NCBI GenBank assembly: GCA_934650095.1
Contig: CAKUFT010000001.1
Span: 1-64,000 of the forward strand
DNA: 64,000 nt
Reading direction: 5' to 3'
Source of the DNA: an uncultured Collinsella sp.
GTDB taxonomy: Bacteria > Actinomycetota > Coriobacteriia > Coriobacteriales > Coriobacteriaceae
Notes under the pieces: generated by a model
The model's database searches: none
What the model was told of the DNA's origin: nothing
What the model saw: only the letters and a program-made list of their open reading frames with translations
Program-made: the position numbers and the translations under genes
Part shown: positions 1-64,000 of the stretch, piece by piece
Numbering within the stretch: the stretch's first letter is position 1
Layout of the letters: every line of letters starts with the position of its first letter

Positions 1-41
1 GTTATTTGCTCATCGGCAGCCGGAGCAAACGGAAGGCGCGA

Positions 42-1208
42 TTAGGCAGCCGGGCAGATCTTCTTGAAGAGCTCGATAACGTCGTCGAGCGTCGCCTCGC
101 GCGGGTTACCCGGGAAGCAGGCGTCAGCCATAGCGTCCTTGGCCAGGACCTCGATCTCGTCGGCCTTCATGGCCTCGCAGACGTGCGGGATGTTCACGTC
201 GGCAGAGAGCTGCTTGACGGCGGCGATGGCGGCGTCGGCAGCCTCGTCGGTGCTCATGCCCGTGGTGTCAACGCCCATGGCAACGGCGACCTTGGCCAGG
301 CGCTCGGCGCAAACCGGCTTGTTGAACTCCATAGCGATCGGCAGCAGCATGGCGCAAGCGACGCCGTGCGGGGTGTCGTAGTGAGCAGACAGGGTGTGAG
401 CCATGGCGTGGTCGATGCCCAGGCCAACGTTGGAGAAGCCCATGCCGGCGACATACTGACCAAGAGCCATGCCCTCGCGGCCGGAGCCGGGCTGACCGGA
501 CTTGGCCTCGGCGACAGAGTCGCGCAGGTTCTCGCTGATCAGCTTAATGGCCTCAAAGTGGAACATGTCGGAGAGCTCCCAGGCGCCCTTGGTGGTGTAG
601 CCCTCGATGGCGTGGGTCAGAGCGTCCATGCCAGTGGAAGCGGTAAGGCCGGCGGGCATGGAGGCCATCATGTCGGGATCGACGACGGCGACCTCGGGGG
701 CGTCGTTGGTGTCGACGCACACGAACTTGCGGACCTTCTCGGGGTCGGTGATGACGTAGTTGATGGTCACCTCGGCGGCGGTACCGGCGGTCGTCGGCAC
801 GGCGATGGTGAACACGGCGTGGTTCTTGGTGGGAGCAACGCCCTCGAGGCTGCGGACATCGGCAAACTCGGGGTTGTTGATGATGATGCCGATGGCCTTA
901 GCGGTGTCCATGGAGGAGCCGCCACCGATGGTCACGATAGCGTCAGCCTCGGCGGCCTTGAAGGCCTCGACGCCGTCCTTGACGTTCTGGATGGTGGGGT
1001 TGGGCTTGATCTCGGAGTAGAGGCTCCAAGCGATGCCGGCGGCGTCGAGCTCGTCGGTCACCTTAGCGGTAACGCCAAACTTGACCAGATCGGGGTCGGA
1101 GCAGACGAAGATCTTCTTGTAGCCGCGACGCTGGAGCTCGCCGGGGATCTCCTTGATGGCGCCGGAACCATGATAAGAGATGGTATTGAGAACGAAACGA
1201 TTAGCCAT
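42..1208 (-). CDS. fucO: Lactaldehyde reductase / 1,2-propanediol oxidoreductase, iron-dependent
   Basis: Group III iron-dependent alcohol dehydrogenase of 388 residues. It interconverts lactaldehyde and 1,2-propanediol with NAD(H) in anaerobic fucose or rhamnose breakdown. The sequence follows E. coli FucO almost end to end: an MANRF start, the dinucleotide motif GGGSSMD, the stretch AIGIIINNPEFADVRSLEG, then DALTHAIEGY and a segment with HAMAHTLSAHYDTPHG, which hold the metal-binding Asp and His residues. The ATG at 1208 was chosen because it matches the family N-terminus; an open frame extends 14 codons further but is not family-like. No fucose pathway neighbours are visible because the gene sits at the window edge. 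Two LacI-type operator-like sites lie upstream. The family is certain; the exact aldehyde substrate is inferred. Confidence 0.93.
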   Translation of the reverse strand: MANRFVLNTISYHGSGAIKEIPGELQRRGYKKIFVCSDPDLVKFGVTAKVTDELDAAGIAWSLYSEIKPNPTIQNVKDGVEAFKAAEADAIVTIGGGSSMDTAKAIGIIINNPEFADVRSLEGVAPTKNHAVFTIAVPTTAGTAAEVTINYVITDPEKVRKFVCVDTNDAPEVAVVDPDMMASMPAGLTASTGMDALTHAIEGYTTKGAWELSDMFHFEAIKLISENLRDSVAEAKSGQPGSGREGMALGQYVAGMGFSNVGLGIDHAMAHTLSAHYDTPHGVACAMLLPIAMEFNKPVCAERLAKVAVAMGVDTTGMSTDEAADAAIAAVKQLSADVNIPHVCEAMKADEIEVLAKDAMADACFPGNPREATLDDVIELFKKICPAA

Positions 1209-1266
1209 TGATAGCCTCCCATCGTGTGCGGGGCACCCATTACGCCCCACGCTATGAGTCCCATCC

Positions 1267-1323
1267 TAACGCTTTTGAAACAAAAAACACGTGAGAACGT
1301 CAAAATTGTTAAAGCGTTTCAAC
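1267..1323 (-). promoter_or_regulatory. fucO promoter with two LacI/GalR-type operator-like sites
   Basis: On the minus strand a -35 TTGACG (1298-1303) and a weak -10 TTTCAA (1275-1280) are 17 bases apart. Two inverted copies of an AAAGCGTT core lie at 1267-1281, overlapping the -10, and at 1308-1323, just upstream of the -35. These resemble LacI-family or cre operators. This suggests repression or catabolite control of fucO. No regulator is in view. Confidence 0.45.
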
Positions 1324-1440
1324 ATAATAACGGAGCCCTCGTCCTTTCCTCCCGGCAGCAGTGCAGCGACTAGTTGATAGGGCAATCGCCCAAAGAATAC
1401 GACCCGCTCAGTCTATAAATTGTTTCTATTTTAGCAATAT

Positions 1441-1836
1441 ATGTTTGACAATATGTTTATACAAGGGCTACCATCTAGCCAACATCTTAGTTCGCTAAAT
1501 GACATTAGTGAAATGAAAGAGGCGGTAGAGATGATAGTTCTACCCACAAAGGCCCTCTTACCCACAAAGGCCTTCTTGTGCCACTACATCTATGGCACCA
1601 ATCGAAACGAGATGCTTGCAGTAAACAAAGATCTCTTCAATTACATCTCAGAAGTCCAAGCAGACAAAGTTTGCCCTGCCTCCTATAAATCAGACCATGA
1701 ATTCCAGTTGCTGCAGTCACGTAGCTACTGCCGCGATTCGCCATTGCAGACCATCGTTTATCCATCAAATGACCTGGGTGGTGAAGAAGGTAATAGAACG
1801 GTCAGAAACAATAAAACAATGGGAGGCAAATCATGA
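1441..1836 (+). CDS. Hypothetical protein, first gene of a low-GC overlapping trio
   Basis: Open frame of up to 131 residues, clearly lower in GC than its neighbours. The start is uncertain: the ATG at 1441 has no ribosome site, while in-frame ATGs at 1513 and 1531 follow purine-rich sequence. It contains a short tandem peptide repeat LPTKALLPTKAF coded by a 13-base direct repeat (about 1541-1571). The next start codon overlaps its stop codon (ATGA at 1833-1836), which supports translation and coupling. I do not recognise a family. It may be the remnant of a larger gene. Confidence 0.4.
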   Translation: MFDNMFIQGLPSSQHLSSLNDISEMKEAVEMIVLPTKALLPTKAFLCHYIYGTNRNEMLAVNKDLFNYISEVQADKVCPASYKSDHEFQLLQSRSYCRDSPLQTIVYPSNDLGGEEGNRTVRNNKTMGGKS

Positions 1837-2012
1837 GAAGCATTCGACCATTCAATACGCATGCAGCAAATAGCATCATTCATTTTGTTAGAAATTGCCC
1901 ATGCGGCTATTGCAACTGTATGCATTGCGACGTGCTGCATAATTCTCCGCACGAAGCAGAAGTCGGTGCCAATTCGATCGAGGCGATGACGCGTGATGGC
2001 TACTGGTCCTAA
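1833..2012 (+). CDS. Small cysteine-rich peptide (59 residues)
   Basis: The ATG at 1833 overlaps the stop of the preceding gene as ATGA and is preceded by a strong ribosome site (GGGAGG at 1821-1826). The peptide begins MRSIRPFNTHAANS and has five cysteines clustered in the middle (CPCGYCNCMHC, residues 22-32), followed by His, Glu and Asp and a C-terminal GYWS. Its stop overlaps the next gene by 17 bases. The Cys/His cluster suggests metal binding; a modified-peptide precursor is a weaker alternative. No family is recognised. Confidence 0.5.
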   Translation: MRSIRPFNTHAANSIIHFVRNCPCGYCNCMHCDVLHNSPHEAEVGANSIEAMTRDGYWS

Positions 2013-2532
2013 ACCGAGCGAGACCTCTACAAACGAATATCAAATCTCAATTGAAGGTAATCCTTATCCGCATACCCTAGCTCTCATCAACCCAGCGGGA
2101 GACAACCTTAACATCAAAAAGCATGGGTTCACGGGGCCACTGGGGCAGTTATTGAGTCTTAAATACACCGTTTACGACGACACAAATGAAGAACTCTTTA
2201 CGGTTGTCGACGGCGGATTTAGCAACATGCCCAGGGTTGCACTCATAATCAAGCACAGGGAAGTTGCGGTGTTCGACTATGGCCTAAACAGACTTGAGAT
2301 GAAGTGCGTGACGAACATACCGAACTACACAATAAAAGGCAACTTCCTATTCGAAGATTACGATATATTCAGCCAACAGGAAGTGAGGCTATCTTCAGTT
2401 ATCGTTCTTCAATGTGATAAACAATCGAAATTTAACATACAGGTTTTGGATAAAAACAAATTAGCCGCCGCAATCGGAATACCGACAGCCATCGCCCTTC
2501 TCAGAGCTCGGATTGAAGAGCATCTCGAATAA
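1996..2532 (+). CDS. Hypothetical protein, possibly LURP-one-related/Tubby-like fold
   Basis: A 178-residue soluble protein (a GTG one codon upstream is also possible). Its start lies inside the end of the cysteine-rich peptide gene, so the two are probably translationally coupled. The alternating strands (SLKYTVYDDTNEELFTV, then IIKHREVAVFDYG, then YTIKGNFLFEDYDIF) and the C-terminal hydrophobic helix near AAAIGIPTAIALL recall LURP-one-related beta-barrel proteins. I base that on pattern only, and the match is weak. GC content is low compared with flanking genes, in line with horizontal acquisition of the trio at 1441-2532. Confidence 0.6.
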   Translation: MATGPKPSETSTNEYQISIEGNPYPHTLALINPAGDNLNIKKHGFTGPLGQLLSLKYTVYDDTNEELFTVVDGGFSNMPRVALIIKHREVAVFDYGLNRLEMKCVTNIPNYTIKGNFLFEDYDIFSQQEVRLSSVIVLQCDKQSKFNIQVLDKNKLAAAIGIPTAIALLRARIEEHLE

Positions 2533-2588
2533 ATCGCAAATCGCAGTCCGCAACATTATTCAGGAGCTAGAAGTTTTTCCGGCTCCTG

Positions 2589-2617
2589 TGTGCCAAAGGG
2601 ACAGTCCCTTTGGCACA
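2589..2617. terminator. Perfect 13-bp hairpin between convergent genes
   Basis: The arms TGTGCCAAAGGGA and TCCCTTTGGCACA pair perfectly around a 3-base loop. It lies between the stop of the 1996 gene and the stop of the DUF1275 gene on the other strand, so it can serve both as a terminator. It contains the GGGACAGTCCC core that recurs in other intergenic spaces of the window. Confidence 0.6.
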
Positions 2618-2625
2618 TCCTGCCG

Positions 2626-3342
2626 CTACTTTTGGCAGCCTTCCTTCCAGGCCTCTGCCGCGCACTTCCAACGGAAGCGCAAATCGCGCTCGCGGTCGAT
2701 AAACATGATGGCAAACGCGACAAACAGCAGCACGCTCGCTACCGCAATGGCGTGCAGCCCCATGCGCTCGATGCACCAGTTGCCCAGCACGGCGCCAAAC
2801 ACAAAGGTAAAGATCACGCCAAAGTACAGCAGGCCGTTTTCCAAAAAGCCGCGCTTGTGGGTAATGATGTAATCGTCCACGTTTTGCAGTGCGTTGCGCA
2901 GGTTGCCGATGCACATGGTCGTGGCAATGCCGTGTCCGTGAATCTTGCGGAAGCTCTCAACCTGCATGCCGCAGGCAAACGAGGTGAGGCAGTTGGCGAG
3001 CAGATTGTAACCGCCACCGGGGATAAAGCTCACGCCCAGCAAGATGACCGCCTCGAAGAATACCGTCACCTGGCGCCAGTGAATCACGCTGCCAAACCGC
3101 TCGTGCACCAGGTCGGCAAGCATGATACCCACGGCAAACGACACCACGGGGAAGAAGTAGCGACCCGCGAGCGCCCAGTTACCCTCCGAGATGCTCACGC
3201 CCACGAGCAGGATGTTGCCCGTCTGCGCGTTGGCAAAAACATGATCGCGGCCCACGTACGAATACACATCCATAAAGCCACCGGCGAGCGCCAAGATGAT
3301 GCCCAGCTCGATGGACTCCGATATCTGCTTGGCACGCTGCAT
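2626..3342 (-). CDS. DUF1275 (YoaK-type) integral membrane protein
   Basis: A 238-residue membrane protein with about six hydrophobic helices. Family features are visible near the N-terminus: ALAGGFMDVYSYVGRDHVFANAQTGN, where GGxxDxxSY and xFANxQTGN are typical of the YoaK/DUF1275 family. The C-terminus ends in a charged cytoplasmic tail. The start at 3342 was chosen for the AGGAGG ribosome site about ten bases upstream; the longer open frame has no such site. Function of the family is unknown; transport has been proposed. It appears to be a single-gene unit converging on the LURP-like gene. Confidence 0.88.
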   Translation of the reverse strand: MQRAKQISESIELGIILALAGGFMDVYSYVGRDHVFANAQTGNILLVGVSISEGNWALAGRYFFPVVSFAVGIMLADLVHERFGSVIHWRQVTVFFEAVILLGVSFIPGGGYNLLANCLTSFACGMQVESFRKIHGHGIATTMCIGNLRNALQNVDDYIITHKRGFLENGLLYFGVIFTFVFGAVLGNWCIERMGLHAIAVASVLLFVAFAIMFIDRERDLRFRWKCAAEAWKEGCQK

Positions 3343-3564
3343 CGTCGTGCGTCCTCCTTGTTGACGACCCTCTCGTGCGTTGGCGGAAACATAGCCGCCG
3401 TTCATACTGTAACCCATTGACAATATGGCATGCGCGCGAGACGAACGTTTCAGCGCAGGGATACACAGTCTGGAAACAAACGCGCTCAAAGCGCCGCGGG
3501 CCCGTCACAGGTCGACGCAATCCGCCACACTACCCGCCGCGCAATCCCCGCCTCATGTACTCCA

Positions 3565-3604
3565 CCAGTCTTTTTAGCCCCGTCCCAAAAAGACTGGTTA
3601 CAAT
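3565..3604 (+). promoter_or_regulatory. Inverted repeat and -10 element upstream of the ygiQ-type gene
   Basis: Perfect 11-bp arms CCAGTCTTTTT (3565-3575) and AAAAAGACTGG (3587-3597) directly precede a TACAAT hexamer (3599-3604). The hairpin overlaps the expected -35 position, so it could be an operator or the end of an upstream terminator. The rest of the 290-base space between the divergent genes shows nothing else. Confidence 0.4.
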
Positions 3605-3635
3605 TACGTGCAGCACACAGACACCGGGAGGGATC

Positions 3636-5780
3636 GTGGCAAAAAAGCCTCAGCACGCTCAGAACAACCAGCGCGGCCAACAGGGCAAGCAAGGCCAGCA
3701 ACAAAAGCAGGACGGCAAAACCAAGGCCGCGCGCGACGCCCACGCCATGCATTCCAAGGCCGCACCCGCCCGCCCCTGGCGCCCGGGCCGCGACAAATTC
3801 CTCCCCGTCAGCCGCGCCGACATGGACGCGCGCGGCTGGGACCAGTGCGACTTCGTCTACATCTGCGGCGACGCCTACGTGGATCATCCCAGCTTTGGCA
3901 TGGCTATCATCAGCCGCGTGCTCGATGCGCACGGCTACAAGGTGGGCATCATCTGCCAGCCCGACTGGACCGACCCCGCCAGCATCACCGTGCTCGGCGA
4001 GCCGCGCCTGGGCTTTCTCGTCAGTGCCGGCAACATGGACTCCATGGTCAACCACTATTCGGTGACCAAGCACCGCCGCCATACCGACGCCTATACTCCT
4101 GGCGGCGAGGAAGGCCACCGGCCCAACCGAGCCGTCACGGTCTATGGCAATCTCATCCGCCAGACGTTCAAAGACGCGCCCATCATCATCGGCGGCATCG
4201 AGGCGAGCCTGCGCCGCCTGGCCCACTACGACTACTGGCAGGACAAACTCAAGCGATCGGTGCTGCTCGATTCGGGTGCGGATATCCTCATCTACGGCAT
4301 GGGCGAGCACGCGATCGTCGAGATCGCCGACGCGCTCGACGCCGGTCTGCCCATCGACCAGATCACCTACATCAACGGCACCGTCTACCGCACCAGCTCG
4401 CTCGACGAGGTCTACGACTATGACCTGCTGCCCAGCTGGGACGACCTTGCGGCCGACAAGCTCAACTACGCACGCAGCTTTAACGTGCAGCAGCAAAACA
4501 TGGACCCCATTACCGGCCATCGCTTGGTGGAGCCCTACCCCAACAACGTCTACGTAGTGCAGAACCCGCCATCGGCAACGCTCACCACCGACGAGATGGA
4601 CGAGGTCGCCGAACTCCCCTACGCGCGCGACTGGCATCCCGACTACGACGCCGCGGGCGGCGTGCCAGCCTTTTCCGAGATCAAGTTTTCCATCAGCTCC
4701 AACCGCGGGTGCTTTGGCGAGTGCTCGTTTTGCGCGCTCACCTTCCACCAGGGCCGCGTGTTGCAGATGCGCAGCCACGACTCGATCATGCGCGAGGCCG
4801 AGCAGCTCACGCACGACCCGGAGTTTAAGGGTTACATCAACGACGTGGGCGGACCGACAGCAAACTTTAGCCGCCCGGCCTGCGACAAGCAGCTCAAGCA
4901 CGGCGTCTGCAAGAACAAGCGCTGCCTGTGGCCGAGCGTGTGCAAGAACATGGTGGTCGACGAGAGCGGCTACACGCAGTTGCTGCGCGACCTGCGCCAG
5001 CTGCCGGGCGTCAAGAAGGTCTTTGTGCGCAGCGGTATCCGCTTCGATTACACCATGGCCGATACCTCGGACGAGTTTTTGCGCGAGCTGCTGGAACACC
5101 ATGTCTCGGGCCAGCTGCGCGTGGCGCCCGAGCACGTAAGCGATGCGGTGCTCTCCGTCATGGGCAAGCCGAGCCGTGCCGTCTACGACGCATTCTGCCG
5201 AAAATTTGAGCGCCTGAACCGCGAGTACGGACTCAAACAGTACGTGGTGCCGTATCTGATCTCGAGCCATCCCGGCTCGACGATGAAGGAAGCCGTGGAC
5301 CTCGCCGAGGCCGTGCGCGACATGGGCTACATGCCCGAGCAGGTGCAGGACTTCTACCCCACCCCGTCCACCATGTCGACCTGCATGTATTACACCGGCG
5401 TGGATCCGCGTACCATGCAGCCGATCTACGTGGCGCGCGACCCGCACGAGAAGGCCATGCAGCGCGCGCTGATTCAGTATCGCAAGCCCGAGAACTACAA
5501 GCTTGTGCGCGAGGCGCTGGAGAAGGCCGGCCGTCGCGACCTGATCGGCTACACCAAGCATTGCCTGATTCGCCCCGTGCCGCCGCGCCCGGGCGAGACG
5601 TCTGCCAGCGGCGGACACGGCACCGGCAAGAAGGGCGGCAAGCCGCACGGTGGTGCCGCCGGCAAGGGGCCCAAGGGTAGCAAGGGCCATGGCGGTATGT
5701 CGCGCGCGCAGAACACTGCGGGGCGTAACCGTGCGGCCCAGGGTCGTCAGGGAGCCAACGGAGGCGGGCGCCGCAACTAG
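3636..5780 (+). CDS. YgiQ family radical SAM protein
   Basis: Radical SAM enzyme of 714 residues, close to the usual length of YgiQ proteins (UPF0313); the reaction is unknown. The [4Fe-4S] ligands are C359, C363 and C366 in NRGCFGECSFCALTFHQGR. The N-terminal cobalamin-like region (FLPVSRADMDARGWDQCD, residues 50-70) and the segment YTGVDPRTMQPIYV are typical. The last 80 residues are a Gly/Lys/Arg-rich disordered tail. The start is the GTG at 3636, preceded by GGGAGGG; the upstream in-frame extension does not look like protein. The stop codon overlaps that of the CPBP gene (CTAG), so the two genes converge. Confidence 0.92.
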   Translation: MAKKPQHAQNNQRGQQGKQGQQQKQDGKTKAARDAHAMHSKAAPARPWRPGRDKFLPVSRADMDARGWDQCDFVYICGDAYVDHPSFGMAIISRVLDAHGYKVGIICQPDWTDPASITVLGEPRLGFLVSAGNMDSMVNHYSVTKHRRHTDAYTPGGEEGHRPNRAVTVYGNLIRQTFKDAPIIIGGIEASLRRLAHYDYWQDKLKRSVLLDSGADILIYGMGEHAIVEIADALDAGLPIDQITYINGTVYRTSSLDEVYDYDLLPSWDDLAADKLNYARSFNVQQQNMDPITGHRLVEPYPNNVYVVQNPPSATLTTDEMDEVAELPYARDWHPDYDAAGGVPAFSEIKFSISSNRGCFGECSFCALTFHQGRVLQMRSHDSIMREAEQLTHDPEFKGYINDVGGPTANFSRPACDKQLKHGVCKNKRCLWPSVCKNMVVDESGYTQLLRDLRQLPGVKKVFVRSGIRFDYTMADTSDEFLRELLEHHVSGQLRVAPEHVSDAVLSVMGKPSRAVYDAFCRKFERLNREYGLKQYVVPYLISSHPGSTMKEAVDLAEAVRDMGYMPEQVQDFYPTPSTMSTCMYYTGVDPRTMQPIYVARDPHEKAMQRALIQYRKPENYKLVREALEKAGRRDLIGYTKHCLIRPVPPRPGETSASGGHGTGKKGGKPHGGAAGKGPKGSKGHGGMSRAQNTAGRNRAAQGRQGANGGGRRN

Positions 5781-6688
5781 GGCAGCGGTGCGATCGCTGC
5801 GTCCGTCCCACACGCGTGGCGCAGCGAGCGCATAGCCTCCACGAGGATGACGCCGGCGATGGCGACCGTGATGACCACGTCGAGCGGCGTATTCACAAAC
5901 CAGAGCAACGCCATGAGATACGACCCGGCGTTAAAGGCAAAGTGCAGCAGGATGGTGTAGCGGAGCTTTCCGGTCGTCACGAGCACCCAGCAAAAGATGA
6001 GACCGGCGGCGCCCGCGTAGCAGCCCTGCACCCAGTTCATGTGCATAAAACCAAAGACCGCCGCCTGCAGCACGATTGCCGCGGCGATACCCCAGGTGCT
6101 CGGGGCCGCCCAGGGCACCATGGCTCCGTCCTGCGCTTGCACGCGGCGCCGACGCTTCCAGAGCGGACGGCACTGCGGGTTAAACGCTCGGAGCGAAAAC
6201 TCAAAAATGATGCCGCGCACTAGCAGCTCTTCGCAAAATGGGGCGCCGAGCACCGTGGTCAGCACGGCTAGATAGCTGGTATCGCCCATGCCCGTTTCCT
6301 CGACGAGCTCGCTGTAATCGGCCGCGGCCTCGGGCAGCAGCGACAACACGGCGTCGGTCACGTAGCCAACGACCACCTGCAAGGCCAGACCGATCACGAT
6401 AACGCAGGCAATGCGCCTCCACGCGCCGCGCGTTCCCCCACCGAGCGGGCGCTCGCTTTGCCAGCGAGCCATAAACGAGCGCGGCCATAAATAACGCCAC
6501 CACAGCAGCGCCATCAAAAACGACGCCGTCTGGGCGGCAGCTTGAAACCATTGAATATCGAGGTTGCCGATCGGAAAACCCGTCAGTGCCGACACGATGT
6601 CCAGCACCGAGAACAAAACCACGCTCAGGGCAATATCGGCAGCGACGACACCAAAACAGGCAAGTGCCCAAACCATCGCATTGAGCAT
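5777..6688 (-). CDS. CPBP family intramembrane metalloprotease (Abi/CAAX-type)
   Basis: A 303-residue polytopic membrane protein with about eight hydrophobic helices. The catalytic glutamates are in CEELLVRG near residues 151-157 (the EExxxR motif); a conserved His lies in FMHMNWVQG and an Asn/His-type motif in LHFAFNAGS. Family members cleave prenylated or membrane-bound peptides, or confer immunity to bacteriocins; the substrate here is unknown. The ATG at 6688 follows GGGAGGAGGG at ideal spacing. It is transcribed behind the RelB-like gene, with a strong hairpin between them. Confidence 0.88.
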   Translation of the reverse strand: MLNAMVWALACFGVVAADIALSVVLFSVLDIVSALTGFPIGNLDIQWFQAAAQTASFLMALLWWRYLWPRSFMARWQSERPLGGGTRGAWRRIACVIVIGLALQVVVGYVTDAVLSLLPEAAADYSELVEETGMGDTSYLAVLTTVLGAPFCEELLVRGIIFEFSLRAFNPQCRPLWKRRRRVQAQDGAMVPWAAPSTWGIAAAIVLQAAVFGFMHMNWVQGCYAGAAGLIFCWVLVTTGKLRYTILLHFAFNAGSYLMALLWFVNTPLDVVITVAIAGVILVEAMRSLRHACGTDAAIAPLP

Positions 6689-6717
6689 GCCACCCTCCTC
6701 CCGGCAGGTAGTCATTT

Positions 6718-6755
6718 AAGAACGTCCCCAACGGCTAGTCATTGGGGACGTTCTT
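6718..6755 (-). terminator. Perfect 14-bp hairpin downstream of the RelB-like gene
   Basis: The arms AAGAACGTCCCCAA (6718-6731) and TTGGGGACGTTCTT (6742-6755) pair perfectly with a 10-base loop. It overlaps the stop codon of the RelB-like gene and lies before the CPBP start. A further imperfect GGGGACAGTCTTTG copy lies at 6771-6784 inside the gene end. It probably terminates or attenuates transcription. Confidence 0.6.
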
Positions 6756-6960
6756 TAACGACTAGTTGTTGGGGACAGTCTTTGCCAAAGGCCCCGCTGG
6801 GCGAGATGTCGAACGGGAAGGTGCCGCAGCGATTGAACGCGGCGATGAACATGCGGATGGCATTGGACGGCGTGGTGCCCACGAGCTGGGTTGCCGCCGC
6901 GAAGGCCGCCTTTTCCTCGGGCAAGACCTTCGCGACTACAGGGGTCATGTGTTCTGCCAT
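6739..6960 (-). CDS. RelB/DinJ-like antitoxin, apparently orphan
   Basis: A 73-residue protein with the ribbon-helix-helix layout of RelB/DinJ antitoxins: a short first strand (PVVAKVLPEEK), then QLVGTTPSNAIRMFIAAF and FPFDISPSG, which match the family core TPSxAIRxF...PFD. The ATG at 6960 is preceded by AAGGAAG. Such proteins bind DNA and neutralise a RelE-type ribonuclease. No toxin gene follows; the next gene is the CPBP protease. The C-terminal residues are coded by the GGGGAC repeat elements, so the original C-terminus may have been replaced by repeat insertion. Confidence 0.72.
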   Translation of the reverse strand: MAEHMTPVVAKVLPEEKAAFAAATQLVGTTPSNAIRMFIAAFNRCGTFPFDISPSGAFGKDCPQQLVVKERPQ

Positions 6961-7074
6961 GGCGCTTCCTTTTTGAAACGACGGTGGTGCGGATAGATGC
7001 GGGCCATGCGGCTGGGCAACGGGCTGTGAAGGCAACCCGATTGGCCCGCATCCGGAGTTTGTTTATGCGGCGTT

Positions 7075-7103
7075 GGTATTACTTGGTATTCCTAAGTATT
7101 ACC
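7075..7103 (-). promoter_or_regulatory. Repeated GTATTAC operator-like site upstream of the antitoxin gene
   Basis: Three phased copies of a GTATTMC-type heptamer occur at about 10-base spacing, giving a near-palindrome from GGTATTACTT to AAGTATTACC. It lies about 115 bases before the antitoxin start in a locally AT-rich stretch. Ribbon-helix-helix antitoxins often bind such sites to repress themselves. Weak evidence. Confidence 0.3.
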
Positions 7104-7187
7104 CCGCAGATAGAATAGCACATCCACCCACATGGAAGCAGATGAAAACAAATCATTTTGTTGTTGAATTTGGACTTGAACGAGCCT

Positions 7188-8564
7188 CTACAGCGTGATG
7201 ACATCCGAGACATTAAGGGCTTGAGCGTCGGTAGCATCGTGCGTGGCGAGTAGGAGCGCACGACCGTCAAGCAGGTCGAGTACGACCTCGGCAGCTACAT
7301 CGCGCGCAGCGGCGTCCAGGCCGGTAAAGGGCTCGTCCAGAATGACCGCGCCGCCGGGGGACAGCAGGGCTCGGGCGATCTCAACACGGCGGCGCTGCCC
7401 ACCCGAAAGCTCGGCCACGCAAGCATGCACATCGACACCGGGCACCAGCAGGCGCAGCAACGCCGCGGCGCTCGAAACGTCCACGCGCGCATCGGCGCAC
7501 ACCAGCACGTTATCCAACGCCGAGGCATCCTCGACCAAGCGCGCATCCTGAAACACCATCGAACACGGCGCGCACTCCCCTGCCGCAAGGGCAAGGAGCG
7601 TCGACTTACCCACACCCGAGGCGCCCATCACACAGATGCGCCCGCCCGCGGGTACGTTGAGCACCAGACCGTCCAGCGCCGGCGCCCACGGCGCGCGATC
7701 GCCCACGGCAAGCGCAAGGTCCGCCGCAACGCCACCGCCAGTAGCACCCGCACGTCGGCGAGCACCATGCCCATGCGTCCGCACGGCCGCCCGCCACGCC
7801 ACGGGCCCCGAAACCTGCAGCAGCCACACCAGCGCGCGCTCACACGCCCACGAAGCGGCAACGACCAGCACGGTCCACGCCAGCAGGTCAGCCGTCTCAA
7901 TCAAAAGTTTTGCCTGATAGATGCGCTCGCCCACGGTACCCACCGCCATGCCGATAAGCTCGGCCGCCACGCCAGCCTTCCAGCCCATGCCAATCACGGC
8001 CCGGGCGCACGAAAGCACAAACGGCAGCACCTCGCGCCAGGTATGGGCGCAAAACAGGCGCCAGCCTCGCACGCCATGCATGCGGAGCATCTGCTCCAGC
8101 GGCCTATCGACCTGTGCCAGCCCCTCGGCCAGCGAAAAATACACGCCCGGCAGCGCCATCAAAAACACCGCAGCGATGCTCACGCGCGCCGACCCCAGCC
8201 AAATGAGCAGCAGGACCACCACGCAGGCAACCGGCGTCGCCTTCACAAACGACAGCGCCGGCGCCACCAAGCGCGCAAAAGCCCGCGAGCGCGACGAAAC
8301 CCCGGCGAGCGCGCCACCGCATACCGCGGCAAGCGCCAACCCGCCCAGAATCCGCGCGCCCGAGCCCGCCAAAATCGCCCAGGTGCCGCCATCGCACACC
8401 AGGCGCAGCAACGCCACCACAACGGCGCCCGGCCCCGGCAAGATCAACGGCTGCGCCACCAGCGCCGCCACCAGCATCCACGCGGCAAGCCAAAAGGCGG
8501 CGACGGCACCTGCTGCCGCCACCGCCTTCATACGCTCTGTCATTTGTCGAGCAAACGCACACAC
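7188..8564 (-). CDS. ABC transporter with permease and ATPase fused in one chain
   Basis: A 458-residue protein. Residues 10-250 form a binding-protein-dependent permease with about six helices of the NitT/TauT (SsuC-like) type. Residues 290-458 form an ATP-binding domain with Walker A GASGVGKST, signature LSGGQRRR, Walker B AVILDEP and a switch His in LATHDATD. The ATPase half is short; the segment between Walker A and the Q-loop is compressed. The GTG start at 8564 has GGAG eight bases upstream and lies 3 bases after the stop of the substrate-binding protein gene, so the two form an importer. The substrate is unknown. These domains are normally separate proteins, so the fusion is notable. 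Confidence 0.87.
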   Translation of the reverse strand: MCAFARQMTERMKAVAAAGAVAAFWLAAWMLVAALVAQPLILPGPGAVVVALLRLVCDGGTWAILAGSGARILGGLALAAVCGGALAGVSSRSRAFARLVAPALSFVKATPVACVVVLLLIWLGSARVSIAAVFLMALPGVYFSLAEGLAQVDRPLEQMLRMHGVRGWRLFCAHTWREVLPFVLSCARAVIGMGWKAGVAAELIGMAVGTVGERIYQAKLLIETADLLAWTVLVVAASWACERALVWLLQVSGPVAWRAAVRTHGHGARRRAGATGGGVAADLALAVGDRAPWAPALDGLVLNVPAGGRICVMGASGVGKSTLLALAAGECAPCSMVFQDARLVEDASALDNVLVCADARVDVSSAAALLRLLVPGVDVHACVAELSGGQRRRVEIARALLSPGGAVILDEPFTGLDAAARDVAAEVVLDLLDGRALLLATHDATDAQALNVSDVITL

Positions 8565-8567
8565 GGG

Positions 8568-9626
8568 CTACTCCATGTAGTAGAAATCGTCAGCCGGAAG
8601 TTTACCACCCACGGCACTCGCGTCCGCGTCGGCCAGCACCTGCAGGTACCCGCCAAGCGCCGTCTTCATATCCTTGCCCGTCTGGCACACGAGCATGCAC
8701 CCGGGGATCGCCTTCTCGGCGATCTTGGCGTTGTCCACGATACCGGCATCGGCCACGGCCTGCGCCCAGTCCGCCGGTACTGCGTTGACGGCCTTAACGC
8801 TCGCCTCGTGGCAGCGCAAGAACTCCGCCACGGCCTCGGGATGCTCCTCGGCAAACGCACGGCGCACCACGGTCACGCCCGTCAACAAACGCGAACCTGT
8901 GTCGCCCGCCAGCTCGTCCCACACGTCGGTCAGGCTCACCGGCGCCGACAACTTGCCCTCGCTCTTAGCGATGGCCGCCGTCTTAAACGGCTCGGGCAGC
9001 ACGCCCACGGCAGACGGATCGGCCAGCAGCGCCGACAGCACCTCGGTGGGCTCGCTCTTAAACTCGAGCGTCACCTGGCCGGTCAGACCCGCGCGCTCCA
9101 GCAGGTAGTTCATCACATACTCAGGCGTGGTGCCCTTGCCCGTCATGTAGACGGTGCGGCCCGCCAGGTCGCCAAACGAGGTCACGCCCGCATCGCCCGT
9201 CACCACGTTCAGCACGCCCAGCGTGTTGATGTCGATGACCTGCACCGCGCCCTCGGTCTTGTTGTAGAGCACGCTTGCCACGTTGGCCGGGACCAGCGCG
9301 ATATCGACATCGCCTTGAATGACCTTGGGCACGATCTCGTCGGCGGCGGTGCTGATCGCAAAGTCGAACTCATTGTCCGTCTCGCCGCTTGCGACCTGAT
9401 CCACAAACTGCACCAACCCGATCGAGGTCGGCCCCTTGAGCGAGGCGACGTGCACCTCGACCGGCTCGGCAGCAGCACTGCCCGCAGCAGACCCGGCAGC
9501 TGAGCCCGCGGCGGACCCGGCACCGGCAGCCCCGCCGCCACAGCCCGCGAGCGCAAGCGACAGAGCGCCCGCGACGAGCGCCGAGGCAAACCCCCGGCGC
9601 GACATCTCAAAATCAAACGCGCGCAT
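8568..9626 (-). CDS. ABC transporter substrate-binding lipoprotein, NitT/TauT family
   Basis: A 352-residue exported lipoprotein. The N-terminus has SRRGFASALVAGALSLALAGC, a twin-arginine-like signal ending in a lipobox, followed by a Gly/Ala/Ser linker. The mature part has the periplasmic-binding type II pattern of NMT1/ThiY-like proteins (FDFAISTAADEIVPKVIQGD, residues about 95-115). The start at 9626 lies two bases after the hydrogenase stop codon and is preceded by GAGGGG. The fused ABC protein follows after 3 bases. The ligand cannot be read from the sequence; nitrate/taurine annotation would be by family only. Confidence 0.87.
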   Translation of the reverse strand: MRAFDFEMSRRGFASALVAGALSLALAGCGGGAAGAGSAAGSAAGSAAGSAAAEPVEVHVASLKGPTSIGLVQFVDQVASGETDNEFDFAISTAADEIVPKVIQGDVDIALVPANVASVLYNKTEGAVQVIDINTLGVLNVVTGDAGVTSFGDLAGRTVYMTGKGTTPEYVMNYLLERAGLTGQVTLEFKSEPTEVLSALLADPSAVGVLPEPFKTAAIAKSEGKLSAPVSLTDVWDELAGDTGSRLLTGVTVVRRAFAEEHPEAVAEFLRCHEASVKAVNAVPADWAQAVADAGIVDNAKIAEKAIPGCMLVCQTGKDMKTALGGYLQVLADADASAVGGKLPADDFYYME

Positions 9627-9628
9627 CG

Positions 9629-11440
9629 CTAGCACGTCCCCTCGTTAGGCATCGACCAGGCGTGATGGTCGGTATGCAGCAGCTCCTCGGCCAGCGGCGA
9701 GAGCGGCTCGCCCAAGAACTCGCGGTAGCACGCCTGGACATCGGGATTCTCGTGCGAGAAGCGAATGTCCGCAGCGGCATCCAGGCCCCACAGCACCTGA
9801 CCGCGCTCGGCCGCCAGCTCGCAGCCGTCGTGGATGGGCTGGCCGCCGCCACCGACGCAGCCGCCGGGGCACGCCATGACCTCGACGAAGTCATAGCTCA
9901 CGCGGCCATCGCGAATCGCATCGAGCAGACGGGCAGCGTTGCCCAGTCCGTGCGCCACGGCGACGCGCACCTTGGTGCCGTCGATATCGGCCACGGCTTC
10001 CTTCCAGCCGTCGAGCCCTCGCACGTCGGTAAAGAAGTCGGCATCGGGATTCTTGCCCGTCACCAGGTAATATGCCGAGCGCACCGCGGCTTCCATCACG
10101 CCGCCCGTGGCGCCAAAGATCACGCCCGCGCCCGTGCCAAAGCCCAGCGGCGTGTCGAGCGGCTCCTCGACGAGCGTGTCCACGCTCACGTGGTTTGCGC
10201 GGATCATACGCACCATCTCACGCACCGTCAGCGCAACGTCAACGTCGGGCGCGCCGTCCTCGCCCACCATGCTCGGCAGCGCGCGCTCGGCCTTCTTGGC
10301 CGTGCACGGCATCACGGACACCACAAACAGACGCTCGGGCTCCACGCCCAGCACCTTGGCGTAATAGGTCTTGGCGATGGCGCCGAACATCTGCTGCGGC
10401 GACTTGGACGTGGACAGGCTGTCGACAAACTCGGGGTAACGTGCCTTCACAAAGCGCACCCAGCCCGGGCAGCAGCTCGTGAACATGGGCCAGCCACGAC
10501 TGTCACCCTCGCCCTTGGCAGCCTCGCCCAGGCGCTCGAGCAGCTCGGAGCCCTCCTCCATGATGGTGAGGTCGGCCGAAAAATCGGTGTCGAACACATA
10601 CTCAAAGCCCACACGGCGCAGCGCGCAGGCCAGGCGCTCGACGGTGGCTTCCTCGCGCGGAATGCCGAGCTCCTCGCCCCAGGCACTACGCACGGCCGGC
10701 GCGATCTGCACCAGCACGATCTTGTCGGGATCGGCGATGGCATCGAACACGGTCTCGGTATCGTCGCGCTCGCGCAGCGCACCCGTCGGGCAATGCGTGA
10801 TGCACTGGCCGCACGCGACGCAATCGGTCTTGCCGATCGGCGCGCGCCCGCGGGTGCCCACGGCGGTATGCGTGGCGCGGTTGGTCAGATCCCAAATGCC
10901 GAGCCCCTGCACGCTCTCGCACACCTTGATGCAGCGCATGCACTTGATGCACTTGTCGTTGTCGCGAATGATGGGGAAATCGAAGTCCCAGCCCTCGCGC
11001 GCCAGGTGCTGCTCGTACGGCAGGTAGAAGATGCCCAGGTCGTTGGCGATGTTCTGCAGGTTGCAGTTGCCGCTGCGCACGCAGCTCGTGCAGCGCGAAT
11101 CGTGCTGGGACAGCAGCAGCTGCACGTTGGTGCGGCGCGCCTCGCGGGCCTTGGGACTGTTGGTGTGGACCACCATGCCGTCGAGCACGTAGTTGTTGCA
11201 GGCGGCAACCAGCTGGTCGCAGCCCTCAACCTCGACCACGCACACGCGGCAGCCGCCGATCTCGTTTAGATCGCGCAGGTAGCACAGGGTGGGAATCTGG
11301 ATGCCGGCGGACTTGGCCGCGTCCAGGATCGAGGTGTGCTCGGGTACCACGACTTCGCAATTATCGATCGTGAGCTTGACCATGTTGAGTGCTCCGCTTT
11401 CGGTGTTGTCGCTGACAGTGGGATTGTTGAGCTCTACCAT
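9629..11440 (-). CDS. [FeFe]-hydrogenase catalytic subunit, group A type
   Basis: A 603-residue catalytic subunit of H2 metabolism. Domains in order: a [2Fe-2S] ferredoxin-like domain (CYLRDLNEIGGCRVC); a His-ligated [4Fe-4S] site (HDSRCTSCVRSGNC); two [4Fe-4S] clusters (CIKCMRCIKVC and CVACGQCITHCP); the H-cluster domain with motifs TSCCPGW, MPCTAKKAE and MACPGGCVGGGGQP; and a small-subunit-like C-terminal region. All expected Cys ligands are present. The ATG at 11440 follows GGGAGG and overlaps the stop of the upstream flavoprotein gene, so the two are coupled. Pairing with a GltD-like protein matches what I recall as group A2. Maturases HydE, HydF and HydG are not in this window. Confidence 0.93.
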   Translation of the reverse strand: MVELNNPTVSDNTESGALNMVKLTIDNCEVVVPEHTSILDAAKSAGIQIPTLCYLRDLNEIGGCRVCVVEVEGCDQLVAACNNYVLDGMVVHTNSPKAREARRTNVQLLLSQHDSRCTSCVRSGNCNLQNIANDLGIFYLPYEQHLAREGWDFDFPIIRDNDKCIKCMRCIKVCESVQGLGIWDLTNRATHTAVGTRGRAPIGKTDCVACGQCITHCPTGALRERDDTETVFDAIADPDKIVLVQIAPAVRSAWGEELGIPREEATVERLACALRRVGFEYVFDTDFSADLTIMEEGSELLERLGEAAKGEGDSRGWPMFTSCCPGWVRFVKARYPEFVDSLSTSKSPQQMFGAIAKTYYAKVLGVEPERLFVVSVMPCTAKKAERALPSMVGEDGAPDVDVALTVREMVRMIRANHVSVDTLVEEPLDTPLGFGTGAGVIFGATGGVMEAAVRSAYYLVTGKNPDADFFTDVRGLDGWKEAVADIDGTKVRVAVAHGLGNAARLLDAIRDGRVSYDFVEVMACPGGCVGGGGQPIHDGCELAAERGQVLWGLDAAADIRFSHENPDVQACYREFLGEPLSPLAEELLHTDHHAWSMPNEGTC

Positions 11441-13266
11441 TCCAGGTTCCTCCCTCCGCGGAATGCGCCAAAGCCAAAGTGGTCGCAACGCAGGCAGCGG
11501 CTCGCCTCCTGGCGTGCCTCCTCCTCGGTAAGACCCTGCTCGACCAGATTCCAATCGTGAATGCGCTCGCCGGCCTCGCGCTCGCCCAGTTCGCAGCGGC
11601 CGCACTCGTGCTTTCCCTTAAACTGCACGGTCGGCAGTTCCACATCGAGCTTGATCTTGTGGTCGAAGCCCAGGTAGCGGTCGATATTTGCCGAAGCCAC
11701 GCGGCCGGCGTTGATGGCGCGGATAACGGTGGCGGGACCGGTCTGGCAGTCGCCACCGCTAAAGAGACCTTCGAAGTTGGGCACGGCGCCGTCCGAATCG
11801 GTGACCACGCAGCCCCACTTGCAGGCGATGCCCATGTCCTCAAACGGCTTGGAATCGATGTCCTGGCCAATGGCCACAAACACACGCTCGCACGGAATGA
11901 CGCGCTCGGGCGTGGCGGCGGCACGCGGGGCCGGACGACCGCGACGGGGCTCGCCGATAATCTGCGGCTGCACGCGCAGGCCGCACACGCGACCGTCCTC
12001 GCCGGTCTCGATGGCGAGCGGCGCGGTGAGCTCCAGTACCTCGCAGCCCTCGGCCTGGGCGCCGGCGATCTCGGCGTCCTGGGCCGTCATATCGCAGATG
12101 CGACGGCGGTAGACGATGCTCACCTTGTCGGCACCGCAGCGCACGGCAGAGCGCGCCACGTCCATGGCCACGTTGCCGCCGCCGATGACGCACACGCGCT
12201 GGCCGCTCAGGTCGGGCAGCTCGTCGTCGCCGATGGCGCGCAGCATCTTGACGGCCGACTCCACGCCGGGGGCGTCCTCGCACGGAAGACCGAGCTTCTT
12301 GTCGCTGTGGGCACCGATGGCCAGGTAGACGGCATCAAACTCGTCGCGCAGACGGGTGAGCTCGTCGCCGTTGACGGAGTGGTCAAGCTCCACGTCGATA
12401 CCGGCACTCAAGATCCAGTCAACCTCGGCCTGCAGGCGCTCGCGCGGCAGACGATAACTGGGGATGCCGTAGCGCAGCATACCGCCCAAGTGATGACGCT
12501 GCTCAAAAATGGTCACCTTGTGGCCCATAATTGCCAAGTAGTAGGCGCAGGAAAGACCAGCCGGGCCGCCGCCGATCACGGCAACGCGCTTGCCGGTGGC
12601 CTCGGCGATCCAAGGCTTGTGGTCGTTGAGGTCGCTGTGCTCAACGGCAAACCGCTTGAGGGCAAGAATGTTCATGGGGTCGTCCACCATGCCGCGACGG
12701 CAGTGCATCTCGCAGGGATGCTCGCACACCAGGCCGCAGACAAGCGGCAGCGGGTTGTTCTTGCGGATGACCTTGACGGCATCGGCATAACGGCCGGCCT
12801 CGACGAGCGAAATGTACCCGGGAATGTCGACGTGCGCCGGGCAGCCCGAGACGCACGGGACGCGTGCCTCGCGATCGAAGCCGCAGGAGTGCTCGCGGAT
12901 GTGGTGCTCAAAGTCATCACGGAAGCCACGAATGGCCGTGAGCGCCATGGCGCCGGCCTCGTAGCCGATAGCGCAGTCACTCGAAAGGTAGATGGTGCGG
13001 GCGGTGCGCTCGATCAGATTGAGCGTGGACTCGTCGGCGCGGCCCTCGAGCACATCGGCGAGCAGGTCGCTCAGCGCGCTCAGGCCCACGCGGCAGGGCG
13101 TACACTTGCCGCAGCTCTGCGTCGAGCACAGGTTGACGAGCGCCGCCGTAAACTCAACGGGACACGGGGCGAGCGAACTCACCGCCAGACGACGTCCAAG
13201 CGCATCGTGCAGGTCGTCCATGACGGCCTGAGCGTGGCTGCGTTCCATTACATGCAGTCGAGCCAT
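11434..13266 (-). CDS. NuoF C-terminal iron-sulfur / GltD-like FAD-NAD(P)H oxidoreductase fusion
   Basis: A 610-residue flavoprotein likely to link hydrogenase electrons to NAD(P)H. Residues 45-110 resemble the C-terminal [4Fe-4S] part of NuoF/HydB (CGKCTPCRVG). Residues 120-190 carry the Cys-rich N-terminal domain of glutamate synthase small subunit (PCVSGCPAHVDIPGY and CEHPCEMHCRRG). Residues 200-520 hold two Rossmann sites (VAVIGGGPAGLSCAYY and VCVIGGGNVAMDVARS). A C-terminal Cys cluster (CGRCELGE, then CLRCDHFG) may bind another cluster. The FMN-binding half of NuoF is absent. The ATG at 13266 has GAGAGGGG upstream. It overlaps the hydrogenase start, so the pair is translationally coupled. 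Confidence 0.9.
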   Translation of the reverse strand: MARLHVMERSHAQAVMDDLHDALGRRLAVSSLAPCPVEFTAALVNLCSTQSCGKCTPCRVGLSALSDLLADVLEGRADESTLNLIERTARTIYLSSDCAIGYEAGAMALTAIRGFRDDFEHHIREHSCGFDREARVPCVSGCPAHVDIPGYISLVEAGRYADAVKVIRKNNPLPLVCGLVCEHPCEMHCRRGMVDDPMNILALKRFAVEHSDLNDHKPWIAEATGKRVAVIGGGPAGLSCAYYLAIMGHKVTIFEQRHHLGGMLRYGIPSYRLPRERLQAEVDWILSAGIDVELDHSVNGDELTRLRDEFDAVYLAIGAHSDKKLGLPCEDAPGVESAVKMLRAIGDDELPDLSGQRVCVIGGGNVAMDVARSAVRCGADKVSIVYRRRICDMTAQDAEIAGAQAEGCEVLELTAPLAIETGEDGRVCGLRVQPQIIGEPRRGRPAPRAAATPERVIPCERVFVAIGQDIDSKPFEDMGIACKWGCVVTDSDGAVPNFEGLFSGGDCQTGPATVIRAINAGRVASANIDRYLGFDHKIKLDVELPTVQFKGKHECGRCELGEREAGERIHDWNLVEQGLTEEEARQEASRCLRCDHFGFGAFRGGRNLEW

Positions 13267-13329
13267 AAGATCCCCTCTCATGTGGCAGCCCGGAGGCGAG
13301 GCCGGGCGAAGTTGCTACACGCACAACAC

Positions 13330-13352
13330 TGACCTAAAAAGTTGTTAGGTCA
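13330..13352 (-). promoter_or_regulatory. Inverted repeat upstream of the hydrogenase operon
   Basis: Eight-bp arms TGACCTAA and TTAGGTCA are separated by AAAGTTG, about 64 bases before the first start codon of the operon. It looks like a dimeric regulator site. The centre does not match the Rex consensus as I recall it. No clear promoter hexamers are seen, so this is tentative. Confidence 0.35.
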
Positions 13353-13453
13353 CCACACGGTTCGGCAGGCGGTATGAAATGTCGCCCTCAGCGGTGAAAT
13401 AGAACATTACCGCAGATAAATGCCATATTTGATAAAACGCGTTACCAAACGAC

Positions 13454-13489
13454 AATGCCCCGCCCACGCAATCACGTGGACGGGGCATT
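13454..13489 (-). terminator. Terminator of the alpha-glucoside PTS operon
   Basis: The arms AATGCCCCGCCCACG and CGTGGACGGGGCATT pair with one mismatch around a 6-base loop, about 34 bases beyond the stop of the glucosidase gene. Confidence 0.75.
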
Positions 13490-13522
13490 GCCCTAGGTAT
13501 GCGGCCAGCGACCCTGTTGCTT

Positions 13523-14905
13523 TTACTTAAGCTCGGGCCAGAAGTCCTTGTTAGCCTCGATCATGTCGTCGAGAACCTCCTTGGCGACCTTCATCGACGG
13601 CACGGTCTTGTTCAGTGTAAAGGCCTTGAGCGCCTTCTCGTAAGAACCCTCGATCGTGGCCTCGACCACGAGCTTCTCGGAGTTGAGCTGCTGCATCATG
13701 AGGCCCTGCTGGAACAGCGGAATGTTGTCGCGGCTGATGACCTCGGGGCCGTTCTTGCCAATGTAGGCAGGCAGCTCGACCATAGCGTCGTAGGGCATGT
13801 TGGGGATAGCGCCCTTGTTCTCGCAAATGACCAGGAAGCGCTGCTTGGTATCGTTCTTCAGAGCGATGGCCAGATCGGCAATCCAGTCGCCGTGGCTGCC
13901 CGCATAGAACGTGCTCTCGTCGATCTCGCCGGTCTTCTCGTAATGGTCGATGCCCTCAAAGAGGTTCTTCTCGCGCGTCTCCTCGACCTCGTTTGCACGG
14001 GTGCGCTCGGGGTTGGAATGCTCGACGAACTCCTTCTGCTGCAGATAGTAGTTCAGATACGTGTTGGGCAAGTACTCCGGGAAGCACTCCATGATCTCGT
14101 ACTCGCCCTTCCAGACGTAGTACCAGCTGCCCTTGGTGTGGCGGTTCTGCTCGGGGTGCTCGTCGGTGGTCTCCTCGGGCTTCTTTGCCATGAGCGAGCC
14201 CATGCCCTTGAGGTAGGAGTCCGGAAGCAGGATCTGGTGCTCCTTGATGTACTCGCGCAGCTGCGGGAGCACCTCCTCGCCCTTGTGGCGAATCGAGGTG
14301 AACCAACCAAAGTGGTTGAGGCCAAAGTAATCGTACTCGACGTCCTTCTTGTCGATATCGAGCGCGGCGCAAACCACGTCGATGATCGCGATCGGCATGT
14401 CGCAGATGTTGATGATGCGAGCGTTGGGACGCAGCACGCGGCAGCCCTCGGACACGATGGCGGCAGGGTTGGAGTAGTTGAGAATCCAGTAGTCCTTCTT
14501 GGCGTACTTCTCAACGTCATCAATCAGCTCGACCATGGGGAAGATGGTGCGCATGCCGTAGGCAAGGCCGCCGCAGCCGCAGGTCTCCTGACCCACGCAG
14601 CCGTGACGCAGCGGAATCTTCTCGTCCTGCTCGCGCATGGCATAGCCGCCCACGCGCATCTGGGCAAACACGAAACTCGCGTCGGTAAAAGCCGTCTCCT
14701 TGTCGGTGGTCACCGTAAGCTTGATGTCCAGGCCAAGGTCCTCGTGCAAAATCCAGTCCACGAGCACGCCGATCTTGCGCTGACGCTCCTCGTTGATGTC
14801 GTACAGGCGAATCTCGTCAACGTCGAGCTCGTCCTTGCGCAGGGCGATGGACTTGACGATGCCGGGGGTAAAGGTGGATCCGCCACCGCACAGAGTGATG
14901 ATCAT
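13523..14905 (-). CDS. malH: 6-phospho-alpha-glucosidase, glycoside hydrolase family 4
   Basis: A 460-residue NAD- and metal-dependent GH4 enzyme that hydrolyses maltose-6-phosphate and related phosphorylated alpha-glucosides made by the PTS. The NAD-binding start is LCGGGSTFTPGIVKS. The block MRVGGYAMREQDEKIPL followed by GCVGQETCG, the metal-site NICDMPIAI and the segment GLNHFGWFTSI match B. subtilis GlvA closely along the full length. The CDMP motif, as I recall, marks alpha-specific GH4 enzymes, while beta-specific CelF-type enzymes have CNVP. It is the last gene of the operon, beginning 3 bases after the IIBC stop. The alpha preference fits the GlvC/MalB-like permease next to it. Confidence 0.9.
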   Translation of the reverse strand: MIITLCGGGSTFTPGIVKSIALRKDELDVDEIRLYDINEERQRKIGVLVDWILHEDLGLDIKLTVTTDKETAFTDASFVFAQMRVGGYAMREQDEKIPLRHGCVGQETCGCGGLAYGMRTIFPMVELIDDVEKYAKKDYWILNYSNPAAIVSEGCRVLRPNARIINICDMPIAIIDVVCAALDIDKKDVEYDYFGLNHFGWFTSIRHKGEEVLPQLREYIKEHQILLPDSYLKGMGSLMAKKPEETTDEHPEQNRHTKGSWYYVWKGEYEIMECFPEYLPNTYLNYYLQQKEFVEHSNPERTRANEVEETREKNLFEGIDHYEKTGEIDESTFYAGSHGDWIADLAIALKNDTKQRFLVICENKGAIPNMPYDAMVELPAYIGKNGPEVISRDNIPLFQQGLMMQQLNSEKLVVEATIEGSYEKALKAFTLNKTVPSMKVAKEVLDDMIEANKDFWPELK

Positions 14906-14908
14906 TGT

Positions 14909-16525
14909 TTACTGCTCCTTCTCAATTGCGTTTTCGACCTTGTCGCGCATCTCGGCGACCTTCATGCCAAAGATGATCTGGATATTGTTGCCGTTGCGGT
15001 TGATGCCGCTGTTGGGCACGTGGTTGATGAGGTTCTCATCGATGAGGTCCGGGTTCTTAACGTTCACGCGAAGACGCGTAAAGCAGTTCTCGAGCTCCTC
15101 GATGTTGTCCTTGCCGCCAAGACCTGCGACCAGGTCGGCAATGCCCGCATCGACGCCCTCTGCGGGAGCTGCGGCAACAGCGCCCTGCTTCACCGCGACA
15201 GACGCGGCGGCCTCGCCCTCGGCAACGGACTCGGCGAGCTCGGACTCCTCCTCGCGACCAGGCGTGTGGAGGTTGAGCTTCTTAATAAGGAAGGTGAAGA
15301 GGAAGAAGTACAGAGCGGCGTTGACGACTCCAAGCACCAGCATAACCGGCCAGTTGGTCTTATCGACACCGAGGACCAGGTTGGAAACCACGATGTTGAT
15401 GATGCCGCCTGCAGTCGAAGCGGGCACGGAGAGGACCTTGAGCAGGACCAGGAAGATACCGGAAAGAATCGAGTGAACGACAAAGAGCACGGGAGCGGCA
15501 AAGACAAAGAGGAAGTCCATGGGCTCGGTGACACAGGAGAGCACGGCGGTGATGATCAGCGGGATGATAACGGCCTTGGTCTTATCCTTGTTCCCCTTGT
15601 AAGCGGTGAAGATAAAGGCGAGACCGATACCGATGTAGGGCCACAGGTTGTTGAAGGTGTAGCTGTTGAAATACGTGCTATCGGAGAAGGGCTGGCCCGT
15701 CATTGCCATCTCGGCGACACGGATGGGATAGGCACCGGCGATAACCTGATCGCCCAGCGTAAGGGTGCCGCCCACATCGGAGAACTGGAACGGGGTGTAG
15801 ATGAGGTGGTGCAGACCGGTGGGAACGAGCAGCTTGTTGAGCATGCCGTAGATGAACAGACCGATGTTGCCCGACTCCTTAATGATGCCGGCAACGGAGG
15901 AGATGGCGCCCTGGACAGGAGGCCAGACGATGCAGAAGCCTGCGCCCATGATCCAAGAGATGATGATCATGATCAAAAACGGGAAGCGAACGCCCGAGAA
16001 CATCGAAAGAGCGATGGGGAACTGCTTGTTCGAGTACTTGTTGAACACGGCGCCGGTAATGCAGCCCAGGATAATGCCGCCAAACACGCCGGTATCGAGC
16101 ACCTGAATGCCCATAACGGTGCTCTGTCCGGTTCCGGTAAGGCCGAGCATGCCGCTCGCTTCGGCAAGAGAGCCGGTGGCGTTGAGCACGATGTTATTGG
16201 CCTGAAGGAACAGGAAGAACGACATCAGGGCGATCAGCGAAGCATGGCCCTTGTTCTTCTTTGCCATGGCGCCGGCGATGCCCACGCAGAACAGAATCGA
16301 GAGGTTGTTGATGATAAACATCAGCGACTGATAGACAACGGCGCCCACAAGCTGGAACGGACCGGAGCCCAGCACGGGAATCATGGCGCAGATGGTCTTG
16401 TTGGTTAGAATGATGCCCACGATGAGCAGAATGCCGGCAACCGAGAGATACATCATCGGCTGGACGATTGACTTCGCGAACACCTCCAACGGCGCTTTGA
16501 AATTGAACTTCTTTTTTGCGGTCAT
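14909..16525 (-). CDS. PTS alpha-glucoside (maltose) transporter subunit IICB
   Basis: A 538-residue membrane permease of the glucose/maltose PTS superfamily. Residues 1-400 form the IIC channel with about ten helices and the substrate segment LLVPTGLHHLIYTPFQF. A linker rich in Glu and Ala follows, then a IIB domain with the phosphocysteine in ENCFTRLRV near residue 481. No IIA domain is fused, consistent with the separate IIA gene upstream. The ATG at 16525 is preceded by AAGGGGAG. It imports and phosphorylates the sugar cleaved by the next gene. Maltose or a related alpha-glucoside is inferred from the GH4 partner. Confidence 0.9.
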   Translation of the reverse strand: MTAKKKFNFKAPLEVFAKSIVQPMMYLSVAGILLIVGIILTNKTICAMIPVLGSGPFQLVGAVVYQSLMFIINNLSILFCVGIAGAMAKKNKGHASLIALMSFFLFLQANNIVLNATGSLAEASGMLGLTGTGQSTVMGIQVLDTGVFGGIILGCITGAVFNKYSNKQFPIALSMFSGVRFPFLIMIIISWIMGAGFCIVWPPVQGAISSVAGIIKESGNIGLFIYGMLNKLLVPTGLHHLIYTPFQFSDVGGTLTLGDQVIAGAYPIRVAEMAMTGQPFSDSTYFNSYTFNNLWPYIGIGLAFIFTAYKGNKDKTKAVIIPLIITAVLSCVTEPMDFLFVFAAPVLFVVHSILSGIFLVLLKVLSVPASTAGGIINIVVSNLVLGVDKTNWPVMLVLGVVNAALYFFLFTFLIKKLNLHTPGREEESELAESVAEGEAAASVAVKQGAVAAAPAEGVDAGIADLVAGLGGKDNIEELENCFTRLRVNVKNPDLIDENLINHVPNSGINRNGNNIQIIFGMKVAEMRDKVENAIEKEQ

Positions 16526-16624
16526 AGCGGTACTCCCCTTCCTTTTCCGCAAATTAAGACAGATGTGCCCTGGACAAGACCGTGAGCCTTGCCTTATATC
16601 AATCGATGTATGGGCACGTTATGC

Positions 16625-17491
16625 CTAGAGACCAGGTTCTCCAAGCAGGTTAACAATGTGATATGCGAGATAACTCTTCTCGGCATCGGTAACGACAACG
16701 TTATAGGTAGACGACAAGTGGGCGGCTATGGCGTCCGCGCACGAGAATGCGCACGGATACGCCGTTTCATCGATTCGGAACAGCGCGTCGTCATCGATCT
16801 GCCCGGCTTCGGGATCGAGCGCCCGCTGTGCGAAAAACTGCAGATGGCGGACGAAGCGCTCATAGGGCAACGAGGTGTCGTCGAGGGTCGTAGCATAGCG
16901 ATCGGAAACAATCGCGAGTACGTCGCGAACAAGCTGAACCGAGATAATCAGACGGTCGGAGCGTTGCGGCATGGTGGCGTTGACGATATGCAGCGTAATA
17001 AAACCCTGCTCTTCTTCGCTCATCTGGATGCCCATATACTCCTTGACAATCTGCAGCGCACGGCCCGCAAGCGCATACTCCTTGCGATAGAACTGCTGGA
17101 TCTCGAGCAGCAACGGATTCTCACAGGAGACGCCCTTGCGCTCGCGCTCCAAAGCAAGGCCGATATGGTCTGCGAGAGCAATGAGGATCTTGTCGTTGAT
17201 ATCAACATTGAGCTCTCGACGGAGCATCTGAACAATGTCCTCGGCAATCACGAGGTTGACGGTGGGGATGGACTCCAAAAGATGTGCCAAGCGGTCAATC
17301 GTACGCGAATCCTGAGAAGTGCCCTCCTGCAGCGCATAGGTCTTTTCGACCGATGCTTCATCGATAGCGTCGCCGGCATGACGGCCAAAGCAGAGGCCTC
17401 GACCGATGACAATGAGCTCGGAGCCATCGTCCGAAGTGACCATTGCGACGTTATTGTTGAAAACTCGCTTGATAACCACGGTACCCACCAC
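16625..17491 (-). CDS. BglG/LicT family transcriptional antiterminator
   Basis: A 288-residue RNA-binding regulator. Residues 1-58 form the CAT RNA-binding domain (VVIKRVFNNNVAMV and GRGLCFGR). PRD1 covers about 65-170 (His in LLESIP-linked helices and in ADHIGLALER) and PRD2 about 172-285 (FITLHIVNA and YLAYHIVNLL). PTS phosphorylation of these His residues normally switches the protein between RNA-binding dimer and inactive monomer. The start is uncertain between the GTG at 17491 and the GTG at 17479, the latter with GGTGGG upstream. It sits inside the operon it probably controls, through the leader hairpin at 18036-18122. LicT-type control is better known for beta-glucoside operons. Confidence 0.9.
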   Translation of the reverse strand: MVGTVVIKRVFNNNVAMVTSDDGSELIVIGRGLCFGRHAGDAIDEASVEKTYALQEGTSQDSRTIDRLAHLLESIPTVNLVIAEDIVQMLRRELNVDINDKILIALADHIGLALERERKGVSCENPLLLEIQQFYRKEYALAGRALQIVKEYMGIQMSEEEQGFITLHIVNATMPQRSDRLIISVQLVRDVLAIVSDRYATTLDDTSLPYERFVRHLQFFAQRALDPEAGQIDDDALFRIDETAYPCAFSCADAIAAHLSSTYNVVVTDAEKSYLAYHIVNLLGEPGL

Positions 17492-17497
17492 AAGAAT

Positions 17498-18010
17498 TTA
17501 CTCGGAAAGCCAGACGACAGGCTCTTTAACAGCAACAGGGCCGGAAGCGTGCTCACGAAGAGTCGACTTCTCCGAACGCTCGCACACGATAACGAAGACC
17601 GTGGGATCGAAGCCGGCGGCGCGGACCGCGTCGAAATCGACCTCGACGAGGGGCTGGCCCGCGTCGACATGGTCACCCTGAGCAACAAGCGCATGGAAGC
17701 CCTTGCCCTCAAGTTTAACAGTGTCGATTCCGATATGCAGCATCACCTGAGCAGAGCTGTCGTCGGACATGATGCCCAGCGCGTGCTCAGTCGGAAACAG
17801 CGCCGCGACGGTACCGGAGACAGGAGCGCACACCGTTCCCTCTTGGGGAACCACGGCAACGCCATCGCCCACGGCACGGCTGCTAAAAGCGGGATCATTG
17901 GTTTTTTCTAGGTGAACAAGCTCGCCGGAAACAGGAGCGAGGATTTCGAACTCGGAAGTTGCAGTCTTCTGCTCATCCGAACCGCCCATCAGGCGAGAAA
18001 AGAAACCCAT
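17498..18010 (-). CDS. PTS glucose-type IIA component
   Basis: A 170-residue soluble IIA domain of the glucose family (Crr-like). The expected active His is in VMLHIGIDTVKLEG (about residue 90), followed by HALVAQGDHVDAGQPL. It passes phosphate from HPr to the IIB domain of the operon permease. The ATG at 18010 is preceded by AAGGGA at good spacing; an upstream in-frame ATG at 18028 is less likely. It is the first gene of the operon and lies directly behind the antiterminator leader. Confidence 0.9.
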   Translation of the reverse strand: MGFFSRLMGGSDEQKTATSEFEILAPVSGELVHLEKTNDPAFSSRAVGDGVAVVPQEGTVCAPVSGTVAALFPTEHALGIMSDDSSAQVMLHIGIDTVKLEGKGFHALVAQGDHVDAGQPLVEVDFDAVRAAGFDPTVFVIVCERSEKSTLREHASGPVAVKEPVVWLSE

Positions 18011-18035
18011 GGTGGCATGTCCCTTCATAAATATA

Positions 18036-18098
18036 GCCCAACCAAAATCAAACGAATGCGTCCATAGAGACACACCCGTTCAAAGACTTTGGTTAGGC
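18036..18098 (-). terminator. Conditional terminator in the PTS operon leader
   Basis: On the minus-strand transcript GCCTAACCAAA (18088-18098) pairs with TTTGGTTGGGC (18036-18046), one position being a G-U pair, followed by TATATTT. The 5' arm is also the 3' arm of the antiterminator candidate at 18091-18122, so the two folds exclude each other. The loop is long (41 bases) and the T-tract weak. Confidence 0.6.
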
Positions 18099-18122
18099 CC
18101 ACGTCCGAGGGACTCGGTAACC
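18091..18122 (-). promoter_or_regulatory. Candidate ribonucleic antiterminator (RAT) for the LicT-type protein
   Basis: The minus-strand RNA reads GGTTACCGAGTCCCTCGG then ACGTGGGCCTAACC. An outer stem GGTTA/TAACC and an inner stem CCGAG/CTCGG are separated by an asymmetric internal loop, as in known RAT elements. It overlaps the terminator stem at 18091-18098. Two direct CGGTATTTA copies 21 bases apart (18193-18201 and 18214-18222) and a TACAAT hexamer (18147-18152, minus strand) lie further upstream and may be part of the promoter. Confidence 0.6.
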
Positions 18123-18230
18123 TTCCGCATTTCTTTTTACGGGGGTTATTGTAGGCAACAGCAAAGCCGGGATAGTCATTATGACCGGTGAGCGGTATTT
18201 ATTCTTCGATAAACGGTATTTAAGCGACAC

Positions 18231-18275
18231 TTAGGGACGTTCCTTTACTGCCAGTACCCAGGGACACTCCTTGCA
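18231..18275. repeat. Pair of GGGAC-type short repeats
   Basis: The sequences AGGGACGTTCCTTT and AGGGACACTCCTTG lie close together in the space between the PTS operon leader and the EFR1-type gene. They match the cores of the hairpins at 2589 and 6718 and appear to be a dispersed short element of this genome. Confidence 0.45.
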
Positions 18276-18290
18276 GCAATTTCGCATGCG

Positions 18291-19052
18291 TTAGATGAAG
18301 AGCTCGCATTCCTTCCGCACGACGCAAACCTTGCTCAGCATCTGGGAAACAGCGGATAGCTTGTTGGGATCAAGCTTGCGAGCGCCTCGCGGACATACGG
18401 CGATGCAGCGCATGCAGGAGATGCACGCCTCGCCAGCTGCTCGCTTGGGGTCGCCCTTGTCGATAGCACAAACGGGGCACGCCGCGGCGCATGCACCGCA
18501 GAAGACGCAATCCTCTGTTGCCTCGGGTGCCATACGGTGACTTCCAGCTTGTTTATAAGGACGATTGCCGGGAATAGAGGGCTCAGACGCATCCTCAGCC
18601 AACAGCTTTTGCTGAATTTGCTGCGCAAACTCTGCGAGCTGCGCCGCATCCTGCGCATCCGGTCGCCCAGCAGCAAACTGACGAGCAACGGAATGCTCGG
18701 CAATAGCAGAAACCGCTGCAACCACCCTAAATCCGGCGCGCTTCGCAACGTCCTCCAGCTCTACGAGCGTGTCCTCAAACGCGCGGTTTCCGTATACACA
18801 AACCAAAACAGTCCGAGCCCCGTTGCCGCGCACCATGCCCAACCGGTCAGCCACCACAGCCGGGATTCTACCGGCATACGCCGGCACAGAGATTACGGCC
18901 ACGTCGTCCTCAGTCATCGAGACAGCGCTGAAATCTAGCCCGCTATCGGTCAGATCGACGGTAACGGTATTCTTGTCCAGTGCCCCGGCCACAAGGCCAG
19001 ACACCTTCCGCGTTCCACCCGTCGGACTAAACACAATTTCGAATACGCTCAT
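18291..19052 (-). CDS. EFR1-type flavodoxin/ferredoxin fusion protein
   Basis: A 253-residue electron-transfer protein. Residues 1-150 form a flavodoxin-like domain with the FMN phosphate loop SPTGGTRK near the N-terminus. Residues 175-230 carry two [4Fe-4S] motifs, CVFCGACAAACPVC and CISCMRCIAVCPRG. The start at 19052 is preceded by GGGGGAGGG. Proteins of this layout probably pass electrons between flavin and iron-sulfur carriers in anaerobes; partners are unknown. It is transcribed alone. Confidence 0.9.
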   Translation of the reverse strand: MSVFEIVFSPTGGTRKVSGLVAGALDKNTVTVDLTDSGLDFSAVSMTEDDVAVISVPAYAGRIPAVVADRLGMVRGNGARTVLVCVYGNRAFEDTLVELEDVAKRAGFRVVAAVSAIAEHSVARQFAAGRPDAQDAAQLAEFAQQIQQKLLAEDASEPSIPGNRPYKQAGSHRMAPEATEDCVFCGACAAACPVCAIDKGDPKRAAGEACISCMRCIAVCPRGARKLDPNKLSAVSQMLSKVCVVRKECELFI

Positions 19053-19607
19053 CGAGGCACCCTCCCCCTACGCCAGGCAACGCGTCAAGCCGTTTTCACA
19101 TTCAGACAGAGTATACGGCGCATGGGATCCCCGTTTTGGTGCACCAAGCACCCCAATGCACCCACCCTACGCTGTCTGCCTCTTCGTTTTGTATAAATTA
19201 CGGTACAGATTGTATATATTTACGGGATACCGCCGTGTTCTCCTGAGGTACCCCATCCTGGCCCGTGCAAAAAACGGAGTATTCTGCAACGTGACCGCGC
19301 CAGCACCGCCGCGGGCGAGCAAAACTGTAGGGCGCCGTATCGTTCTAAGTCCCGACATGGCGAGAATGACGCGCCCCTGCTCCGGAAAACGGCGAAATCT
19401 GACTCGGAACGCTCGCTAGGGATATCCGAAGGCCACCGTTGGCGACGTCGAATCATATGCAGACAACTCGAACTGCAGAATACTCCAAAAAATGCACGGC
19501 GCACTCCATAGGACCCATTGCTGCATGGCGGAAAATAGGTCCTCAGCATCCCCCAGATGCATTCCCGAGAAAATCACGTTTGAATTAGCGATGGACACGG
19601 CAAACAA
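19053..19607. other. Gene-free intergenic region with an inverted motif pair
   Basis: About 550 bases between the EFR1-type gene and the helicase terminator. No open frame here has a ribosome site or family likeness. Two inverted copies of a motif of the form GTGCA-(A/T-rich)-GGAGTATTCTGCA lie at 19265-19290 (plus) and 19471-19497 (minus), about 180 bases apart. They could be ends of a small mobile element or regulator sites. Confidence 0.5.
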
Positions 19608-19638
19608 AAGGGCCCGAGCGTTGTTTGCTCGGGCCCTT
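19608..19638 (-). terminator. Terminator of the DEAD-box helicase gene
   Basis: The arms AAGGGCCCGAGC and GCTCGGGCCCTT pair perfectly with a 7-base loop, 33 bases beyond the helicase stop, followed on the minus strand by a T-rich run. Confidence 0.8.
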
Positions 19639-19670
19639 AGCTTGTCTCACGCTAGCGTGCGATGCGTGTG

Positions 19671-21935
19671 TTATTTGCGCTTGCCGCCGCCGTCGCCGGG
19701 ACGACGGGAACTGCCGCCGCGCTTGCCACCGCGGTTGTTGCCATAGCTGCCACGGTTATCGCGACCGCCAGAGCGACCGCCGCGGGAGCCGGCCTGGTTG
19801 CCGCCACGCCCGCCACGATAGCCGCCACGACGCTCCTCGCGGGTGTCGTCGTAGTTGCGCCAGTCATCGCGACGATCGCGGCTGGCACGCGGATCACGAC
19901 GATCGCGCGACTCACCAGAGCGGCCGGCGCCGCTGCGGCCGCCGTTGCCACGAGCGCCCTCGCGACGCTCGCCGCCACGGCCACCCTCGCGGACTCCGCG
20001 CTCATCAAAGCGCTTGCCGCCGCGGGACTCGCCGCCGCGGGTACCACGCTCGTCACGCGAACCACGACCTTCGCCGCCACGGCGCTCATCACGGCCACCG
20101 CGCTCGCCATCGCGACCGGAGCGACGACGGTCGCCCGAGCCGCGCTTGCCGCCGCGCGAGCCGCGGCCCTCGTCTTCGCGCTCAACACGACGACGACCAC
20201 CACGGTCCTCGTCCTCACGACGACGGCGGTGCGCCTCGCCCTGGAACTGCTTGGCACGACGCTCGGCACGGTTGCCGCGCGGGCCCTGCTCAACAGCACC
20301 GCCGCGCTCCTCAGCAGCCACCTCGCGGGCCACGCTCTCCACGGCCTCGTCCACGCGGGCCTGAACGCCCTCGCGCACGCGGGTCTTGCCGCCGCGCTTG
20401 GGACGGCTCGGGCGCTCGCCGTCGCCACGGCGCTCGTCGCGACCGCGGTTGGAACGACCGGCCACATCGCCGTAATCGTCGCCGTTGCGCTTGCCATCGC
20501 GGCGCGCCTGCTCAAGTTTCTTCTTGCTCTTGGACTTGCCACGCTTGGTCTTCTTCTTCACCTTAAAGGCCGCAGGATCGCGCTCGGGATCAACCGCCGG
20601 CGGGTTGGGACCCACGTGCAGGTCGCCGGCCTCGTAAATGTCGGCCGTCTTGTCCATGAGCTTCTCGATCTCGTAGAACTCGTCCACGTCCTGCTCGGTC
20701 ACGAACGTAATGGCCCAGCCCAGCTCTCCGGCGCGGCCTGTGCGGCCAATGCGGTGGATGTAGTCGGTCGGCTCGGCCGGCACGTCAAAGTTCACCACGT
20801 AGCGCACGTCGCTAATGTCGATGCCGCGGGCGAGCACGTCGGTTGCCACCAGCACGTCGACGGTACCGTCGCGGAAGGCCGAAAGCGCGCGCTCGCGCTG
20901 GGCCTGGCTGCGGTTGCCGTGAATCGCTGCGGCCTTGATACCCTTGCGCTCCAGGCGACGGCAGCAGCTGTCGGCGCGGTGCTTGGTGCGCATAAAGACG
21001 ATGGTGCGCTCCGGGCCCTCTTTCTTGAGGAACTCGGGCAGCAGGTTGTTCTTGGCCTCGATGGACACCGGGAACACAAACTGGTCGACGGTGTCGGCGG
21101 TCGACGTGGCCGGTGCGATCTCCACGCGAGCCGGGTCGCTCACCAGGTCGGTGATCTCGCCCACAGCCTCCTCGTCAAGTGTGGCCGAGAACAGCAGCGT
21201 CTGGCGCTCGGCCGGCGTCTCGCGCACGATGCGGCGGACGGCGGGCAAAAAGCCCATGTCGAGCATACGGTCGGCCTCGTCGAGCACCAGCACCTTGACC
21301 TCGTCCAGGTGGCAGGCGCCCTGCTCAATCAGATCGACCAGACGGCCCGGCGTGGCGACCAGGATGTCGCAGCCATACTTGAGCGCCGCGGTCTGGGGCT
21401 TGTAGCTCACGCCACCCACGACGGTCACGGCGACGTGGCCGGTGACGTCGGCGATCTTGCTCGCGACCTCGTCGATCTGCTGGGCAAGCTCGCGCGTGGG
21501 GGTGATGACGAGCATCACGGGGCCGCGGCCGTTGCCCTCGGGCTTCTTGGCACCGCGACGGCGGTTGCGGCTGCCGCGCTCGCGCACGGGCTTGGGCGGA
21601 GCGATGTGCTCCAGGTTGTTCATGGTCGGCAGCAAGAAAGCCGCCGTCTTGCCGGTGCCAGTCTGAGCGGCGGCAAGCAGATCGCGGCCTTCGAGCACCA
21701 CAGGAATCGAGCCGGCCTGAACAGGCGTCGGCGCCGTGTAGCCCAGGTTCTCGATAGCACGAAGCATCTCGTCCGAAAGCCCCAGCTCGTCAAAGGCGGG
21801 CAGGCTCTCGGTAGCGGACTCGACGGCCTGGGCGGCATTTGCCTCATCGGCGGCATCGAAGGCAGCCTGGGTCATGGCCTCGCGGGTCTCGTCCAGGATC
21901 TCGGCGTCGGTGACGTCGGATACAGAATTACGCAT
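19671..21935 (-). CDS. DEAD-box ATP-dependent RNA helicase with long RG-rich tail
   Basis: A 754-residue RNA helicase likely involved in ribosome assembly, RNA decay or cold adaptation. Core motifs are in order: Q-motif [14 protein letters not shown], motif [11 protein letters not shown], Ia PTRELAQQI, Ib [44 protein letters not shown] and [12 protein letters not shown]. After residue 490 comes a tail of more than 250 residues rich in Arg, Gly and Asp, typical of RNA-binding extensions in CshA/DeaD-like enzymes. The ATG at 21935 has AAGGAAC upstream. The 5' leader before the first repeat array is gene-free and could be a long regulated leader. Confidence 0.95.
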
Positions 21936-22206
21936 ATGTTGTTGTTCCTTATCTGCACGCGCAATGGGCACGGCATGCGGCCGCGCGGGCGTGCTTGGTA
22001 GTGCGCTAATACATACAAAAACAGGTGCGCACAGAGAGGACGTTGCTCAGCACGCTGGCGATCGCTTTGGCAGCCCTATCACGCGCCGTCCAGACGCAGC
22101 AGCTCTAAGCGATGGAGCAGATTCGCCGCCGGTTAGTATACCCGCGCTTCGCATGCCCCCACGTAAACCACAGATGACGGGGCGGGCGGGGTAAGGTCCA
22201 GCCGAA

Positions 22207-22508
22207 TGTCTCAATCTGTAACATCTACGGAGCAAAACCGGGTCTTACTGTTACAGATCGAGACAAACGGTCGGTCCCATCCGCAAACATCTCAATCTGT
22301 AACAGTTACAGGCCGAATCTTCGTCCAGTTGTTACAGATCGAGACAAACGGTCGGTCCCATCCGCAAACATCTCAATCTGTAACAGTTACGGAGCAAAAA
22401 CGACCGTAGATGTTACAGATTGAGACAGTTGAGCTGTCGGCAGAGGAACAATCTCGATCTGTAACATCTAGGCCCCGTATCCCCTACTTGTTGTTACAGA
22501 TCGAGACA
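22207..22508. repeat. Array of four palindromic repeat units, period 81-82 bp
   Basis: Units at 22207-22265, 22289-22346, 22370-22427 and 22451-22508. Each has arms close to TGTCTCAATCTGTAACA and TGTTACAGATYGAGACA around a variable 22-26-base centre, so each can form a long hairpin or cruciform. Start-to-start distances are 82, 81 and 81. The spacers after units 1 and 2 are identical (ACGGTCGGTCCCATCCGC core); the third differs. A second array of the same kind lies at 62781-63078. The rest of 21936-22628 holds no recognisable gene. Confidence 0.92.
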
Positions 22509-22540
22509 AACGTGCTGATCACCAGACCGACAGACAATAA

Positions 22541-22584
22541 AAAAGGGCCGGACGCCCAGTCATCACAACTGGAACGTCCGGCCC
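22541..22584 (-). terminator. Terminator of the GNAT gene
   Basis: GGGCCGGACGCCCAGT pairs with ACTGGAACGTCCGGCCC (small bulge), followed on the minus strand by TTTTTTATTG. It sits 45 bases beyond the GNAT stop and just past the repeat array. Confidence 0.8.
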
Positions 22585-22628
22585 CGTTAAACACCAACTA
22601 GGGAAGCTGAACCAACACCCCGCGACTC

Positions 22629-23177
22629 CTACTCCGCGTCCGGGTCCTTAAAGTTCTCGGGATCCAAGACCATGCAAGTGTAGGTGATGTCGTTCTCATC
22701 ATCGGGAATGGGCTCAAACCCGTTCTTCCCAAAGAACTTGATGAGCAGATGCGCGAGCTTGATCGGATCCGCATCAGCATCATCAAAGAGATATCCGCTC
22801 AGATCCAGGAATGTAGGCTGCTGTTCGCCCTCGCTCTCCCAGTATCCCAACAGGGCGTCGTGCACCAGGCGCGCGCCATAGCCGTTACCGCGGTAGTCGG
22901 GGTCAACATACACATGGCTCAAAAACGTCGACGTGTACTCGTTGAGCGGGTGCTCCGTAACGGCATCCGGCAGGTCGGGGTCATCTGCACCGCCCGTTAC
23001 ACAAAAACCGACCAATTCGTCATCGGCAAAGACGCCCCAGAGGCTGCTGTTCTCCTCGTCCTCGTCTTCAACAAAGTCAGCGTACTCGTCATAGACCTCG
23101 TAGCCCGATTGCTCGTCCAGATCGACCATCGCGTCCACGTCATCGGGACCCAAAGCCCTTACCTCAACCTCAGCCAT
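22629..23177 (-). CDS. GNAT family N-acetyltransferase
   Basis: A 182-residue acetyl-CoA-dependent acyltransferase. The acetyl-CoA motif A is VYVDPDYRGNGYGARLV (residues about 92-108), with the RxxGxG loop intact. The N-terminal half is very acidic, rich in Asp and Glu. The substrate is unknown. The ATG at 23177 follows a tandem AGGAC ribosome site. It is the first gene inside the block of TGTTGCGCAACA promoters, with its own copy 62 bases upstream, so it probably belongs to the same regulon as the membrane and signalling proteins that follow. Confidence 0.88.
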   Translation of the reverse strand: MAEVEVRALGPDDVDAMVDLDEQSGYEVYDEYADFVEDEDEENSSLWGVFADDELVGFCVTGGADDPDLPDAVTEHPLNEYTSTFLSHVYVDPDYRGNGYGARLVHDALLGYWESEGEQQPTFLDLSGYLFDDADADPIKLAHLLIKFFGKNGFEPIPDDENDITYTCMVLDPENFKDPDAE

Positions 23178-23213
23178 TGTCCTGTCCTTTCTCTTTGACT
23201 TCAGGACAACCCG

Positions 23214-23250
23214 AGCATACGGCGCTGTCCAGATAACCTGTTGCGCAACA
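23214..23250 (-). promoter_or_regulatory. TGTTGCGCAACA-type promoter of the GNAT gene
   Basis: Palindrome TGTTGCGCAACA at 23239-23250, then 19 bases, then -10 TATGCT (23214-23219). The palindrome overlaps where the -35 should be; no TTGACA-like hexamer is present. First site of the block. Confidence 0.85.
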
Positions 23251-23274
23251 TTGGCAGTTGCGCCAATACCGTCG

Positions 23275-23820
23275 TTAGCGGCGGCGATGTCTCAGGGCAA
23301 CGCATACAACAACAATCGCCAGCAGTACCAAGCCCTGGAAATTGATGCGACTTATAGCGAAGCCCGAAGGAACGATAAAACTGTCGTAGAACATGTCGAG
23401 CAGGCCGATAAACACCAAAAACGCGATGAGGATCCAGAACACGCGACTCCTTAAAATGGGAGTAAACATGTCGAGCACCGAGCCGCCCGAAGAAGAGCCC
23501 TGATAGCCAATCAAATCAAACGGCTCATCCTTCTCCACCTCGTCAGCATCGCTCGAAGCGTCTGAAGACTGAGACTCCAAATCGCGACGATCCGTCCAAT
23601 ACCCGGGCACATGGTCGCGCTCGCCAAGGTACTCACCGTTTTTTACCACCGGCTCAAACAACATGGCGCTCGAAAGCTGCTCGAGTTCCTCGCGAATCAA
23701 CTGGTCAGTACGCGCGTTATGGGGCTCCTCGAGCTCGCACTCAAGCTCGTACATATGCTCCATGACCCGCTCGCAGTCCTCTTCGGACATATCGTCATCG
23801 TAATAGGAATTCCCGCTCAT
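23275..23820 (-). CDS. Hypothetical membrane protein with acidic cytoplasmic domain
   Basis: A 181-residue protein. Residues 1-115 are hydrophilic and acidic with a predicted helical region (SEEDCERVMEHMYELECE) and a serine-rich linker. Two transmembrane helices follow (VFWILIAFLVFIGLLDMF and LVLLAIVVVCVAL), ending in a basic RHRRR tail. The ATG at 23820 is preceded by GAGGGATG. The stop lies close to the palindrome serving the GNAT gene. No family is recognised. Its promoter is of the shared regulon type. Confidence 0.75.
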   Translation of the reverse strand: MSGNSYYDDDMSEEDCERVMEHMYELECELEEPHNARTDQLIREELEQLSSAMLFEPVVKNGEYLGERDHVPGYWTDRRDLESQSSDASSDADEVEKDEPFDLIGYQGSSSGGSVLDMFTPILRSRVFWILIAFLVFIGLLDMFYDSFIVPSGFAISRINFQGLVLLAIVVVCVALRHRRR

Positions 23821-23864
23821 CGATCATCCCTCATTCAAGAACCGAATCCCTTTTGGACAACTCA

Positions 23865-23901
23865 AGTGTAGAAATCCATACCAAGCAGACGTTGCGCAAC
23901 A
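23865..23901 (-). promoter_or_regulatory. TGTTGCGCAACG-type promoter of the 23275 gene
   Basis: Minus-strand TGTTGCGCAACG (23890-23901), 19 bases, then -10 TACACT (23865-23870). One end base of the palindrome differs from consensus. Confidence 0.82.
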
Positions 23902-23993
23902 TTGCCGGGAACGAAGCAGATCTGCTGACGGCGGAAACGCCCATAAACGGACAACGCGACCGAACTCAAAAGTCCGCCACTACAAACGCAAGC

Positions 23994-24054
23994 GGTCGGT
24001 CCAGAAGGCGCCGCTCCCGGGATGGCATGGGAAGCAACGCCTTCTGGACCGACC
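23994..24054. repeat. Long perfect hairpin with 17-bp arms
   Basis: GGTCGGTCCAGAAGGCG (23994-24010) pairs perfectly with CGCCTTCTGGACCGACC (24038-24054) around a 27-base loop. The GGTCGGTCC part also occurs in the spacers of the repeat array at 22207. It lies between the terminator at 24060 and the promoter at 23865. Its role is unknown. Confidence 0.6.
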
Positions 24055-24059
24055 AAAAC

Positions 24060-24091
24060 GGCGCCACGCGGGTCCGCAACCGCGTGGCGCC
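24060..24091 (-). terminator. Terminator of the WG-repeat/zinc-ribbon operon
   Basis: GGCGCCACGCGG pairs perfectly with CCGCGTGGCGCC around an 8-base loop, followed on the minus strand by TTTT. It is 17 bases beyond the stop of the 24109 gene. Confidence 0.8.
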
Positions 24092-24108
24092 AAAAACATG
24101 CAGAAGTC

Positions 24109-25824
24109 CTACTCCTTCGTGGGACTCTGCTCCTGGGGAATCTCGAACCTGCTATTAAACGTCTGGCCGCACGTGCCCGCAAAATCGGATCCAAGACCGT
24201 CGTGATCCTCTTTGGACATCTTGCCCGTTACGTCAACCAGAATTTCTTGCTTAGACGCATCGTCATACTCGGCAGGACCCTCGGCCATAATGCTCACGGC
24301 AAACGCGTCCTTTTCGCCTGCGACCTCAGAGTCTTTTTCAATAAGCGTCTTGCAAACAATAAATCGTTTGCCGGAATCCATAGTCACGGGAATGATCGTT
24401 GCCTCGCCCGAAACATCGGTACTCATCTGGGGCGTTACAGCCGAATAGAACGACTCGAAGAGCTGCGTCCACTTAAAGCTAAACGCGATCTTGCCGTTAT
24501 CGGCAGAGGTAATCTTAAAGTTCTCGACCAGCGCCTTGCGTCCCTCATCGGACGTATCGGTGTACTTGTCGCTCACCAGGTTTTCATAGCTCACCTTGGG
24601 CGCCTTGTCACCATCGAGAACCCACTTGGAGCCATCAAACTTATAGGTGTACTCGACGTCTCCGTCGACCGTCTCAAACCAGAGGGGTTCGTAGTTTACC
24701 TTGACGGTCGAAGTCTGAGCCTTCTTGTCAAACGTGACATCGCCCTGAGTCCAAAGCCCGCTCGGATCCTTTTCGATAGGAGCGATGGCCTTGGTGGTCG
24801 AGGAATCTACCTTCCAGCTGGGCGTGTATTTCTCCCCTTTCTTGGTGTACGTGCCGGTAAGCGAAGCCGTGGACTCAAAGGCATTGTTGCGAGTCACGGT
24901 CGTGGCTTTAACGGTCACGTTGCCATCCGAGTCCTCCTTTTGCGAGGTCACGTCCAAAGATTCGAGCGCATAGCTGCCACCATCGACAAATTTGCTATCG
25001 GGGATAAAGCCCTTGGAGAGCTGATTGACCGCCGTGATATCGGTCTTAATCTGCTTTTCTTTGATGATTCCGCCCTTTTGAGACGCCGCCTTAGAGGACG
25101 ACTTCGTAACGGAATCCGAGTCATCGGCCGAAGTATTGGCACCCAGCCCCTTGAGAGCGAACGCTCCGATGGCACCCACGGCCACAACGGCAGCGGCAAC
25201 GCCCACGCCGATAGCAGCGCGGCGAGACTTGGGCGATTTAGGGTCAGCAGAAGCCGAGGCGGCACTATTGGCATCCGAGTAATCGACCGGCGCGGATGCT
25301 TTGGGCATGGCGACGGTCTGCTGAGTCGGCGCGACGGTAAAGGGATCGTCCGGAAGCACCGTCGTAGCCTCAGAGCTCGGCTCGAACGCAGCGCTCATGT
25401 CAACCGGCTCGTCCGCAGAGTCACCTGCGTTGCCATCAACAGACTCGTCCGCAAGCTCGTCCGCACTATCGTCAACCGGCTCACTTGCAGCCTCATCCAC
25501 CACGTCGCCCATCGGTCCATCAACGGGTTCGACCACCGTCGTTGCATCAGAATCTGCTACAGCCTTGCGACGTTCAACCGTCATCGTCATATCGGGATCG
25601 ACTGCAACCGTCATATCGGGGTCGACCGTCGCCGTTGCATCAGCATCCACCGCAGGCTCAACCGGCGCAACGGTCACCGTCTGACCCAAGTCGGCATCTG
25701 TCACAGGCTCAACAGGCTCAACAGTCACCGTCTGTCCCAGGTCGACATCGTCCACGCGCGCACCGCAGTAGACGCAAAACTTTGCGCCCTGCTTAAGCTC
25801 TTTTCCACACTGTTTGCATTTCAT
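24109..25824 (-). CDS. Zinc-ribbon membrane protein with TVTV-type acidic repeats
   Basis: A 571-residue protein. Residues 1-25 form a zinc ribbon (CKQCGKELKQGAKFCVYCG). Residues 27-170 are a long acidic, Thr/Val/Pro-rich region with repeats such as LGQTVTVEPVEP, LGQTVTVAPVEP and DPDMTVAV. One transmembrane helix (residues about 205-230) separates this from a large extracytoplasmic region of beta-rich repeats. The Thr motifs resemble the ETVTV repeats of the kinase encoded at 47161, so they may be phosphorylation and FHA-binding sites; this is inference. It lies 2 bases after the WG-repeat gene and shares its promoter. Confidence 0.78.
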   Translation of the reverse strand: MKCKQCGKELKQGAKFCVYCGARVDDVDLGQTVTVEPVEPVTDADLGQTVTVAPVEPAVDADATATVDPDMTVAVDPDMTMTVERRKAVADSDATTVVEPVDGPMGDVVDEAASEPVDDSADELADESVDGNAGDSADEPVDMSAAFEPSSEATTVLPDDPFTVAPTQQTVAMPKASAPVDYSDANSAASASADPKSPKSRRAAIGVGVAAAVVAVGAIGAFALKGLGANTSADDSDSVTKSSSKAASQKGGIIKEKQIKTDITAVNQLSKGFIPDSKFVDGGSYALESLDVTSQKEDSDGNVTVKATTVTRNNAFESTASLTGTYTKKGEKYTPSWKVDSSTTKAIAPIEKDPSGLWTQGDVTFDKKAQTSTVKVNYEPLWFETVDGDVEYTYKFDGSKWVLDGDKAPKVSYENLVSDKYTDTSDEGRKALVENFKITSADNGKIAFSFKWTQLFESFYSAVTPQMSTDVSGEATIIPVTMDSGKRFIVCKTLIEKDSEVAGEKDAFAVSIMAEGPAEYDDASKQEILVDVTGKMSKEDHDGLGSDFAGTCGQTFNSRFEIPQEQSPTKE

Positions 25825-25826
25825 GA

Positions 25827-27140
25827 CTAGTACTCCCAAGAACAAACCCAGTTGCCGTCGGTATCGATCCAGCCGTAGCGTTTGCGGGCCGAGTTCGAGC
25901 CATCGGGAAGATCGGCCACGACAAACACGCGGCCATTTTCATCAAACGTGTAGCTCAGATCACCTGCATAGCCATCGGGCAGCCCAAAGCGCGGAGGAAT
26001 CTTCCAGTCGCCGTTTTTGTCAATAAACCCGTAGTTGCCACTTGCCGGGTCAAGAACCATGGCAAGCCCCTGGCTAAAGCTATACGCCACTTCGAATTGT
26101 GGCTTGATAACCCAAGTACCGTCTTTATCGATATAGCCCCACACGTGCGTTATCGGATCTTTGGCAGCGCAAAGGTCCTCATGAAAGATGCGCTCGTCCT
26201 GGTACGTGGCAATAATGACTTGCTTAAAGTCGTTAAACGTAAAGTCCGTCAGCACCTTGCCCTGCGCATCGTACATGCGGTGCCCGTAAAAAACGCGATC
26301 CTGATGGAACGATTTATAGATCGGTCTCGTGTCCTTGTAGCCATCGTAGAGACGGTTCGCGTAGCCGCGGTCCTCTTCGCTGAACTCAAAAATCGTATTG
26401 CCCGAAGTATCGATGTACTTAAAATCGTCAAAGCACTTGCCTTCGTTAAAAACGAGCGGTGCACTGTACTTATACGGGCTGGTCGTGTCTTTAGCCGAAG
26501 CAAGCGCCCACTCGCCCTTGGTATCGATTACGCCCCAACCATCGCCGCTGTACAGGCACGCATAGCCCTCAAAAAACGGCGTAAGCGTCTTGCAGTCGAG
26601 CTTGCCAAAGGCGTCCTTGCCCTTGGGCGTTATAAAGTGAAAATCTTCATCCTTATCCTGCACAACAGCAAAGCCGTTGATAAAACATGCAGCATAGAGA
26701 TACTGCGGCTCGATCGCCCACTTGCCCGTACGGTCAATATAGCCCCAGGTCTCGGTATCGTCTGCTGTGGTAGCGGGGAACAAGTCACCATCAAAAACGC
26801 CGCCATGCAATTCCAGGTTGTCGTTGATCTGGTTGTCTCGCGCGAATGAAGAATCGTTAACGTGCGGCACGGTATAGCAGCTGTCGCCTGGTGCACTGGC
26901 GATGCCGCCAAGCGAGGGCTCAATCACCCACGAACCGTTAATATCGACGAATCCCCAATTGGAGTTCGCACCAGGCAGTGCCGCATACAGGGCGCCAGTT
27001 TCAGAGCCCTTGGCAGCGTCGGAAGACGAATCGTCATCTTTGTTATCGCTTGCCATCGCCGGCAACGGACCTGCCAGCAGCGTGCCGGCGGCAGCCCCCA
27101 ACACTCCCAGCGCCTCGCGCCTTGTCATATCAAAAGACAT
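25827..27140 (-). CDS. Secreted WG-repeat protein with twin-arginine signal
   Basis: A 437-residue exported protein. The N-terminus has TRREALGVLGAAAGTLLAG followed by an Ala-x-Ala cleavage site, a typical twin-arginine signal. The mature part contains at least five WG (KWG) repeats of the form WGYIDRTGKWAIEPQ, for example near residues 62, 130, 205, 335 and 425. WG repeats form beta-rich surface or binding domains. The ATG at 27140 follows GAGGAG. It is the first gene of a two-gene unit with the zinc-ribbon membrane protein at 24109. Confidence 0.85.
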   Translation of the reverse strand: MSFDMTRREALGVLGAAAGTLLAGPLPAMASDNKDDDSSSDAAKGSETGALYAALPGANSNWGFVDINGSWVIEPSLGGIASAPGDSCYTVPHVNDSSFARDNQINDNLELHGGVFDGDLFPATTADDTETWGYIDRTGKWAIEPQYLYAACFINGFAVVQDKDEDFHFITPKGKDAFGKLDCKTLTPFFEGYACLYSGDGWGVIDTKGEWALASAKDTTSPYKYSAPLVFNEGKCFDDFKYIDTSGNTIFEFSEEDRGYANRLYDGYKDTRPIYKSFHQDRVFYGHRMYDAQGKVLTDFTFNDFKQVIIATYQDERIFHEDLCAAKDPITHVWGYIDKDGTWVIKPQFEVAYSFSQGLAMVLDPASGNYGFIDKNGDWKIPPRFGLPDGYAGDLSYTFDENGRVFVVADLPDGSNSARKRYGWIDTDGNWVCSWEY

Positions 27141-27176
27141 GCCGTCTCCTCTCGGCCATCATCTTGTACTGCATTC

Positions 27177-27213
27177 ATCTTCGGGCACGATTCACGCATT
27201 CTGTTGCGCAACA
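27177..27213 (-). promoter_or_regulatory. TGTTGCGCAACA-type promoter of the WG-repeat operon
   Basis: Palindrome at 27202-27213, 19 bases, then -10 GAAGAT (27177-27182). The start codon lies 62 bases downstream of the palindrome edge. Confidence 0.82.
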
Positions 27214-27246
27214 TTGCAGGGCGAGCCGATATCCCCCTCCAATACC

Positions 27247-27278
27247 AAAAGGGCCCCGGGAAAATCCCGGGGCCACAA
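27247..27278 (-). terminator. Terminator of the 27304 gene
   Basis: GGCCCCGGG and CCCGGGGCC arms around a short loop, followed on the minus strand by CTTTTGG, about 25 bases beyond the stop codon. Confidence 0.75.
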
Positions 27279-27303
27279 TTGCCGAATCGAAATGACTCAG
27301 TTC

Positions 27304-29113
27304 CTACAGGCAGAAGCCCAGATAAATGTCATTACTGTTGCTGGACTTGGCCGAACCACTATAGTTTATGCCGTTGTAGGTCAGGAACTGGCCGGACTGG
27401 GAGGCATCGCAGGTACGAGTCCAGGCGGGACCGGCAGTTTTGTACCAAATTTTATATTGACTGCCTTCCGCCTCGTAAACACCAAGCGCGTCAGACTGAT
27501 TCGAGCCAAGCGACCCCTCAAGTCCATCATTACCAAAGAGCTCTACCAAGGAAGGCAACCAGAGCGAATCATCCGTCGCCGTCACCGAAGAGGCATCTGT
27601 CGTAACGCCAGCGTTGTTAGTGAGCTTGGTCACCTTGACGACTCTTTTCTTAAGATCCTTGGGCATGCTGGCAAGCACCTTCTTATTCAAACTCTTGCGA
27701 ATATCGCTGTCTTTCCAGCCGCCGGTGTTGGATCCGTCCTCGTTAATAGAATCGCTGAGAACCGGCGTTCCGCACACCATGAACGTAATGCCAGCCTTGC
27801 CCTTGCCGTCGGCGCGATCGTCATGGTTGAAGCCAACGATATAAGCCTTTACCTCGGCACCAGTAGAAAGCTTGACGGTCTTGTAGCACGCATCACCCAG
27901 CCTACCGTCTTCAGACACCAAGTGATATTTCTTGGCGATACCCGTCGCAGAATCATCATCCTGCGCCGTCGCGATCTCATCGGCAATGGTCTTAAGGTCT
28001 TTCCAGCTATAGTTGTCCACGCTGTCCTGGATGGCAACGCCATTTGACTCTGCTGCCGCATCGTCAGCCGAGGAAGCAGTCAGACAAAACATGGGCATGA
28101 CTGCGACATTCGTAATATTGCCCTGATCATTTGACCAAGTATTGTAGTTGGAGCATGCATATGCGTTGGAGTCCGAATATGCTTGGGTGCCCATTTCGGC
28201 CAAGTACCTCAAATCGGCATCAGGCATAGAAGGATCGTAATAAATGCTTCTGAAGCCCGACCCCCTCGAATTGTAGGGACCATAACCACCTTGAAGATTC
28301 AGACCCCCTTGGCCGTCATCAATGGAAGCGAAGCCATAAGGACATTCAACGTCGGTATCGCTAGCGTATCCTGTTGAGTTTGCCCAACTTAAGCCTAGAT
28401 ACTCGTAATAATCATACTGTGTACCCTCGGCATTGAGGGACTTGGCCATCCACTCGGAGTCGCGATTGACGTCAGGCATGTCCTCGGCATCGCCCAGGCA
28501 CTCGGTCGCCGAAGGTGCCCACATCTTAACGTCTTCCGAGGTCGCCTCGCTGGTCTTGGCGCCATCGAGATAGACCGTCTTCTTAGAAATGGTAGCCAAA
28601 CGATCCTTGATCGAACTGGGAAAATAGTCGAAACCGTCAGCACCAGAGGCGTACATCGGACTGCCCGCGTACAATCCATCGGTAAATTGCCAGGTAAGTC
28701 CCGCTTTGCCCGAGCCGTCAGCTAAATCGTCGTGATACAGGCCAACAATCGTAACTGTGCTCTCGCAGTCGCGGAGCGCCATGCGCTTGGTCTGGCTGCC
28801 GTCGAGCGTGCCGTCCTTGTCGCAGAGCTTGTACTCCTTGGCGATCTTGAGGGCCGCCTTGCGGCTACCAGACTTGGTCATGGCGTCGGAGATCTTGGCG
28901 AGCTCGGCCCAGGAATATTTATCGACCTTCTTCTTGACCTTGACGCCCTTCACCGATCCGCCCTTGGACTTCTTGGACGACTTCTTGGAGGCGGCGTACG
29001 CCGGGGTCGGAGCCACGAGCTCCACGGCGCTACCCGCAACGAAGGAGCTGACCGTGAGCGCGATCGCTGCTACCAGTAACCCCCCCCCTGAAACATTTCT
29101 TGATGTTTCGCAT
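27304..29113 (-). CDS. Secreted DUF6273-like protein, frame broken by a G9 tract (possible phase variation)
   Basis: Paralogue of the protein encoded at 30795-32717. The native start is ATG at 29113 with AGAAAGGA upstream, giving MRNIKKCFRGG as in the paralogue. A run of nine G (29080-29088, read on the minus strand) follows, where the paralogue has eight, so the signal peptide is out of frame with the rest. After the tract the frame is open for about 590 residues: signal helix, AYAASKKSSKKSKGG basic linker, then two copies of a YSWxxL...IAKxYxL...GKAGxTW domain with the W(K/D)DSDIRKSLN and LWLPS motifs of DUF6273-type proteins. A longer frame running in through the operator is unlikely to be used. 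It could be a phase-off allele or a sequencing slip. Confidence 0.8.
29080..29088 (-). repeat. Homopolymer tract of nine G (minus strand) in the signal-peptide region
   Basis: Nine consecutive C on the plus strand; the equivalent tract of the paralogue (32685-32692) has eight. A change of one base restores the frame between the start at 29113 and the body of the gene, as in contingency loci. Confidence 0.85.
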
Positions 29114-29149
29114 GGCAGATTCCTTTCTCTTATCCACCGGACGCCTTCA

Positions 29150-29186
29150 ACCTTAAGTGGGGTCAAGCGTTTTCTGTTGCGCAACA
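29150..29186 (-). promoter_or_regulatory. TGTTGCGCAACA-type promoter of the 27304 gene
   Basis: Palindrome at 29175-29186, 19 bases, then -10 TAAGGT (29150-29155). The leader is nearly identical to that of the paralogue at 32717 from the -10 to the start codon, so the promoter was duplicated with the gene. Confidence 0.85.
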
Positions 29187-29246
29187 TTTAAAGGATCGGG
29201 CAATTAGCAAGCGCACAACAAGGCACCCCAAAATGCTATCTATGTA

Positions 29247-29275
29247 AAAAGGGCCCGAGGACAACCCTCGGGCCC
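29247..29275 (-). terminator. Terminator of the 29301 gene
   Basis: GGGCCCGAGG and CCTCGGGCCC arms with a short loop and a T-run on the minus strand, 26 bases beyond the stop. Confidence 0.78.
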
Positions 29276-29300
29276 ATCGATCGTCACGTGATGTGGACGA

Positions 29301-30644
29301 CTATTCATCTTTCCTGTTATAGGTAAAGTTCGTATCGTTAAACGAACTCTGACCACCACTAAAGTCATCAGGAATACCAATGACGCCAGCCGAGCGCTCG
29401 CGCAGGTTATTGACGCTGCTGCCATGACGGAAATTGGCAATTGCAATAAACTGCTGGTACCTTTCCGTTGCCTGCTGCTGGTATTCGCTCTTAAACAGCT
29501 TTAGACTGCCCTCTTGTTCGGGGTTGAAGACCAGTTTGAAGTGAACCATTCCACGAAGACCGTTCGCGGCATACCCATGCTCATCGCTAAAATCGAAGCC
29601 ATAGAACCCGTTGCCATAGTCTTGAATCTCAACGTCGCCGACCGATCCGTTAACGGTGCCGCTAAGGTCTTGGATAACGTCTCCAGCCGAGCCGCTAATG
29701 TGATAGTCACCATGCCATTCGCAGACCACGGTTCCCGGGGTATTGGAATACATACGGAGCCAGCCATCGGAGCCGTCAGCAGGATAATACGTCCCCGAGA
29801 AATCGCCCCATTCGATATCGCTGCTCAGCTCGTCCTTTTTGAACTTCCACTTCTTGCCGTTGAACTTGTACGTCAGCTCGTGCTTGGCACCGGACGTCAC
29901 GACCCAATTCGCCGTGCTGTCATCAACGTACTCAACGACACATGTGTCATCGCTATACAGCTCCGGATCAGCATCCTCGATCCCGTGCTCTTCGTCCGTC
30001 GTAATGCCCGAGAGCGGGGTCGTCTCGGTAGAGGTGGGTTCGATCGTCACGTTCGACACGTTCCTGTTGCCATCCACATCGGCAGCATAATTGAGCTCGA
30101 CCGTTGTAGAGAAGCTTTCGTTGGACACGTCGGCGGTCGCAGTGCCCGTCACCTTGCCATTGCTCTCGTTGTACTCGGATACCACAAGCGAATCGACCTG
30201 GTACTCCGAAGGCTCAACGTAATCGTTTTTGGCGAAGAGCTCCGTCTGACCTTCGTACTCCGCTTTAGCTTCTTCGAGTACCTGATTCTCGACAGCTTTT
30301 TCAAAATCCTTTTGCTGCTGCTGATTGAACAGGAAAACGCCAAGGGCAACCATGAGGACAACGGCCACTGAAGCAATCGCAATCTTGGCATTCTTGCTGA
30401 GCTGCTTCTCCGACTCTCCCTCGACCTTTTCATCCGTTGAGTCCTCCTCAGGTGCTTCCTCCGGAGCGTACTCAACCTCAACGTCCGCCGAGTTCTCGGC
30501 AGCAGCGTCCGCCGAATCCTCAGTGGTAGCATCCGGCACAACGGCATCCGTCACGCCAGCATCTTCATGTTCAATCTTGGCGCCGCATTTACCGCAGAAT
30601 GCAGCCTCCTCGGCGATTTCGGCGCCGCACTTGGGGCATTTCAT
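29301..30644 (-). CDS. Zinc-ribbon, single-pass membrane protein with external domain
   Basis: A 447-residue protein. Residues 1-25 form a zinc ribbon (CPKCGAEIAEEAAFCGKCG). An acidic stretch to about residue 100 is followed by one transmembrane helix (IAIASVAVVLMVALGVFLF). The external part begins with a helical stretch (QQQQKDFEKAVENQ) and continues as a beta-rich domain. This layout (zinc ribbon inside, sensor-like region outside) is shared with the proteins at 24109 and 58095. The ATG at 30644 has GGAGGGAAGGAG upstream. Its promoter carries the most divergent palindrome of the regulon. Confidence 0.78.
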   Translation of the reverse strand: MKCPKCGAEIAEEAAFCGKCGAKIEHEDAGVTDAVVPDATTEDSADAAAENSADVEVEYAPEEAPEEDSTDEKVEGESEKQLSKNAKIAIASVAVVLMVALGVFLFNQQQQKDFEKAVENQVLEEAKAEYEGQTELFAKNDYVEPSEYQVDSLVVSEYNESNGKVTGTATADVSNESFSTTVELNYAADVDGNRNVSNVTIEPTSTETTPLSGITTDEEHGIEDADPELYSDDTCVVEYVDDSTANWVVTSGAKHELTYKFNGKKWKFKKDELSSDIEWGDFSGTYYPADGSDGWLRMYSNTPGTVVCEWHGDYHISGSAGDVIQDLSGTVNGSVGDVEIQDYGNGFYGFDFSDEHGYAANGLRGMVHFKLVFNPEQEGSLKLFKSEYQQQATERYQQFIAIANFRHGSSVNNLRERSAGVIGIPDDFSGGQSSFNDTNFTYNRKDE

Positions 30645-30679
30645 GGCCTCTCCTTCCCTCCGTGTATTAGGACAGTTGC

Positions 30680-30716
30680 ATCGTCCCGAATAAATCAAAT
30701 GATTCGTTATGCATCA
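30680..30716 (-). promoter_or_regulatory. Degenerate member of the TGTTGCGCAACA promoter family
   Basis: Minus-strand TGATGCATAACG (30705-30716) keeps 8 of 12 consensus bases, followed by exactly 19 bases and -10 GACGAT (30680-30685), with the start 61 bases from the palindrome edge. Conserved spacing supports it despite the weak match. Confidence 0.55.
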
Positions 30717-30735
30717 TTGATACGAGTGTGATCAA

Positions 30736-30766
30736 AGCCCTCGGAGAGCGTCCCCCTCCGAGGGCT
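30736..30766 (-). terminator. Terminator of the 30795 gene
   Basis: AGCCCTCGGA and TCCGAGGGCT arms around an 11-base loop, 28 bases beyond the stop, with a weak T-run. Confidence 0.7.
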
Positions 30767-30794
30767 CATAATCACCGTCGGGCAGTATTAACGA

Positions 30795-32717
30795 CTACAG
30801 GCAGAAGCCGGGGAAAACTGCATATGCCTCGTCGGCATCAACGCCCGAATAGATATCAAAACCGTTATAGGCAATAAAAGCTCCGGATTGAGAAGCATCG
30901 CACGAACGCGTCCACGCAGTGGGGTAATCATTATCGTAACGATAGAGGAGCTTGACCAATTGATACAACGTGTAAGATTTGCCCTCTGCCTCGTAAACAG
31001 GCACTTGGTCAGGCTGCAGCCTAATGAGCCCGGTCGTCTCGTCCTCAATGTCGGTTGTTCCAAATATCTCCATAGCAGACGGCAGCCACAGAGCATCCTC
31101 AGTCTCAGTCACCGACGAAACATCGGTCGTTACGCCGGAGTTATTGGTGAGCTTCTTGACCTTAACGATACTGTTCTTAAGGTCTTTGGGCAGTTTTTTA
31201 ATAAACTGCTTGTTGAGCGTCTTGCGAAGGTCGCTGTCCTTCCAGCCGCCAGAATTGGCGCCATCCTTGTTCATCGAGGCCTCGAACGGGGCAACGTCGT
31301 CAAACAGGAACGTGATGCCCGCTTTGCCCTTGCCATCGGCGCGATCGTCGCAGCCGTAATCGACAATATATGCCTTAGCTGTCACGCCGTTCTTGAGCTC
31401 CACCGTCTTATAGCTGGAAGCCGTGGGGGCGCCGTCTTCATCTCCCAGATGGTATTTGGCAGCAACGGCATACGGATCGCCACCATTATTCGCCGCGTCG
31501 GCGATCTCGTCGGCGATAGCCTTGAGGTCGCTCCAGCTGTAATTGTCGACGCTGTCCTGAATAGTGACACCGTTGGACTCCGCAGCTGCAGAATCCTCGT
31601 CGGCTGCAGAAGTAAGGCAGAACAGGGGCTGGGTCACCTTGTCGCCAACCGTGGCCAAAGCTTCATAGCGGCTGGGACTAGCAATTTTCGATTGTCCCTG
31701 CGCCACGGCATAGTTATTGAAATTTTCATCCGGGGTTTTCGGATTCAAGTACAGCGACCTATAGACAGTCACGCATTGATCATCGTCCGACTTACTATCC
31801 GAGACTATGGTGGGTGTAGCGCCTTCTTTTACTAGGGGCATTTCCATACCATTAGCACCTTTATCGACAGCATCCCCAATGTAATCACAGGTATAAAAAT
31901 ATGATGTTGGATAATCCGAGAATGCACCCGATTGATCATCCCAGCTTAGACCCTGGTCCTTGAATAAATCGTACTGCGTGCCCTCAGCATTCAGTGCATT
32001 TGCCATCCACTCAGTATCGCGATTTAAGCCTGCCATGTCCTTGGCATCGCCCAGAACCTCAGCAGCCGAAGGCGCCCACAACTTAGCGTCGGAAGAAACC
32101 GCCTCACCGTTTTTGACCGAATCGACGGATGCCGTTTTGACTGAAACCGTTGCCAAACGGCTGGTGAGATCGGATGGCAGCCAAGAATCGGCGGCAAGAC
32201 CCTGCATCGTCGTATCCATGAGCTTAAAATTATCGACACCGCGGTTACCATTTTCCGCCATATAGGGCGCGTTGCACATGCCATCGACAAACTGCCACGT
32301 AATGCCGGCCTTGCCAGATCCGTCGGACAGGTCGTCATGGTAGAAGCCGACGATGCGGACCGAGGTCTTACCCGTAGACAGCGCCACACTCTTGGTCTGG
32401 GTGCCGTCAAGCTTGCCCTTCTTGTCGCAGAGCTTGTACTCCTTGGCGATCTTGAGCGCCGCCTTGCGGCTGCCGGACTTGGTCATGGCGTCGGAGATCT
32501 TCGCGAGCTCGGCCCAGGAATACTTGTCGACCTTCTTCTGGACCTTGACGCCCTTAACCGATCCGCCCTTGGACTTCTTGGACGACTTCTTGGAGGCGGC
32601 GTACGCCGGGGTGGGCGCGACGACAGCGGCCACGCTGCCCACAACTAGGGAACTAATCGAGAGCGCAAGCGCTCCGACCAACAACCCCCCCCTGAAACAT
32701 TTCTTGATGTTTCGCAT
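30795..32717 (-). CDS. Secreted DUF6273-like protein (intact paralogue)
   Basis: A 640-residue exported protein beginning MRNIKKCFRGG with a signal peptide ending at AYAASKK, followed by a Lys/Ser-rich basic linker. Two homologous domains follow, about residues 50-380 and 405-640. Each has YSWxxLxxI near its start, GKAGITW or GKAGITF, GWKDSDLRKTLN and a LWLPS motif. The second domain closely resembles the external domain of the kinase at 60654. The eight-G tract (32685-32692) keeps the signal peptide in frame. The basic linker could bind teichoic acids or DNA, but this is a guess. It is preceded by the shared promoter. Confidence 0.85.
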   Translation of the reverse strand: MRNIKKCFRGGLLVGALALSISSLVVGSVAAVVAPTPAYAASKKSSKKSKGGSVKGVKVQKKVDKYSWAELAKISDAMTKSGSRKAALKIAKEYKLCDKKGKLDGTQTKSVALSTGKTSVRIVGFYHDDLSDGSGKAGITWQFVDGMCNAPYMAENGNRGVDNFKLMDTTMQGLAADSWLPSDLTSRLATVSVKTASVDSVKNGEAVSSDAKLWAPSAAEVLGDAKDMAGLNRDTEWMANALNAEGTQYDLFKDQGLSWDDQSGAFSDYPTSYFYTCDYIGDAVDKGANGMEMPLVKEGATPTIVSDSKSDDDQCVTVYRSLYLNPKTPDENFNNYAVAQGQSKIASPSRYEALATVGDKVTQPLFCLTSAADEDSAAAESNGVTIQDSVDNYSWSDLKAIADEIADAANNGGDPYAVAAKYHLGDEDGAPTASSYKTVELKNGVTAKAYIVDYGCDDRADGKGKAGITFLFDDVAPFEASMNKDGANSGGWKDSDLRKTLNKQFIKKLPKDLKNSIVKVKKLTNNSGVTTDVSSVTETEDALWLPSAMEIFGTTDIEDETTGLIRLQPDQVPVYEAEGKSYTLYQLVKLLYRYDNDYPTAWTRSCDASQSGAFIAYNGFDIYSGVDADEAYAVFPGFCL

Positions 32718-32753
32718 GGTAGATTCCTTTCTCTTATCCACCGGACGCTTTCA

Positions 32754-32790
32754 ACCCTAAGCGGTGTTGGTCAAATTCTGTTGCGCAACA
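32754..32790 (-). promoter_or_regulatory. TGTTGCGCAACA-type promoter of the 30795 gene
   Basis: Palindrome at 32779-32790, 19 bases, then -10 TAGGGT (32754-32759). The start lies 62 bases from the palindrome edge. Confidence 0.85.
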
Positions 32791-32833
32791 TTAAACGGTA
32801 GCTGGACTAGGCACCGATACGCCCGACGCAAAA

Positions 32834-32876
32834 GGGCCGGACCCCTCTAGGCGCAGTGCCTAGAAGGATCCGACCC
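32834..32876 (-). terminator. Terminator of the 32914 gene
   Basis: GGGCCGGACCCCTCTAGGC pairs, with mismatches, with GCCTAGAAGGATCCGACCCC; the minus strand then runs into CCCTTTTGCG. Confidence 0.7.
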
Positions 32877-32913
32877 CATGACGAAGCTCGGCTTTGTCGA
32901 TACTAAAGTTGCG

Positions 32914-33807
32914 TTAACGAAGCTTGGTGCCGCAATGCATGCAGAACTTGTCCTCGGGATCGTTGGGTGCACCGCAGGTGGGGCACGTGTTGTTAGGGAG
33001 AGAAACGGCTGACTCGGGTTCTGGCGCGGTTACCTGTACGGACTCCGTTGCGGGCACGAACTCGGGCACAAACGCGGGTGCAGGCGCGGCGGCAGGTTCG
33101 GGAGCAATGACCAGCTCGGGTTCAAAGGCAGGTGCAGGCGTAACGATCGGCTCGGGCTTAGGTGCGGGAGTTGCAATCGGCTCGGGATCGGGTACAACAA
33201 CCGGCTCCGGCGCAGGCACGGCAACCGGTTCGGGCACGGCAACCAGCTCAGGCTCAGACTCGACAACCGGCACAGACACCGACTCCAACCTGGCACCGCA
33301 GTTCATGCAGAACGTATCGCCCTCATTGATGAAGAAGCCGCACTGAGGGCACGTCGCAACGCTTGACGCGCTCGAAGCTGCCGCCGTCGCAATACCGCTG
33401 GTTCGCTGCTTTGTAATTTCGGCCTCGATCTCTGCCATGGGCTTTCCGCAGCCCGAGCAAAACAGGTCAGAGGCAGCAACGGAAGAGCCGCAAAACGGGC
33501 AGGTGTAATGCGTGGCGGCAGCCTGGGCAGCCTGTGCCTCGGCCTCGATGCGGTCAATTTCGGCCTGATAGCCGGCACGCTCGGCATCGATGGCAGCAAT
33601 GCCGTCGTAAATGGCCTCGCGACCGGCACGGAACGTCGGGTCGTCCTTGGTTGCATCGTACAGACTGGCGCCAAGCTGGGCAGCAAGGGTCTGACGTCGC
33701 TTCATGGCTTCGTTCAGCTGTGCCTTGAGCTTAATCGTGTTGCCCGTGCGGTTGGCGCCGGCAACGCTGCGATTGATAGAGTTCTGAAGATCGTCAAAGA
33801 AGCTCAT
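32914..33807 (-). CDS. Triple zinc-ribbon protein with coiled coil and Pro-rich linker
   Basis: A 297-residue soluble protein. Residues 1-95 are helical and coiled-coil-like (DDLQNSINRS, KAQLNEAMKRRQTLAAQLG). Three zinc ribbons follow: CPFCGSSVAASDLFCSGCG (about 100), CPQCGFFINEGDTFCMNCG (about 150) and, at the C-terminus, CPTCGAPNDPEDKFCMHCG. A long Pro/Glu/Val-rich linker (about 175-260) separates the last two. No transmembrane helix. The ATG at 33807 follows AGAAAGGAT. It probably acts as an adaptor. Its promoter is divergent with the next gene and shares one palindrome. Confidence 0.82.
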   Translation of the reverse strand: MSFFDDLQNSINRSVAGANRTGNTIKLKAQLNEAMKRRQTLAAQLGASLYDATKDDPTFRAGREAIYDGIAAIDAERAGYQAEIDRIEAEAQAAQAAATHYTCPFCGSSVAASDLFCSGCGKPMAEIEAEITKQRTSGIATAAASSASSVATCPQCGFFINEGDTFCMNCGARLESVSVPVVESEPELVAVPEPVAVPAPEPVVVPDPEPIATPAPKPEPIVTPAPAFEPELVIAPEPAAAPAPAFVPEFVPATESVQVTAPEPESAVSLPNNTCPTCGAPNDPEDKFCMHCGTKLR

Positions 33808-33843
33808 GGGGATCCTTTCTCCGCCTTTAATTCGTTTGCATCA

Positions 33844-33905
33844 AGGATACCCACGCCATCGCGCTCAATGTTGCGCAACATAACCAGAGAATCGAAGCTT
33901 ATCTT
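33844..33905. promoter_or_regulatory. Shared divergent TGTTGCGCAACA promoter
   Basis: A single palindrome at 33869-33880 has -10 hexamers 19 bases away on both sides: TATCCT (33844-33849, minus strand) and TATCTT (33900-33905, plus strand). Start codons lie 61-62 bases away on each side. This shows that the palindrome acts in both orientations. Confidence 0.88.
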
Positions 33906-33940
33906 AGGGCTCGTCAAGGTTCCCAACGAAAGGAAACATC

Positions 33941-34639
33941 ATGTTCTGCCCCAAGTGCGGAGAGAAGATTCCCGACGGCGTCGCCTTCTGCCCCAAATGT
34001 GGCAACAAGCTTGCCAGCCAGCCCGCTCCGGCCAAGCCTGCCGCCACCCGCGAGGCAGCGCCGGCCAAGACGCCCGCTGCCCACGCCGCCACCCCCAGCC
34101 CCGCGAAGCCAGCGATCAGCGTCCCGAGCACCTCGCTCAACACCAACGTCATCGTCCCGCTGGTCATTGGCGTCATCGCCCTCATCCTGGCCTTTATGCC
34201 GTGGTTCTCGCCTTCCGCCAGCGATTTTCAAACATCCCAGTACATCTCCGATGGCGCCAATAACCTCTCTAGCTTCTTTGGTGGCGATAGCACAGCTGGC
34301 GAGGCATATCGCCTTAAGTCCAGCTATACCATGCTGGAGATGGGCGACTACGCCGATACAATGGCGGCGTATGGCAGCAGCAGTAGCAGCATCGGCGACG
34401 TCAACATGATGGTTTACACGTGGGCCATTCCGGTCATTGTCTCCGTTATCGGCCTTATTCTGGCATTCCTGCAGAAAAAGGTATCCATCGCGCGTATCGG
34501 CTTTACTCTGCTCGCCCTTGTTGCCGCGATTATGGCATGGATGTCCACGACTTGCTCCGGCCCCATCTATCCGGCCCTGTGCTGCATTGCCTCAATCGCC
34601 ACAGTCGTGACACTCGGCTCCATCAAGAAAGAAGCCTAG
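33941..34639 (+). CDS. Zinc-ribbon membrane protein
   Basis: A 232-residue protein starting with a zinc ribbon (CPKCGEKIPDGVAFCPKCG), then an Ala/Pro-rich linker to about residue 65. Hydrophobic helices follow at about 68-88, 165-183 and 190-228. The region between the first two, rich in Ser, Gly and Asp, is probably outside. The ATG at 33941 is preceded by GAAAGGAAAC. It is transcribed divergently from the triple zinc-ribbon gene with the shared palindrome. Function unknown; the layout matches other zinc-ribbon membrane proteins of this block. Confidence 0.82.
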   Translation: MFCPKCGEKIPDGVAFCPKCGNKLASQPAPAKPAATREAAPAKTPAAHAATPSPAKPAISVPSTSLNTNVIVPLVIGVIALILAFMPWFSPSASDFQTSQYISDGANNLSSFFGGDSTAGEAYRLKSSYTMLEMGDYADTMAAYGSSSSSIGDVNMMVYTWAIPVIVSVIGLILAFLQKKVSIARIGFTLLALVAAIMAWMSTTCSGPIYPALCCIASIATVVTLGSIKKEA

Positions 34640-34668
34640 TCGCGGGCATCAACCCATATGTAATCCTG

Positions 34669-34706
34669 AACGCGCCCGCCGGCAACAACCTGCCGACGGG
34701 CGCGTT
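34669..34706 (+). terminator. Terminator of the 33941 gene
   Basis: AACGCGCCCGCCGGCA pairs with TGCCGACGGGCGCGTT (one mismatch) around a 6-base loop, followed by TTCATTT. Confidence 0.8.
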
Positions 34707-34799
34707 TTCATTTACCGAGGGTTTGCGCAGGACTCGTCCGCTCCCTATCGCCACCACCAAGCACAAACCGTTCCGTATTGCAATTTGCGCACTCGCGGA

Positions 34800-34836
34800 T
34801 GTTGCGCAACGTTCTCGCCCATCGGGGCGGTAGCGT
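34800..34836 (+). promoter_or_regulatory. TGTTGCGCAACG-type promoter of the 34907 gene
   Basis: Palindrome at 34800-34811, 19 bases, then -10 TAGCGT (34831-34836). The leader to the start codon is longer than in other members (96 bases). Confidence 0.82.
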
Positions 34837-34906
34837 TCGAGTTAGCAAAGCCACGAGCCCTAAAACCCGGGATCGCCGGCTTCCACCGCATACGAAAGAA
34901 GGAACG

Positions 34907-37519
34907 ATGGACGAGATTTTTGAGCATCTACTTCAAGATACCGACCGAGGGATCTCGATCAACCAGATTGTCAATCGCATCGTGTTTCCCAACCACGATA
35001 TCTGCATGCAGGCAAAAGCTGCCCTGGAGCGAGACTATGGCGAGTTCTGCTTTGCTACCGTGATCCCCGATTACGAGGACTTCCAGCACATGGATCCGAC
35101 CGACGCCACCAATGCCGCCCTGGAGACCTGCGGGTCCGACGGCGAAGAGGTCACCAACGTCGTCTGGGGCTACAACTCACTCCAATACGAGTACAACGGC
35201 ATCCCCTCGCTGGAGGTTGCCAAGACTATCTCCAAGATGATCGGCGTTCCCGTCTACTACGAGTACACCGATGCCGATGAGCTCGCTGCCGGCGCCGTGA
35301 TCGCCGATGCGCAGGGCGACAGCGTCTCGTTTGCAAACGTGGTCGACAAGAGCTGCTGGGTGTATTTCCCGGAGGGGTTCGACGGTGCCACCGACACCCT
35401 GTTCCGCTGCGGCATGGGAACCATGTCCATGCCCGACGGAAGCCAAAAGTACTTTGAGGACACCACCGACCCCATCATGCGTTCGTATGCGCAGCGCGGA
35501 AACGTGTCCCTGTACTTCGACTTCCTCAAGGACCAGTTTGGCGCCCAAGAGGAGCCCCAGGCAGAGTCCGATGCCCAGGCAGAGTCCGATGCCCAAGCAG
35601 AGTCCGATGCCCAGGCGTCGGGCAACGTCTACATATCCCAGGCCATGGGTGCGATGACGTTTCGTATTGTCTTTCCCAACCATGACTGCTGCGCATATAT
35701 CCGCGATGATCTCGACAAGTGCTTTGGCGGGTTCTCGCTCCAGGCGATTTGCGGTACGCCCGATAGCACGTTTGACTCACCCGATGAAGTCCTAAAGACC
35801 ATGGTGGGTCACGGAATCCCCGATGATGCAACCGATATCGAATGGGGTTATAACTCCGTGCGCTATCGCGTGGCGCACTCCGTGCCCAACGCCGTCGTTC
35901 TCGAGGCGCTCGTCCAGCACTACAGCATTCCGCTGTACGTCGAGTATTTCGATGAGTTTAAGCGAGCGACCGGCGCTGCCATTACGATCCCCGACATCGC
36001 AAACCCGACCGCATTCGTCCCCGGCACACTCGGCTGCAAAGAGCAAATGTACTTTGACCGCGGCAGTGATAACGAAGGCTACGTCGCACTTCGATGCGGC
36101 TACTGCCAGGCAGTCTCCGATGACGGCAAAACGCGCATTTCCTTTGTCGATGACCCTTCGCAGCCGGTCATGGCGGAAATGGCAGAGGAAGCATCGGTCG
36201 GAGTCTACGTTAGGCTGCTTAAAAAATTCGATTTTGAACAAGTTCTCCCCGCTGGATATCAGAAGCCGGCTTCTCGTCCCGCCGCAAGCTCCAAAAAGAA
36301 CGCCTCGACCTCCTCGGCAGAAAAATCGAAAATCAGCCTGTGGATGAACCCTATTGCAGAGAAGCATGTCTGGAACTCCCTCGATGCCTACGGCCAAAAG
36401 CAGGGCAAGCAAAATGACATGAACATGTTCTTTTTGGAGCCGCTCTATCGCGGCGGCGACCAGATCCGCGACCCATTTGGATTTGCCGCAGGCCGCAAGC
36501 CTATGCCGGCTTATGCAAGCCACCAGGCGCATCGCAAGGTTATCGACGCCGCCCTTAATACCGACATAGAAGTCGGCGCGCTTGTCGCAGGACTTCTCGG
36601 CCAAGACCTGCTGACATCCGAAGAGCTCAACGCGCTGCACCGCGACATCGAGCTCAAGGCCCAAGGCATAAGCGCCATTGCCACCGGAAGAGGTGCCGCG
36701 CTCGAGAGCCGTTGCGACTCGGTTTGCTACCTTATTGCAAAGCTCCGGAGCCATAACGGCGACAATAGCCAGCGCTTTATGATGTGGATGGCGGACACCG
36801 ACCAAGCCGTGCGCGTAAAGTTCTACGGCGAGGCGCCGGCAATCGGCGTGCCCTTTACGTGCCGCTTTAGCGTAGTGGAAAATGACGTCATTACGTACTG
36901 GATGCCCGTCGAGGGCGAGAAGGGCTTCTCTCGCTATAAGCAGATTCCCGAGGGAGGACGCATCGACGTCTCCGCGGCAAAGAGCGACTCCGCCGCCATG
37001 AGTGCCCTGCGCAAGGCCAACGCGATGTTCCTTAAAACGTGCGGACTCAAACAAACCGCGCCGTCCAAGACGCGCATGACCCCGGAACAGTCACAGCGCT
37101 TTAGCGAGCTGCGAGAGAAGCTGGATCGTAAGACGGGTTATGCCCTTACGGTGCTTTTCTCGCGCTGCGTACTCTGCAGCGCCGAAGCCGACCGATTCCT
37201 CGAGCTCATGGAGCGCGCCGCCGCTGCGCACGATCGCGGAGAGATGATCGACGTCGACGATACCGAGGCCGTGGAGCACAAGGCCATTTACATGGTTGGC
37301 TCAATTTCCGCCGAGGATGGCACGTGCCAGCTCTATAACCCCAACACCGCCAACTTTGAGGACTTTCGATTCCAGCCCAACCTGCTCGAAGACTTCCATG
37401 CCGACCTGCCCCGTATCGGCAGCTTTATCAACATTGCAACGAGCGCCGTTGAGTCGGATGCCATCGCTGCCTGGGCGGGCTATAACCCGGGCAACGCCCA
37501 ACGCTCCGCACGCTACTAA
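34907..37519 (+). CDS. Large cytoplasmic protein of unknown function with duplicated N-terminal domain
   Basis: An 870-residue protein without signal or transmembrane segment. Residues 20-215 and 245-445 are tandem copies of one domain: both contain (I/R)IVFPNHD, then a VxWGYNSxxY or IEWGYNSVRY motif, a hydrophobic IPVYYEY/IPLYVEY strand and an FRCGMG/LRCGYC element. They are joined by an AESDAQ hexapeptide repeat (35561-35620). The remaining 400 residues form further unrecognised domains, including a region that resembles a fold binding short motifs (MMWMADTDQAVRVKFYG). The ATG at 34907 has GAAGGA upstream. It is the first of a plus-strand run of genes (to 42492) facing the big operon. Confidence 0.78.
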   Translation: MDEIFEHLLQDTDRGISINQIVNRIVFPNHDICMQAKAALERDYGEFCFATVIPDYEDFQHMDPTDATNAALETCGSDGEEVTNVVWGYNSLQYEYNGIPSLEVAKTISKMIGVPVYYEYTDADELAAGAVIADAQGDSVSFANVVDKSCWVYFPEGFDGATDTLFRCGMGTMSMPDGSQKYFEDTTDPIMRSYAQRGNVSLYFDFLKDQFGAQEEPQAESDAQAESDAQAESDAQASGNVYISQAMGAMTFRIVFPNHDCCAYIRDDLDKCFGGFSLQAICGTPDSTFDSPDEVLKTMVGHGIPDDATDIEWGYNSVRYRVAHSVPNAVVLEALVQHYSIPLYVEYFDEFKRATGAAITIPDIANPTAFVPGTLGCKEQMYFDRGSDNEGYVALRCGYCQAVSDDGKTRISFVDDPSQPVMAEMAEEASVGVYVRLLKKFDFEQVLPAGYQKPASRPAASSKKNASTSSAEKSKISLWMNPIAEKHVWNSLDAYGQKQGKQNDMNMFFLEPLYRGGDQIRDPFGFAAGRKPMPAYASHQAHRKVIDAALNTDIEVGALVAGLLGQDLLTSEELNALHRDIELKAQGISAIATGRGAALESRCDSVCYLIAKLRSHNGDNSQRFMMWMADTDQAVRVKFYGEAPAIGVPFTCRFSVVENDVITYWMPVEGEKGFSRYKQIPEGGRIDVSAAKSDSAAMSALRKANAMFLKTCGLKQTAPSKTRMTPEQSQRFSELREKLDRKTGYALTVLFSRCVLCSAEADRFLELMERAAAAHDRGEMIDVDDTEAVEHKAIYMVGSISAEDGTCQLYNPNTANFEDFRFQPNLLEDFHADLPRIGSFINIATSAVESDAIAAWAGYNPGNAQRSARY
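35561..35620 (+). repeat. Tandem 18-bp repeat within the 34907 gene
   Basis: GCAGAGTCCGATGCCCAG is repeated about three times with minor changes, coding AESDAQ units in the linker between the two duplicated domains. Copy number may vary between strains. Confidence 0.8.
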
Positions 37520-37549
37520 AGAACGGCTAGCACAGCGAGAAAGCGTTTC

Positions 37550-37561
37550 TGTTGCGTAGCA
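37550..37561. promoter_or_regulatory. Auxiliary degenerate palindrome upstream of the 37710 promoter
   Basis: TGTTGCGTAGCA, two mismatches from consensus, 44 bases centre-to-centre before the main palindrome. No -10 lies at the 19-base distance in either direction, so it is not a promoter by itself and may be a second binding site. Confidence 0.45.
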
Positions 37562-37593
37562 TCGACCTCGGCGGTGTTCCGCACCGCCCACGA

Positions 37594-37630
37594 TGTTGCG
37601 CAACAGAATGTAACGCAGGCGGCCTAGTAT
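37594..37630 (+). promoter_or_regulatory. TGTTGCGCAACA-type promoter of the 37710 gene
   Basis: Palindrome at 37594-37605, 19 bases, then -10 TAGTAT (37625-37630). It probably drives 37710, the TrkA/RyR-like gene and the TIR gene together, because the later gaps are short. Confidence 0.85.
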
Positions 37631-37709
37631 GCGAAGTAACAGGCGCGCATAGGTCGGACGCATCAATCCGATCTTCGCGCGCAACACAAATCATCGCAGG
37701 GAGCACACC

Positions 37710-38981
37710 ATGGCGCGCGACACATCAAACGATCCGGTTGTTAACTTGCCGCTCGATTACAAGTTCGACGGCAACGGCAATATCATCCAAAAGGTCTTTT
37801 TTGGCGTAAATGCGGTATTCTGCCCTGTCTGGTACTGGTGGTACTTCAAAAGCAATCGCGACCCAAACTGGTGGGTCAGCGGCAGCGGCATGGACGGCTA
37901 CAACCCCGAGGAATGCGCCATCGAGTTCCAACGCCGCATGAACAACTTTACGCCCGAGGAAAGCTGCAACCTCTTTGAAGTCGCAAAGTATTGCGACCGC
38001 ATGACGGGCGTTACCGTCTTTGACGTCGTAAACGGGCGAAATGTAAACGAGCGACACTTGGATGACTACTACACCGGCTACGACCTTGGCATCGACGACG
38101 ATGACGAGGATGAAGAAGACGACGCAGGCATCGAGATGGAATTTGACGGGCGACCCGTTAGCCCCCAGTCGATGCGCGTATGCGACGAGGGTCCCTGCCA
38201 GTTTATGCTGCCGCCCGTTTTAAACTGCGGAACAGACGACGGTACCGGCTACGAAGTCGAGATTCCTCTGCGTGCCAAAACGACCAAGAGTGGCACTCCG
38301 CAAGAGCGGCTTGCGTTTTATGTCCCCGCCGACGTCGCCGTGCAGTGGTTCCGCGAGGTCACCGGCGAGCCACAGGCCGACTACCAGCTGTTCCAAACCG
38401 TTTGGATGGACCAGGCAAACCGACTCGAAAATCCGCACTTTGTCGACCACCTGTTTTCCTATGCGTTTTGGCAGGAGCGATTGCTGCGAATCCTGCACTG
38501 CACGTACAAGCGGGGCAAGGTGCAAAGCGTGCGCATCGTTGCCGATTACGAAGGCGATGCCGCCGAGTTTATTGGCAAGTACTATCCAGAGGTCGAAGTC
38601 ATCGGTCGTCAGGGCAATGAGAACGCCTTTGAAACGGGAGCCGCCTATCTGGTGGATCTAACGCTGGACTACGAATACAAGGGCGACAAGCTTGTCGAGA
38701 AAAAGACGTTCTCCGTCCTTGGCAGTTTTGGATGCGAATGGTATCGACTCTTTAGCGGCGACCCCGACGCCACCGTTGACGATTTCTATGCATGGTGCGA
38801 AACGGCCGATTCCTACGAGCCCTTACGACAGGCGGCAGAAACCGCCGGCGCAATCGTCCAGTACACCACCTACGGACTAAAGGGCAACGAGCTCACCAGC
38901 AAGCGCACCGAAGATCTCCAAGGCAGAACCAACGTCGAGATCAACGAAGCCGCCGAGCTGAAAGATCGCATGTTTACGTAG
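37710..38981 (+). CDS. Hypothetical protein with internal duplication
   Basis: A 423-residue soluble protein. An N-terminal segment (DYKFDGNGNIIQKVFFGV then WYWWYF) is echoed near the C-terminus (DYEYKGDKLVEKKTFSV then CEWYRLF), suggesting two related domains at about 15-120 and 310-420. Between them is a very acidic stretch (DDDDEDEEDD) and a middle domain. The ATG at 37710 has GCAGGGAG upstream. No family is recognised. The next gene begins 60 bases later, so it likely shares a transcript with the TrkA/RyR-like and TIR genes. Confidence 0.72.
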   Translation: MARDTSNDPVVNLPLDYKFDGNGNIIQKVFFGVNAVFCPVWYWWYFKSNRDPNWWVSGSGMDGYNPEECAIEFQRRMNNFTPEESCNLFEVAKYCDRMTGVTVFDVVNGRNVNERHLDDYYTGYDLGIDDDDEDEEDDAGIEMEFDGRPVSPQSMRVCDEGPCQFMLPPVLNCGTDDGTGYEVEIPLRAKTTKSGTPQERLAFYVPADVAVQWFREVTGEPQADYQLFQTVWMDQANRLENPHFVDHLFSYAFWQERLLRILHCTYKRGKVQSVRIVADYEGDAAEFIGKYYPEVEVIGRQGNENAFETGAAYLVDLTLDYEYKGDKLVEKKTFSVLGSFGCEWYRLFSGDPDATVDDFYAWCETADSYEPLRQAAETAGAIVQYTTYGLKGNELTSKRTEDLQGRTNVEINEAAELKDRMFT

Positions 38982-39041
38982 GCAGCAACAAACCCGGTCC
39001 CCGATATCCGTTCATCTCTAAACTCACAGGAGGTACCTACT

Positions 39042-41441
39042 TTGATTTCTCCAATCTGTTGGTTTGCGGCATTCCTCGTCGCTCTCGTCGCGCTCTGCTA
39101 TTCCATACACTTGGAACGGCACAACTATCAGCACAAGCTCTTTGGCTTCGAGATCAATTCCAACCGTCGTATCGTCGCCTTTGGAATTCTCGCTCTCGGC
39201 GCTTTTTGCTTATTCGCCCCCGTCACCTGGGCGCAGTGCTTTTCTTTCAATCTTGGCGAAGGCTGGGAGCCGGGAGCCTTCAACTTCATTAGCTGGGTTA
39301 TCACCAACTTCTTTACCGTGGGATGGACAACAACCATCCAGACCGGTCTCACCGATGTGACGTCAACCGTCTATGGCGCTATTCCCCTAGGCGGCGGTGT
39401 TGTCGGCCAGGTATTCAACCTGCTCTATTCGCTGCTCACACTCGCATACATCATCGCCCTCCCCGTTGAAATTGGCCTGTTTGCCTTCAACGCTGTTGCC
39501 ACGCGCCTCTCGGGCAGCGTTATCAAGCGTCATCTCAAGTACGCCGACCATGCAATTATCTTTGAGAGCGTCGACGCTAACACCGAGCTGCTCGCTCGCG
39601 ATATCGTCGACAACATCAAAAACGGGACGCTCAACAAGGGCAACAACAATGGCGACATCGTCCTCATCTTTTGCCTAGACAACGATGAAGACGGTGAACG
39701 TCAGCGTGTGCTGCGCAATCTCTGCCAGGGCTATGTGCGCTATGTGTTCACCGACACCGAGGCGGCAGACGTGCTTGCAACGATTGCAGCGCTGCACGAT
39801 ACAGCCAAGCACCTGGTTGCAGTCGACGTTGTCACGACGAGCGAAGAGACCGAGCACAACGTAAGTGCAACGATCGATATGATCGAAGCGATGCACAGGG
39901 AACCCCAGAGCGACGGCACACCCAGGATTACGCTCCATTGCACCCACAAGAACCCCGATGATGCCCAGATCTTCGATGCCATCAAAACCAACAAAGAGCT
40001 AACCTGCCTTCATTTGATCTCGCGCGTACAAGACGAGATCTACGATGTGCTCGAAGAAGCCCCGCTCTACAGCGTGCTCGAGCCTATCAATATTTCCGTC
40101 AATCCCAATCCTAGGCCTCAGAACCTCACCGTCCTCGTTGTCGGCGCAGGCGATTACGGCATGCAGGCTGCACGAACAACATTCTGGATGGGCCGCATGC
40201 CGGGCGTCCGCCTGAACATTGTGGTTGTCGACCCCAATGCCCGAGCAGTACTAGAGCGCGAAGCGGCTCGTTATCCCGAGATGTTTGGCGAAAGCTGCGA
40301 CGGTGAGCCCACCGTGCACTTCGTGGAAGCCGAGGCGCCCTCGATTGCAACTAATCGCCTTATTGCAGGCAGCGCTGTCACCGCACTGTACTACGATACC
40401 CAGAATAAGTGCGTGTCGTCCAAGACCGAAAGCGTGCTTATCCCCGATGACGCTCGCCTTTACGCCTTTGTGACCATGGGAGATTGCAGCCAAAATCTCT
40501 CGTACTCGCTCATGCTCCAGCGCAAGATCTTCAATCGCTTTGTTGATCAGGGCACACCGGATTACACCAAACAGCAGCCCGTCATCTGCCCCCATATCGA
40601 AAGCGAAGAGATTCTGGAGGCTCTCAGAAGCCTCGATAAGACCAATGGGGCCAGCGGGGGTGCTAATAACATCATGCATCCGTTTGGCGCTCGTAAAACG
40701 TTCTACACCTACAGCAACATCATCGACGACGAGCGCGAGCGTCTGGCTATTCAGCTTAATGCGGCATACGACCTTTGCTTTGATGGCTCTATCGAGAGTG
40801 ATTTCGACGCAACGCTGGCCGCTGATAAAGCTGTTGAAAGCTACAACGGAAAGGAATCCAACAAGAGTAGCAGCCGAGCTTCGGCGGCACATATCCCCTA
40901 CCGTTTCTGGGCACTTGGCTTTAGCGACGCCGACGTGGAGCAGGGATCCTTCGAGCATGCTTGGAGGGAGAAGCTGCAGGGCAAGGTCAAGCCGGCTTCG
41001 AATAACGACAACATTGCCAATGCGATATTAAGCTCCGTCGTTCCCGACGCAGCTACCAAAGCCGAGTTCGATGCCAGCGAGCAGAAGAACCGCGAGGAAT
41101 TCGCCCTTATCTGTCGTTTGGGTGACATGGAGCACGATCGTTGGCTTGCCTATTGCCGGGCAACGGGTATGACCGAACTGGGACACGGCACCGTCGAACA
41201 GGAACGCGAGCAGCGTATGCGTGCAGCAGCCGTCGATGCGTTCCTGAGCGGCAAGCACGACAAGAGTGGGGCCGAAGGCGTTCGCAAGTCCGACATCCTC
41301 ATGCGTCACGCCTACATGACACCCGACAACGACGTACTCGGCGCCCGCGGATTCTTGCTAGGCAAAAACGTCTACGCCTACGACCGAATCATCGTCGCCC
41401 TCTCAGCCCGCATCGCTAAGGGCAGCATTGTCAAAGACTAA
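39042..41441 (+). CDS. Membrane protein with TrkA-N-like NAD-binding region and RyR-like domain
   Basis: A 799-residue protein. Residues 1-155 hold about four hydrophobic helices resembling an ion-channel module. Residues 165-560 hold two RCK/TrkA-N-like nucleotide-binding regions; the second begins LTVLVVGAGDYGMQAAR (GxGxxG, about residue 365). Near residue 690 the sequence GDMEHDRWLAYCRATGM fits a RyR domain motif (EHxRW). The start is TTG at 39042, chosen for AGGAGG seven bases upstream. TrkA-N/RyR proteins with TIR neighbours have been described by genome mining as likely conflict or nucleotide-signal systems; the TIR gene follows here after 37 bases. Ligand and ion are unknown. Confidence 0.72.
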   Translation: MISPICWFAAFLVALVALCYSIHLERHNYQHKLFGFEINSNRRIVAFGILALGAFCLFAPVTWAQCFSFNLGEGWEPGAFNFISWVITNFFTVGWTTTIQTGLTDVTSTVYGAIPLGGGVVGQVFNLLYSLLTLAYIIALPVEIGLFAFNAVATRLSGSVIKRHLKYADHAIIFESVDANTELLARDIVDNIKNGTLNKGNNNGDIVLIFCLDNDEDGERQRVLRNLCQGYVRYVFTDTEAADVLATIAALHDTAKHLVAVDVVTTSEETEHNVSATIDMIEAMHREPQSDGTPRITLHCTHKNPDDAQIFDAIKTNKELTCLHLISRVQDEIYDVLEEAPLYSVLEPINISVNPNPRPQNLTVLVVGAGDYGMQAARTTFWMGRMPGVRLNIVVVDPNARAVLEREAARYPEMFGESCDGEPTVHFVEAEAPSIATNRLIAGSAVTALYYDTQNKCVSSKTESVLIPDDARLYAFVTMGDCSQNLSYSLMLQRKIFNRFVDQGTPDYTKQQPVICPHIESEEILEALRSLDKTNGASGGANNIMHPFGARKTFYTYSNIIDDERERLAIQLNAAYDLCFDGSIESDFDATLAADKAVESYNGKESNKSSSRASAAHIPYRFWALGFSDADVEQGSFEHAWREKLQGKVKPASNNDNIANAILSSVVPDAATKAEFDASEQKNREEFALICRLGDMEHDRWLAYCRATGMTELGHGTVEQEREQRMRAAAVDAFLSGKHDKSGAEGVRKSDILMRHAYMTPDNDVLGARGFLLGKNVYAYDRIIVALSARIAKGSIVKD

Positions 41442-41478
41442 ACTCACGAACCGTTCCACTGATCCAAAAGGAGCAAAC

Positions 41479-42492
41479 ATGCAAAGCGAAACGAAAACGC
41501 CTACCAACAAGACGCTGATTAAGGTTTTTATCAGCTATAAGCGTGATGACAACCTTTACAACCATCTCATTCGTGTCGTAAACAGAACCTTTGACCTGCT
41601 CAACAACAGTGAAAAGTACTATAAGGGCACAGATTTTGAAGCAGAGCCCTTTTTGGACTGCAACTCTATCGGATACGGCGAGAACTGGAAGACCAAAGTA
41701 GAGTCCTCTGTCAAAGACTCGGACATGCTACTTGCATTCGTGACGTCCAACTACATCATGAGCAAAGAGTGCCGACACGAGTACACCTACTTCAACGAAA
41801 TGAAGAATACCAAGAAGCAGCTCTGCATTCCCGTGTTCTGGAGCAAAAAGGACGAAACGGAGCTTAAGCTCAACCGATCCGACAGCAAAGAGTTCAACGA
41901 TTCCAATACTCAAAAAGACGCAAAGAAAGTTTGGGATGAGATCGTTGAATTCAACGGATTCGAGGGAGTCCTTCCCAGGCTGGTAGAAGTGCTGGCCAAA
42001 GCCAATGACTCAGATTATGACTATGTTGAAAGCTGCATAGCAACGTGGCTCGCCGACAAGATCTATAAGGTATCCGACCCCATTCTTTCTGGCGAAATCA
42101 ACAAAGAAGAGGACGAGGAGAACGAAGCGGATAAGATCGAGTCCGAAAAGATTGCTGGCATCGTACTCAAGGCGCAGTCTAAGGGCATCAAGGCGACTTG
42201 CATCTGCACGAATGACCACGCCTATATCGTAAAGGCGGGCAGCGAACTTGTCAGAGATTTGACAGCAACTTGCCCTGCCTCTGTTCCCAAACGTCGCGAG
42301 CTAGAAAAGGACGCGATCAACGAAGACTTTGTCCTCGTCAAAGACCTTGCGTTCAAGAGCCCTTCCGCGGCCTCGGCATTTGTACTCGGCCGAAGCAGCA
42401 ATGGAAAGGAAGACTGGAAGACCGAAGACGGAAAGAAGCTTGGCGAGCTGCTCAAGGAGGAAAAAGAGAAGGCAGCCGTTACCCAGAAATAA
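41479..42492 (+). CDS. TIR domain protein
   Basis: A 337-residue protein with a TIR domain at residues 13-165: it opens KVFISYKRDD and contains DSDMLLAFVTSNYIMSKEC followed by RHEYTYF, where the Glu after SxxC fits the catalytic position of NAD-consuming TIR enzymes. The C-terminal 150 residues are charged and unrecognised. The ATG at 41479 is preceded by AAAGGAG. It directly follows the TrkA/RyR-like membrane gene, and together they could form a sensor-effector pair. No transmembrane helix is seen. Enzyme activity is inferred, not shown. Confidence 0.85.
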   Translation: MQSETKTPTNKTLIKVFISYKRDDNLYNHLIRVVNRTFDLLNNSEKYYKGTDFEAEPFLDCNSIGYGENWKTKVESSVKDSDMLLAFVTSNYIMSKECRHEYTYFNEMKNTKKQLCIPVFWSKKDETELKLNRSDSKEFNDSNTQKDAKKVWDEIVEFNGFEGVLPRLVEVLAKANDSDYDYVESCIATWLADKIYKVSDPILSGEINKEEDEENEADKIESEKIAGIVLKAQSKGIKATCICTNDHAYIVKAGSELVRDLTATCPASVPKRRELEKDAINEDFVLVKDLAFKSPSAASAFVLGRSSNGKEDWKTEDGKKLGELLKEEKEKAAVTQK

Positions 42493-42497
42493 ATGAA

Positions 42498-42532
42498 GAG
42501 GCGGGGCTCAGAAAGTGACCGAGCCCCGCCTC
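42498..42532. terminator. Bidirectional terminator between the TIR gene and the big operon
   Basis: GAGGCGGGGCTC pairs perfectly with GAGCCCCGCCTC around an 11-base loop, followed by TTTTCGTT on the plus strand. It can end transcription from both sides; the opposing operon stops at 42586. Confidence 0.82.
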
Positions 42533-42585
42533 TTTTCGTTCGTTTACGGTTTTGCAGCAAGCAGTGTCCAACGCTTTAAAGGATC

Positions 42586-43650
42586 TTACTGCTCCTCTAG
42601 CGTCCAGCCCTTCTGGGTGCAGAGGTCACGTAGGGTTGCCACCAGGTCCGCGTTGGTGTTGCTGTCGACCACGATCTTGTCGATGTGATCAGCGGCAATG
42701 CTGAGCTTGGGGAACGAGTGGCTGCAACCCGACAGGTTGAGCTCGCCGACATTGCAGGTAATCTCGAGTGCGCCAAGAATGTCATCGTTCGAGAGATCAA
42801 TCTTCTCGACATCACCCTGGAGTCCCTGATCGACGGTGAAGAACATCAGGTTCTTAAGACCCGAGGCATCGATGGAATTGACGGCGCCCTTTAGACCTTC
42901 AATCTTAAAGGCGTTGAGCTTGGGGCAGACGCTCAGGTCGAGATCCTGGGTCGTCATGTCGCCAAACTTGAGCACCTCAAGTGCCTCGAGCTCGCTAAAG
43001 TCCGCACTCTTGGCGCTTAGGGTATTGATGCCGAGTGTATCGAGCTTGTCCAGCTTGCTGATGGGCGTAAAGTCCGTCACCTCGTCACTCACGACCAGCT
43101 CTGTGATGCGCTGGGTCTCTTTGGCGGTCAGCTGGCCATCGTCATCGTTATCGTAGTCGGCAAGCAGTCCGTGCAGGGTGTCGTCCGTAATCGCATCAAC
43201 GTCGACGAGCCCTTTTTCTTTCTTGGTCTCGGAGCCAGAGGCGTCAGTTGAGCTCGACTCTTTAGAGGCGCTCGACGAGGCTCCCCCGCCGCCCTGCACA
43301 TCACCAACGCCGCCAATCACGGCGAAGGCGGCAACGGCACCTATGACCACAACCGCCGCAAGCACTACCAGGGCGCGAACGCCTCCCAGGCGCGAGACGG
43401 CTTCGTTCGCACGCTCACCCGCCTGCCCGTTCGACTGCCCTGCGGGGCGGGGAATCCGGCCTGCTGTGCGGCCTGCAGCCTGTGGCGCCTGTCCGCTAGA
43501 TTGTTCGGTCGCCTGTCCGTTCGGACGCATATTCACTCGCACATCCGGCGTCTCGGCAGCGCGCCCATTAGCCGTGTCCGAAGGCCGCTCAGGCACACGC
43601 TGGGCCTGCTCCGCATCCCGCCAAGACATGTCGGGCTTAAAGTTCGCCAT
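42586..43650 (-). CDS. Single-pass membrane protein with EF-hand-like loop and leucine-rich-type repeats
   Basis: A 354-residue protein, last gene of the 14-kb operon. Residues 1-90 are a cytoplasmic Gln/Gly/Pro-rich region, followed by one transmembrane helix (ALVVLAAVVVIGAVAAFAV). The external part has an EF-hand/dockerin-like loop (DYDNDDDGQLTAKE) and then repeats of leucine-rich type (ALEVLKFGDM, LNAFKIEGL, GALEITCNV). The C-terminus ends KGWTLEEQ. The ATG at 43650 has GTGAGGAGAAG upstream. It is a clear paralogue of the preceding gene product (43678), with the same domain order and a C-terminus ending in MEQQ/LEEQ. Confidence 0.78.
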   Translation of the reverse strand: MANFKPDMSWRDAEQAQRVPERPSDTANGRAAETPDVRVNMRPNGQATEQSSGQAPQAAGRTAGRIPRPAGQSNGQAGERANEAVSRLGGVRALVVLAAVVVIGAVAAFAVIGGVGDVQGGGGASSSASKESSSTDASGSETKKEKGLVDVDAITDDTLHGLLADYDNDDDGQLTAKETQRITELVVSDEVTDFTPISKLDKLDTLGINTLSAKSADFSELEALEVLKFGDMTTQDLDLSVCPKLNAFKIEGLKGAVNSIDASGLKNLMFFTVDQGLQGDVEKIDLSNDDILGALEITCNVGELNLSGCSHSFPKLSIAADHIDKIVVDSNTNADLVATLRDLCTQKGWTLEEQ

Positions 43651-43677
43651 ATTGCTTCTCCTCACTTGAGCGCAGCG

Positions 43678-44583
43678 TTACTGCTGCTCCATGGTGTAGC
43701 CGTAGTCGCTACTCACTTTTTGCAAAAATTCGACCATGCCGCTGCTCGTATCGCTGTCATACAAGATCTTGCCGACACAATTGGGCGTAAAAGTGATATT
43801 GAAAGCGTCTTCCCTACCCGCGCCGCACAGATCGAGCGTATCGACTCTGCTCTTGATATTCAGGTGCTCGAGGTTCACATCGCCCGACAGGTCAAGCGTC
43901 CCAATGCTGCCATCAAGGCCTTCGATCTGCACGTTCGTCAACGAGGACATATTTTTGGCGTTCAAGGTATCGACAGGGCTCGCGAGCCTGTTAATGGCGA
44001 TGCGCCGCAGCTGAGGAAATCGCGTGAGATCAACCTGGGGAACCGAACAGTCGCCAATGGACAGACGAGTGATATTGCTAATAAAGCTTATGTCGTAATT
44101 TACGCTGTCGTAGTCGCCGATACCAAGCGTTGCGATGTTGTGGAAGTCGGCCAACAGGGGAAGCGAATCAAACGACTCGATATCGATCGAGGTAGCTTTA
44201 TCCGCAGTCTCTTGCGAAATGTTGCCGTCCTCGTCCGCATCGAACGCTAAGTCCGAGCGCAGCGTCTCGTCCGTAATCTCATCGAGCGTGAGCACGGTGG
44301 CCTTTTTCGCTTCTTCCTGATGGCGTGCCTCTTTTTCCTTTTTACGCTGAGCGCGCGCTGCCTCCTCTTCTTGCTGTTGCTTGGCCTCGGCGCGTTGCTC
44401 GGTCTGCTGATTGGTATCGGAGATGCCACTTGTAATGGACGTGACCGCCACAATGGCGATGACCACCACCACGGCAAGAACGATCACCACGCGCGGACCG
44501 CCCAAGCGGTTCACGATATCGTTGACATCCGATCCGTTGGACCCGGCGCCCCCGCGGCCAGACCCGTTCTGATTAATTGCCAT
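43678..44583 (-). CDS. Single-pass membrane protein with EF-hand-like loop (paralogue of 42586)
   Basis: A 301-residue protein. A short cytoplasmic N-terminus precedes a transmembrane helix (VVIVLAVVVVIAIVAVTSI); then comes a charged coiled coil (EQRAEAKQQQEEEAARAQRK), an EF-hand-like loop (DADEDGNISQE) and leucine-rich-type repeats (ITRLSIGDCSVPQ, LRRIAINRL, LEHLNIKSR). The C-terminus is YGYTMEQQ. The ATG at 44583 has GGAGGGGG upstream. Calcium binding is suggested by the DxDxDG loop but not proven. It lies 21 bases after the 44605 gene. Confidence 0.78.
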   Translation of the reverse strand: MAINQNGSGRGGAGSNGSDVNDIVNRLGGPRVVIVLAVVVVIAIVAVTSITSGISDTNQQTEQRAEAKQQQEEEAARAQRKKEKEARHQEEAKKATVLTLDEITDETLRSDLAFDADEDGNISQETADKATSIDIESFDSLPLLADFHNIATLGIGDYDSVNYDISFISNITRLSIGDCSVPQVDLTRFPQLRRIAINRLASPVDTLNAKNMSSLTNVQIEGLDGSIGTLDLSGDVNLEHLNIKSRVDTLDLCGAGREDAFNITFTPNCVGKILYDSDTSSGMVEFLQKVSSDYGYTMEQQ

Positions 44584-44604
44584 CCGTGTTTCCCCCTCCG
44601 CCGC

Positions 44605-45846
44605 CTACAGGCGGTCCTTGTTGAAGTAGTCAGCGTCGCGCCAGTCGCCGCGCCAGCGGTAGGCGTGGGCGTTCTCGCGCGACCAGTCGCTCAGGTGGCG
44701 CAGGATGAAGCGGCTCATGTCGTCCGCGAGCGGCTCGATCGGCCCCACGCGCCGCGCCTCGGCCGCCCGTTCCCAGAACGAGTACGCCATGAGGTAGAAC
44801 GTGCCGGCGTCGACGTAGTCGCCCGGGTAGGCGGGGTCGTCGAACCAACCGTGCGTGTCGGGCGTGCCGTTTTGCTCGCACCACTCCGCCACGTTGAGGG
44901 CGAGGCTCATCAGGGTCGTGTAGTCCTGCGGGCCGCCCGCGGCGAGCGCCTCGTGCAGGTTGGACATGGGGCCCTCGGCTCCGTATGCCGGGTAGTACAG
45001 GTCCCAGATCCTCGACGCCGCGTCGTCGGTGAGCTCCATCTGCGAAGGGCGGTCGCCCAGGCCGTCGCCGTAGACGGGCGCGTTGGGGTCCTCCCCCGTG
45101 AAGGCCCCGACGCCGTAGTCGAGCGTGGAGGCGCTGTTGCGGGCGCCGCGGGCGGCGCGGGCCATGGAGCCGAAGACGGAGTAGCCGCTGTGGTAGCCGC
45201 GGACCGTCTCGGTGACGAGCCGGCGCAGGCTGAAGTTCGCGTGCGCACGGTCGCGGGCCTCGCGAGTGGCGGCGGAACCGCGGAAGAAGTACGTGGCGCC
45301 GATGATCAATTGCTTAATGATCATACTCAAAGGGCCGGCAATGATTTCCGTCACAACTACGAGAAGGCCGATGAATACAACGGCGCCCAAAGCGAATGGA
45401 TTGAATGCGCTATACCCTGGCGCCGGAAGCCCCGTATGCAACACATCGTCTCCGCCAACGTTCAAGTACATGCGGTACCAGACCGAGCAAAGTCCCCAAA
45501 CCGTAAAAATACGCAGCGGGAAATACCGAACAATGGTGGGAATCGCGTCCACGATGCGCGAAAGATTGATGTTAAAGCGAGGGCGATTCGCGCCCTCGTT
45601 GTTAACCGGAGTAGCCGCCTCCGGATCGCCCGGGAGAGGCACGCCGGCGCGGCGCGCACGTAAGCGATCGAGCCGCTCCTGGGCGGAAGAGGCTTGTGTC
45701 TGCGGAGCACCTGCCGAAACACGTGCCCCCGTCGCCTGCCCCGCAGTCGGCACCGCATCCCCCTGCTGATCATCAACGCGAGAGCTATAGAGGCGCGCAA
45801 GTCTCTCCTGCGCCGACATGCCCCCTTGCTGGTTATCGTCTGCCAT
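44605..45846 (-). CDS. Membrane protein with SAQERL repeats and base-composition break
   Basis: A 413-residue protein. The N-terminal cytoplasmic region has two copies of SAQERLxRL (residues 11 and 54). Hydrophobic helices lie at about 110-130, 148-168 and 170-190. The C-terminal 220 residues are soluble and Trp/Tyr-rich (WDLYYPAYGAEGP, WFDDPAYPGDYVDAG). The DNA coding the C-terminal half (44605 to about 45295) is much richer in GC than the rest of this gene, suggesting a mosaic gene. The ATG at 45846 begins 20 bases after the stop of 45866. No family recognised. Confidence 0.72.
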   Translation of the reverse strand: MADDNQQGGMSAQERLARLYSSRVDDQQGDAVPTAGQATGARVSAGAPQTQASSAQERLDRLRARRAGVPLPGDPEAATPVNNEGANRPRFNINLSRIVDAIPTIVRYFPLRIFTVWGLCSVWYRMYLNVGGDDVLHTGLPAPGYSAFNPFALGAVVFIGLLVVVTEIIAGPLSMIIKQLIIGATYFFRGSAATREARDRAHANFSLRRLVTETVRGYHSGYSVFGSMARAARGARNSASTLDYGVGAFTGEDPNAPVYGDGLGDRPSQMELTDDAASRIWDLYYPAYGAEGPMSNLHEALAAGGPQDYTTLMSLALNVAEWCEQNGTPDTHGWFDDPAYPGDYVDAGTFYLMAYSFWERAAEARRVGPIEPLADDMSRFILRHLSDWSRENAHAYRWRGDWRDADYFNKDRL

Positions 45847-45865
45847 GTGTTCTGCCTTTACCTAA

Positions 45866-46477
45866 TTAATAATGGAAGTGTGTCTGGGCATAGCGGTTAA
45901 GCGCATACCCAAACTCCCTGGTCATCGTCTTGATGGTGTGCGTCTCCATCTTTCTGGTCTGAGGATTACGCCGGTTGAAGACAAACGTGGGCATAAACCC
46001 GCTCACTTCCTGGAAACCGCTCAGCGAATTAAAGGGAATGATGATCGGCGGATTGGAATTACCCGGAGCGAAAAGTCTACCCGCCACCGCCTTGCTGTTG
46101 CCTATGCCGGGGACAAGCATCTTGAGCGCGGGGTGACTATCGAGCGTCGAGCCCTCACGCTTGGCGACAATCTCGAGGTGGTTTTCGAAAATCCTGATGG
46201 AGCACGGGCGTCCGTCATACGAGCCCAAGCCCTCATTGATTACCACGTCATTTCGGATTTCACGTTGCGCCATGTTCGAACGAGAACGTGCATTCGTCTG
46301 AGAGCCGCGCTGGGACGCCACGTTCTCAATACCTAACATGTCGTCAAAAGCACCCATGGCACGTCGCTCGGTGCCATGAAGGCCATCGTTTCTCCGCGGC
46401 GCAGCCGAATTGCCGGCATTCGGGCCGGCCCCCGAATAGCCTCCCGGAATCAGCTTACGAAAATTTAAAGATGGCAT
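45866..46477 (-). CDS. Small cytoplasmic protein, MPSLNF...THFHY paralogue A
   Basis: A 203-residue soluble protein. It starts MPSLNFRK and ends YAQTHFHY, both shared with the next gene product (46547). A disordered, Asn/Gly/Arg-rich region (residues 10-75) leads to a beta-rich C-terminal domain ([15 protein letters not shown], then [17 protein letters not shown]). The start at 46477 was chosen by matching the paralogue. Local GC is lower than in the rest of the operon. It may be a PH-like or lipid-facing domain (speculative). Confidence 0.7.
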
Positions 46478-46546
46478 TAGCCAACACCCCATTCACCTTA
46501 TTGCAAATCGATTCACATGAATCACGAGTAGGCCTCCGCATACCTA

Positions 46547-47146
46547 TCAGTAGTGAAAGTGCGTGTTTGCGAAATCTTCGATAGCACCAGCAAATTCACG
46601 ACTCAATACGCAAATGTAGTGATGGGCTCTCTGGCGGGTATCGAAGTCCTTGCGCGTGAAATGAAATTTGGAAAATTGCCTACCGCCTCCGCCGATTCGC
46701 TCAAATCCCGTAAGCGCATTCGCAGGAATATTGATAGTTTCCGGACTAAGGCTACTGTTCTCCGAAAATGCCCGCTCCAATAGTTTCTTGTCACGATCAA
46801 TATCTTGAACAAGCTTATCAAGATTGCCGTAATACCGATGAGCTTTAACTATATGTAGGTAGTTATTCCTAATTTCGATTTTACAGAGATAGTTGTCATA
46901 CGTCCCAATCCCCTGCGTATAAGAGGATCCCACACCAGCTCGAGAACCGCCAGCAGAGCTCCCCTGAACAGAACCTGAACCATGGTATGACCCACTTGCA
47001 CCCGTTCTATTGCCCTGGTTCCCAAATGCACGTTGGCTGTTTTCAACGATTGCTCTTTCAGTTTTCGCGCGTCGCTCTTGCTCGATTTCAGCAAGCGTCG
47101 CATCAATACGAGAATCGAGAAAACGCTTAAAATTTAAAGACGGCAT
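46547..47146 (-). CDS. Small cytoplasmic protein, MPSLNF...THFHY paralogue B
   Basis: A 199-residue paralogue of the 45866 product: MPSLNFKR start, coiled coil (DATLAEIEQERRAKTERA), Gly/Ser-rich linker, then a beta-rich domain (CKIEIRNNYLHIVKAHR; INIPANALTGFERIGG) ending FANTHFHY. The gene has low GC and follows the kinase stop by 14 bases, with the start at 47146. Being next to the kinase, the pair could be substrates or membrane anchors of it. No family recognised. Confidence 0.72.
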   Translation of the reverse strand: MPSLNFKRFLDSRIDATLAEIEQERRAKTERAIVENSQRAFGNQGNRTGASGSYHGSGSVQGSSAGGSRAGVGSSYTQGIGTYDNYLCKIEIRNNYLHIVKAHRYYGNLDKLVQDIDRDKKLLERAFSENSSLSPETINIPANALTGFERIGGGGRQFSKFHFTRKDFDTRQRAHHYICVLSREFAGAIEDFANTHFHY

Positions 47147-47160
47147 GATTTAATTTCCCC

Positions 47161-50100
47161 TTACTTAATAAAACATCCGATGAGAAATACCACGGCAATG
47201 ATTGCGCCCACCATTCCGAACGCCTGAAGAACCGTAACGACGCCCCAAAGCAAAAACGCAATGACCAGCGGGCCCAACCAAATCCAAGACCACGACAGTA
47301 TTGACGCAGCGCTGCCAGGATGCTCGTCATCGCCCAGCACGTAAATGCAGATGAGTGCATCAACGGCAATAGCGGAGACTACCTCGATTTTGGCTATCAC
47401 ATCACCGTCAATGAACACAGTGCCCATAAATCCAGACGCGCTAATCACGGCCGACGCGATAAGCAGGAGGCGAATTGCCAACCTGCCAAGCCTATCCATA
47501 ACTTCAGGATCGGCGTAGAAGGCCTTGCCTTCGGAGCCAAACGAAAAATCGGCTCCCTGTGCAATCGGAAGATCCTCGTCAACGCCCACCATCGAAAGCT
47601 TTTCCGCTGTAGCGCCTGTGCGGCTATCAAAGTCGACCAACTGAATCAGACGACTTTCAAGAAGATCAGCATTAGCCGCCAAATCGCCGTCGAGTGACTG
47701 GACGCGGTCAACCGCGGAAAAGGAACGAAGCAGATTCAATGCCAAGAAGCCGAAGATGCCAACAAACGCCGCAACCAAGAACAACACTGCGAGCGGGGCG
47801 AAGGAGCCACACATAACGATGAACTGTCCAAAAGAGCCACGTGCGCATAGGATGGCAACGAAGTAGATTACTGCCACAACGCATGTCCAGCGCAGCACCC
47901 GGCTCTGCTCTTTCTTCACAGCCTCAATACGCGCGGCAGTATCAGCGATGCCCTCAGTCATACTGTAGTCCTGAGTATCCCGTTGGATAGCACCTTCGAG
48001 CGCGCCATCTGCCTCGTTTCGCTCGTCCTCGAGAAATTGAGAATAACTGGCGGAAGGCATCAGGTTCATATGAGCCAAAAGCCTGATTCCGATGCCATCG
48101 AGTAGCTGTTCGTCCGCACCGCCTGCAAGCAGTTCTGCCACATATCCGCGTGGCACTGTCTCTCCTCGCGCCTCGGCACAGAAAAGAGCATTCAACGTAA
48201 GCGGTCGAGTAAGAAGAACGTCCCTCGTCTGCCAGCCATTCACATAGGGAACAGGTGTCACCTCCATGTCGGCACGAAGCTTGCTGCCTTCGATTCGGAT
48301 ATTGGACCCCGCTTGCATGAGCGAAGCAACCGATGCTTGCGCCGAAGGAGATAGGCCGCGAAGATTGACGATTGCGGATTCTCCGGCAGAGCCCGGAAGC
48401 GCCTCGTAAAGAGCGGTGTGCTCGGAAAGCCAAATCCAGCCTGCCATATTGCCGTATTTGCGGTAGAACGCACGCACGGGAGCCTTGTTGTCGACGACAC
48501 GGTCCATGAAATCGAGTACAACATCAACGTCAATAGACCCGCCACTCTGGGCGTCACCGCGTGCCTTGATAATAGCGTCCATGGAAACGTCTCCTGCAAA
48601 GAGCAGGAAGAACTCATCGACAGCGCGAAACGTCGAGCAAGTGGCAAAAAATGCCCGGGGGTTCCCAATGAGTCTCTTGATCTCTTGCTGGGCCGCAGCG
48701 TGAGTTACCAACTCGTCGAACGTAAGGAAGCCCTTCAATAGGCAGGCGGCAAAATGCGGATCGTCAGAAACAACGGCAAGTTCCTCAATTGCCCTAATAT
48801 TCTCGGCAATAGACGCAACCGACTCGTCGTGTTCGCCCTGACGGGAAAGAACGTAGGAGAGAAAGCCCGAGGGGAGCACGCCCATAGACTCGGTGCCGTC
48901 AAGCCCCGACTTCACCGCATAGCGATCGATATCGGTATCAGCCATGGTGGCGATACGTGCCGGAAGATCGTTTTTGCCAGCGCCCAGCGAAACATCTTCG
49001 CCGCGCCACGAAATGATCTTGCCGCCCGACATTTCGTAAATCACACATGCGAGGTTGAAATCGTAATTCGGTTTTTCCCCACCCTTCGCTTTTGCCTCGG
49101 TAATCTGATGAATCTTGGTCTCAAGGTCATTTTCGTTCCATTTACGCATCTGACGCTCGAGCTGCCACTGCTGCATGCGCTGTTTTGCCTCGTCCCAATG
49201 AGACGCGAGCCCGCGAGCGAGCGACACAGGATCGGTATAAAGCCTGCCAACAAATTCATACGGCGCATGGTCACTCTTGAAATCGAAGGTGGGCAGCTGA
49301 CGATAGAAGTGGTCGGGATCAGCGATCCAGTCTTTAATTTCTTCGTATCCGAAGCGCTTGTTTGCAAGCTCAAACGTAAGGCCTTGAAGCAAATTTCCCA
49401 AGGTAGCGTCATCAGGGTGGGTGAACTCAGCAGGTTGACCCGCTTCCTGAAACTCGAAAAACGTGTCGTCCTTCAAACGCTCATAGAGCGGGTGGACATT
49501 GCCCTCGTAAAGAGTCCAAATGGTATAGCCAAACGAATACCAATCGTTGCGAGGGTCGACCATTCTGCCGTGACCAGGCGTATACCCGTTTGATCGCGTC
49601 TCGGTTTTAGTCGTACGATTATCAATTCCGGAAAGAGAACGAGCGGACCCATAGTCGCCAAGTGCGATTTGCTTATCGTACAGGTAGACATTCGACGGTT
49701 TCACATCACGATGAACGATGCCGAACTCGGTGTGAAGTAGGTTAATCGCTTGGCTCAGTTCCGGAATCACGCGACTTTTAACCATATGCTTGCTACGGGG
49801 TCGATCACTGAGGCAAGTAGCCTTAGGAGTGATGGCAATATCCCAAAGCTGAGGAGCTATGGCCCCTACTTCAGTCGCGCTCAAGCCCTGGTGCAAATAG
49901 GCAAAAATAGGCAGCAAATGCGTTTCTGACACGGGACGACCATTGAGGCTCATGACGGCGCGCACAGTCTTCTCGTATTCCGTGCGGTCTTTTTCTATAA
50001 GAGGCCGAAACACCTTGGCAACACATGCGAGGCCGTCATCCACCCGCTCGGCAGCAAAGACCGTGGACTGACCACCATGACCGACAACTTGGCCCAGGTG

Positions 50101-50649
50101 AACAATAAACTGCTGGCCATCATGCGAGGTAATCGTCACATCTTCTGGAACGAAGGGAGATGCGGGCACGGAGGAAGCGGCGCGAACGTTCCCACGAGAA
50201 ACAGTCACCGTTTCGCCATTAGGATTTGCCGCCGCACCGCGTGGGACCGTTATCGTTTGACCGTCAGAAGCGACAGATCGCGGCACCGTTACGGTCTCGC
50301 CCGCCACGGACGTCACCGGCCGGGAAACCGTGACCGTCTCGCCGACAGCGGGAGCAGCCATCGGCCTTACAACCGTAACGGTCTCGCCACCAGTCGCAGA
50401 AACCGGATGACTTACCGTCACCGTCTCGCCTGCCGACGGGGCGTCGCCGCGGCGGATGGTCACCGTTTCGCCGGACACCGGAGCAGCACCTCGGCGCACC
50501 GTCACGGTCTCACCCGGCACAGGAGCCTGATTGCCGTGATACACGGTGACCGTTTCACCGTTTACGGGTACGTCCCCACGGCGGACCGTCACGGTTTCAT
50601 CATTGCCGGTGCCGCCATCTCGGTGTACCGTTATCGTCTCATCAGACAT
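47161..50649 (-). CDS. Membrane Ser/Thr protein kinase with eleven N-terminal ETVTV repeats
   Basis: An 1162-residue kinase. Residues 1-150 hold eleven tandem repeats of about 14 residues with core (G/D)ETVTVxRG. The kinase domain (about 175-440) has a loop GHGGQSTVF, Lys in CVAKVF, the catalytic motif HRDVKPSNVYLY and DYG in place of DFG (GDYGSA). A long helical region follows, then two transmembrane clusters (about 930-990 and 1080-1160). The repeats place many threonines in a uniform context, likely targets for autophosphorylation and for the FHA protein of the operon; this is inference. The ATG at 50649 lies 2 bases after the PP2C stop codon, so kinase and phosphatase are co-translated. 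Confidence 0.9.
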   Translation of the reverse strand: MSDETITVHRDGGTGNDETVTVRRGDVPVNGETVTVYHGNQAPVPGETVTVRRGAAPVSGETVTIRRGDAPSAGETVTVSHPVSATGGETVTVVRPMAAPAVGETVTVSRPVTSVAGETVTVPRSVASDGQTITVPRGAAANPNGETVTVSRGNVRAASSVPASPFVPEDVTITSHDGQQFIVHLGQVVGHGGQSTVFAAERVDDGLACVAKVFRPLIEKDRTEYEKTVRAVMSLNGRPVSETHLLPIFAYLHQGLSATEVGAIAPQLWDIAITPKATCLSDRPRSKHMVKSRVIPELSQAINLLHTEFGIVHRDVKPSNVYLYDKQIALGDYGSARSLSGIDNRTTKTETRSNGYTPGHGRMVDPRNDWYSFGYTIWTLYEGNVHPLYERLKDDTFFEFQEAGQPAEFTHPDDATLGNLLQGLTFELANKRFGYEEIKDWIADPDHFYRQLPTFDFKSDHAPYEFVGRLYTDPVSLARGLASHWDEAKQRMQQWQLERQMRKWNENDLETKIHQITEAKAKGGEKPNYDFNLACVIYEMSGGKIISWRGEDVSLGAGKNDLPARIATMADTDIDRYAVKSGLDGTESMGVLPSGFLSYVLSRQGEHDESVASIAENIRAIEELAVVSDDPHFAACLLKGFLTFDELVTHAAAQQEIKRLIGNPRAFFATCSTFRAVDEFFLLFAGDVSMDAIIKARGDAQSGGSIDVDVVLDFMDRVVDNKAPVRAFYRKYGNMAGWIWLSEHTALYEALPGSAGESAIVNLRGLSPSAQASVASLMQAGSNIRIEGSKLRADMEVTPVPYVNGWQTRDVLLTRPLTLNALFCAEARGETVPRGYVAELLAGGADEQLLDGIGIRLLAHMNLMPSASYSQFLEDERNEADGALEGAIQRDTQDYSMTEGIADTAARIEAVKKEQSRVLRWTCVVAVIYFVAILCARGSFGQFIVMCGSFAPLAVLFLVAAFVGIFGFLALNLLRSFSAVDRVQSLDGDLAANADLLESRLIQLVDFDSRTGATAEKLSMVGVDEDLPIAQGADFSFGSEGKAFYADPEVMDRLGRLAIRLLLIASAVISASGFMGTVFIDGDVIAKIEVVSAIAVDALICIYVLGDDEHPGSAASILSWSWIWLGPLVIAFLLWGVVTVLQAFGMVGAIIAVVFLIGCFIK
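50175..50640 (-). repeat. Tandem 42-45-bp repeats coding ETVTV units
   Basis: Eleven imperfect in-frame repeats at the 5' end of the kinase gene, each with a GGTGAGACGGTGACGGT-like core. Such an array can change length by recombination. Confidence 0.8.
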
Positions 50650-50651
50650 CT

Positions 50652-51419
50652 TTATTCCCCTATCTCAATCACGATCAGCGTCGCGTCATCCGTCGAACCG
50701 TTCATGCGGGCCTCGGCATACAGCTCCTCGCACAGCTGCGCACAGGTCGAATCGCTCGCAAGCATCTGCTGCAGGCGCGCAAGGTCAATCTCCCCATCGA
50801 TGCCATCAGAGCAGATTAAGTAGCGATCGCCCGGAAACAACGTGGTCGTATTGATCTCTAAGTTTCGTCCGCCTTGATTAAGACCGACCGCCAGCTCAAT
50901 GCAATGCGAGACCGACTCATCGCTGTACTCAAAACCAACGCCGCCCAGACGGGATTCGGGCGTATGGTCGTAGCTCAATACCGCAAGTACGCCATCGCGC
51001 AAGCGATACACACGCGAATCGCCAGCATTAAAGATTGCGGCAGACCCATCATGTGCCACCATAAGCCCGGCAACCGTGGATGCGGCAACGGGCAGGCCAT
51101 AACGGGCCGCATAGGACTCAACATCGTTCTCAGCGCGCTCGCCCGCCATACGCAAACGATCCTGCAGGACATCAATCGAATCGGCTCCAAAAACCTGAGT
51201 CGTCTGCGCAAACGCCTGAGCAGCGAGCGTCGAGGCTGCCGCTCCGTGCCCGCCTTCGCTCACGCCGTCAAAGACTGCCATGCAGCCCATCTCGCGCTCG
51301 CAATCGCCTACCAGGCCATAGCAAAGGACGTTACCGTCAAGAAGCAAACGGTCCTCGTTGACGGGGTGATTGGTTCCCGCTTGAGTTTTTGCTGCAGCGA
51401 TAAACTTCGTCATCGCCAA
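50652..51419 (-). CDS. PP2C-family protein phosphatase
   Basis: A 255-residue Ser/Thr phosphatase. Metal-site motifs are in order: VNEDRLL (Asp), FDGVSEGGHGAAAS (DGxxxGGHG), NAGDSRVYRLRDG, CSDGIDGEID and DDATLIVIEIGE. All key Asp residues appear present. It probably reverses the kinase encoded next. Its ATG at 51419 overlaps the end of the AAA+ ATPase gene by 10 bases, and its stop is 2 bases before the kinase start, so all three are tightly coupled. It is soluble. Confidence 0.92.
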   Translation of the reverse strand: MAMTKFIAAAKTQAGTNHPVNEDRLLLDGNVLCYGLVGDCEREMGCMAVFDGVSEGGHGAAASTLAAQAFAQTTQVFGADSIDVLQDRLRMAGERAENDVESYAARYGLPVAASTVAGLMVAHDGSAAIFNAGDSRVYRLRDGVLAVLSYDHTPESRLGGVGFEYSDESVSHCIELAVGLNQGGRNLEINTTTLFPGDRYLICSDGIDGEIDLARLQQMLASDSTCAQLCEELYAEARMNGSTDDATLIVIEIGE

Positions 51420-53365
51420 TCGCCTCCCATCGATCCGGGCACGAGCTCAAATGCGATATGCGCATCGTCGCCCTCGCCCTGCGGCACGGCGCGTGCCACC
51501 ATGCCGGGACGACCGCGCCACTCGGCGCGGTGTTCAAACAGAAAATCGGAAAGCCCGTTAAGGTAGCCGCTCTCCACCAAGTTGCCAATGCCGCGGCCGC
51601 CCTTAGCCTTGACAGCATCCGTCATGGCAATGGAGTGCAGCAGCTCGCGGGCAGCGTCGGTCGCCTCAACCGTAATATCAGGCTGTGCCTTATGCACGTT
51701 GCGGTTAACGGCATCGATCTTGGAATTAAGGATCTGAAGTGCCACAGCATCGTCGATAAAGTTAAAGATCACCACGTTGTCGCCGATACGGCCCAAGAAC
51801 TCGGGCTTAAACTCGCGATCCATCTCGGTGCGCACGCGCTCGCAAATCTCGTTATAGGGCGTGTTGGGCGCGATGGTATTACGTACTTCGTTGCCCTGGG
51901 CATCGATCTCAATCTTGGAAAAGCCGATGTTGCTCGTAAAGAAGATGACCGTCTCAGAGAAGTACACGGTATTACCCTGGCCATCGGTCAGGCGGCCATC
52001 TTCGAGGATCTGCAGGAACTTGTCCATAATGCTGGGCGCGGCCTTCTCGATCTCGTCGAAAAGAACTACCGAGAACGGATTGGCCTTGACCGCATTGGTC
52101 AGCTGACCGCCCTCGGCATAGCCCACGTATCCCGGAGGAGCACCAAAGAGCTTTTGGTCGGAGTTTTCGGCACCGTACTCGGACATATCAAAACGCAGCA
52201 TGCTGCGCTCATCGCCAAAGAGGAGCTCCGTAATGGCCTTAACGATCTCGGTCTTACCGGTACCGGTGGGGCCGCTCAAAAACAGCACACCCTTGGGTTT
52301 AGAGCCAGACGAATGGGTGGCGCCCGAAAGGCCCATAACGGAGCGCTTGAGCACGGTGACGGCCTTCTCAACGGCCTCGTCCTGACCCTTCACGCGGCGC
52401 TTGATCTTTGCCTCGGGATCCTCTTCGAGCTTCTCGAACATCTGCTGCCATTTGTTCTCGCGAAAGCCGTACTTATACACGTCGACGAGCTTGGGAAGGA
52501 TGGCCTCGATGGAAGCCTCGGGGTTTTGCATGTCGCGCTGGTACATACGCTGCAACCCCTCGAGCTCCTTAACGCTCATGCCGTCGGTGGTATCGATAAA
52601 GCGACGCACCGCACGGTCATCGGAATCGGACAGCGCCTCACCAAAGCCAAACTTGCTTTGGATGTAGGCCTCGCGCATGTCACGATCGGGATGCGGCAGC
52701 GTGATAGTGCGCAGGAAGGGATTTTCCTCGATAAACCACACAGGCAGGTTGCGCACGTTATCCGTTACCAGAATGAGCGTGTTGACGGCCGTACGGTTAA
52801 TGAGGCGCGCCTTGCTAGCACCAAGGTACAGATTAAGGAAAAACTGCGTCTCGTCGGGCATAAGACCGGTCGATGAGGCAAGCAGACGCGACGCCATGTT
52901 GACGATCACACAAAGCGGCTTGGCCTCGGTGCCGCCGTCGGGATTGTCGTTGTATTTCAGGCGCAACATTGAGCGGATGACCTCGCCGTATGAGGGCAGG
53001 CTCGACTGCTCGGTGGCATACGCCTGGCGGCCATCGGCGATGCAGGCGTTCGCCTCCATCATGCGATCGTCGCTCTTAGAAGCCTCGTCGTGCGCCAGCG
53101 ACACCAGACGTTTGCAATCGACGTTGCCCATGCTGCTCGAGAACAGTTGGATGGGGTCAAAATATGCCACGTTGTACTCAACTGAGCCATTGGCGTCTTC
53201 GAAAAGACCGCGCACAACCTCGGCGAGCTCCGAGAACTGAAGGCCGCCGTCAACCACATCGGGATACTTGTCATTCACGTTGCCCTCAAGGATAAAGAGG
53301 CTCTTCACCCCTTTAAAGTTGAGCATCTCGCGCTGCCAGGATTGACGCTCGAAATCAGTTGCCAT
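51410..53365 (-). CDS. ClpB/ClpV-like AAA+ ATPase
   Basis: A 651-residue AAA+ protein. The C-terminal half (residues 320-590) matches the second ATPase domain of ClpA/ClpB: Walker A LSGPTGTGKTE, then DMSEYGAENSDQKLFGAPPG followed by YVGYAEGGQLT, Walker B VVLFDEIEKA, sensor 1 FFTSNIGF and an arginine finger in EFLGRIGDN. The N-terminal half is a degenerate AAA-like module without a clear P-loop, and there is no Clp N-domain. This suggests a specialised unfoldase or remodeller rather than housekeeping ClpB. It lies 3 bases after the radical SAM gene and overlaps the PP2C gene. Confidence 0.88.
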   Translation of the reverse strand: MATDFERQSWQREMLNFKGVKSLFILEGNVNDKYPDVVDGGLQFSELAEVVRGLFEDANGSVEYNVAYFDPIQLFSSSMGNVDCKRLVSLAHDEASKSDDRMMEANACIADGRQAYATEQSSLPSYGEVIRSMLRLKYNDNPDGGTEAKPLCVIVNMASRLLASSTGLMPDETQFFLNLYLGASKARLINRTAVNTLILVTDNVRNLPVWFIEENPFLRTITLPHPDRDMREAYIQSKFGFGEALSDSDDRAVRRFIDTTDGMSVKELEGLQRMYQRDMQNPEASIEAILPKLVDVYKYGFRENKWQQMFEKLEEDPEAKIKRRVKGQDEAVEKAVTVLKRSVMGLSGATHSSGSKPKGVLFLSGPTGTGKTEIVKAITELLFGDERSMLRFDMSEYGAENSDQKLFGAPPGYVGYAEGGQLTNAVKANPFSVVLFDEIEKAAPSIMDKFLQILEDGRLTDGQGNTVYFSETVIFFTSNIGFSKIEIDAQGNEVRNTIAPNTPYNEICERVRTEMDREFKPEFLGRIGDNVVIFNFIDDAVALQILNSKIDAVNRNVHKAQPDITVEATDAARELLHSIAMTDAVKAKGGRGIGNLVESGYLNGLSDFLFEHRAEWRGRPGMVARAVPQGEGDDAHIAFELVPGSMGGDWR

Positions 53366-53368
53366 GTG

Positions 53369-53965
53369 TTATACCTCCTTGGCGGGATATTCGTGGTGGT
53401 ATCGGTTAGCAATGCCGACGGTGTTAACAATGCCGTCTTGGACAAAGTTCTGAAGCTGACGAGGCTGCTGAAGATACTGGTCGTAGTCATCGTGTGGACG
53501 GTCGCTCAGATAGATCACGCGCTGGTTAGTCGAGCCGCGCAGCGCGCAGTCGGGCACGTTGAGCTCATCTACGTACGGACCGTCAATCAGCACATCGATG
53601 AGGGGCTTGAGCGTCTCCCACACGTCTGCGCCGATCGCTCGCGGCAGTTCTTCGAGCGTAAAGCCGGTGTAAACGAGAATGTCATCGTAAGCACCGCGGA
53701 TTGTTGCCAGCAGCTTCGCGAGCTCTGATGCCTGCTCGAGCGGATCTCCACCCGAAACCGTCAGTCGATGCACGCCATGTTCGTGCGCCGTATCGAGCAA
53801 CATCTGCGCAAGCTCACCAACATCGACATCCTGCTCGGGCAACTGCATCCTAAGCTCGGGCGAGATGCATCCGGCGCAGCGCTTAGAACAACCGCTAGTC
53901 CAGATTGCGATGCGCTCGCCTGGCCCCAGGGAAACGACAGGCGCGAACATCTGGCTAACGAACAT
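53369..53965 (-). CDS. Small radical SAM protein, NrdG/activase-like
   Basis: A 198-residue protein with the radical SAM cluster motif CSKRCAGC (CxxxCxxC) in IAIWTSGCSKRCAGCI, and the GGDP SAM-binding motif in LTVSGGDPLEQASEL. Length and motifs resemble activases of anaerobic ribonucleotide reductase and other glycyl-radical enzymes, but no such partner enzyme is near. The ATG at 53965 was chosen because it overlaps the FHA gene end by 11 bases and has GAGGAT upstream; ATG at 53950 is possible. Its position between FHA and AAA+ genes suggests a role in activating or modifying a protein of this system. Confidence 0.85.
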   Translation of the reverse strand: MFVSQMFAPVVSLGPGERIAIWTSGCSKRCAGCISPELRMQLPEQDVDVGELAQMLLDTAHEHGVHRLTVSGGDPLEQASELAKLLATIRGAYDDILVYTGFTLEELPRAIGADVWETLKPLIDVLIDGPYVDELNVPDCALRGSTNQRVIYLSDRPHDDYDQYLQQPRQLQNFVQDGIVNTVGIANRYHHEYPAKEV

Positions 53966-55034
53966 CTGAATAATCCTCGCCGGGGTCGAGCGTACGATAT
54001 ACGGCAGACGTGCGCGCGAGCGAACAGCCACACTCTTCACAGCCATCCCCGACCTTTGCGCGCTCATCGGCAACAAGGTGCAGACGGCCACACTCGGGAC
54101 ACTCGACAAACCAGCCCTCAATGCCGGCAGACGGACTGGCAGCTGGCATGGCAGGTGCCGCAGCGGACGCGGCGGTCGCAGGCTGCGGCGCGACCGCCGC
54201 CTGAGCCTGCGTGGCCTGCATCGCAGGAGGCTCCTCCACGGCGACCATCAAACGCAGTTGGGCGAACTCCCCGGATGCAGCCGGGATTAGCAGCACATCA
54301 CCGGTATGGATCTGCTGGGACACGCCGGGAGCCAAATTAAGAATCTGGCCGCCGCGCATAAGAGCCGTTCCATTATTGGAACCCTCGTCGGCAACCAACC
54401 ACGCGCCCTGTTCAAAGCGAACGCTGGCATGCTGCCGAGATATTGCAAAATTCGACGCCATACTGGGAAACGCGTTGCGCCCAAGCACGGTCATACCCGT
54501 GAGACGCAGCTGCTCACCCATAGCTGGATCGGCAAGCGTAAGCACAGGAACCGCAGGAGTAGCTGCAGCATTCGCCATGGGTTGCGGCGCGGGCTGTGGC
54601 ATTGGCGCGGGCGTCGGCTGTGGCACGGCAACCGGAGCGGGCTGCGGAACGGGCATGGGGGTAGGCTGCGGCATCGACATGGCCGCGGGCTGCCGCGCGG
54701 GCGCAGGCATCGGTTGTGGGGTGGACATCGGTTGTGGCACGTGCGCCGGCTGCGGCATAGGCGCGGGTGCTGGCTGCGGCGCGGGCACGGGAACAGACTG
54801 ATACACCTGCTGGGACGCAGACTGTTGAACCTGTGGTGCACCACCCATCGAAGAAGTCGCAGGATAGACGGCGGGCGCTGGACGTTCACCGCTTGGTGCA
54901 GCGAAGTCTTGCACCGGAGCAGCAGGCGTCGACGGCACAGGTGCTACGCCGGCGGGACGCGGAGCGCCGCATTCCTCGCACATATCGCGCTCGTCATCAT
55001 TATCAAAACCGCATTCTGGGCATTCCCATGTCAT
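53955..55034 (-). CDS. FHA domain protein with zinc fingers at both ends
   Basis: A 359-residue adaptor. The N-terminus has a RanBP2-like zinc finger (WECPECGFDNDDERDMCEEC). Residues 35-165 are Pro/Ala/Gln-rich and probably disordered. The FHA domain spans about 175-265: MTVLGRNAF, then SRQHASVRF and DEGSNNGTALM, the three phosphothreonine-binding elements. A second zinc ribbon follows (FVECPECGRLHL, then CEECGCSL). It should bind phosphothreonine peptides, such as the kinase's own ETVTV repeats (inferred). It begins 3 bases after the coiled-coil gene and overlaps the radical SAM gene. Confidence 0.9.
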   Translation of the reverse strand: MTWECPECGFDNDDERDMCEECGAPRPAGVAPVPSTPAAPVQDFAAPSGERPAPAVYPATSSMGGAPQVQQSASQQVYQSVPVPAPQPAPAPMPQPAHVPQPMSTPQPMPAPARQPAAMSMPQPTPMPVPQPAPVAVPQPTPAPMPQPAPQPMANAAATPAVPVLTLADPAMGEQLRLTGMTVLGRNAFPSMASNFAISRQHASVRFEQGAWLVADEGSNNGTALMRGGQILNLAPGVSQQIHTGDVLLIPAASGEFAQLRLMVAVEEPPAMQATQAQAAVAPQPATAASAAAPAMPAASPSAGIEGWFVECPECGRLHLVADERAKVGDGCEECGCSLARTSAVYRTLDPGEDYSDVR

Positions 55035-55037
55035 GGT

Positions 55038-56570
55038 TTACCTCATTTCCCTTTGCTTGAGCTGACTTGCTTGACGGCGATTACGCAGGCGACGCTCCGC
55101 ATCTGCGGAAGGCGTGGGCGGCACGTAATCGTGCGGATGGATCTCGACGGCGGCAGCAGGATTCGCGGCCTGCGTGGTCAATCCTGCACCCTCGGCCGGA
55201 ACGGTTACGCCATAGGCTTTAAGATCCTCTTCGAACTGTTTGTAGAAGTCGCAGAACTCAATCTGGTCCCTATAGACCTTCTCGACAGTCGCTTGATCCT
55301 GCGGCTTCATGTCCTTGATGATGGTCGGATTATCAGGATCCTCAGAAAACTCCTCGGGGTTGGCTGCGACAACGCGGATGATGAGTCGATCTCTTTTCGT
55401 GCTGCGCAAAAGGGCGATGGCCTTGTTCTGCTTGGTGTCAAACATCAATCGCCAGGGCTTTCCCGAACCCTCCATAACGGCATAGCGTGTAACGTTAATA
55501 CCGCGAGCAGCCATGACCTCGTTGATAGAACGCTCGATATAGTCGTCTTTCATAGCATTGGCAAGGGCAGCCTCCGCTTCATCGTTTGCAGCATAGACAT
55601 CTTCGATCTCGTGCAATTGCTTAAGTGGCAGACTCTTTCCGTAACGGTTGTTGGCGCGTTCGATGCGCGCACGATACTCTTCATAGACTCGGTGCCGTTC
55701 GCTCGATTCATACGTAGCGTTTTTTACTACGTATTCAAAATCATTCATCATCTTCATCGCCGCTAGGCGATCATCGACGCGCGAATTAGGCCCAAGTGCA
55801 TCAAAAGCGGCGCGAACGCTCTCAAACTTTGCAGAGATACGGTTACGAAGGGAAATATCGAGCGCTTCGTCCTGCATAAGCGGCGTAACACGTCCCGCCC
55901 AAGTCTCAAACGCGCGAGCCGCTTCTTCGAGCGACCCTTCCTCTTGTTTAGTTGTTGATTCGGTAAGGTAACGGAGTGCCTTCTTCAGGTCCACTCCGCC
56001 GCCGGGACCAACAACATAATTCGTAATTTCCGCGACATGCTGAGCGCGAAGCCGCTCAGCAGTCTGGATGGCCTCAAGTTGAGCTTGCGACTGCTGAACG
56101 AACTGCTCTCTATGCGCTTCCGAAACCGTTGTGGGCAGCAGGGCGCTAATCTCCCCGAGCAGAGCCGGAATCTTAGCGCGAACCGTTTCGGCATAACGCA
56201 TGTTTACCGCTTGCATTCCACTGGGCATATTGCCCAATGCCTCTTGGGAAAAAGCCTCGATACGAGCGTTGATCAACCGATCAAAATATGCCGAAACCGA
56301 ACCATCGGTGTCTTCAATCTTAGAAAGTGCTTTGGCTTTTATCCCAGCTAGAGAGCTCTTATATGACTGAATGGCCGCTTCAACGCGCTCCCGCTCCAAG
56401 GCTATGGCCGTCTCAACGCGCTCCCGCTCCAAGGCCCTGGCTGCCTCAGCGCGCTCCCGCTCCCGGTCTTCGCTCCGCTGTGCCCAAACAAACTCATCCT
56501 GCTCTCGCGTGGTCATCTTGTTCCACTGTTCCCGCGTGATTCCATATGATGCGCTGAATGAATAGCTCAT
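55038..56570 (-). CDS. Coiled-coil protein, first gene of the phospho-signalling operon
   Basis: A 510-residue cytoplasmic protein. Residues 30-75 contain three imperfect repeats of ALERERVExAI type, highly charged and helical, coded by a 33-bp DNA repeat (about 56380-56465). Long helical segments follow to about residue 300, then a globular domain (KPWRLMFDTKQNKAIALLRS, residues about 385-405) and a basic C-terminus. No family is recognised. The start at 56570 (MSYSFSASYG) is preceded by CAGGGGAACG and lies 60 bases from the palindrome. As first gene it shares stoichiometry with the FHA protein. Confidence 0.75.
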   Translation of the reverse strand: MSYSFSASYGITREQWNKMTTREQDEFVWAQRSEDRERERAEAARALERERVETAIALERERVEAAIQSYKSSLAGIKAKALSKIEDTDGSVSAYFDRLINARIEAFSQEALGNMPSGMQAVNMRYAETVRAKIPALLGEISALLPTTVSEAHREQFVQQSQAQLEAIQTAERLRAQHVAEITNYVVGPGGGVDLKKALRYLTESTTKQEEGSLEEAARAFETWAGRVTPLMQDEALDISLRNRISAKFESVRAAFDALGPNSRVDDRLAAMKMMNDFEYVVKNATYESSERHRVYEEYRARIERANNRYGKSLPLKQLHEIEDVYAANDEAEAALANAMKDDYIERSINEVMAARGINVTRYAVMEGSGKPWRLMFDTKQNKAIALLRSTKRDRLIIRVVAANPEEFSEDPDNPTIIKDMKPQDQATVEKVYRDQIEFCDFYKQFEEDLKAYGVTVPAEGAGLTTQAANPAAAVEIHPHDYVPPTPSADAERRLRNRRQASQLKQREMR

Positions 56571-56604
56571 ATCGTTCCCCTGATTGCCGACTTTAATTGA
56601 CCTA

Positions 56605-56641
56605 TTTCTACCGCCGCTTTGCGCGATTCTGTTGCGCAACA
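56605..56641 (-). promoter_or_regulatory. TGTTGCGCAACA-type promoter of the 14-kb operon
   Basis: Palindrome at 56630-56641, 19 bases, then -10 TAGAAA (56605-56610). It lies back to back with the next site, 35 bases away, which drives the kinase gene on the other strand. Confidence 0.83.
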
Positions 56642-56664
56642 TTGGCGAGTGGCAGATTTGTCGA

Positions 56665-56701
56665 TGTTGCGCAACAGAAGACGGCACTCAACGCATATCC
56701 T
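56665..56701 (+). promoter_or_regulatory. TGTTGCGCAACA-type promoter of the 56731 kinase
   Basis: Palindrome at 56665-56676, 19 bases, then -10 TATCCT (56696-56701). Here two palindromes serve a divergent gene pair, whereas at 33869 one palindrome serves both. Confidence 0.87.
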
Positions 56702-56730
56702 GCTAATGGAAGAAAGGATGAAAGCGCGCC

Positions 56731-57978
56731 ATGACCGGATCCTACGAAGAAGTTCGACTCGTCAAATTTCATACGCCAGCACTGCTCTCCGAGCGTGAGC
56801 AGGCTGCGGCACGGCGTCGCTTTTGCACGCTTCTCGTTCCGCCGCAAAAGGGCGGCTTTGGCGGCAACGCTTATGTCCGCCGCGTCCAGAGCGGCGATCG
56901 CGCTTTTGAGCTCGCGCTTAAGATGCCGCGCCCCGATGCCCAGCCCGAGCAAGAACAGCTCAACCGGGAAACCCTAGAGGAGGAATATCGCACCCTTTCC
57001 GTCGTATCCAATCTAAGGGGTTTTCCCGATGTCTATGGTTTTGGCTACACGGCAGACGGAACCCCGGCGCTGCTTATGGAATGGGTTGACGGCGTCTCGC
57101 TTCTTGATGCACGGCCAGCCCTGAGCGATGGCGCTGAAACCTGCCCCGGCGATACCGTCGCCGCGCTGGGCCTGAGCGTACTCAAGATCATCTTGTCCAC
57201 GCAATCGCTCGACACGCCCTTTGTCCACCGCGACCTCTCCATGCGCAACATCATGCTGCGTCACGATCGCATCCCGCTCGAGGAGCAGGTGTCGAGCGGC
57301 TATTTTGACATCTGCCTGATCGATATGGGCAGTGCCAAGCTCGTTAAACCGGACTTTTCCTTTACCGTCGACGTCAACGCTTTTCGCGGCGCCACGCCGG
57401 CATACGCGGCACCCGAAATGCTGGAGCGGTTTAAGGCCGACCCCGGTGCACGTGACAATCCCGCCGTCGACATCTATGCGCTGGGAAGCATCCTCTACGA
57501 GCTTTATTGCGGACACGCGCCCTTTGAGGCAGAGCTCAGACGCTCTGGAGACCACGCGCGCCTCAAGCGCACCGTGCAGTCGCAATCCCTTTCGCCCACA
57601 ACTCCCCGCGAGCAGGGCTTGGTCAACGCGATTATGGCTTGTTTGGCAGTCTCGCAAGACGCACGCCCTTCGGCAAATGAACTCGCGGCGCGCCTTGAGC
57701 CTTTCGCCCGTACGGGTGCTCCGCGAAAGCGCCGGCCTGTGGCGGATCGCGGCAGCGCTGCCGCCTTGGTGGACGTCACCGTCCCCATCCGCACGGTTGC
57801 ACAGGCGCAGCCCGCGTCTCGGCCAACCCCATCCACCGAGACCGTCCGCAGCGCCGAGTCCATGCGTCGCGCGCGCCTTGCTGTCAAACGTCAACGCACG
57901 ATGGCACTCACGATGGTGATCGTCGCCTTTGTGGTGATAGTGGTTATACTCGCCATCGCATCCGCCGGCATGCTTTAG
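56731..57978 (+). CDS. Ser/Thr protein kinase with C-terminal membrane anchor
   Basis: A 415-residue kinase. The domain (about 25-325) has a Gly-rich segment GGFGGNAY, Lys in LALKMP, catalytic HRDLSMRNIML, DMG in place of DFG (IDMGSA) and APEM. A Pro/Thr-rich linker leads to a transmembrane helix at the C-terminus (MALTMVIVAFVVIVVILAIAS). There is no external domain. It is a paralogue of the kinase at 60654: both share LRGFPxVYGFGY-type and LMEWVxGxSL segments and the DMG variant. The ATG at 56731 follows GAAAGGATG. Confidence 0.9.
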   Translation: MTGSYEEVRLVKFHTPALLSEREQAAARRRFCTLLVPPQKGGFGGNAYVRRVQSGDRAFELALKMPRPDAQPEQEQLNRETLEEEYRTLSVVSNLRGFPDVYGFGYTADGTPALLMEWVDGVSLLDARPALSDGAETCPGDTVAALGLSVLKIILSTQSLDTPFVHRDLSMRNIMLRHDRIPLEEQVSSGYFDICLIDMGSAKLVKPDFSFTVDVNAFRGATPAYAAPEMLERFKADPGARDNPAVDIYALGSILYELYCGHAPFEAELRRSGDHARLKRTVQSQSLSPTTPREQGLVNAIMACLAVSQDARPSANELAARLEPFARTGAPRKRRPVADRGSAAALVDVTVPIRTVAQAQPASRPTPSTETVRSAESMRRARLAVKRQRTMALTMVIVAFVVIVVILAIASAGML

Positions 57979-58024
57979 CCGGCGGCAATACCAAGGCCGG
58001 TCAATAGACCCCCCCGCATGAAAA

Positions 58025-58072
58025 AAGCGGTGGCGGACGCAGCTCTCGATAAAGCCGCACCCGCCACCGCTT
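58025..58072. terminator. Bidirectional terminator between convergent genes
   Basis: AAGCGGTGGCGG and CCGCCACCGCTT pair perfectly around a 24-base loop, with A-run and T-run on the two sides. It lies between the kinase stop (57978) and the stop of 58095. Confidence 0.8.
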
Positions 58073-58094
58073 CACGCATCGCATACAGGCAGCA

Positions 58095-59339
58095 CTAGGA
58101 GATCAAAAGCTCAAAGGAATCCGTAATGCGCGTTCCCATGTTAACGGCACCGTCCCCCGATTCGACCGTGGTATTCAGGTAGTACTTGCCGTTCTTCTTT
58201 TTTGGCACACCCGCTACCGTAAGGTCGCAGCCTTCCTCCTCGACGGGAAGCGAGAACTCAAAGCCCTTGTTCCTGACAAACGTTCCGGTGACGTCCGTAT
58301 AGGTGCGATAGACATCACCATCGGACTGGGAGACGGTTTTTTCGGCGTTATAGGTATCGTGCGCATGCAGTGTGGCGGAAATATCCGCGACCGCTTCGCC
58401 GGAATCGCTGATGCTCTTAAAAACGATCACGAGGTCGTTTTTGCTCGCGCCGTAGCAAGTATGGCCCCAAGAGTTGCCCGTCTCCTTAAGCGCTCCCCGC
58501 CACGTGGTGTTGGCAAAGCTCGTGGGCTTATCGATGTTGAGCTTCGCTGTGCTACCAGAGGTCGTGGTGGTCGACGAGGTCGCATTGCCCGTCGTGGAAG
58601 AGCCCTCGGCATCGGAGCTGGCGTCCTCGCCGTTCTTGCTTGCGGTCTTGAGCTCCGCCTTAGCATCCTTTAGATCTGCCTTGGTCTGGTCGAGATCGTC
58701 TTGCGTCTTTTTGAGCTCGTCCTTGGAAGATTCAAGCTGCTCCTTGAGCTTTTGGATCTGCTCGGTGTTTTGCGGATGGGCCAAACCATATGAGTAGCCC
58801 GCCCAGCCGGTTCCCGCGCACAAGGCGGCAACGACAATAACGCCGGCGGCGATGGCGGGCGCATACGACTTGCCCAGGCGCTTGCGCGCCAGCTTGTACT
58901 CGGCCTTGGCCGTCTTGAGGCTCTCGCGGTCCTGCTCGAGCTGCTCTTCCTCACTGAGCGGCGTAGAACCAAAATCGGCATGGTAGGCAGACTCAGTTTC
59001 CGCGTCCTCGATCGTAGTGCCAAAGTCTGACAGGGAATCGACTACACGCGTGGCGTCCGAATCGGATTCGGGCACAGCGAGCTCAGACGCGCCGGGTGCC
59101 GTCACCGGCTGCTCGTCTGCTTTCGAGGCAGCATCCGCCTTAGGCAACTCCACCGTTGCCGCCGTAGCGGCCTCGCCGTCGCGCCAAGAAAAGGCAGGGC
59201 TCTGCGACACGGTCTGGGGCGTAGTATAGGGATCTTCGGGGACGGGCGCAGTCGGCGAGGGCGTGGCAAGAGGCGATCCACACTCAGAGCAAAAACTAGC
59301 GTCATCGGGCAATAATGCACCGCAATAAGGGCATTCCAT
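58095..59339 (-). CDS. Zinc-ribbon membrane protein with external coiled coil
   Basis: A 414-residue protein. A zinc ribbon (CPYCGALLPDDASFCSECG) opens the chain; an acidic Thr/Ser-rich region follows with DATRVVDSLSDFGTTIED, then one transmembrane helix (residues about 168-190). Outside, a coiled coil of repeating LKEQLESSKDELKKTQDDLD type (about 200-245), a Ser/Thr/Gly linker and a beta-rich domain follow. The layout matches the zinc-ribbon sensors at 24109 and 29301. The ATG at 59339 has GAGAGG upstream. The acidic Thr motifs inside the cell could be kinase targets (inference). Confidence 0.8.
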   Translation of the reverse strand: MECPYCGALLPDDASFCSECGSPLATPSPTAPVPEDPYTTPQTVSQSPAFSWRDGEAATAATVELPKADAASKADEQPVTAPGASELAVPESDSDATRVVDSLSDFGTTIEDAETESAYHADFGSTPLSEEEQLEQDRESLKTAKAEYKLARKRLGKSYAPAIAAGVIVVAALCAGTGWAGYSYGLAHPQNTEQIQKLKEQLESSKDELKKTQDDLDQTKADLKDAKAELKTASKNGEDASSDAEGSSTTGNATSSTTTTSGSTAKLNIDKPTSFANTTWRGALKETGNSWGHTCYGASKNDLVIVFKSISDSGEAVADISATLHAHDTYNAEKTVSQSDGDVYRTYTDVTGTFVRNKGFEFSLPVEEEGCDLTVAGVPKKKNGKYYLNTTVESGDGAVNMGTRITDSFELLIS

Positions 59340-59400
59340 AGGGCACAACCTCTCAAAATGTGTCGTTTGCAGCCATCCTGTAACTTGGCGTATATGCCCT

Positions 59401-59437
59401 ATAATGTCTCGATAGTTATGCAAAGCGTTGCGCAACA
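59401..59437 (-). promoter_or_regulatory. TGTTGCGCAACG-type promoter of the 58095 gene
   Basis: Minus-strand TGTTGCGCAACG (59426-59437), 19 bases, then -10 CATTAT (59401-59406). On the plus strand, towards the FHA gene at 59520, the hexamer at the same distance is TTGAGC, a poor -10, so regulation of that gene is less clear. Confidence 0.72.
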
Positions 59438-59519
59438 TTTTTCGAGTCGGTACGCTTTGAGCGTAGCCATTTCCTATCATGTTTGCAGTACGTCATTAAA
59501 GTTATCTGGGGAGGCAGCC

Positions 59520-60482
59520 ATGGCGGCGGAAACACCGTGCTCGGTCCTCTACAACGACATCCGATCGTTCGGCGGTCTCAAGCATCTCGAGATTGCGCGA
59601 ATGCTCATTAACGGCAATTCGTATGCAGGCAGTACCCTGCTCGACAAATGCTCTACCAACCGCTCGTACCTCACTCGCTACATCGTCCACCGCGAGCCCG
59701 ATCAGTGTGCGCCAGGTATCTACAATGACCTTACCGTCTCCACACTCAACCTTGCCGCCGCCATTAGCAACAAACTCGGCGGAGGCGAACGCGCCTATCA
59801 GGAAATATCCGAGCATTACAGCGGCCCGGCGGCCCAAGGCATGATGTCGATTCTCGCAGATTATGACCTTGACGACCGCCTCTACGCCAATGCCTTGGGG
59901 CGTATCAACAGCTCCGATGACCACAACCCCCGCGAAAAAAGCACGCTCTTCTTGATGCTCTTTGTGGCAACGGGTGCACTTGCCGATCCCGTTCAAGGCG
60001 TGGCCACCGTCGAGCGCTTTTGCGACAGCAAGACGGGCGGGCACTTTGGCACCACCGAAACTACCGTCGGACGTGGCTTTATGGGCAGCCTGGAGCAGCC
60101 GCGCACCGTCGCCCCCAACCTCGGTCTGCTCAGGACACATGCCGACAACTGCGTCGACATGCAAATCCATTCCCTCACACGCGATCCGCGCGGCACCGTG
60201 ATTGGTTCTTTGCCCAAAACCTCGCCCAGCATCACCGATGTGGGCGCCGACGCATCGCGCGAGCATCTTCGCATTTGGCTTGAGGGCGAGCACTGGTACG
60301 CCCAGGGCCTTGGATCGACCAACGGCACAGTGCTCGAATCGGGCGCGGGCGACGGCGATATTGTGATTGAGCCGCCGCGCGACCAACGCGAGCCCGGCAA
60401 GATCTATCCCCCGGTGGAAATCGAAAACAGCGACAGGCTCCATCTGGGTCTCTACACGACATTCCTTGTCATTGTGGATTAG
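59520..60482 (+). CDS. FHA domain protein
   Basis: A 320-residue soluble protein. The N-terminal 190 residues are helical and unrecognised. The FHA domain occupies about 220-320, with the phosphothreonine-binding elements DASREHLRIW and GLGSTNGTVL. The start at 59520 follows GGGGAGG; an upstream open extension is not protein-like. It sits between a zinc-ribbon membrane protein and the kinase gene at 60654, probably reading the phosphorylation marks set by that kinase. A strong terminator separates it from the kinase gene. Confidence 0.87.
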   Translation: MAAETPCSVLYNDIRSFGGLKHLEIARMLINGNSYAGSTLLDKCSTNRSYLTRYIVHREPDQCAPGIYNDLTVSTLNLAAAISNKLGGGERAYQEISEHYSGPAAQGMMSILADYDLDDRLYANALGRINSSDDHNPREKSTLFLMLFVATGALADPVQGVATVERFCDSKTGGHFGTTETTVGRGFMGSLEQPRTVAPNLGLLRTHADNCVDMQIHSLTRDPRGTVIGSLPKTSPSITDVGADASREHLRIWLEGEHWYAQGLGSTNGTVLESGAGDGDIVIEPPRDQREPGKIYPPVEIENSDRLHLGLYTTFLVIVD

Positions 60483-60484
60483 CG

Positions 60485-60516
60485 CGGGCGGTGATCGAAA
60501 GACGGTCACCGCCCGT
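60485..60516 (+). terminator. Terminator of the FHA gene
   Basis: GGGCGGTGA and TCACCGCCC arms (extendable with mismatches) directly after the stop codon, followed by GTCTTTCG. Confidence 0.75.
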
Positions 60517-60565
60517 CTTTCGTCTTCTACCTTCTGCGTCGTAACCGACAATACTCAACGGCATA

Positions 60566-60616
60566 CGTCGGCAGTGCGGCTATCATGGTGCTTTACCAAT
60601 AGCCGCACTGCCGACG
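60566..60616 (+). promoter_or_regulatory. Long perfect hairpin in the leader of the 60654 kinase gene
   Basis: CGTCGGCAGTGCGGCTAT (60566-60583) pairs perfectly with ATAGCCGCACTGCCGACG (60599-60616) around a 15-base loop, ending 38 bases before the start codon. There is no T-run, so it may be a regulator site, a translation control element or a mobile repeat. No TGTTGCGCAACA site was found for this gene. Confidence 0.5.
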
Positions 60617-60653
60617 CATACGCGCGGCAACCCATGCCAGACAAAGGAACGCC

Positions 60654-62738
60654 ATGGATACTACCGATAGCGCCTATGGCGACAAACTCATCCGTCTCGA
60701 CACGTTCGATACCGCCGTGGCAGTCGACCCCAGTGCCGAGGACGACGCCAAGCGCCGGTTTATGACGCTTATTCTTCAGACGGCATACCGCGACGGCGGC
60801 AATATCGGGCACGTGCTGCGCGCGACCAACACGAGCGGCGAGGTCTTTGCCGTCAAGCTGCTCAAGGACAACACCATCCTTTCCGGCCAGACGTCCGATC
60901 GCTCTGCCGAGCAAGCGGCTGCGCACCTGGCCAGCACCGCCGCGCTGTTCGAGGAGTACCGTCATCTGTGTACCGTCTCGCACCTGCGCGGATTTCCGCG
61001 CGTCTATGGCTACGGATCGTGCGAGGATGACCCGCTCATCCTCATGGAGTGGGTCGAGGGTACCTCGCTCAAGCAGGCGCTGCCCCTGCTTCCGCACGAC
61101 GCCTCGGGCGGGCTGACCACCCAGATGGTCGCCGCCGTCGGAAACGCCGTGCTACGCGCGCTCTTGATGACCCAAGGCCTCGTGAATCCGGTCGTCCATC
61201 GCGACCTGTCGCCTGCCAATATCATGTTCCGCACCACCAGCCGAACGCTCGAGCAGCAGATCGCCGATTGCTCCTTTGACCCCTGCCTCATCGACATGGG
61301 CTCCGCGACCATGGCACTCGGCGACGACACGATCACCCGACGTGCCGACATTTGGCGCTTTGCCACACCCGCATATGCCGCGCCCGAGATGCTCACACAG
61401 GATATCGAAGGCATCGCGGCCCTTCGCCGCTCGCCCGCGATCGACGTCTATGCGCTTTCGAGCATTCTGTACCAGCTCTACAGCGGTCGTAAGCCGTTCG
61501 ACATCGAGTCGACGGGTGCCGCGGCAACCGGCTCGTTCTACCTCATAAAGACCAAGACCAAGCCGGCACCGCTCAAGCCGCGCTGCGAGGACGATGAAGC
61601 GCTCGTCCAGATCATCATGAAAGGCATCTCGGTCGAACAGGGCGATCGCCCTACCGAGCAGCAGATGCTCGAGGTGCTCTCGGCATACCTCCCCGCTGCA
61701 GAATCTGAGGGCCGCGAGGGCGCAGGAGACGAGGCCGCAATTGATATCGATTCTGGCACGCACCTTAAGGTCGACGTCGCCGGCGAGCGCGCGCGAGAGA
61801 TCCTGGAGCAGGCCCGGCACGATGCCATGACCCGCCGCCGCTTTATTATCGGTGGCGTCGTTGCAGCCGTTGCGGGGCTCAGCGTCATTGGGGCGGCGAC
61901 CCATGGCTTTGGCATCCCCGACTACCTGGACGGCATCCGCGGTTCGCTTGACGACTACACTTGGGATCAGCTGCAGGAGATTTCGCTCAAGATTAAGGCC
62001 GCCGAGACCCGTAGCGAGGCACGCGAGATTGCCAAGCGCTACCACCTGCTCGATGCCGATGGGCATATCCCCTATCCGTGTACCAAGCGCGTGAAACTCA
62101 CCAACGGGCTGGAGGTCGGCGCGCAGCTTGTGGGCATCCGTCACGATGAGCTTCTGGACGGGACGGGCAAGGCCGGGCTGACGTTTATGTTCGATGCGGG
62201 TATTGCCGAGCGCAACGCTGCGGCTGAACCGCCGAGCGCCGGCTGGGCAGATTGCGAGCTGCGGGAATGGCTCGACAGCGACGGCCTTAAGCTGCTGCCC
62301 AACGAGTTGCGCGCGCTTATTAAGGCCGTCAAGAAGACCTCGAACAACGTGGGCGTCGCCAGAAGCGCTTCGTGTCTGAGTGAGCTGCCCGCGACGCTCT
62401 GGCTGCCCGCCATGGTCGAGCTGTGCGGCGTGCAGCCGCCCGATTCGTTTGCCGAGGACTATCACTACCTGGCAGACATCTACAACGGCGAAGGCAAGGA
62501 GTATCAGCTGTTCCACGAGCTTAAGGTGAGCCCATATTCCACCAACTCGACCATGGTGCGCCAGTGGAAGGGCAAGGACACCTGCTGGTGGGAGCGCACG
62601 GTGAGTCCCGACACGTCGGAGGAAAAGGGCACGGTCTATATCAACCGTGTCGGCGACGACGGCGACGTGTTTATGTACGCCACGCCCGCGAGCAAACCGG
62701 ACAAGCGGACCTGCGTGATCCCCGGGTTCTGTATTTAG
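60654..62738 (+). CDS. Receptor-type Ser/Thr kinase with DUF6273-like external domain
   Basis: A 694-residue protein. The kinase domain (about 30-340) has Lys in FAVKLL, catalytic HRDLSPANIMF, DMG in place of DFG (IDMGSA) and AAPEM. A linker leads to a transmembrane helix (about 400-420, after RRRFIIGG). The external part (about 430-694) is homologous to the secreted proteins at 27304 and 30795: YTWDQLQEISLKI, IAKRYHLLDADG, GKAGLTFMF, CELREWLDSDG and LWLPAMVELCG. This suggests a sensor that shares a ligand, or self-associates, with those secreted proteins. The ATG at 60654 follows AAAGGAAC. It is a paralogue of the 56731 kinase. Confidence 0.9.
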   Translation: MDTTDSAYGDKLIRLDTFDTAVAVDPSAEDDAKRRFMTLILQTAYRDGGNIGHVLRATNTSGEVFAVKLLKDNTILSGQTSDRSAEQAAAHLASTAALFEEYRHLCTVSHLRGFPRVYGYGSCEDDPLILMEWVEGTSLKQALPLLPHDASGGLTTQMVAAVGNAVLRALLMTQGLVNPVVHRDLSPANIMFRTTSRTLEQQIADCSFDPCLIDMGSATMALGDDTITRRADIWRFATPAYAAPEMLTQDIEGIAALRRSPAIDVYALSSILYQLYSGRKPFDIESTGAAATGSFYLIKTKTKPAPLKPRCEDDEALVQIIMKGISVEQGDRPTEQQMLEVLSAYLPAAESEGREGAGDEAAIDIDSGTHLKVDVAGERAREILEQARHDAMTRRRFIIGGVVAAVAGLSVIGAATHGFGIPDYLDGIRGSLDDYTWDQLQEISLKIKAAETRSEAREIAKRYHLLDADGHIPYPCTKRVKLTNGLEVGAQLVGIRHDELLDGTGKAGLTFMFDAGIAERNAAAEPPSAGWADCELREWLDSDGLKLLPNELRALIKAVKKTSNNVGVARSASCLSELPATLWLPAMVELCGVQPPDSFAEDYHYLADIYNGEGKEYQLFHELKVSPYSTNSTMVRQWKGKDTCWWERTVSPDTSEEKGTVYINRVGDDGDVFMYATPASKPDKRTCVIPGFCI

Positions 62739-62780
62739 AGGCGGAGGGCTGCTGCGACGGGGCTCCCGGCCCCGGCGTTT

Positions 62781-63078
62781 ATCTCAATCTGTAACATCTA
62801 GGACCCAAATACCGGCCTAACTGTTACAGATTGAGATGTTGAGCAGGCGGCGGGACGGTTTGTCTCAATCTGTAACATCTACTCGGCAAAAACGGGTCTA
62901 GTTGTTACAGAACGAGACAAACCCCAACCCCGCGAGACAACGTCTCAATCTGTAACAGTAAGAGGCCAAGAACCTCTCCAGATGTTACAGATTGAGACAT
63001 TTGGCAACCGCCGAATTGTTTGTCTCGATTTGTAACAGTTAGAGGCCATTTTCCCTGCTAGATGTTACAGAACGAGAC
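62781..63078. repeat. Second array of four palindromic repeat units, period 79-81 bp
   Basis: Units at 62781-62837, 62861-62919, 62942-62999 and 63021-63078, with arms close to TCTCAATCTGTAACA and TGTTACAGATTGAGA and variable centres. Start-to-start distances are 80, 81 and 79. It matches the array at 22207-22508 in arm sequence, unit number and period. It lies between the kinase stop and the promoter of the last gene. Confidence 0.92.
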
Positions 63079-63141
63079 GCTAGCTTGCCGAGGGCTTCGC
63101 CTCATAAATGTGACTCAAATGTGTCGATATTTCCTCGCCAA

Positions 63142-63178
63142 TGTTGCGCAACAGGAGCCCTTTCAAAGGTCTTAACGT
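63142..63178 (+). promoter_or_regulatory. TGTTGCGCAACA-type promoter of the 63220 gene
   Basis: Palindrome at 63142-63153, 19 bases, then -10 TAACGT (63173-63178). Last copy in the window, directly after the second repeat array. Confidence 0.86.
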
Positions 63179-63219
63179 ACGAATTGTCATAGGTACCCCT
63201 TCAATGATTGGGAGAAGAA

Positions 63220-64000
63220 ATGGCAAAGTACGCACCCAAACACTTGGAAACCTCGGGCGGCGCCGAGCCCCGTCGCGCATTCGCGGGTCACAAGACCGCG
63301 CGACTCGCCGTCACCGCAGCCACCACCATCGCAATGACCGGCTCGTCGTTGCTCGCCCCGTTCTCGGCATTTGCCAACGATGTGAGCGGCGCCACGGCAC
63401 AGGACGCAATCATGTCCCCGCTCGCCGTCCACGCCGGCGAGGCGGCAGGCTCCGCAGTAAAGACGAACGCCCAGAAGATTGCCGACTTGCAGGCCGCAAT
63501 CGACGCCACAAAGGCTGCCGAGGCAGAAGCCAAGTCCGACTACGACACGGCGGCTGCCCCCTATATCGAAAAACAGACGGCCCGCGACAACGCACAGACC
63601 GCCTACGACGCTTCCGTCTCCGACAATTCGCAGGCAGAGGCCGCCGCGCGTGCCGAATACGCTCGCCAGCTCGATGAAAGCGTCAAGGCGGCCGACAGCG
63701 CCAGTGCCACGCTAAAGGATGCCCAGAGCAAGCTCGACACGGCCAAGGCCGATGCCGAGGGCAAGACGAAGGCGCTCGACTCCGCAAAGCAGGCGGCAGC
63801 CGATGCACAAGCCAAGCTTGAGGAAGCCCAGAAGGCAGCCGCCAACGCAACGCCGGAGGAAATCAAGGCAGCCGAGCAGTCTGCCGCAGATGCCCAGAAG
63901 GTTCTTGACCAGGCAAAGGCCGCAAAGACCGCTGCCGACTCCGCGTTCGCCGACGCCCAGCAGGCTCAGAGCGCCGCACAGAGCGCTTACGACGAGGCAG
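63220..64000 (+). CDS. Secreted coiled-coil surface protein (partial, runs off the window)
   Basis: The start ATG at 63220 follows GGGAGAAG; the frame stays open to the window end (260 codons), so the gene is incomplete. The N-terminus has RRAFAGHKTARLAVTAATTI and a hydrophobic stretch ending near PFSAFAND, a signal peptide. From residue 75 on it is Ala/Lys/Asp/Gln-rich and strongly heptad-like (KIADLQAAIDATKAAEAEAK), a long extended coiled coil as in wall-anchored or adhesin stalks. The functional head is probably beyond the window. Its promoter ties it to the regulon of the signalling block. Confidence 0.82.
   Translation, partial: MAKYAPKHLETSGGAEPRRAFAGHKTARLAVTAATTIAMTGSSLLAPFSAFANDVSGATAQDAIMSPLAVHAGEAAGSAVKTNAQKIADLQAAIDATKAAEAEAKSDYDTAAAPYIEKQTARDNAQTAYDASVSDNSQAEAAARAEYARQLDESVKAADSASATLKDAQSKLDTAKADAEGKTKALDSAKQAAADAQAKLEEAQKAAANATPEEIKAAEQSAADAQKVLDQAKAAKTAADSAFADAQQAQSAAQSAYDEA

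Follow-up and report, generated by a model that had tools for sequence, protein, structure and literature searches.

A palindrome at a fixed distance from a -10-like hexamer marks a dispersed gene set in Collinsella and related gut bacteria

The palindrome TGTTGCGCAACA, standing 19 bases before a -10-like hexamer, marks genes that lie scattered in Collinsella, a common gut bacterium, and in related gut bacteria and that encode surface, signalling and phage-defence proteins. The whole stretch of 64,000 nucleotides of Collinsella-like DNA analysed here (the window) contained nine exact copies and three with one mismatch. When up to two mismatches were allowed, 15 matches (9 exact) were found, every one at or beyond 23,239, compared with a mean of 3.57 and a largest value of 11 in 100 shuffles of the window. 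The first 22 kb held no palindrome at this threshold, as a sequence-only reading of the window had stated; at up to three mismatches, 12 matches there and 30 in the rest corresponded to background density. The composite of palindrome, 19 bases and TANNNT (at most one mismatch) occurred 12 times in the window and never in 100 shuffles. All 12 palindromes were intergenic, although at most 11.7% of the region itself is intergenic. A hexamer of the form [TGC]A...T was located at +19 in 11 of the 12, against a mean of 0.5 and a maximum of 2 at other offsets from 8 to 31. The window scans and shuffles thus confirmed that the palindrome and hexamer pattern is real, with one architecture and an exact spacing.

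Fourteen such promoters had been proposed, and all of them could be located. Thirteen have at most one palindrome mismatch and use 12 palindromes, the one at 33869 serving both directions. The promoter at 59426 additionally carries a C in place of T in its hexamer and hence falls outside the 12 composites. The fourteenth, at 30705 (TGATGCATAACG, four mismatches, hexamer GACGAT), is a weak candidate, for which the one argument is its position about 61 bases upstream of a zinc-ribbon start codon. From the coordinates, the palindrome lies 54-69 bases from the start codon in 10 of 13 promoters and 86-104 bases away in three. A palindrome at 37550 (two mismatches), neighbouring the one at 37594, has no hexamer at +19.

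The conserved left edge of the island is a GNAT acetyltransferase gene (22629..23177, minus strand; assigned by Pfam, 88% identical in the Collinsella genome G003), with its predicted promoter at 23214..23250 (minus; palindrome 23239-23250, TATGCT). The promoter at 23865..23901 (minus; TGTTGCGCAACG, TACACT), conserved in locus L001, is predicted to drive a small acidic protein (23275-23820, minus) with a membrane segment by eye and no Pfam match. That at 27177..27213 (minus; exact palindrome, GAAGAT) would serve a WG-repeat protein of secreted type (25827-27140) and probably also a zinc-ribbon protein (24109-25824, minus). Two DUF6273 paralogues on the minus strand both carry a poly-G tract directly after the ATG. 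The first, with its ATG at 29113 (promoter 29150..29186, minus; exact palindrome, TAAGGT), has a G9 tract at 29080..29088; read from this ATG, the frame stays open for 27 codons, and a further in-frame start is present upstream. The second (30795-32717; promoter 32754..32790, minus; exact palindrome, TAGGGT) has a G8 tract at 32685..32692 and is open for 640 codons. The weak candidate (30680..30716, minus) lies upstream of the zinc-ribbon gene 29301-30644.

At 33844..33880 (minus; exact palindrome, TATCCT) a promoter is predicted for a zinc-ribbon protein with three Zn_Ribbon_1 stretches by Pfam (32914-33807, minus), and the same palindrome read the other way, with TATCTT, forms the promoter 33869..33905 (plus) of another zinc-ribbon protein (33941-34639). 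The promoters 34800..34836 (plus; TGTTGCGCAACG, TAGCGT) and 37594..37630 (plus; exact palindrome, TAGTAT), both conserved in L001, are assigned to 34907-37519 (870 aa) and 37710-38981 (423 aa), neither with a Pfam match. The promoter 56605..56641 (minus; exact palindrome, TAGAAA) would drive 11 same-strand genes in a row (42586..56570, minus), probably one operon, encoding a kinase, a PP2C, a ClpB-like AAA protein, a radical-SAM-like protein (by eye), an FHA protein in which a RanBP zinc finger scored below threshold, and others without assignment. A type VII secretion identity for this operon was dropped, since the NCBIfam scores were sub-threshold only. The promoter 56665..56701 (plus; exact palindrome, TATCCT), which like the preceding one is conserved in genome G001 (L004), is predicted to drive a protein kinase (56731-57978), and 59401..59437 (minus; TGTTGCGCAACG, CATTAT) a zinc-ribbon protein (58095-59339). 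The conserved right edge is a protein kinase with DUF6273 (60654..62738, plus; 93% identical in G003), for which no palindrome site of its own was found. The last promoter (63142..63178, plus; exact palindrome, TAACGT) precedes a gene that starts at 63220 and runs off the window; its relatives (L034) looked secreted by eye. A tblastn search of plasmids with the 1162-aa kinase returned only distant kinases (4 records).

Across the genus, 101 exact palindromes were found in 34 of 43 Collinsella genomes, compared with 2 of the reversed control (summed), and the other nine genomes had none. Among 46 independent contexts, with unrelated flanks and spacers, 28 had [TGC]A...T at +19 (mean 3.0 and maximum 9 at other offsets) and 17 had TA...T (mean 1.0, maximum 4 elsewhere); 18 lacked the [TGC]A...T hexamer at +19. 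The sequence-only reading had proposed a scan of related genomes, and the exact composite was present in 44 of 297 Coriobacteriales genomes, with 0 for the reversed control. In a draw from the phylum it occurred in 5 of 396 genomes, four of the five being Collinsella. With one mismatch allowed, there were 119 composites against 1 control match (summed) in 21 genomes, which had been selected for already having an exact composite. This taxonomic restriction can be read directly from the sequences, as can the architecture, the spacing, and the target bias and poly-G tracts described below. The putative regulon is dispersed over Collinsella and other Coriobacteriales genomes; the 40 kb that had been taken to define it are a dense island of sites.

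Promoters were kept at orthologues while the flanks differed (L001, L004), and a single palindrome was used divergently at 33869 in the window and at L010 and L111. Not every site fits the architecture. The most repeated one, present in 12 contexts, is adjacent to tRNA-Asp and precedes an Rrf2 gene; its +19 hexamer points towards the tRNA gene, and an ordinary-looking promoter is present on the other side. Sites outside the window are not always intergenic, one lying inside the 3' end of a GAP1 reading frame in G003 (L222).

After de-duplication, 83 promoters shared the 12-bp palindrome plus weak flanks. They had no conserved -35 (no TTGACA-like element), no extended -10 and no further strongly conserved element, in agreement with the earlier claim that a -35 consensus is missing. 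Among the 28 listed palindrome mismatches (orthologues included), 14 affected the position closest to the -10, and its mirror position was never affected. The far half-site is therefore not dispensable, in keeping with a dimer more than with an element read by a sigma factor. With the hexamer taken as the -10, the palindrome extends from about -43 to -32 with its centre near -37.5. We consider it likely that one homodimeric Coriobacteriales activator uses the palindrome as its operator, works with sigma-A over the -35 position and controls a dispersed regulon with a second layer of poly-G tracts. The predicted dimer would occupy the -35 region and bring the usual sigma-A RNA polymerase to promoters with a -10 and no -35. 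The strict 19-base spacing would reflect direct contact between activator and polymerase, and a single site can serve two diverging genes.

It seems doubtful that the palindrome is instead a repressor operator, whose bound protein covers the -35 of sigma-A promoters and keeps the genes off until release. Many repressors bind over the -35, where this palindromic operator is also placed, and repression would make sense for genes whose surface and defence products are costly. However, mere covering would tolerate shifts of several bases, so exact 19-base phasing would be unneeded, as would the loss of the -35 consensus.

Slightly less probable still is an ECF-like sigma for which the near half of the palindrome (CAAC) would serve as the -35 and TANNNT as the -10, with the palindrome arising from the use of many sites in two directions. 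ECF sigmas are known to use -35 words of the AAC type; they should need no sequence upstream of the -35 and should have an ECF-type -10. The far half is conserved at one-directional promoters too, the mismatches falling at the near end, and TANNNT is a -10 of sigma-A type. Five of the nine motif-free Collinsella genomes had only two Sigma70_r2 matches, and the eight motif-bearing ones searched had 3-5, a weak correlation; but the other four motif-free genomes carried 4-5, and G131 (one exact composite) and G049 (two exact composites) had one and two, respectively. The sequence-only reading had suggested an activator or an unusual sigma factor. We retain the former and regard the latter as less likely, because the far half-site, which sigma region 4 could not reach, shows conservation no lower than that of the near one and because sigma-factor counts follow the motif only weakly. 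It is hardly credible that the sites are a dispersed repeat or chance palindromes that regulate nothing. Some of them lie in a repeated tRNA-Asp context, but the 46 independent contexts, the 12 intergenic palindromes of the window and the near absence of the reversed control speak against this view, and the spacing statistics contradict it.

The dimeric activator that we prefer has parallels among known systems. In class II CRP/FNR promoters the centre is near -41.5 with gapped half-sites, and MerR sites occupy the -35/-10 spacer; as here, the activator site adjoins the -10 at fixed spacing, although the centre here is near -37.5 and there is no gap. PafBC of mycobacteria, also Actinomycetota, brings sigma-A polymerase to promoters without housekeeping -35 contact (PMC11804915); it is a heterodimer reading a -26 motif, in contrast to a palindrome at -43 to -32. 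The WYL activator DriD of Caulobacter, as described in the preprint PMC12340889, works with the housekeeping sigma on DNA-damage targets, from a pseudo-palindrome that overlaps a very poor -35 at a fixed distance to a weak -10. The Coriobacteriales promoters show these features: an operator over the -35 (if the hexamer is the -10), the +19 preference and the poor -35 of the 83 promoters. Our best reading of the sequences is that they would be mechanistically like DriD promoters, with a dimeric activator over the -35 of sigma-A promoters. The DriD site is 20 bp (PMC12340889), the present one 12-14 bp, gapless and with other targets, and in the genomes examined here WYL copy number and the motif do not go together. 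None of the literature titles retrieved concerned a bacterial regulon or linked the palindrome to bacterial regulation.

The coherence claimed for the targets was borne out. Zinc-ribbon proteins made up 33 of 96 targets and 18 of 436 neighbours (p = 4e-15), and an N-terminal hydrophobic stretch was found in 33 of 96 and 72 of 436 (p = 2e-4). Other targets were kinases, FHA and secreted proteins, BREX operons and a GAP1-N2 GTPase/Hsp70 conflict system, and we infer that they are regulated jointly as one regulon. In the BREX operons, where brxA should be followed by brxB or brxC, BrxA was identified in L120 and L160 and BrxC in L120; L133 and L161 were assigned to BREX by eye. The G003 island behind a palindrome promoter encodes GAP1-N2/GAP1-M, two DO-GTPase proteins, two Hsp70 and GrpE, with PF20013 and PF20014 just above cut-off and PF19993 above it. 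It matches the second theme of GAP1-N2 GTPase-centric conflict systems (PMC7159879, in part), whose main text gave no hit for Coriobacter- or Collinsella and whose relevant section does not list a shared promoter among the described features. These operons from other genomes, and the poly-G tracts, were absent from the earlier reading. Elsewhere (L036), a WXG100 gene has a weak site, an end variant with GATACT about 200 bases upstream of its start.

Poly-G tracts in the 5' coding part of target genes numbered 9 against 0.5 expected. Among nine script-matched loci of a CAP-domain gene, tract length varied between relatives and altered the frame: G9 left it open in six of seven and G10 closed it in both of two. 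This suggests phase variation, and in several targets tract length at the coding start might set the reading frame as a second layer of control. Coding-region poly-G tracts whose length differences change the frame are described, in the sources as far as consulted, for Campylobacter, Neisseria and Helicobacter; unlike those, the present ones are tied to one promoter type and also occur at brxA in Coriobacteriales. Should the tracts in fact switch, a gut population would be a mixture of surface and defence states governed by a single regulator.

The promoter code links genes of unassigned function to BREX and GAP1-N2 systems. A wider reading, which we offer tentatively, is that one master activator, of a family new to such genes, runs a surface-and-immunity programme through a palindrome replacing the -35, while poly-G tracts diversify the cells. 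This programme would combine zinc-ribbon/kinase/FHA signalling, secreted proteins, BREX and GAP1-N2 GTPase-chaperone systems, giving two-layer control of bacterial conflict systems, a regulon-wide on/off plus a lottery.

Little was found in the literature on gene regulation in Coriobacteriales, and the titles seen for promoters and regulators of this order or of Collinsella, and for phase variation in Collinsella, did not treat the present subject. A clean promoter code provides a means to fish for the regulator and predicts targets in each genome. As had been stated, no regulator was recognised in the window. Among 1126 called genes near sites, no recurrent HTH gene was seen with home-made regular expressions, which are crude and can miss families; single HTH-like proteins of differing types (L065, L085, L121, L139, L140) and LytTR proteins were observed. 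A phyletic-pattern test covered LytTR, WYL, Sigma70_r2, GerE, LacI and Crp in 25-28 selected genomes, and Rrf2, with a single query, in 297. None of the seven families tracked cleanly with the motif in these genomes, and absences are soft because the genomes are partly fragmentary. WYL did not track with the motif: all 28 genomes, motif-bearing or not, had 1-4 copies, usually 2. LuxR/GerE (25 of 26 genomes; missing from G265 in spite of its 2 exact and 5 one-mismatch composites) and LacI (20 of 25; 0 in motif-positive G223, G260, G276, G049 and G186) were disfavoured, as was Crp, with weak HTH_Crp_2 hits in 25 of 25 and none with E below 1e-8 in seven motif-positive genomes (G003, G008, G013, G027, G223, G287, G049). 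Rrf2, with the site upstream in many Collinsella, matched in 283 of 297 genomes with one Collinsella query, which at E 1e-10 left G049 and G033, both motif-positive, without a hit; Rrf2 was dropped as an autoregulated master regulator on account of G049. LytTR was present in 28 of 28 genomes, and the composite lies upstream of two different LytTR genes (L124, and L169 with one mismatch). An AgrA-like LytTR, noted here without claiming it as the regulator, was missing from motif-bearing G223 and had no qualifying site nearby; it occurred in six motif-bearing Collinsella (G001, G003, G008, G013, G027, G033), and the same score class in 0 of 9 motif-free genomes. By eye, it adjoins an apparent kinase partner.

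The palindrome TGTTGCGCAACA was found in the window as nine exact copies and as three further copies with one end base altered. At up to two mismatches, 15 palindromes were present, every one at position 23,239 or beyond, compared with a shuffle mean of 3.57. The composite (palindrome-N19-TANNNT, with a -10-like hexamer at +19) occurred 12 times at up to one mismatch and never in 100 shuffles. The sequence-only reading had seen no copy in the first 22 kb, and this held: the number there was zero at two mismatches and at background level at three. The fourteen hexamers that it had put forward were all located and 13 of them were tied to palindromes at up to one mismatch; the remaining one, at 30705, carries four palindrome mismatches, and its sequence by itself leaves it in doubt. 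All 12 good palindromes were intergenic, compared with an intergenic share of at most 11.7% for that stretch, a rough figure and rather too high, as the gene list behind it includes one closed-frame gene and a radical-SAM-like gene with approximate ends. At 37550-37561, 44 bases ahead of an exact copy, a degenerate palindrome, TGTTGCGTAGCA, stands without a +19 hexamer and is possibly a second binding site.

For a 423-aa window protein, the one locus found was L001, from an uncultured Collinsella MAG, which encodes a relative at 88% identity. Three window promoters were conserved there, with palindrome and hexamer kept and different flanking bases. The exact palindrome was present in 34 of 43 Collinsella genomes, with 101 copies in total versus 2 of the reversed word. 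Collinsella sites were collected irrespective of the hexamer; those among the matches listed, fewer than all 101, gave 78 distinct contexts in 46 independent groups after sites less than 70 bases from a locus end were left out. Among these listed matches, [TGC]A...T stood at +19 in 28 of the 46 groups (other 23 offsets: mean 3.0, maximum 9) and TA...T in 17 (other offsets: mean 1.0, maximum 4), and 18 groups did not fit the +19 hexamer rule. The most repeated Collinsella site (L038 2769-3012 and relatives) has tRNA-Asp on one side and an Rrf2 gene on the other, and its +19 hexamer, TATACT, faces the tRNA gene. A motif scan of related genomes, suggested by the sequence-only reading as a check, found the composite in 44 of 297 Coriobacteriales genomes and the reversed control in none. 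Across a draw from the phylum, the composite was found in five of 396 genomes, four of which were Collinsella. At up to one mismatch, 119 composites versus one control were counted in 21 genomes, each chosen for having the composite.

We examined 83 de-duplicated promoters selected for an exact palindrome and [TGC]A...T. The base before the palindrome was A or T in 95% of them and the base after it A or G in 82%; in the spacer no further strong preference was apparent, and neither a -35 hexamer nor an extended -10 was seen. With the hexamer taken as the -10 element, the palindrome spans -43 to -32, with its centre near -37.5. Among the 28 palindrome mismatches listed for the 21 composite-bearing genomes, orthologues counted in, 14 fell on the last base (beside the -10), seven on base 7, five on base 6, one each on bases 3 and 11, and none on the first; the last base was also the altered one in all three one-mismatch sites of the window. 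By this distribution, the far half is needed even at one-directional promoters, an indication of a dimer rather than of a sigma -35 element. A single palindrome with promoters on both sides was seen at 33869 in the window and in two other loci (L010 and L111).

We judge that a putative dimeric activator on the palindrome would bring sigma-A polymerase to these -35-less promoters. The rival explanation, that a sigma factor itself reads the near half of the palindrome, is favoured a little by a weak correlation of sigma counts with the motif, and the need for the far half speaks against it. For recruitment by an activator, the nearest solved case is DriD, whose sites, in the portion of a preprint consulted, overlap the -35 at one set distance from the -10, with a poor -35 (PMC12340889); the likeness is in mode of action and does not imply kinship to DriD. 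WYL copy number did not track the motif. PafBC, according to parts of another paper (PMC11804915), is a different route to such sigma-A promoters and recognises a -26 motif, whereas the Coriobacteriales palindrome would lie at -43 to -32. Searches of open-licence literature did not turn up the palindrome as a bacterial regulatory motif. The promoter principle is of a known kind; what appears to be new is the code, its order-wide spread, its connection with conflict systems and the layer of tracts.

As to the regulator, LytTR proteins were present in every genome examined and the composite precedes two different LytTR genes (in L124 and L169); LytTR may thus be a target or the regulator. In many Collinsella, a conserved site stands close to an Rrf2 gene; a counterpart of this gene was absent at E 1e-10 from the motif-positive genome G049. 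Families absent from a motif-rich genome were disfavoured, presence and absence being read from genomes of uncertain completeness: GerE (none in G265), LacI (none in five motif-positive genomes) and Crp (no strong match in seven).

The target set, window included, comprised 141 distinct promoters at up to one mismatch, of which 126 are followed by an open frame, and 96 gene clusters. By simple sequence rules applied to loci fetched for their sites, zinc-ribbon motifs occurred in 33 of the 96 target clusters versus 18 of 436 other clusters of the same loci (window excluded; p = 4e-15), and an N-terminal hydrophobic stretch without a zinc ribbon in 33 versus 72 (p = 2e-4). Pfam confirmed zinc ribbons, kinases, FHA, SPFH plus zinc ribbon, CAP domain, a restriction-type helicase and BrxA among the targets. 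The only recurring DNA-binding class recognised among them was LytTR (L124 3001, L169 3026). BREX operons stood behind the promoter in four loci fetched for their motif rather than surveyed (L120, L133, and the near-identical L160 and L161), with profile matches to BrxA and BrxC in L120 and to BrxA in L160.

Nine independent sense tracts of at least seven G were found within 300 bases behind a site versus 0.48 expected from an even spread of all 32 tracts (the nine and 23 elsewhere, some of these at contig ends); antisense G tracts added three more. In the window, a DUF6273 gene starts with G9 (29080-29088, minus strand), and its matching-ATG frame shuts after 27 codons; its paralogue starts with G8 (32685-32692, minus strand), with a frame open for 640 codons. 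Judging from sequence, these two secreted-type paralogues, with similar promoters and G9 versus G8 after the start codon, are likely a phase-variable pair. Single poly-G cases, here or elsewhere, may reflect homopolymer assembly error. In a large CAP-domain secreted-type protein of Collinsella, the frame was open with G9 in six of seven loci and closed with G10 in two of two (L003, L014, L028, L041, L045, L054, L058, L061 and L080). G9 also occurred at the start of brxA, the head of the BREX operon, behind the composite in three distinct Coriobacteriales loci (L120, L133 and L160).

The comparison genome G003 (2.3 Mb contig) kept both edge genes of the site-dense island, the GNAT gene (window 22629-23177; 88% identity) and the kinase-DUF6273 gene (60654-62738; 93%). 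Between them it carries GAP1-N2/GAP1-M, two DO-GTPase proteins, two Hsp70, GrpE and zinc-ribbon proteins (L221-L223), behind the same promoter type with the hexamer TAGAAA, as in the window. This content corresponds to the HSP70/GrpE theme described for GAP1-N2 conflict systems in the section consulted of PMC7159879. In the window, a kinase/PP2C/ClpB-like AAA/FHA operon occupies this position, and the AAA protein that it encodes is not related to Hsp70 of G003. As the same edges (window 22629-62738) enclose unrelated cassettes, the island looks like a point at which conflict-type cassettes are exchanged under a single promoter type, as seen in two Collinsella genomes. The plus strand at 39042-42492 encodes first a 799-aa membrane-type protein that has no Pfam match and then a TIR-domain protein carrying DUF4357; the latter matches candidate defence families in PADLOC.
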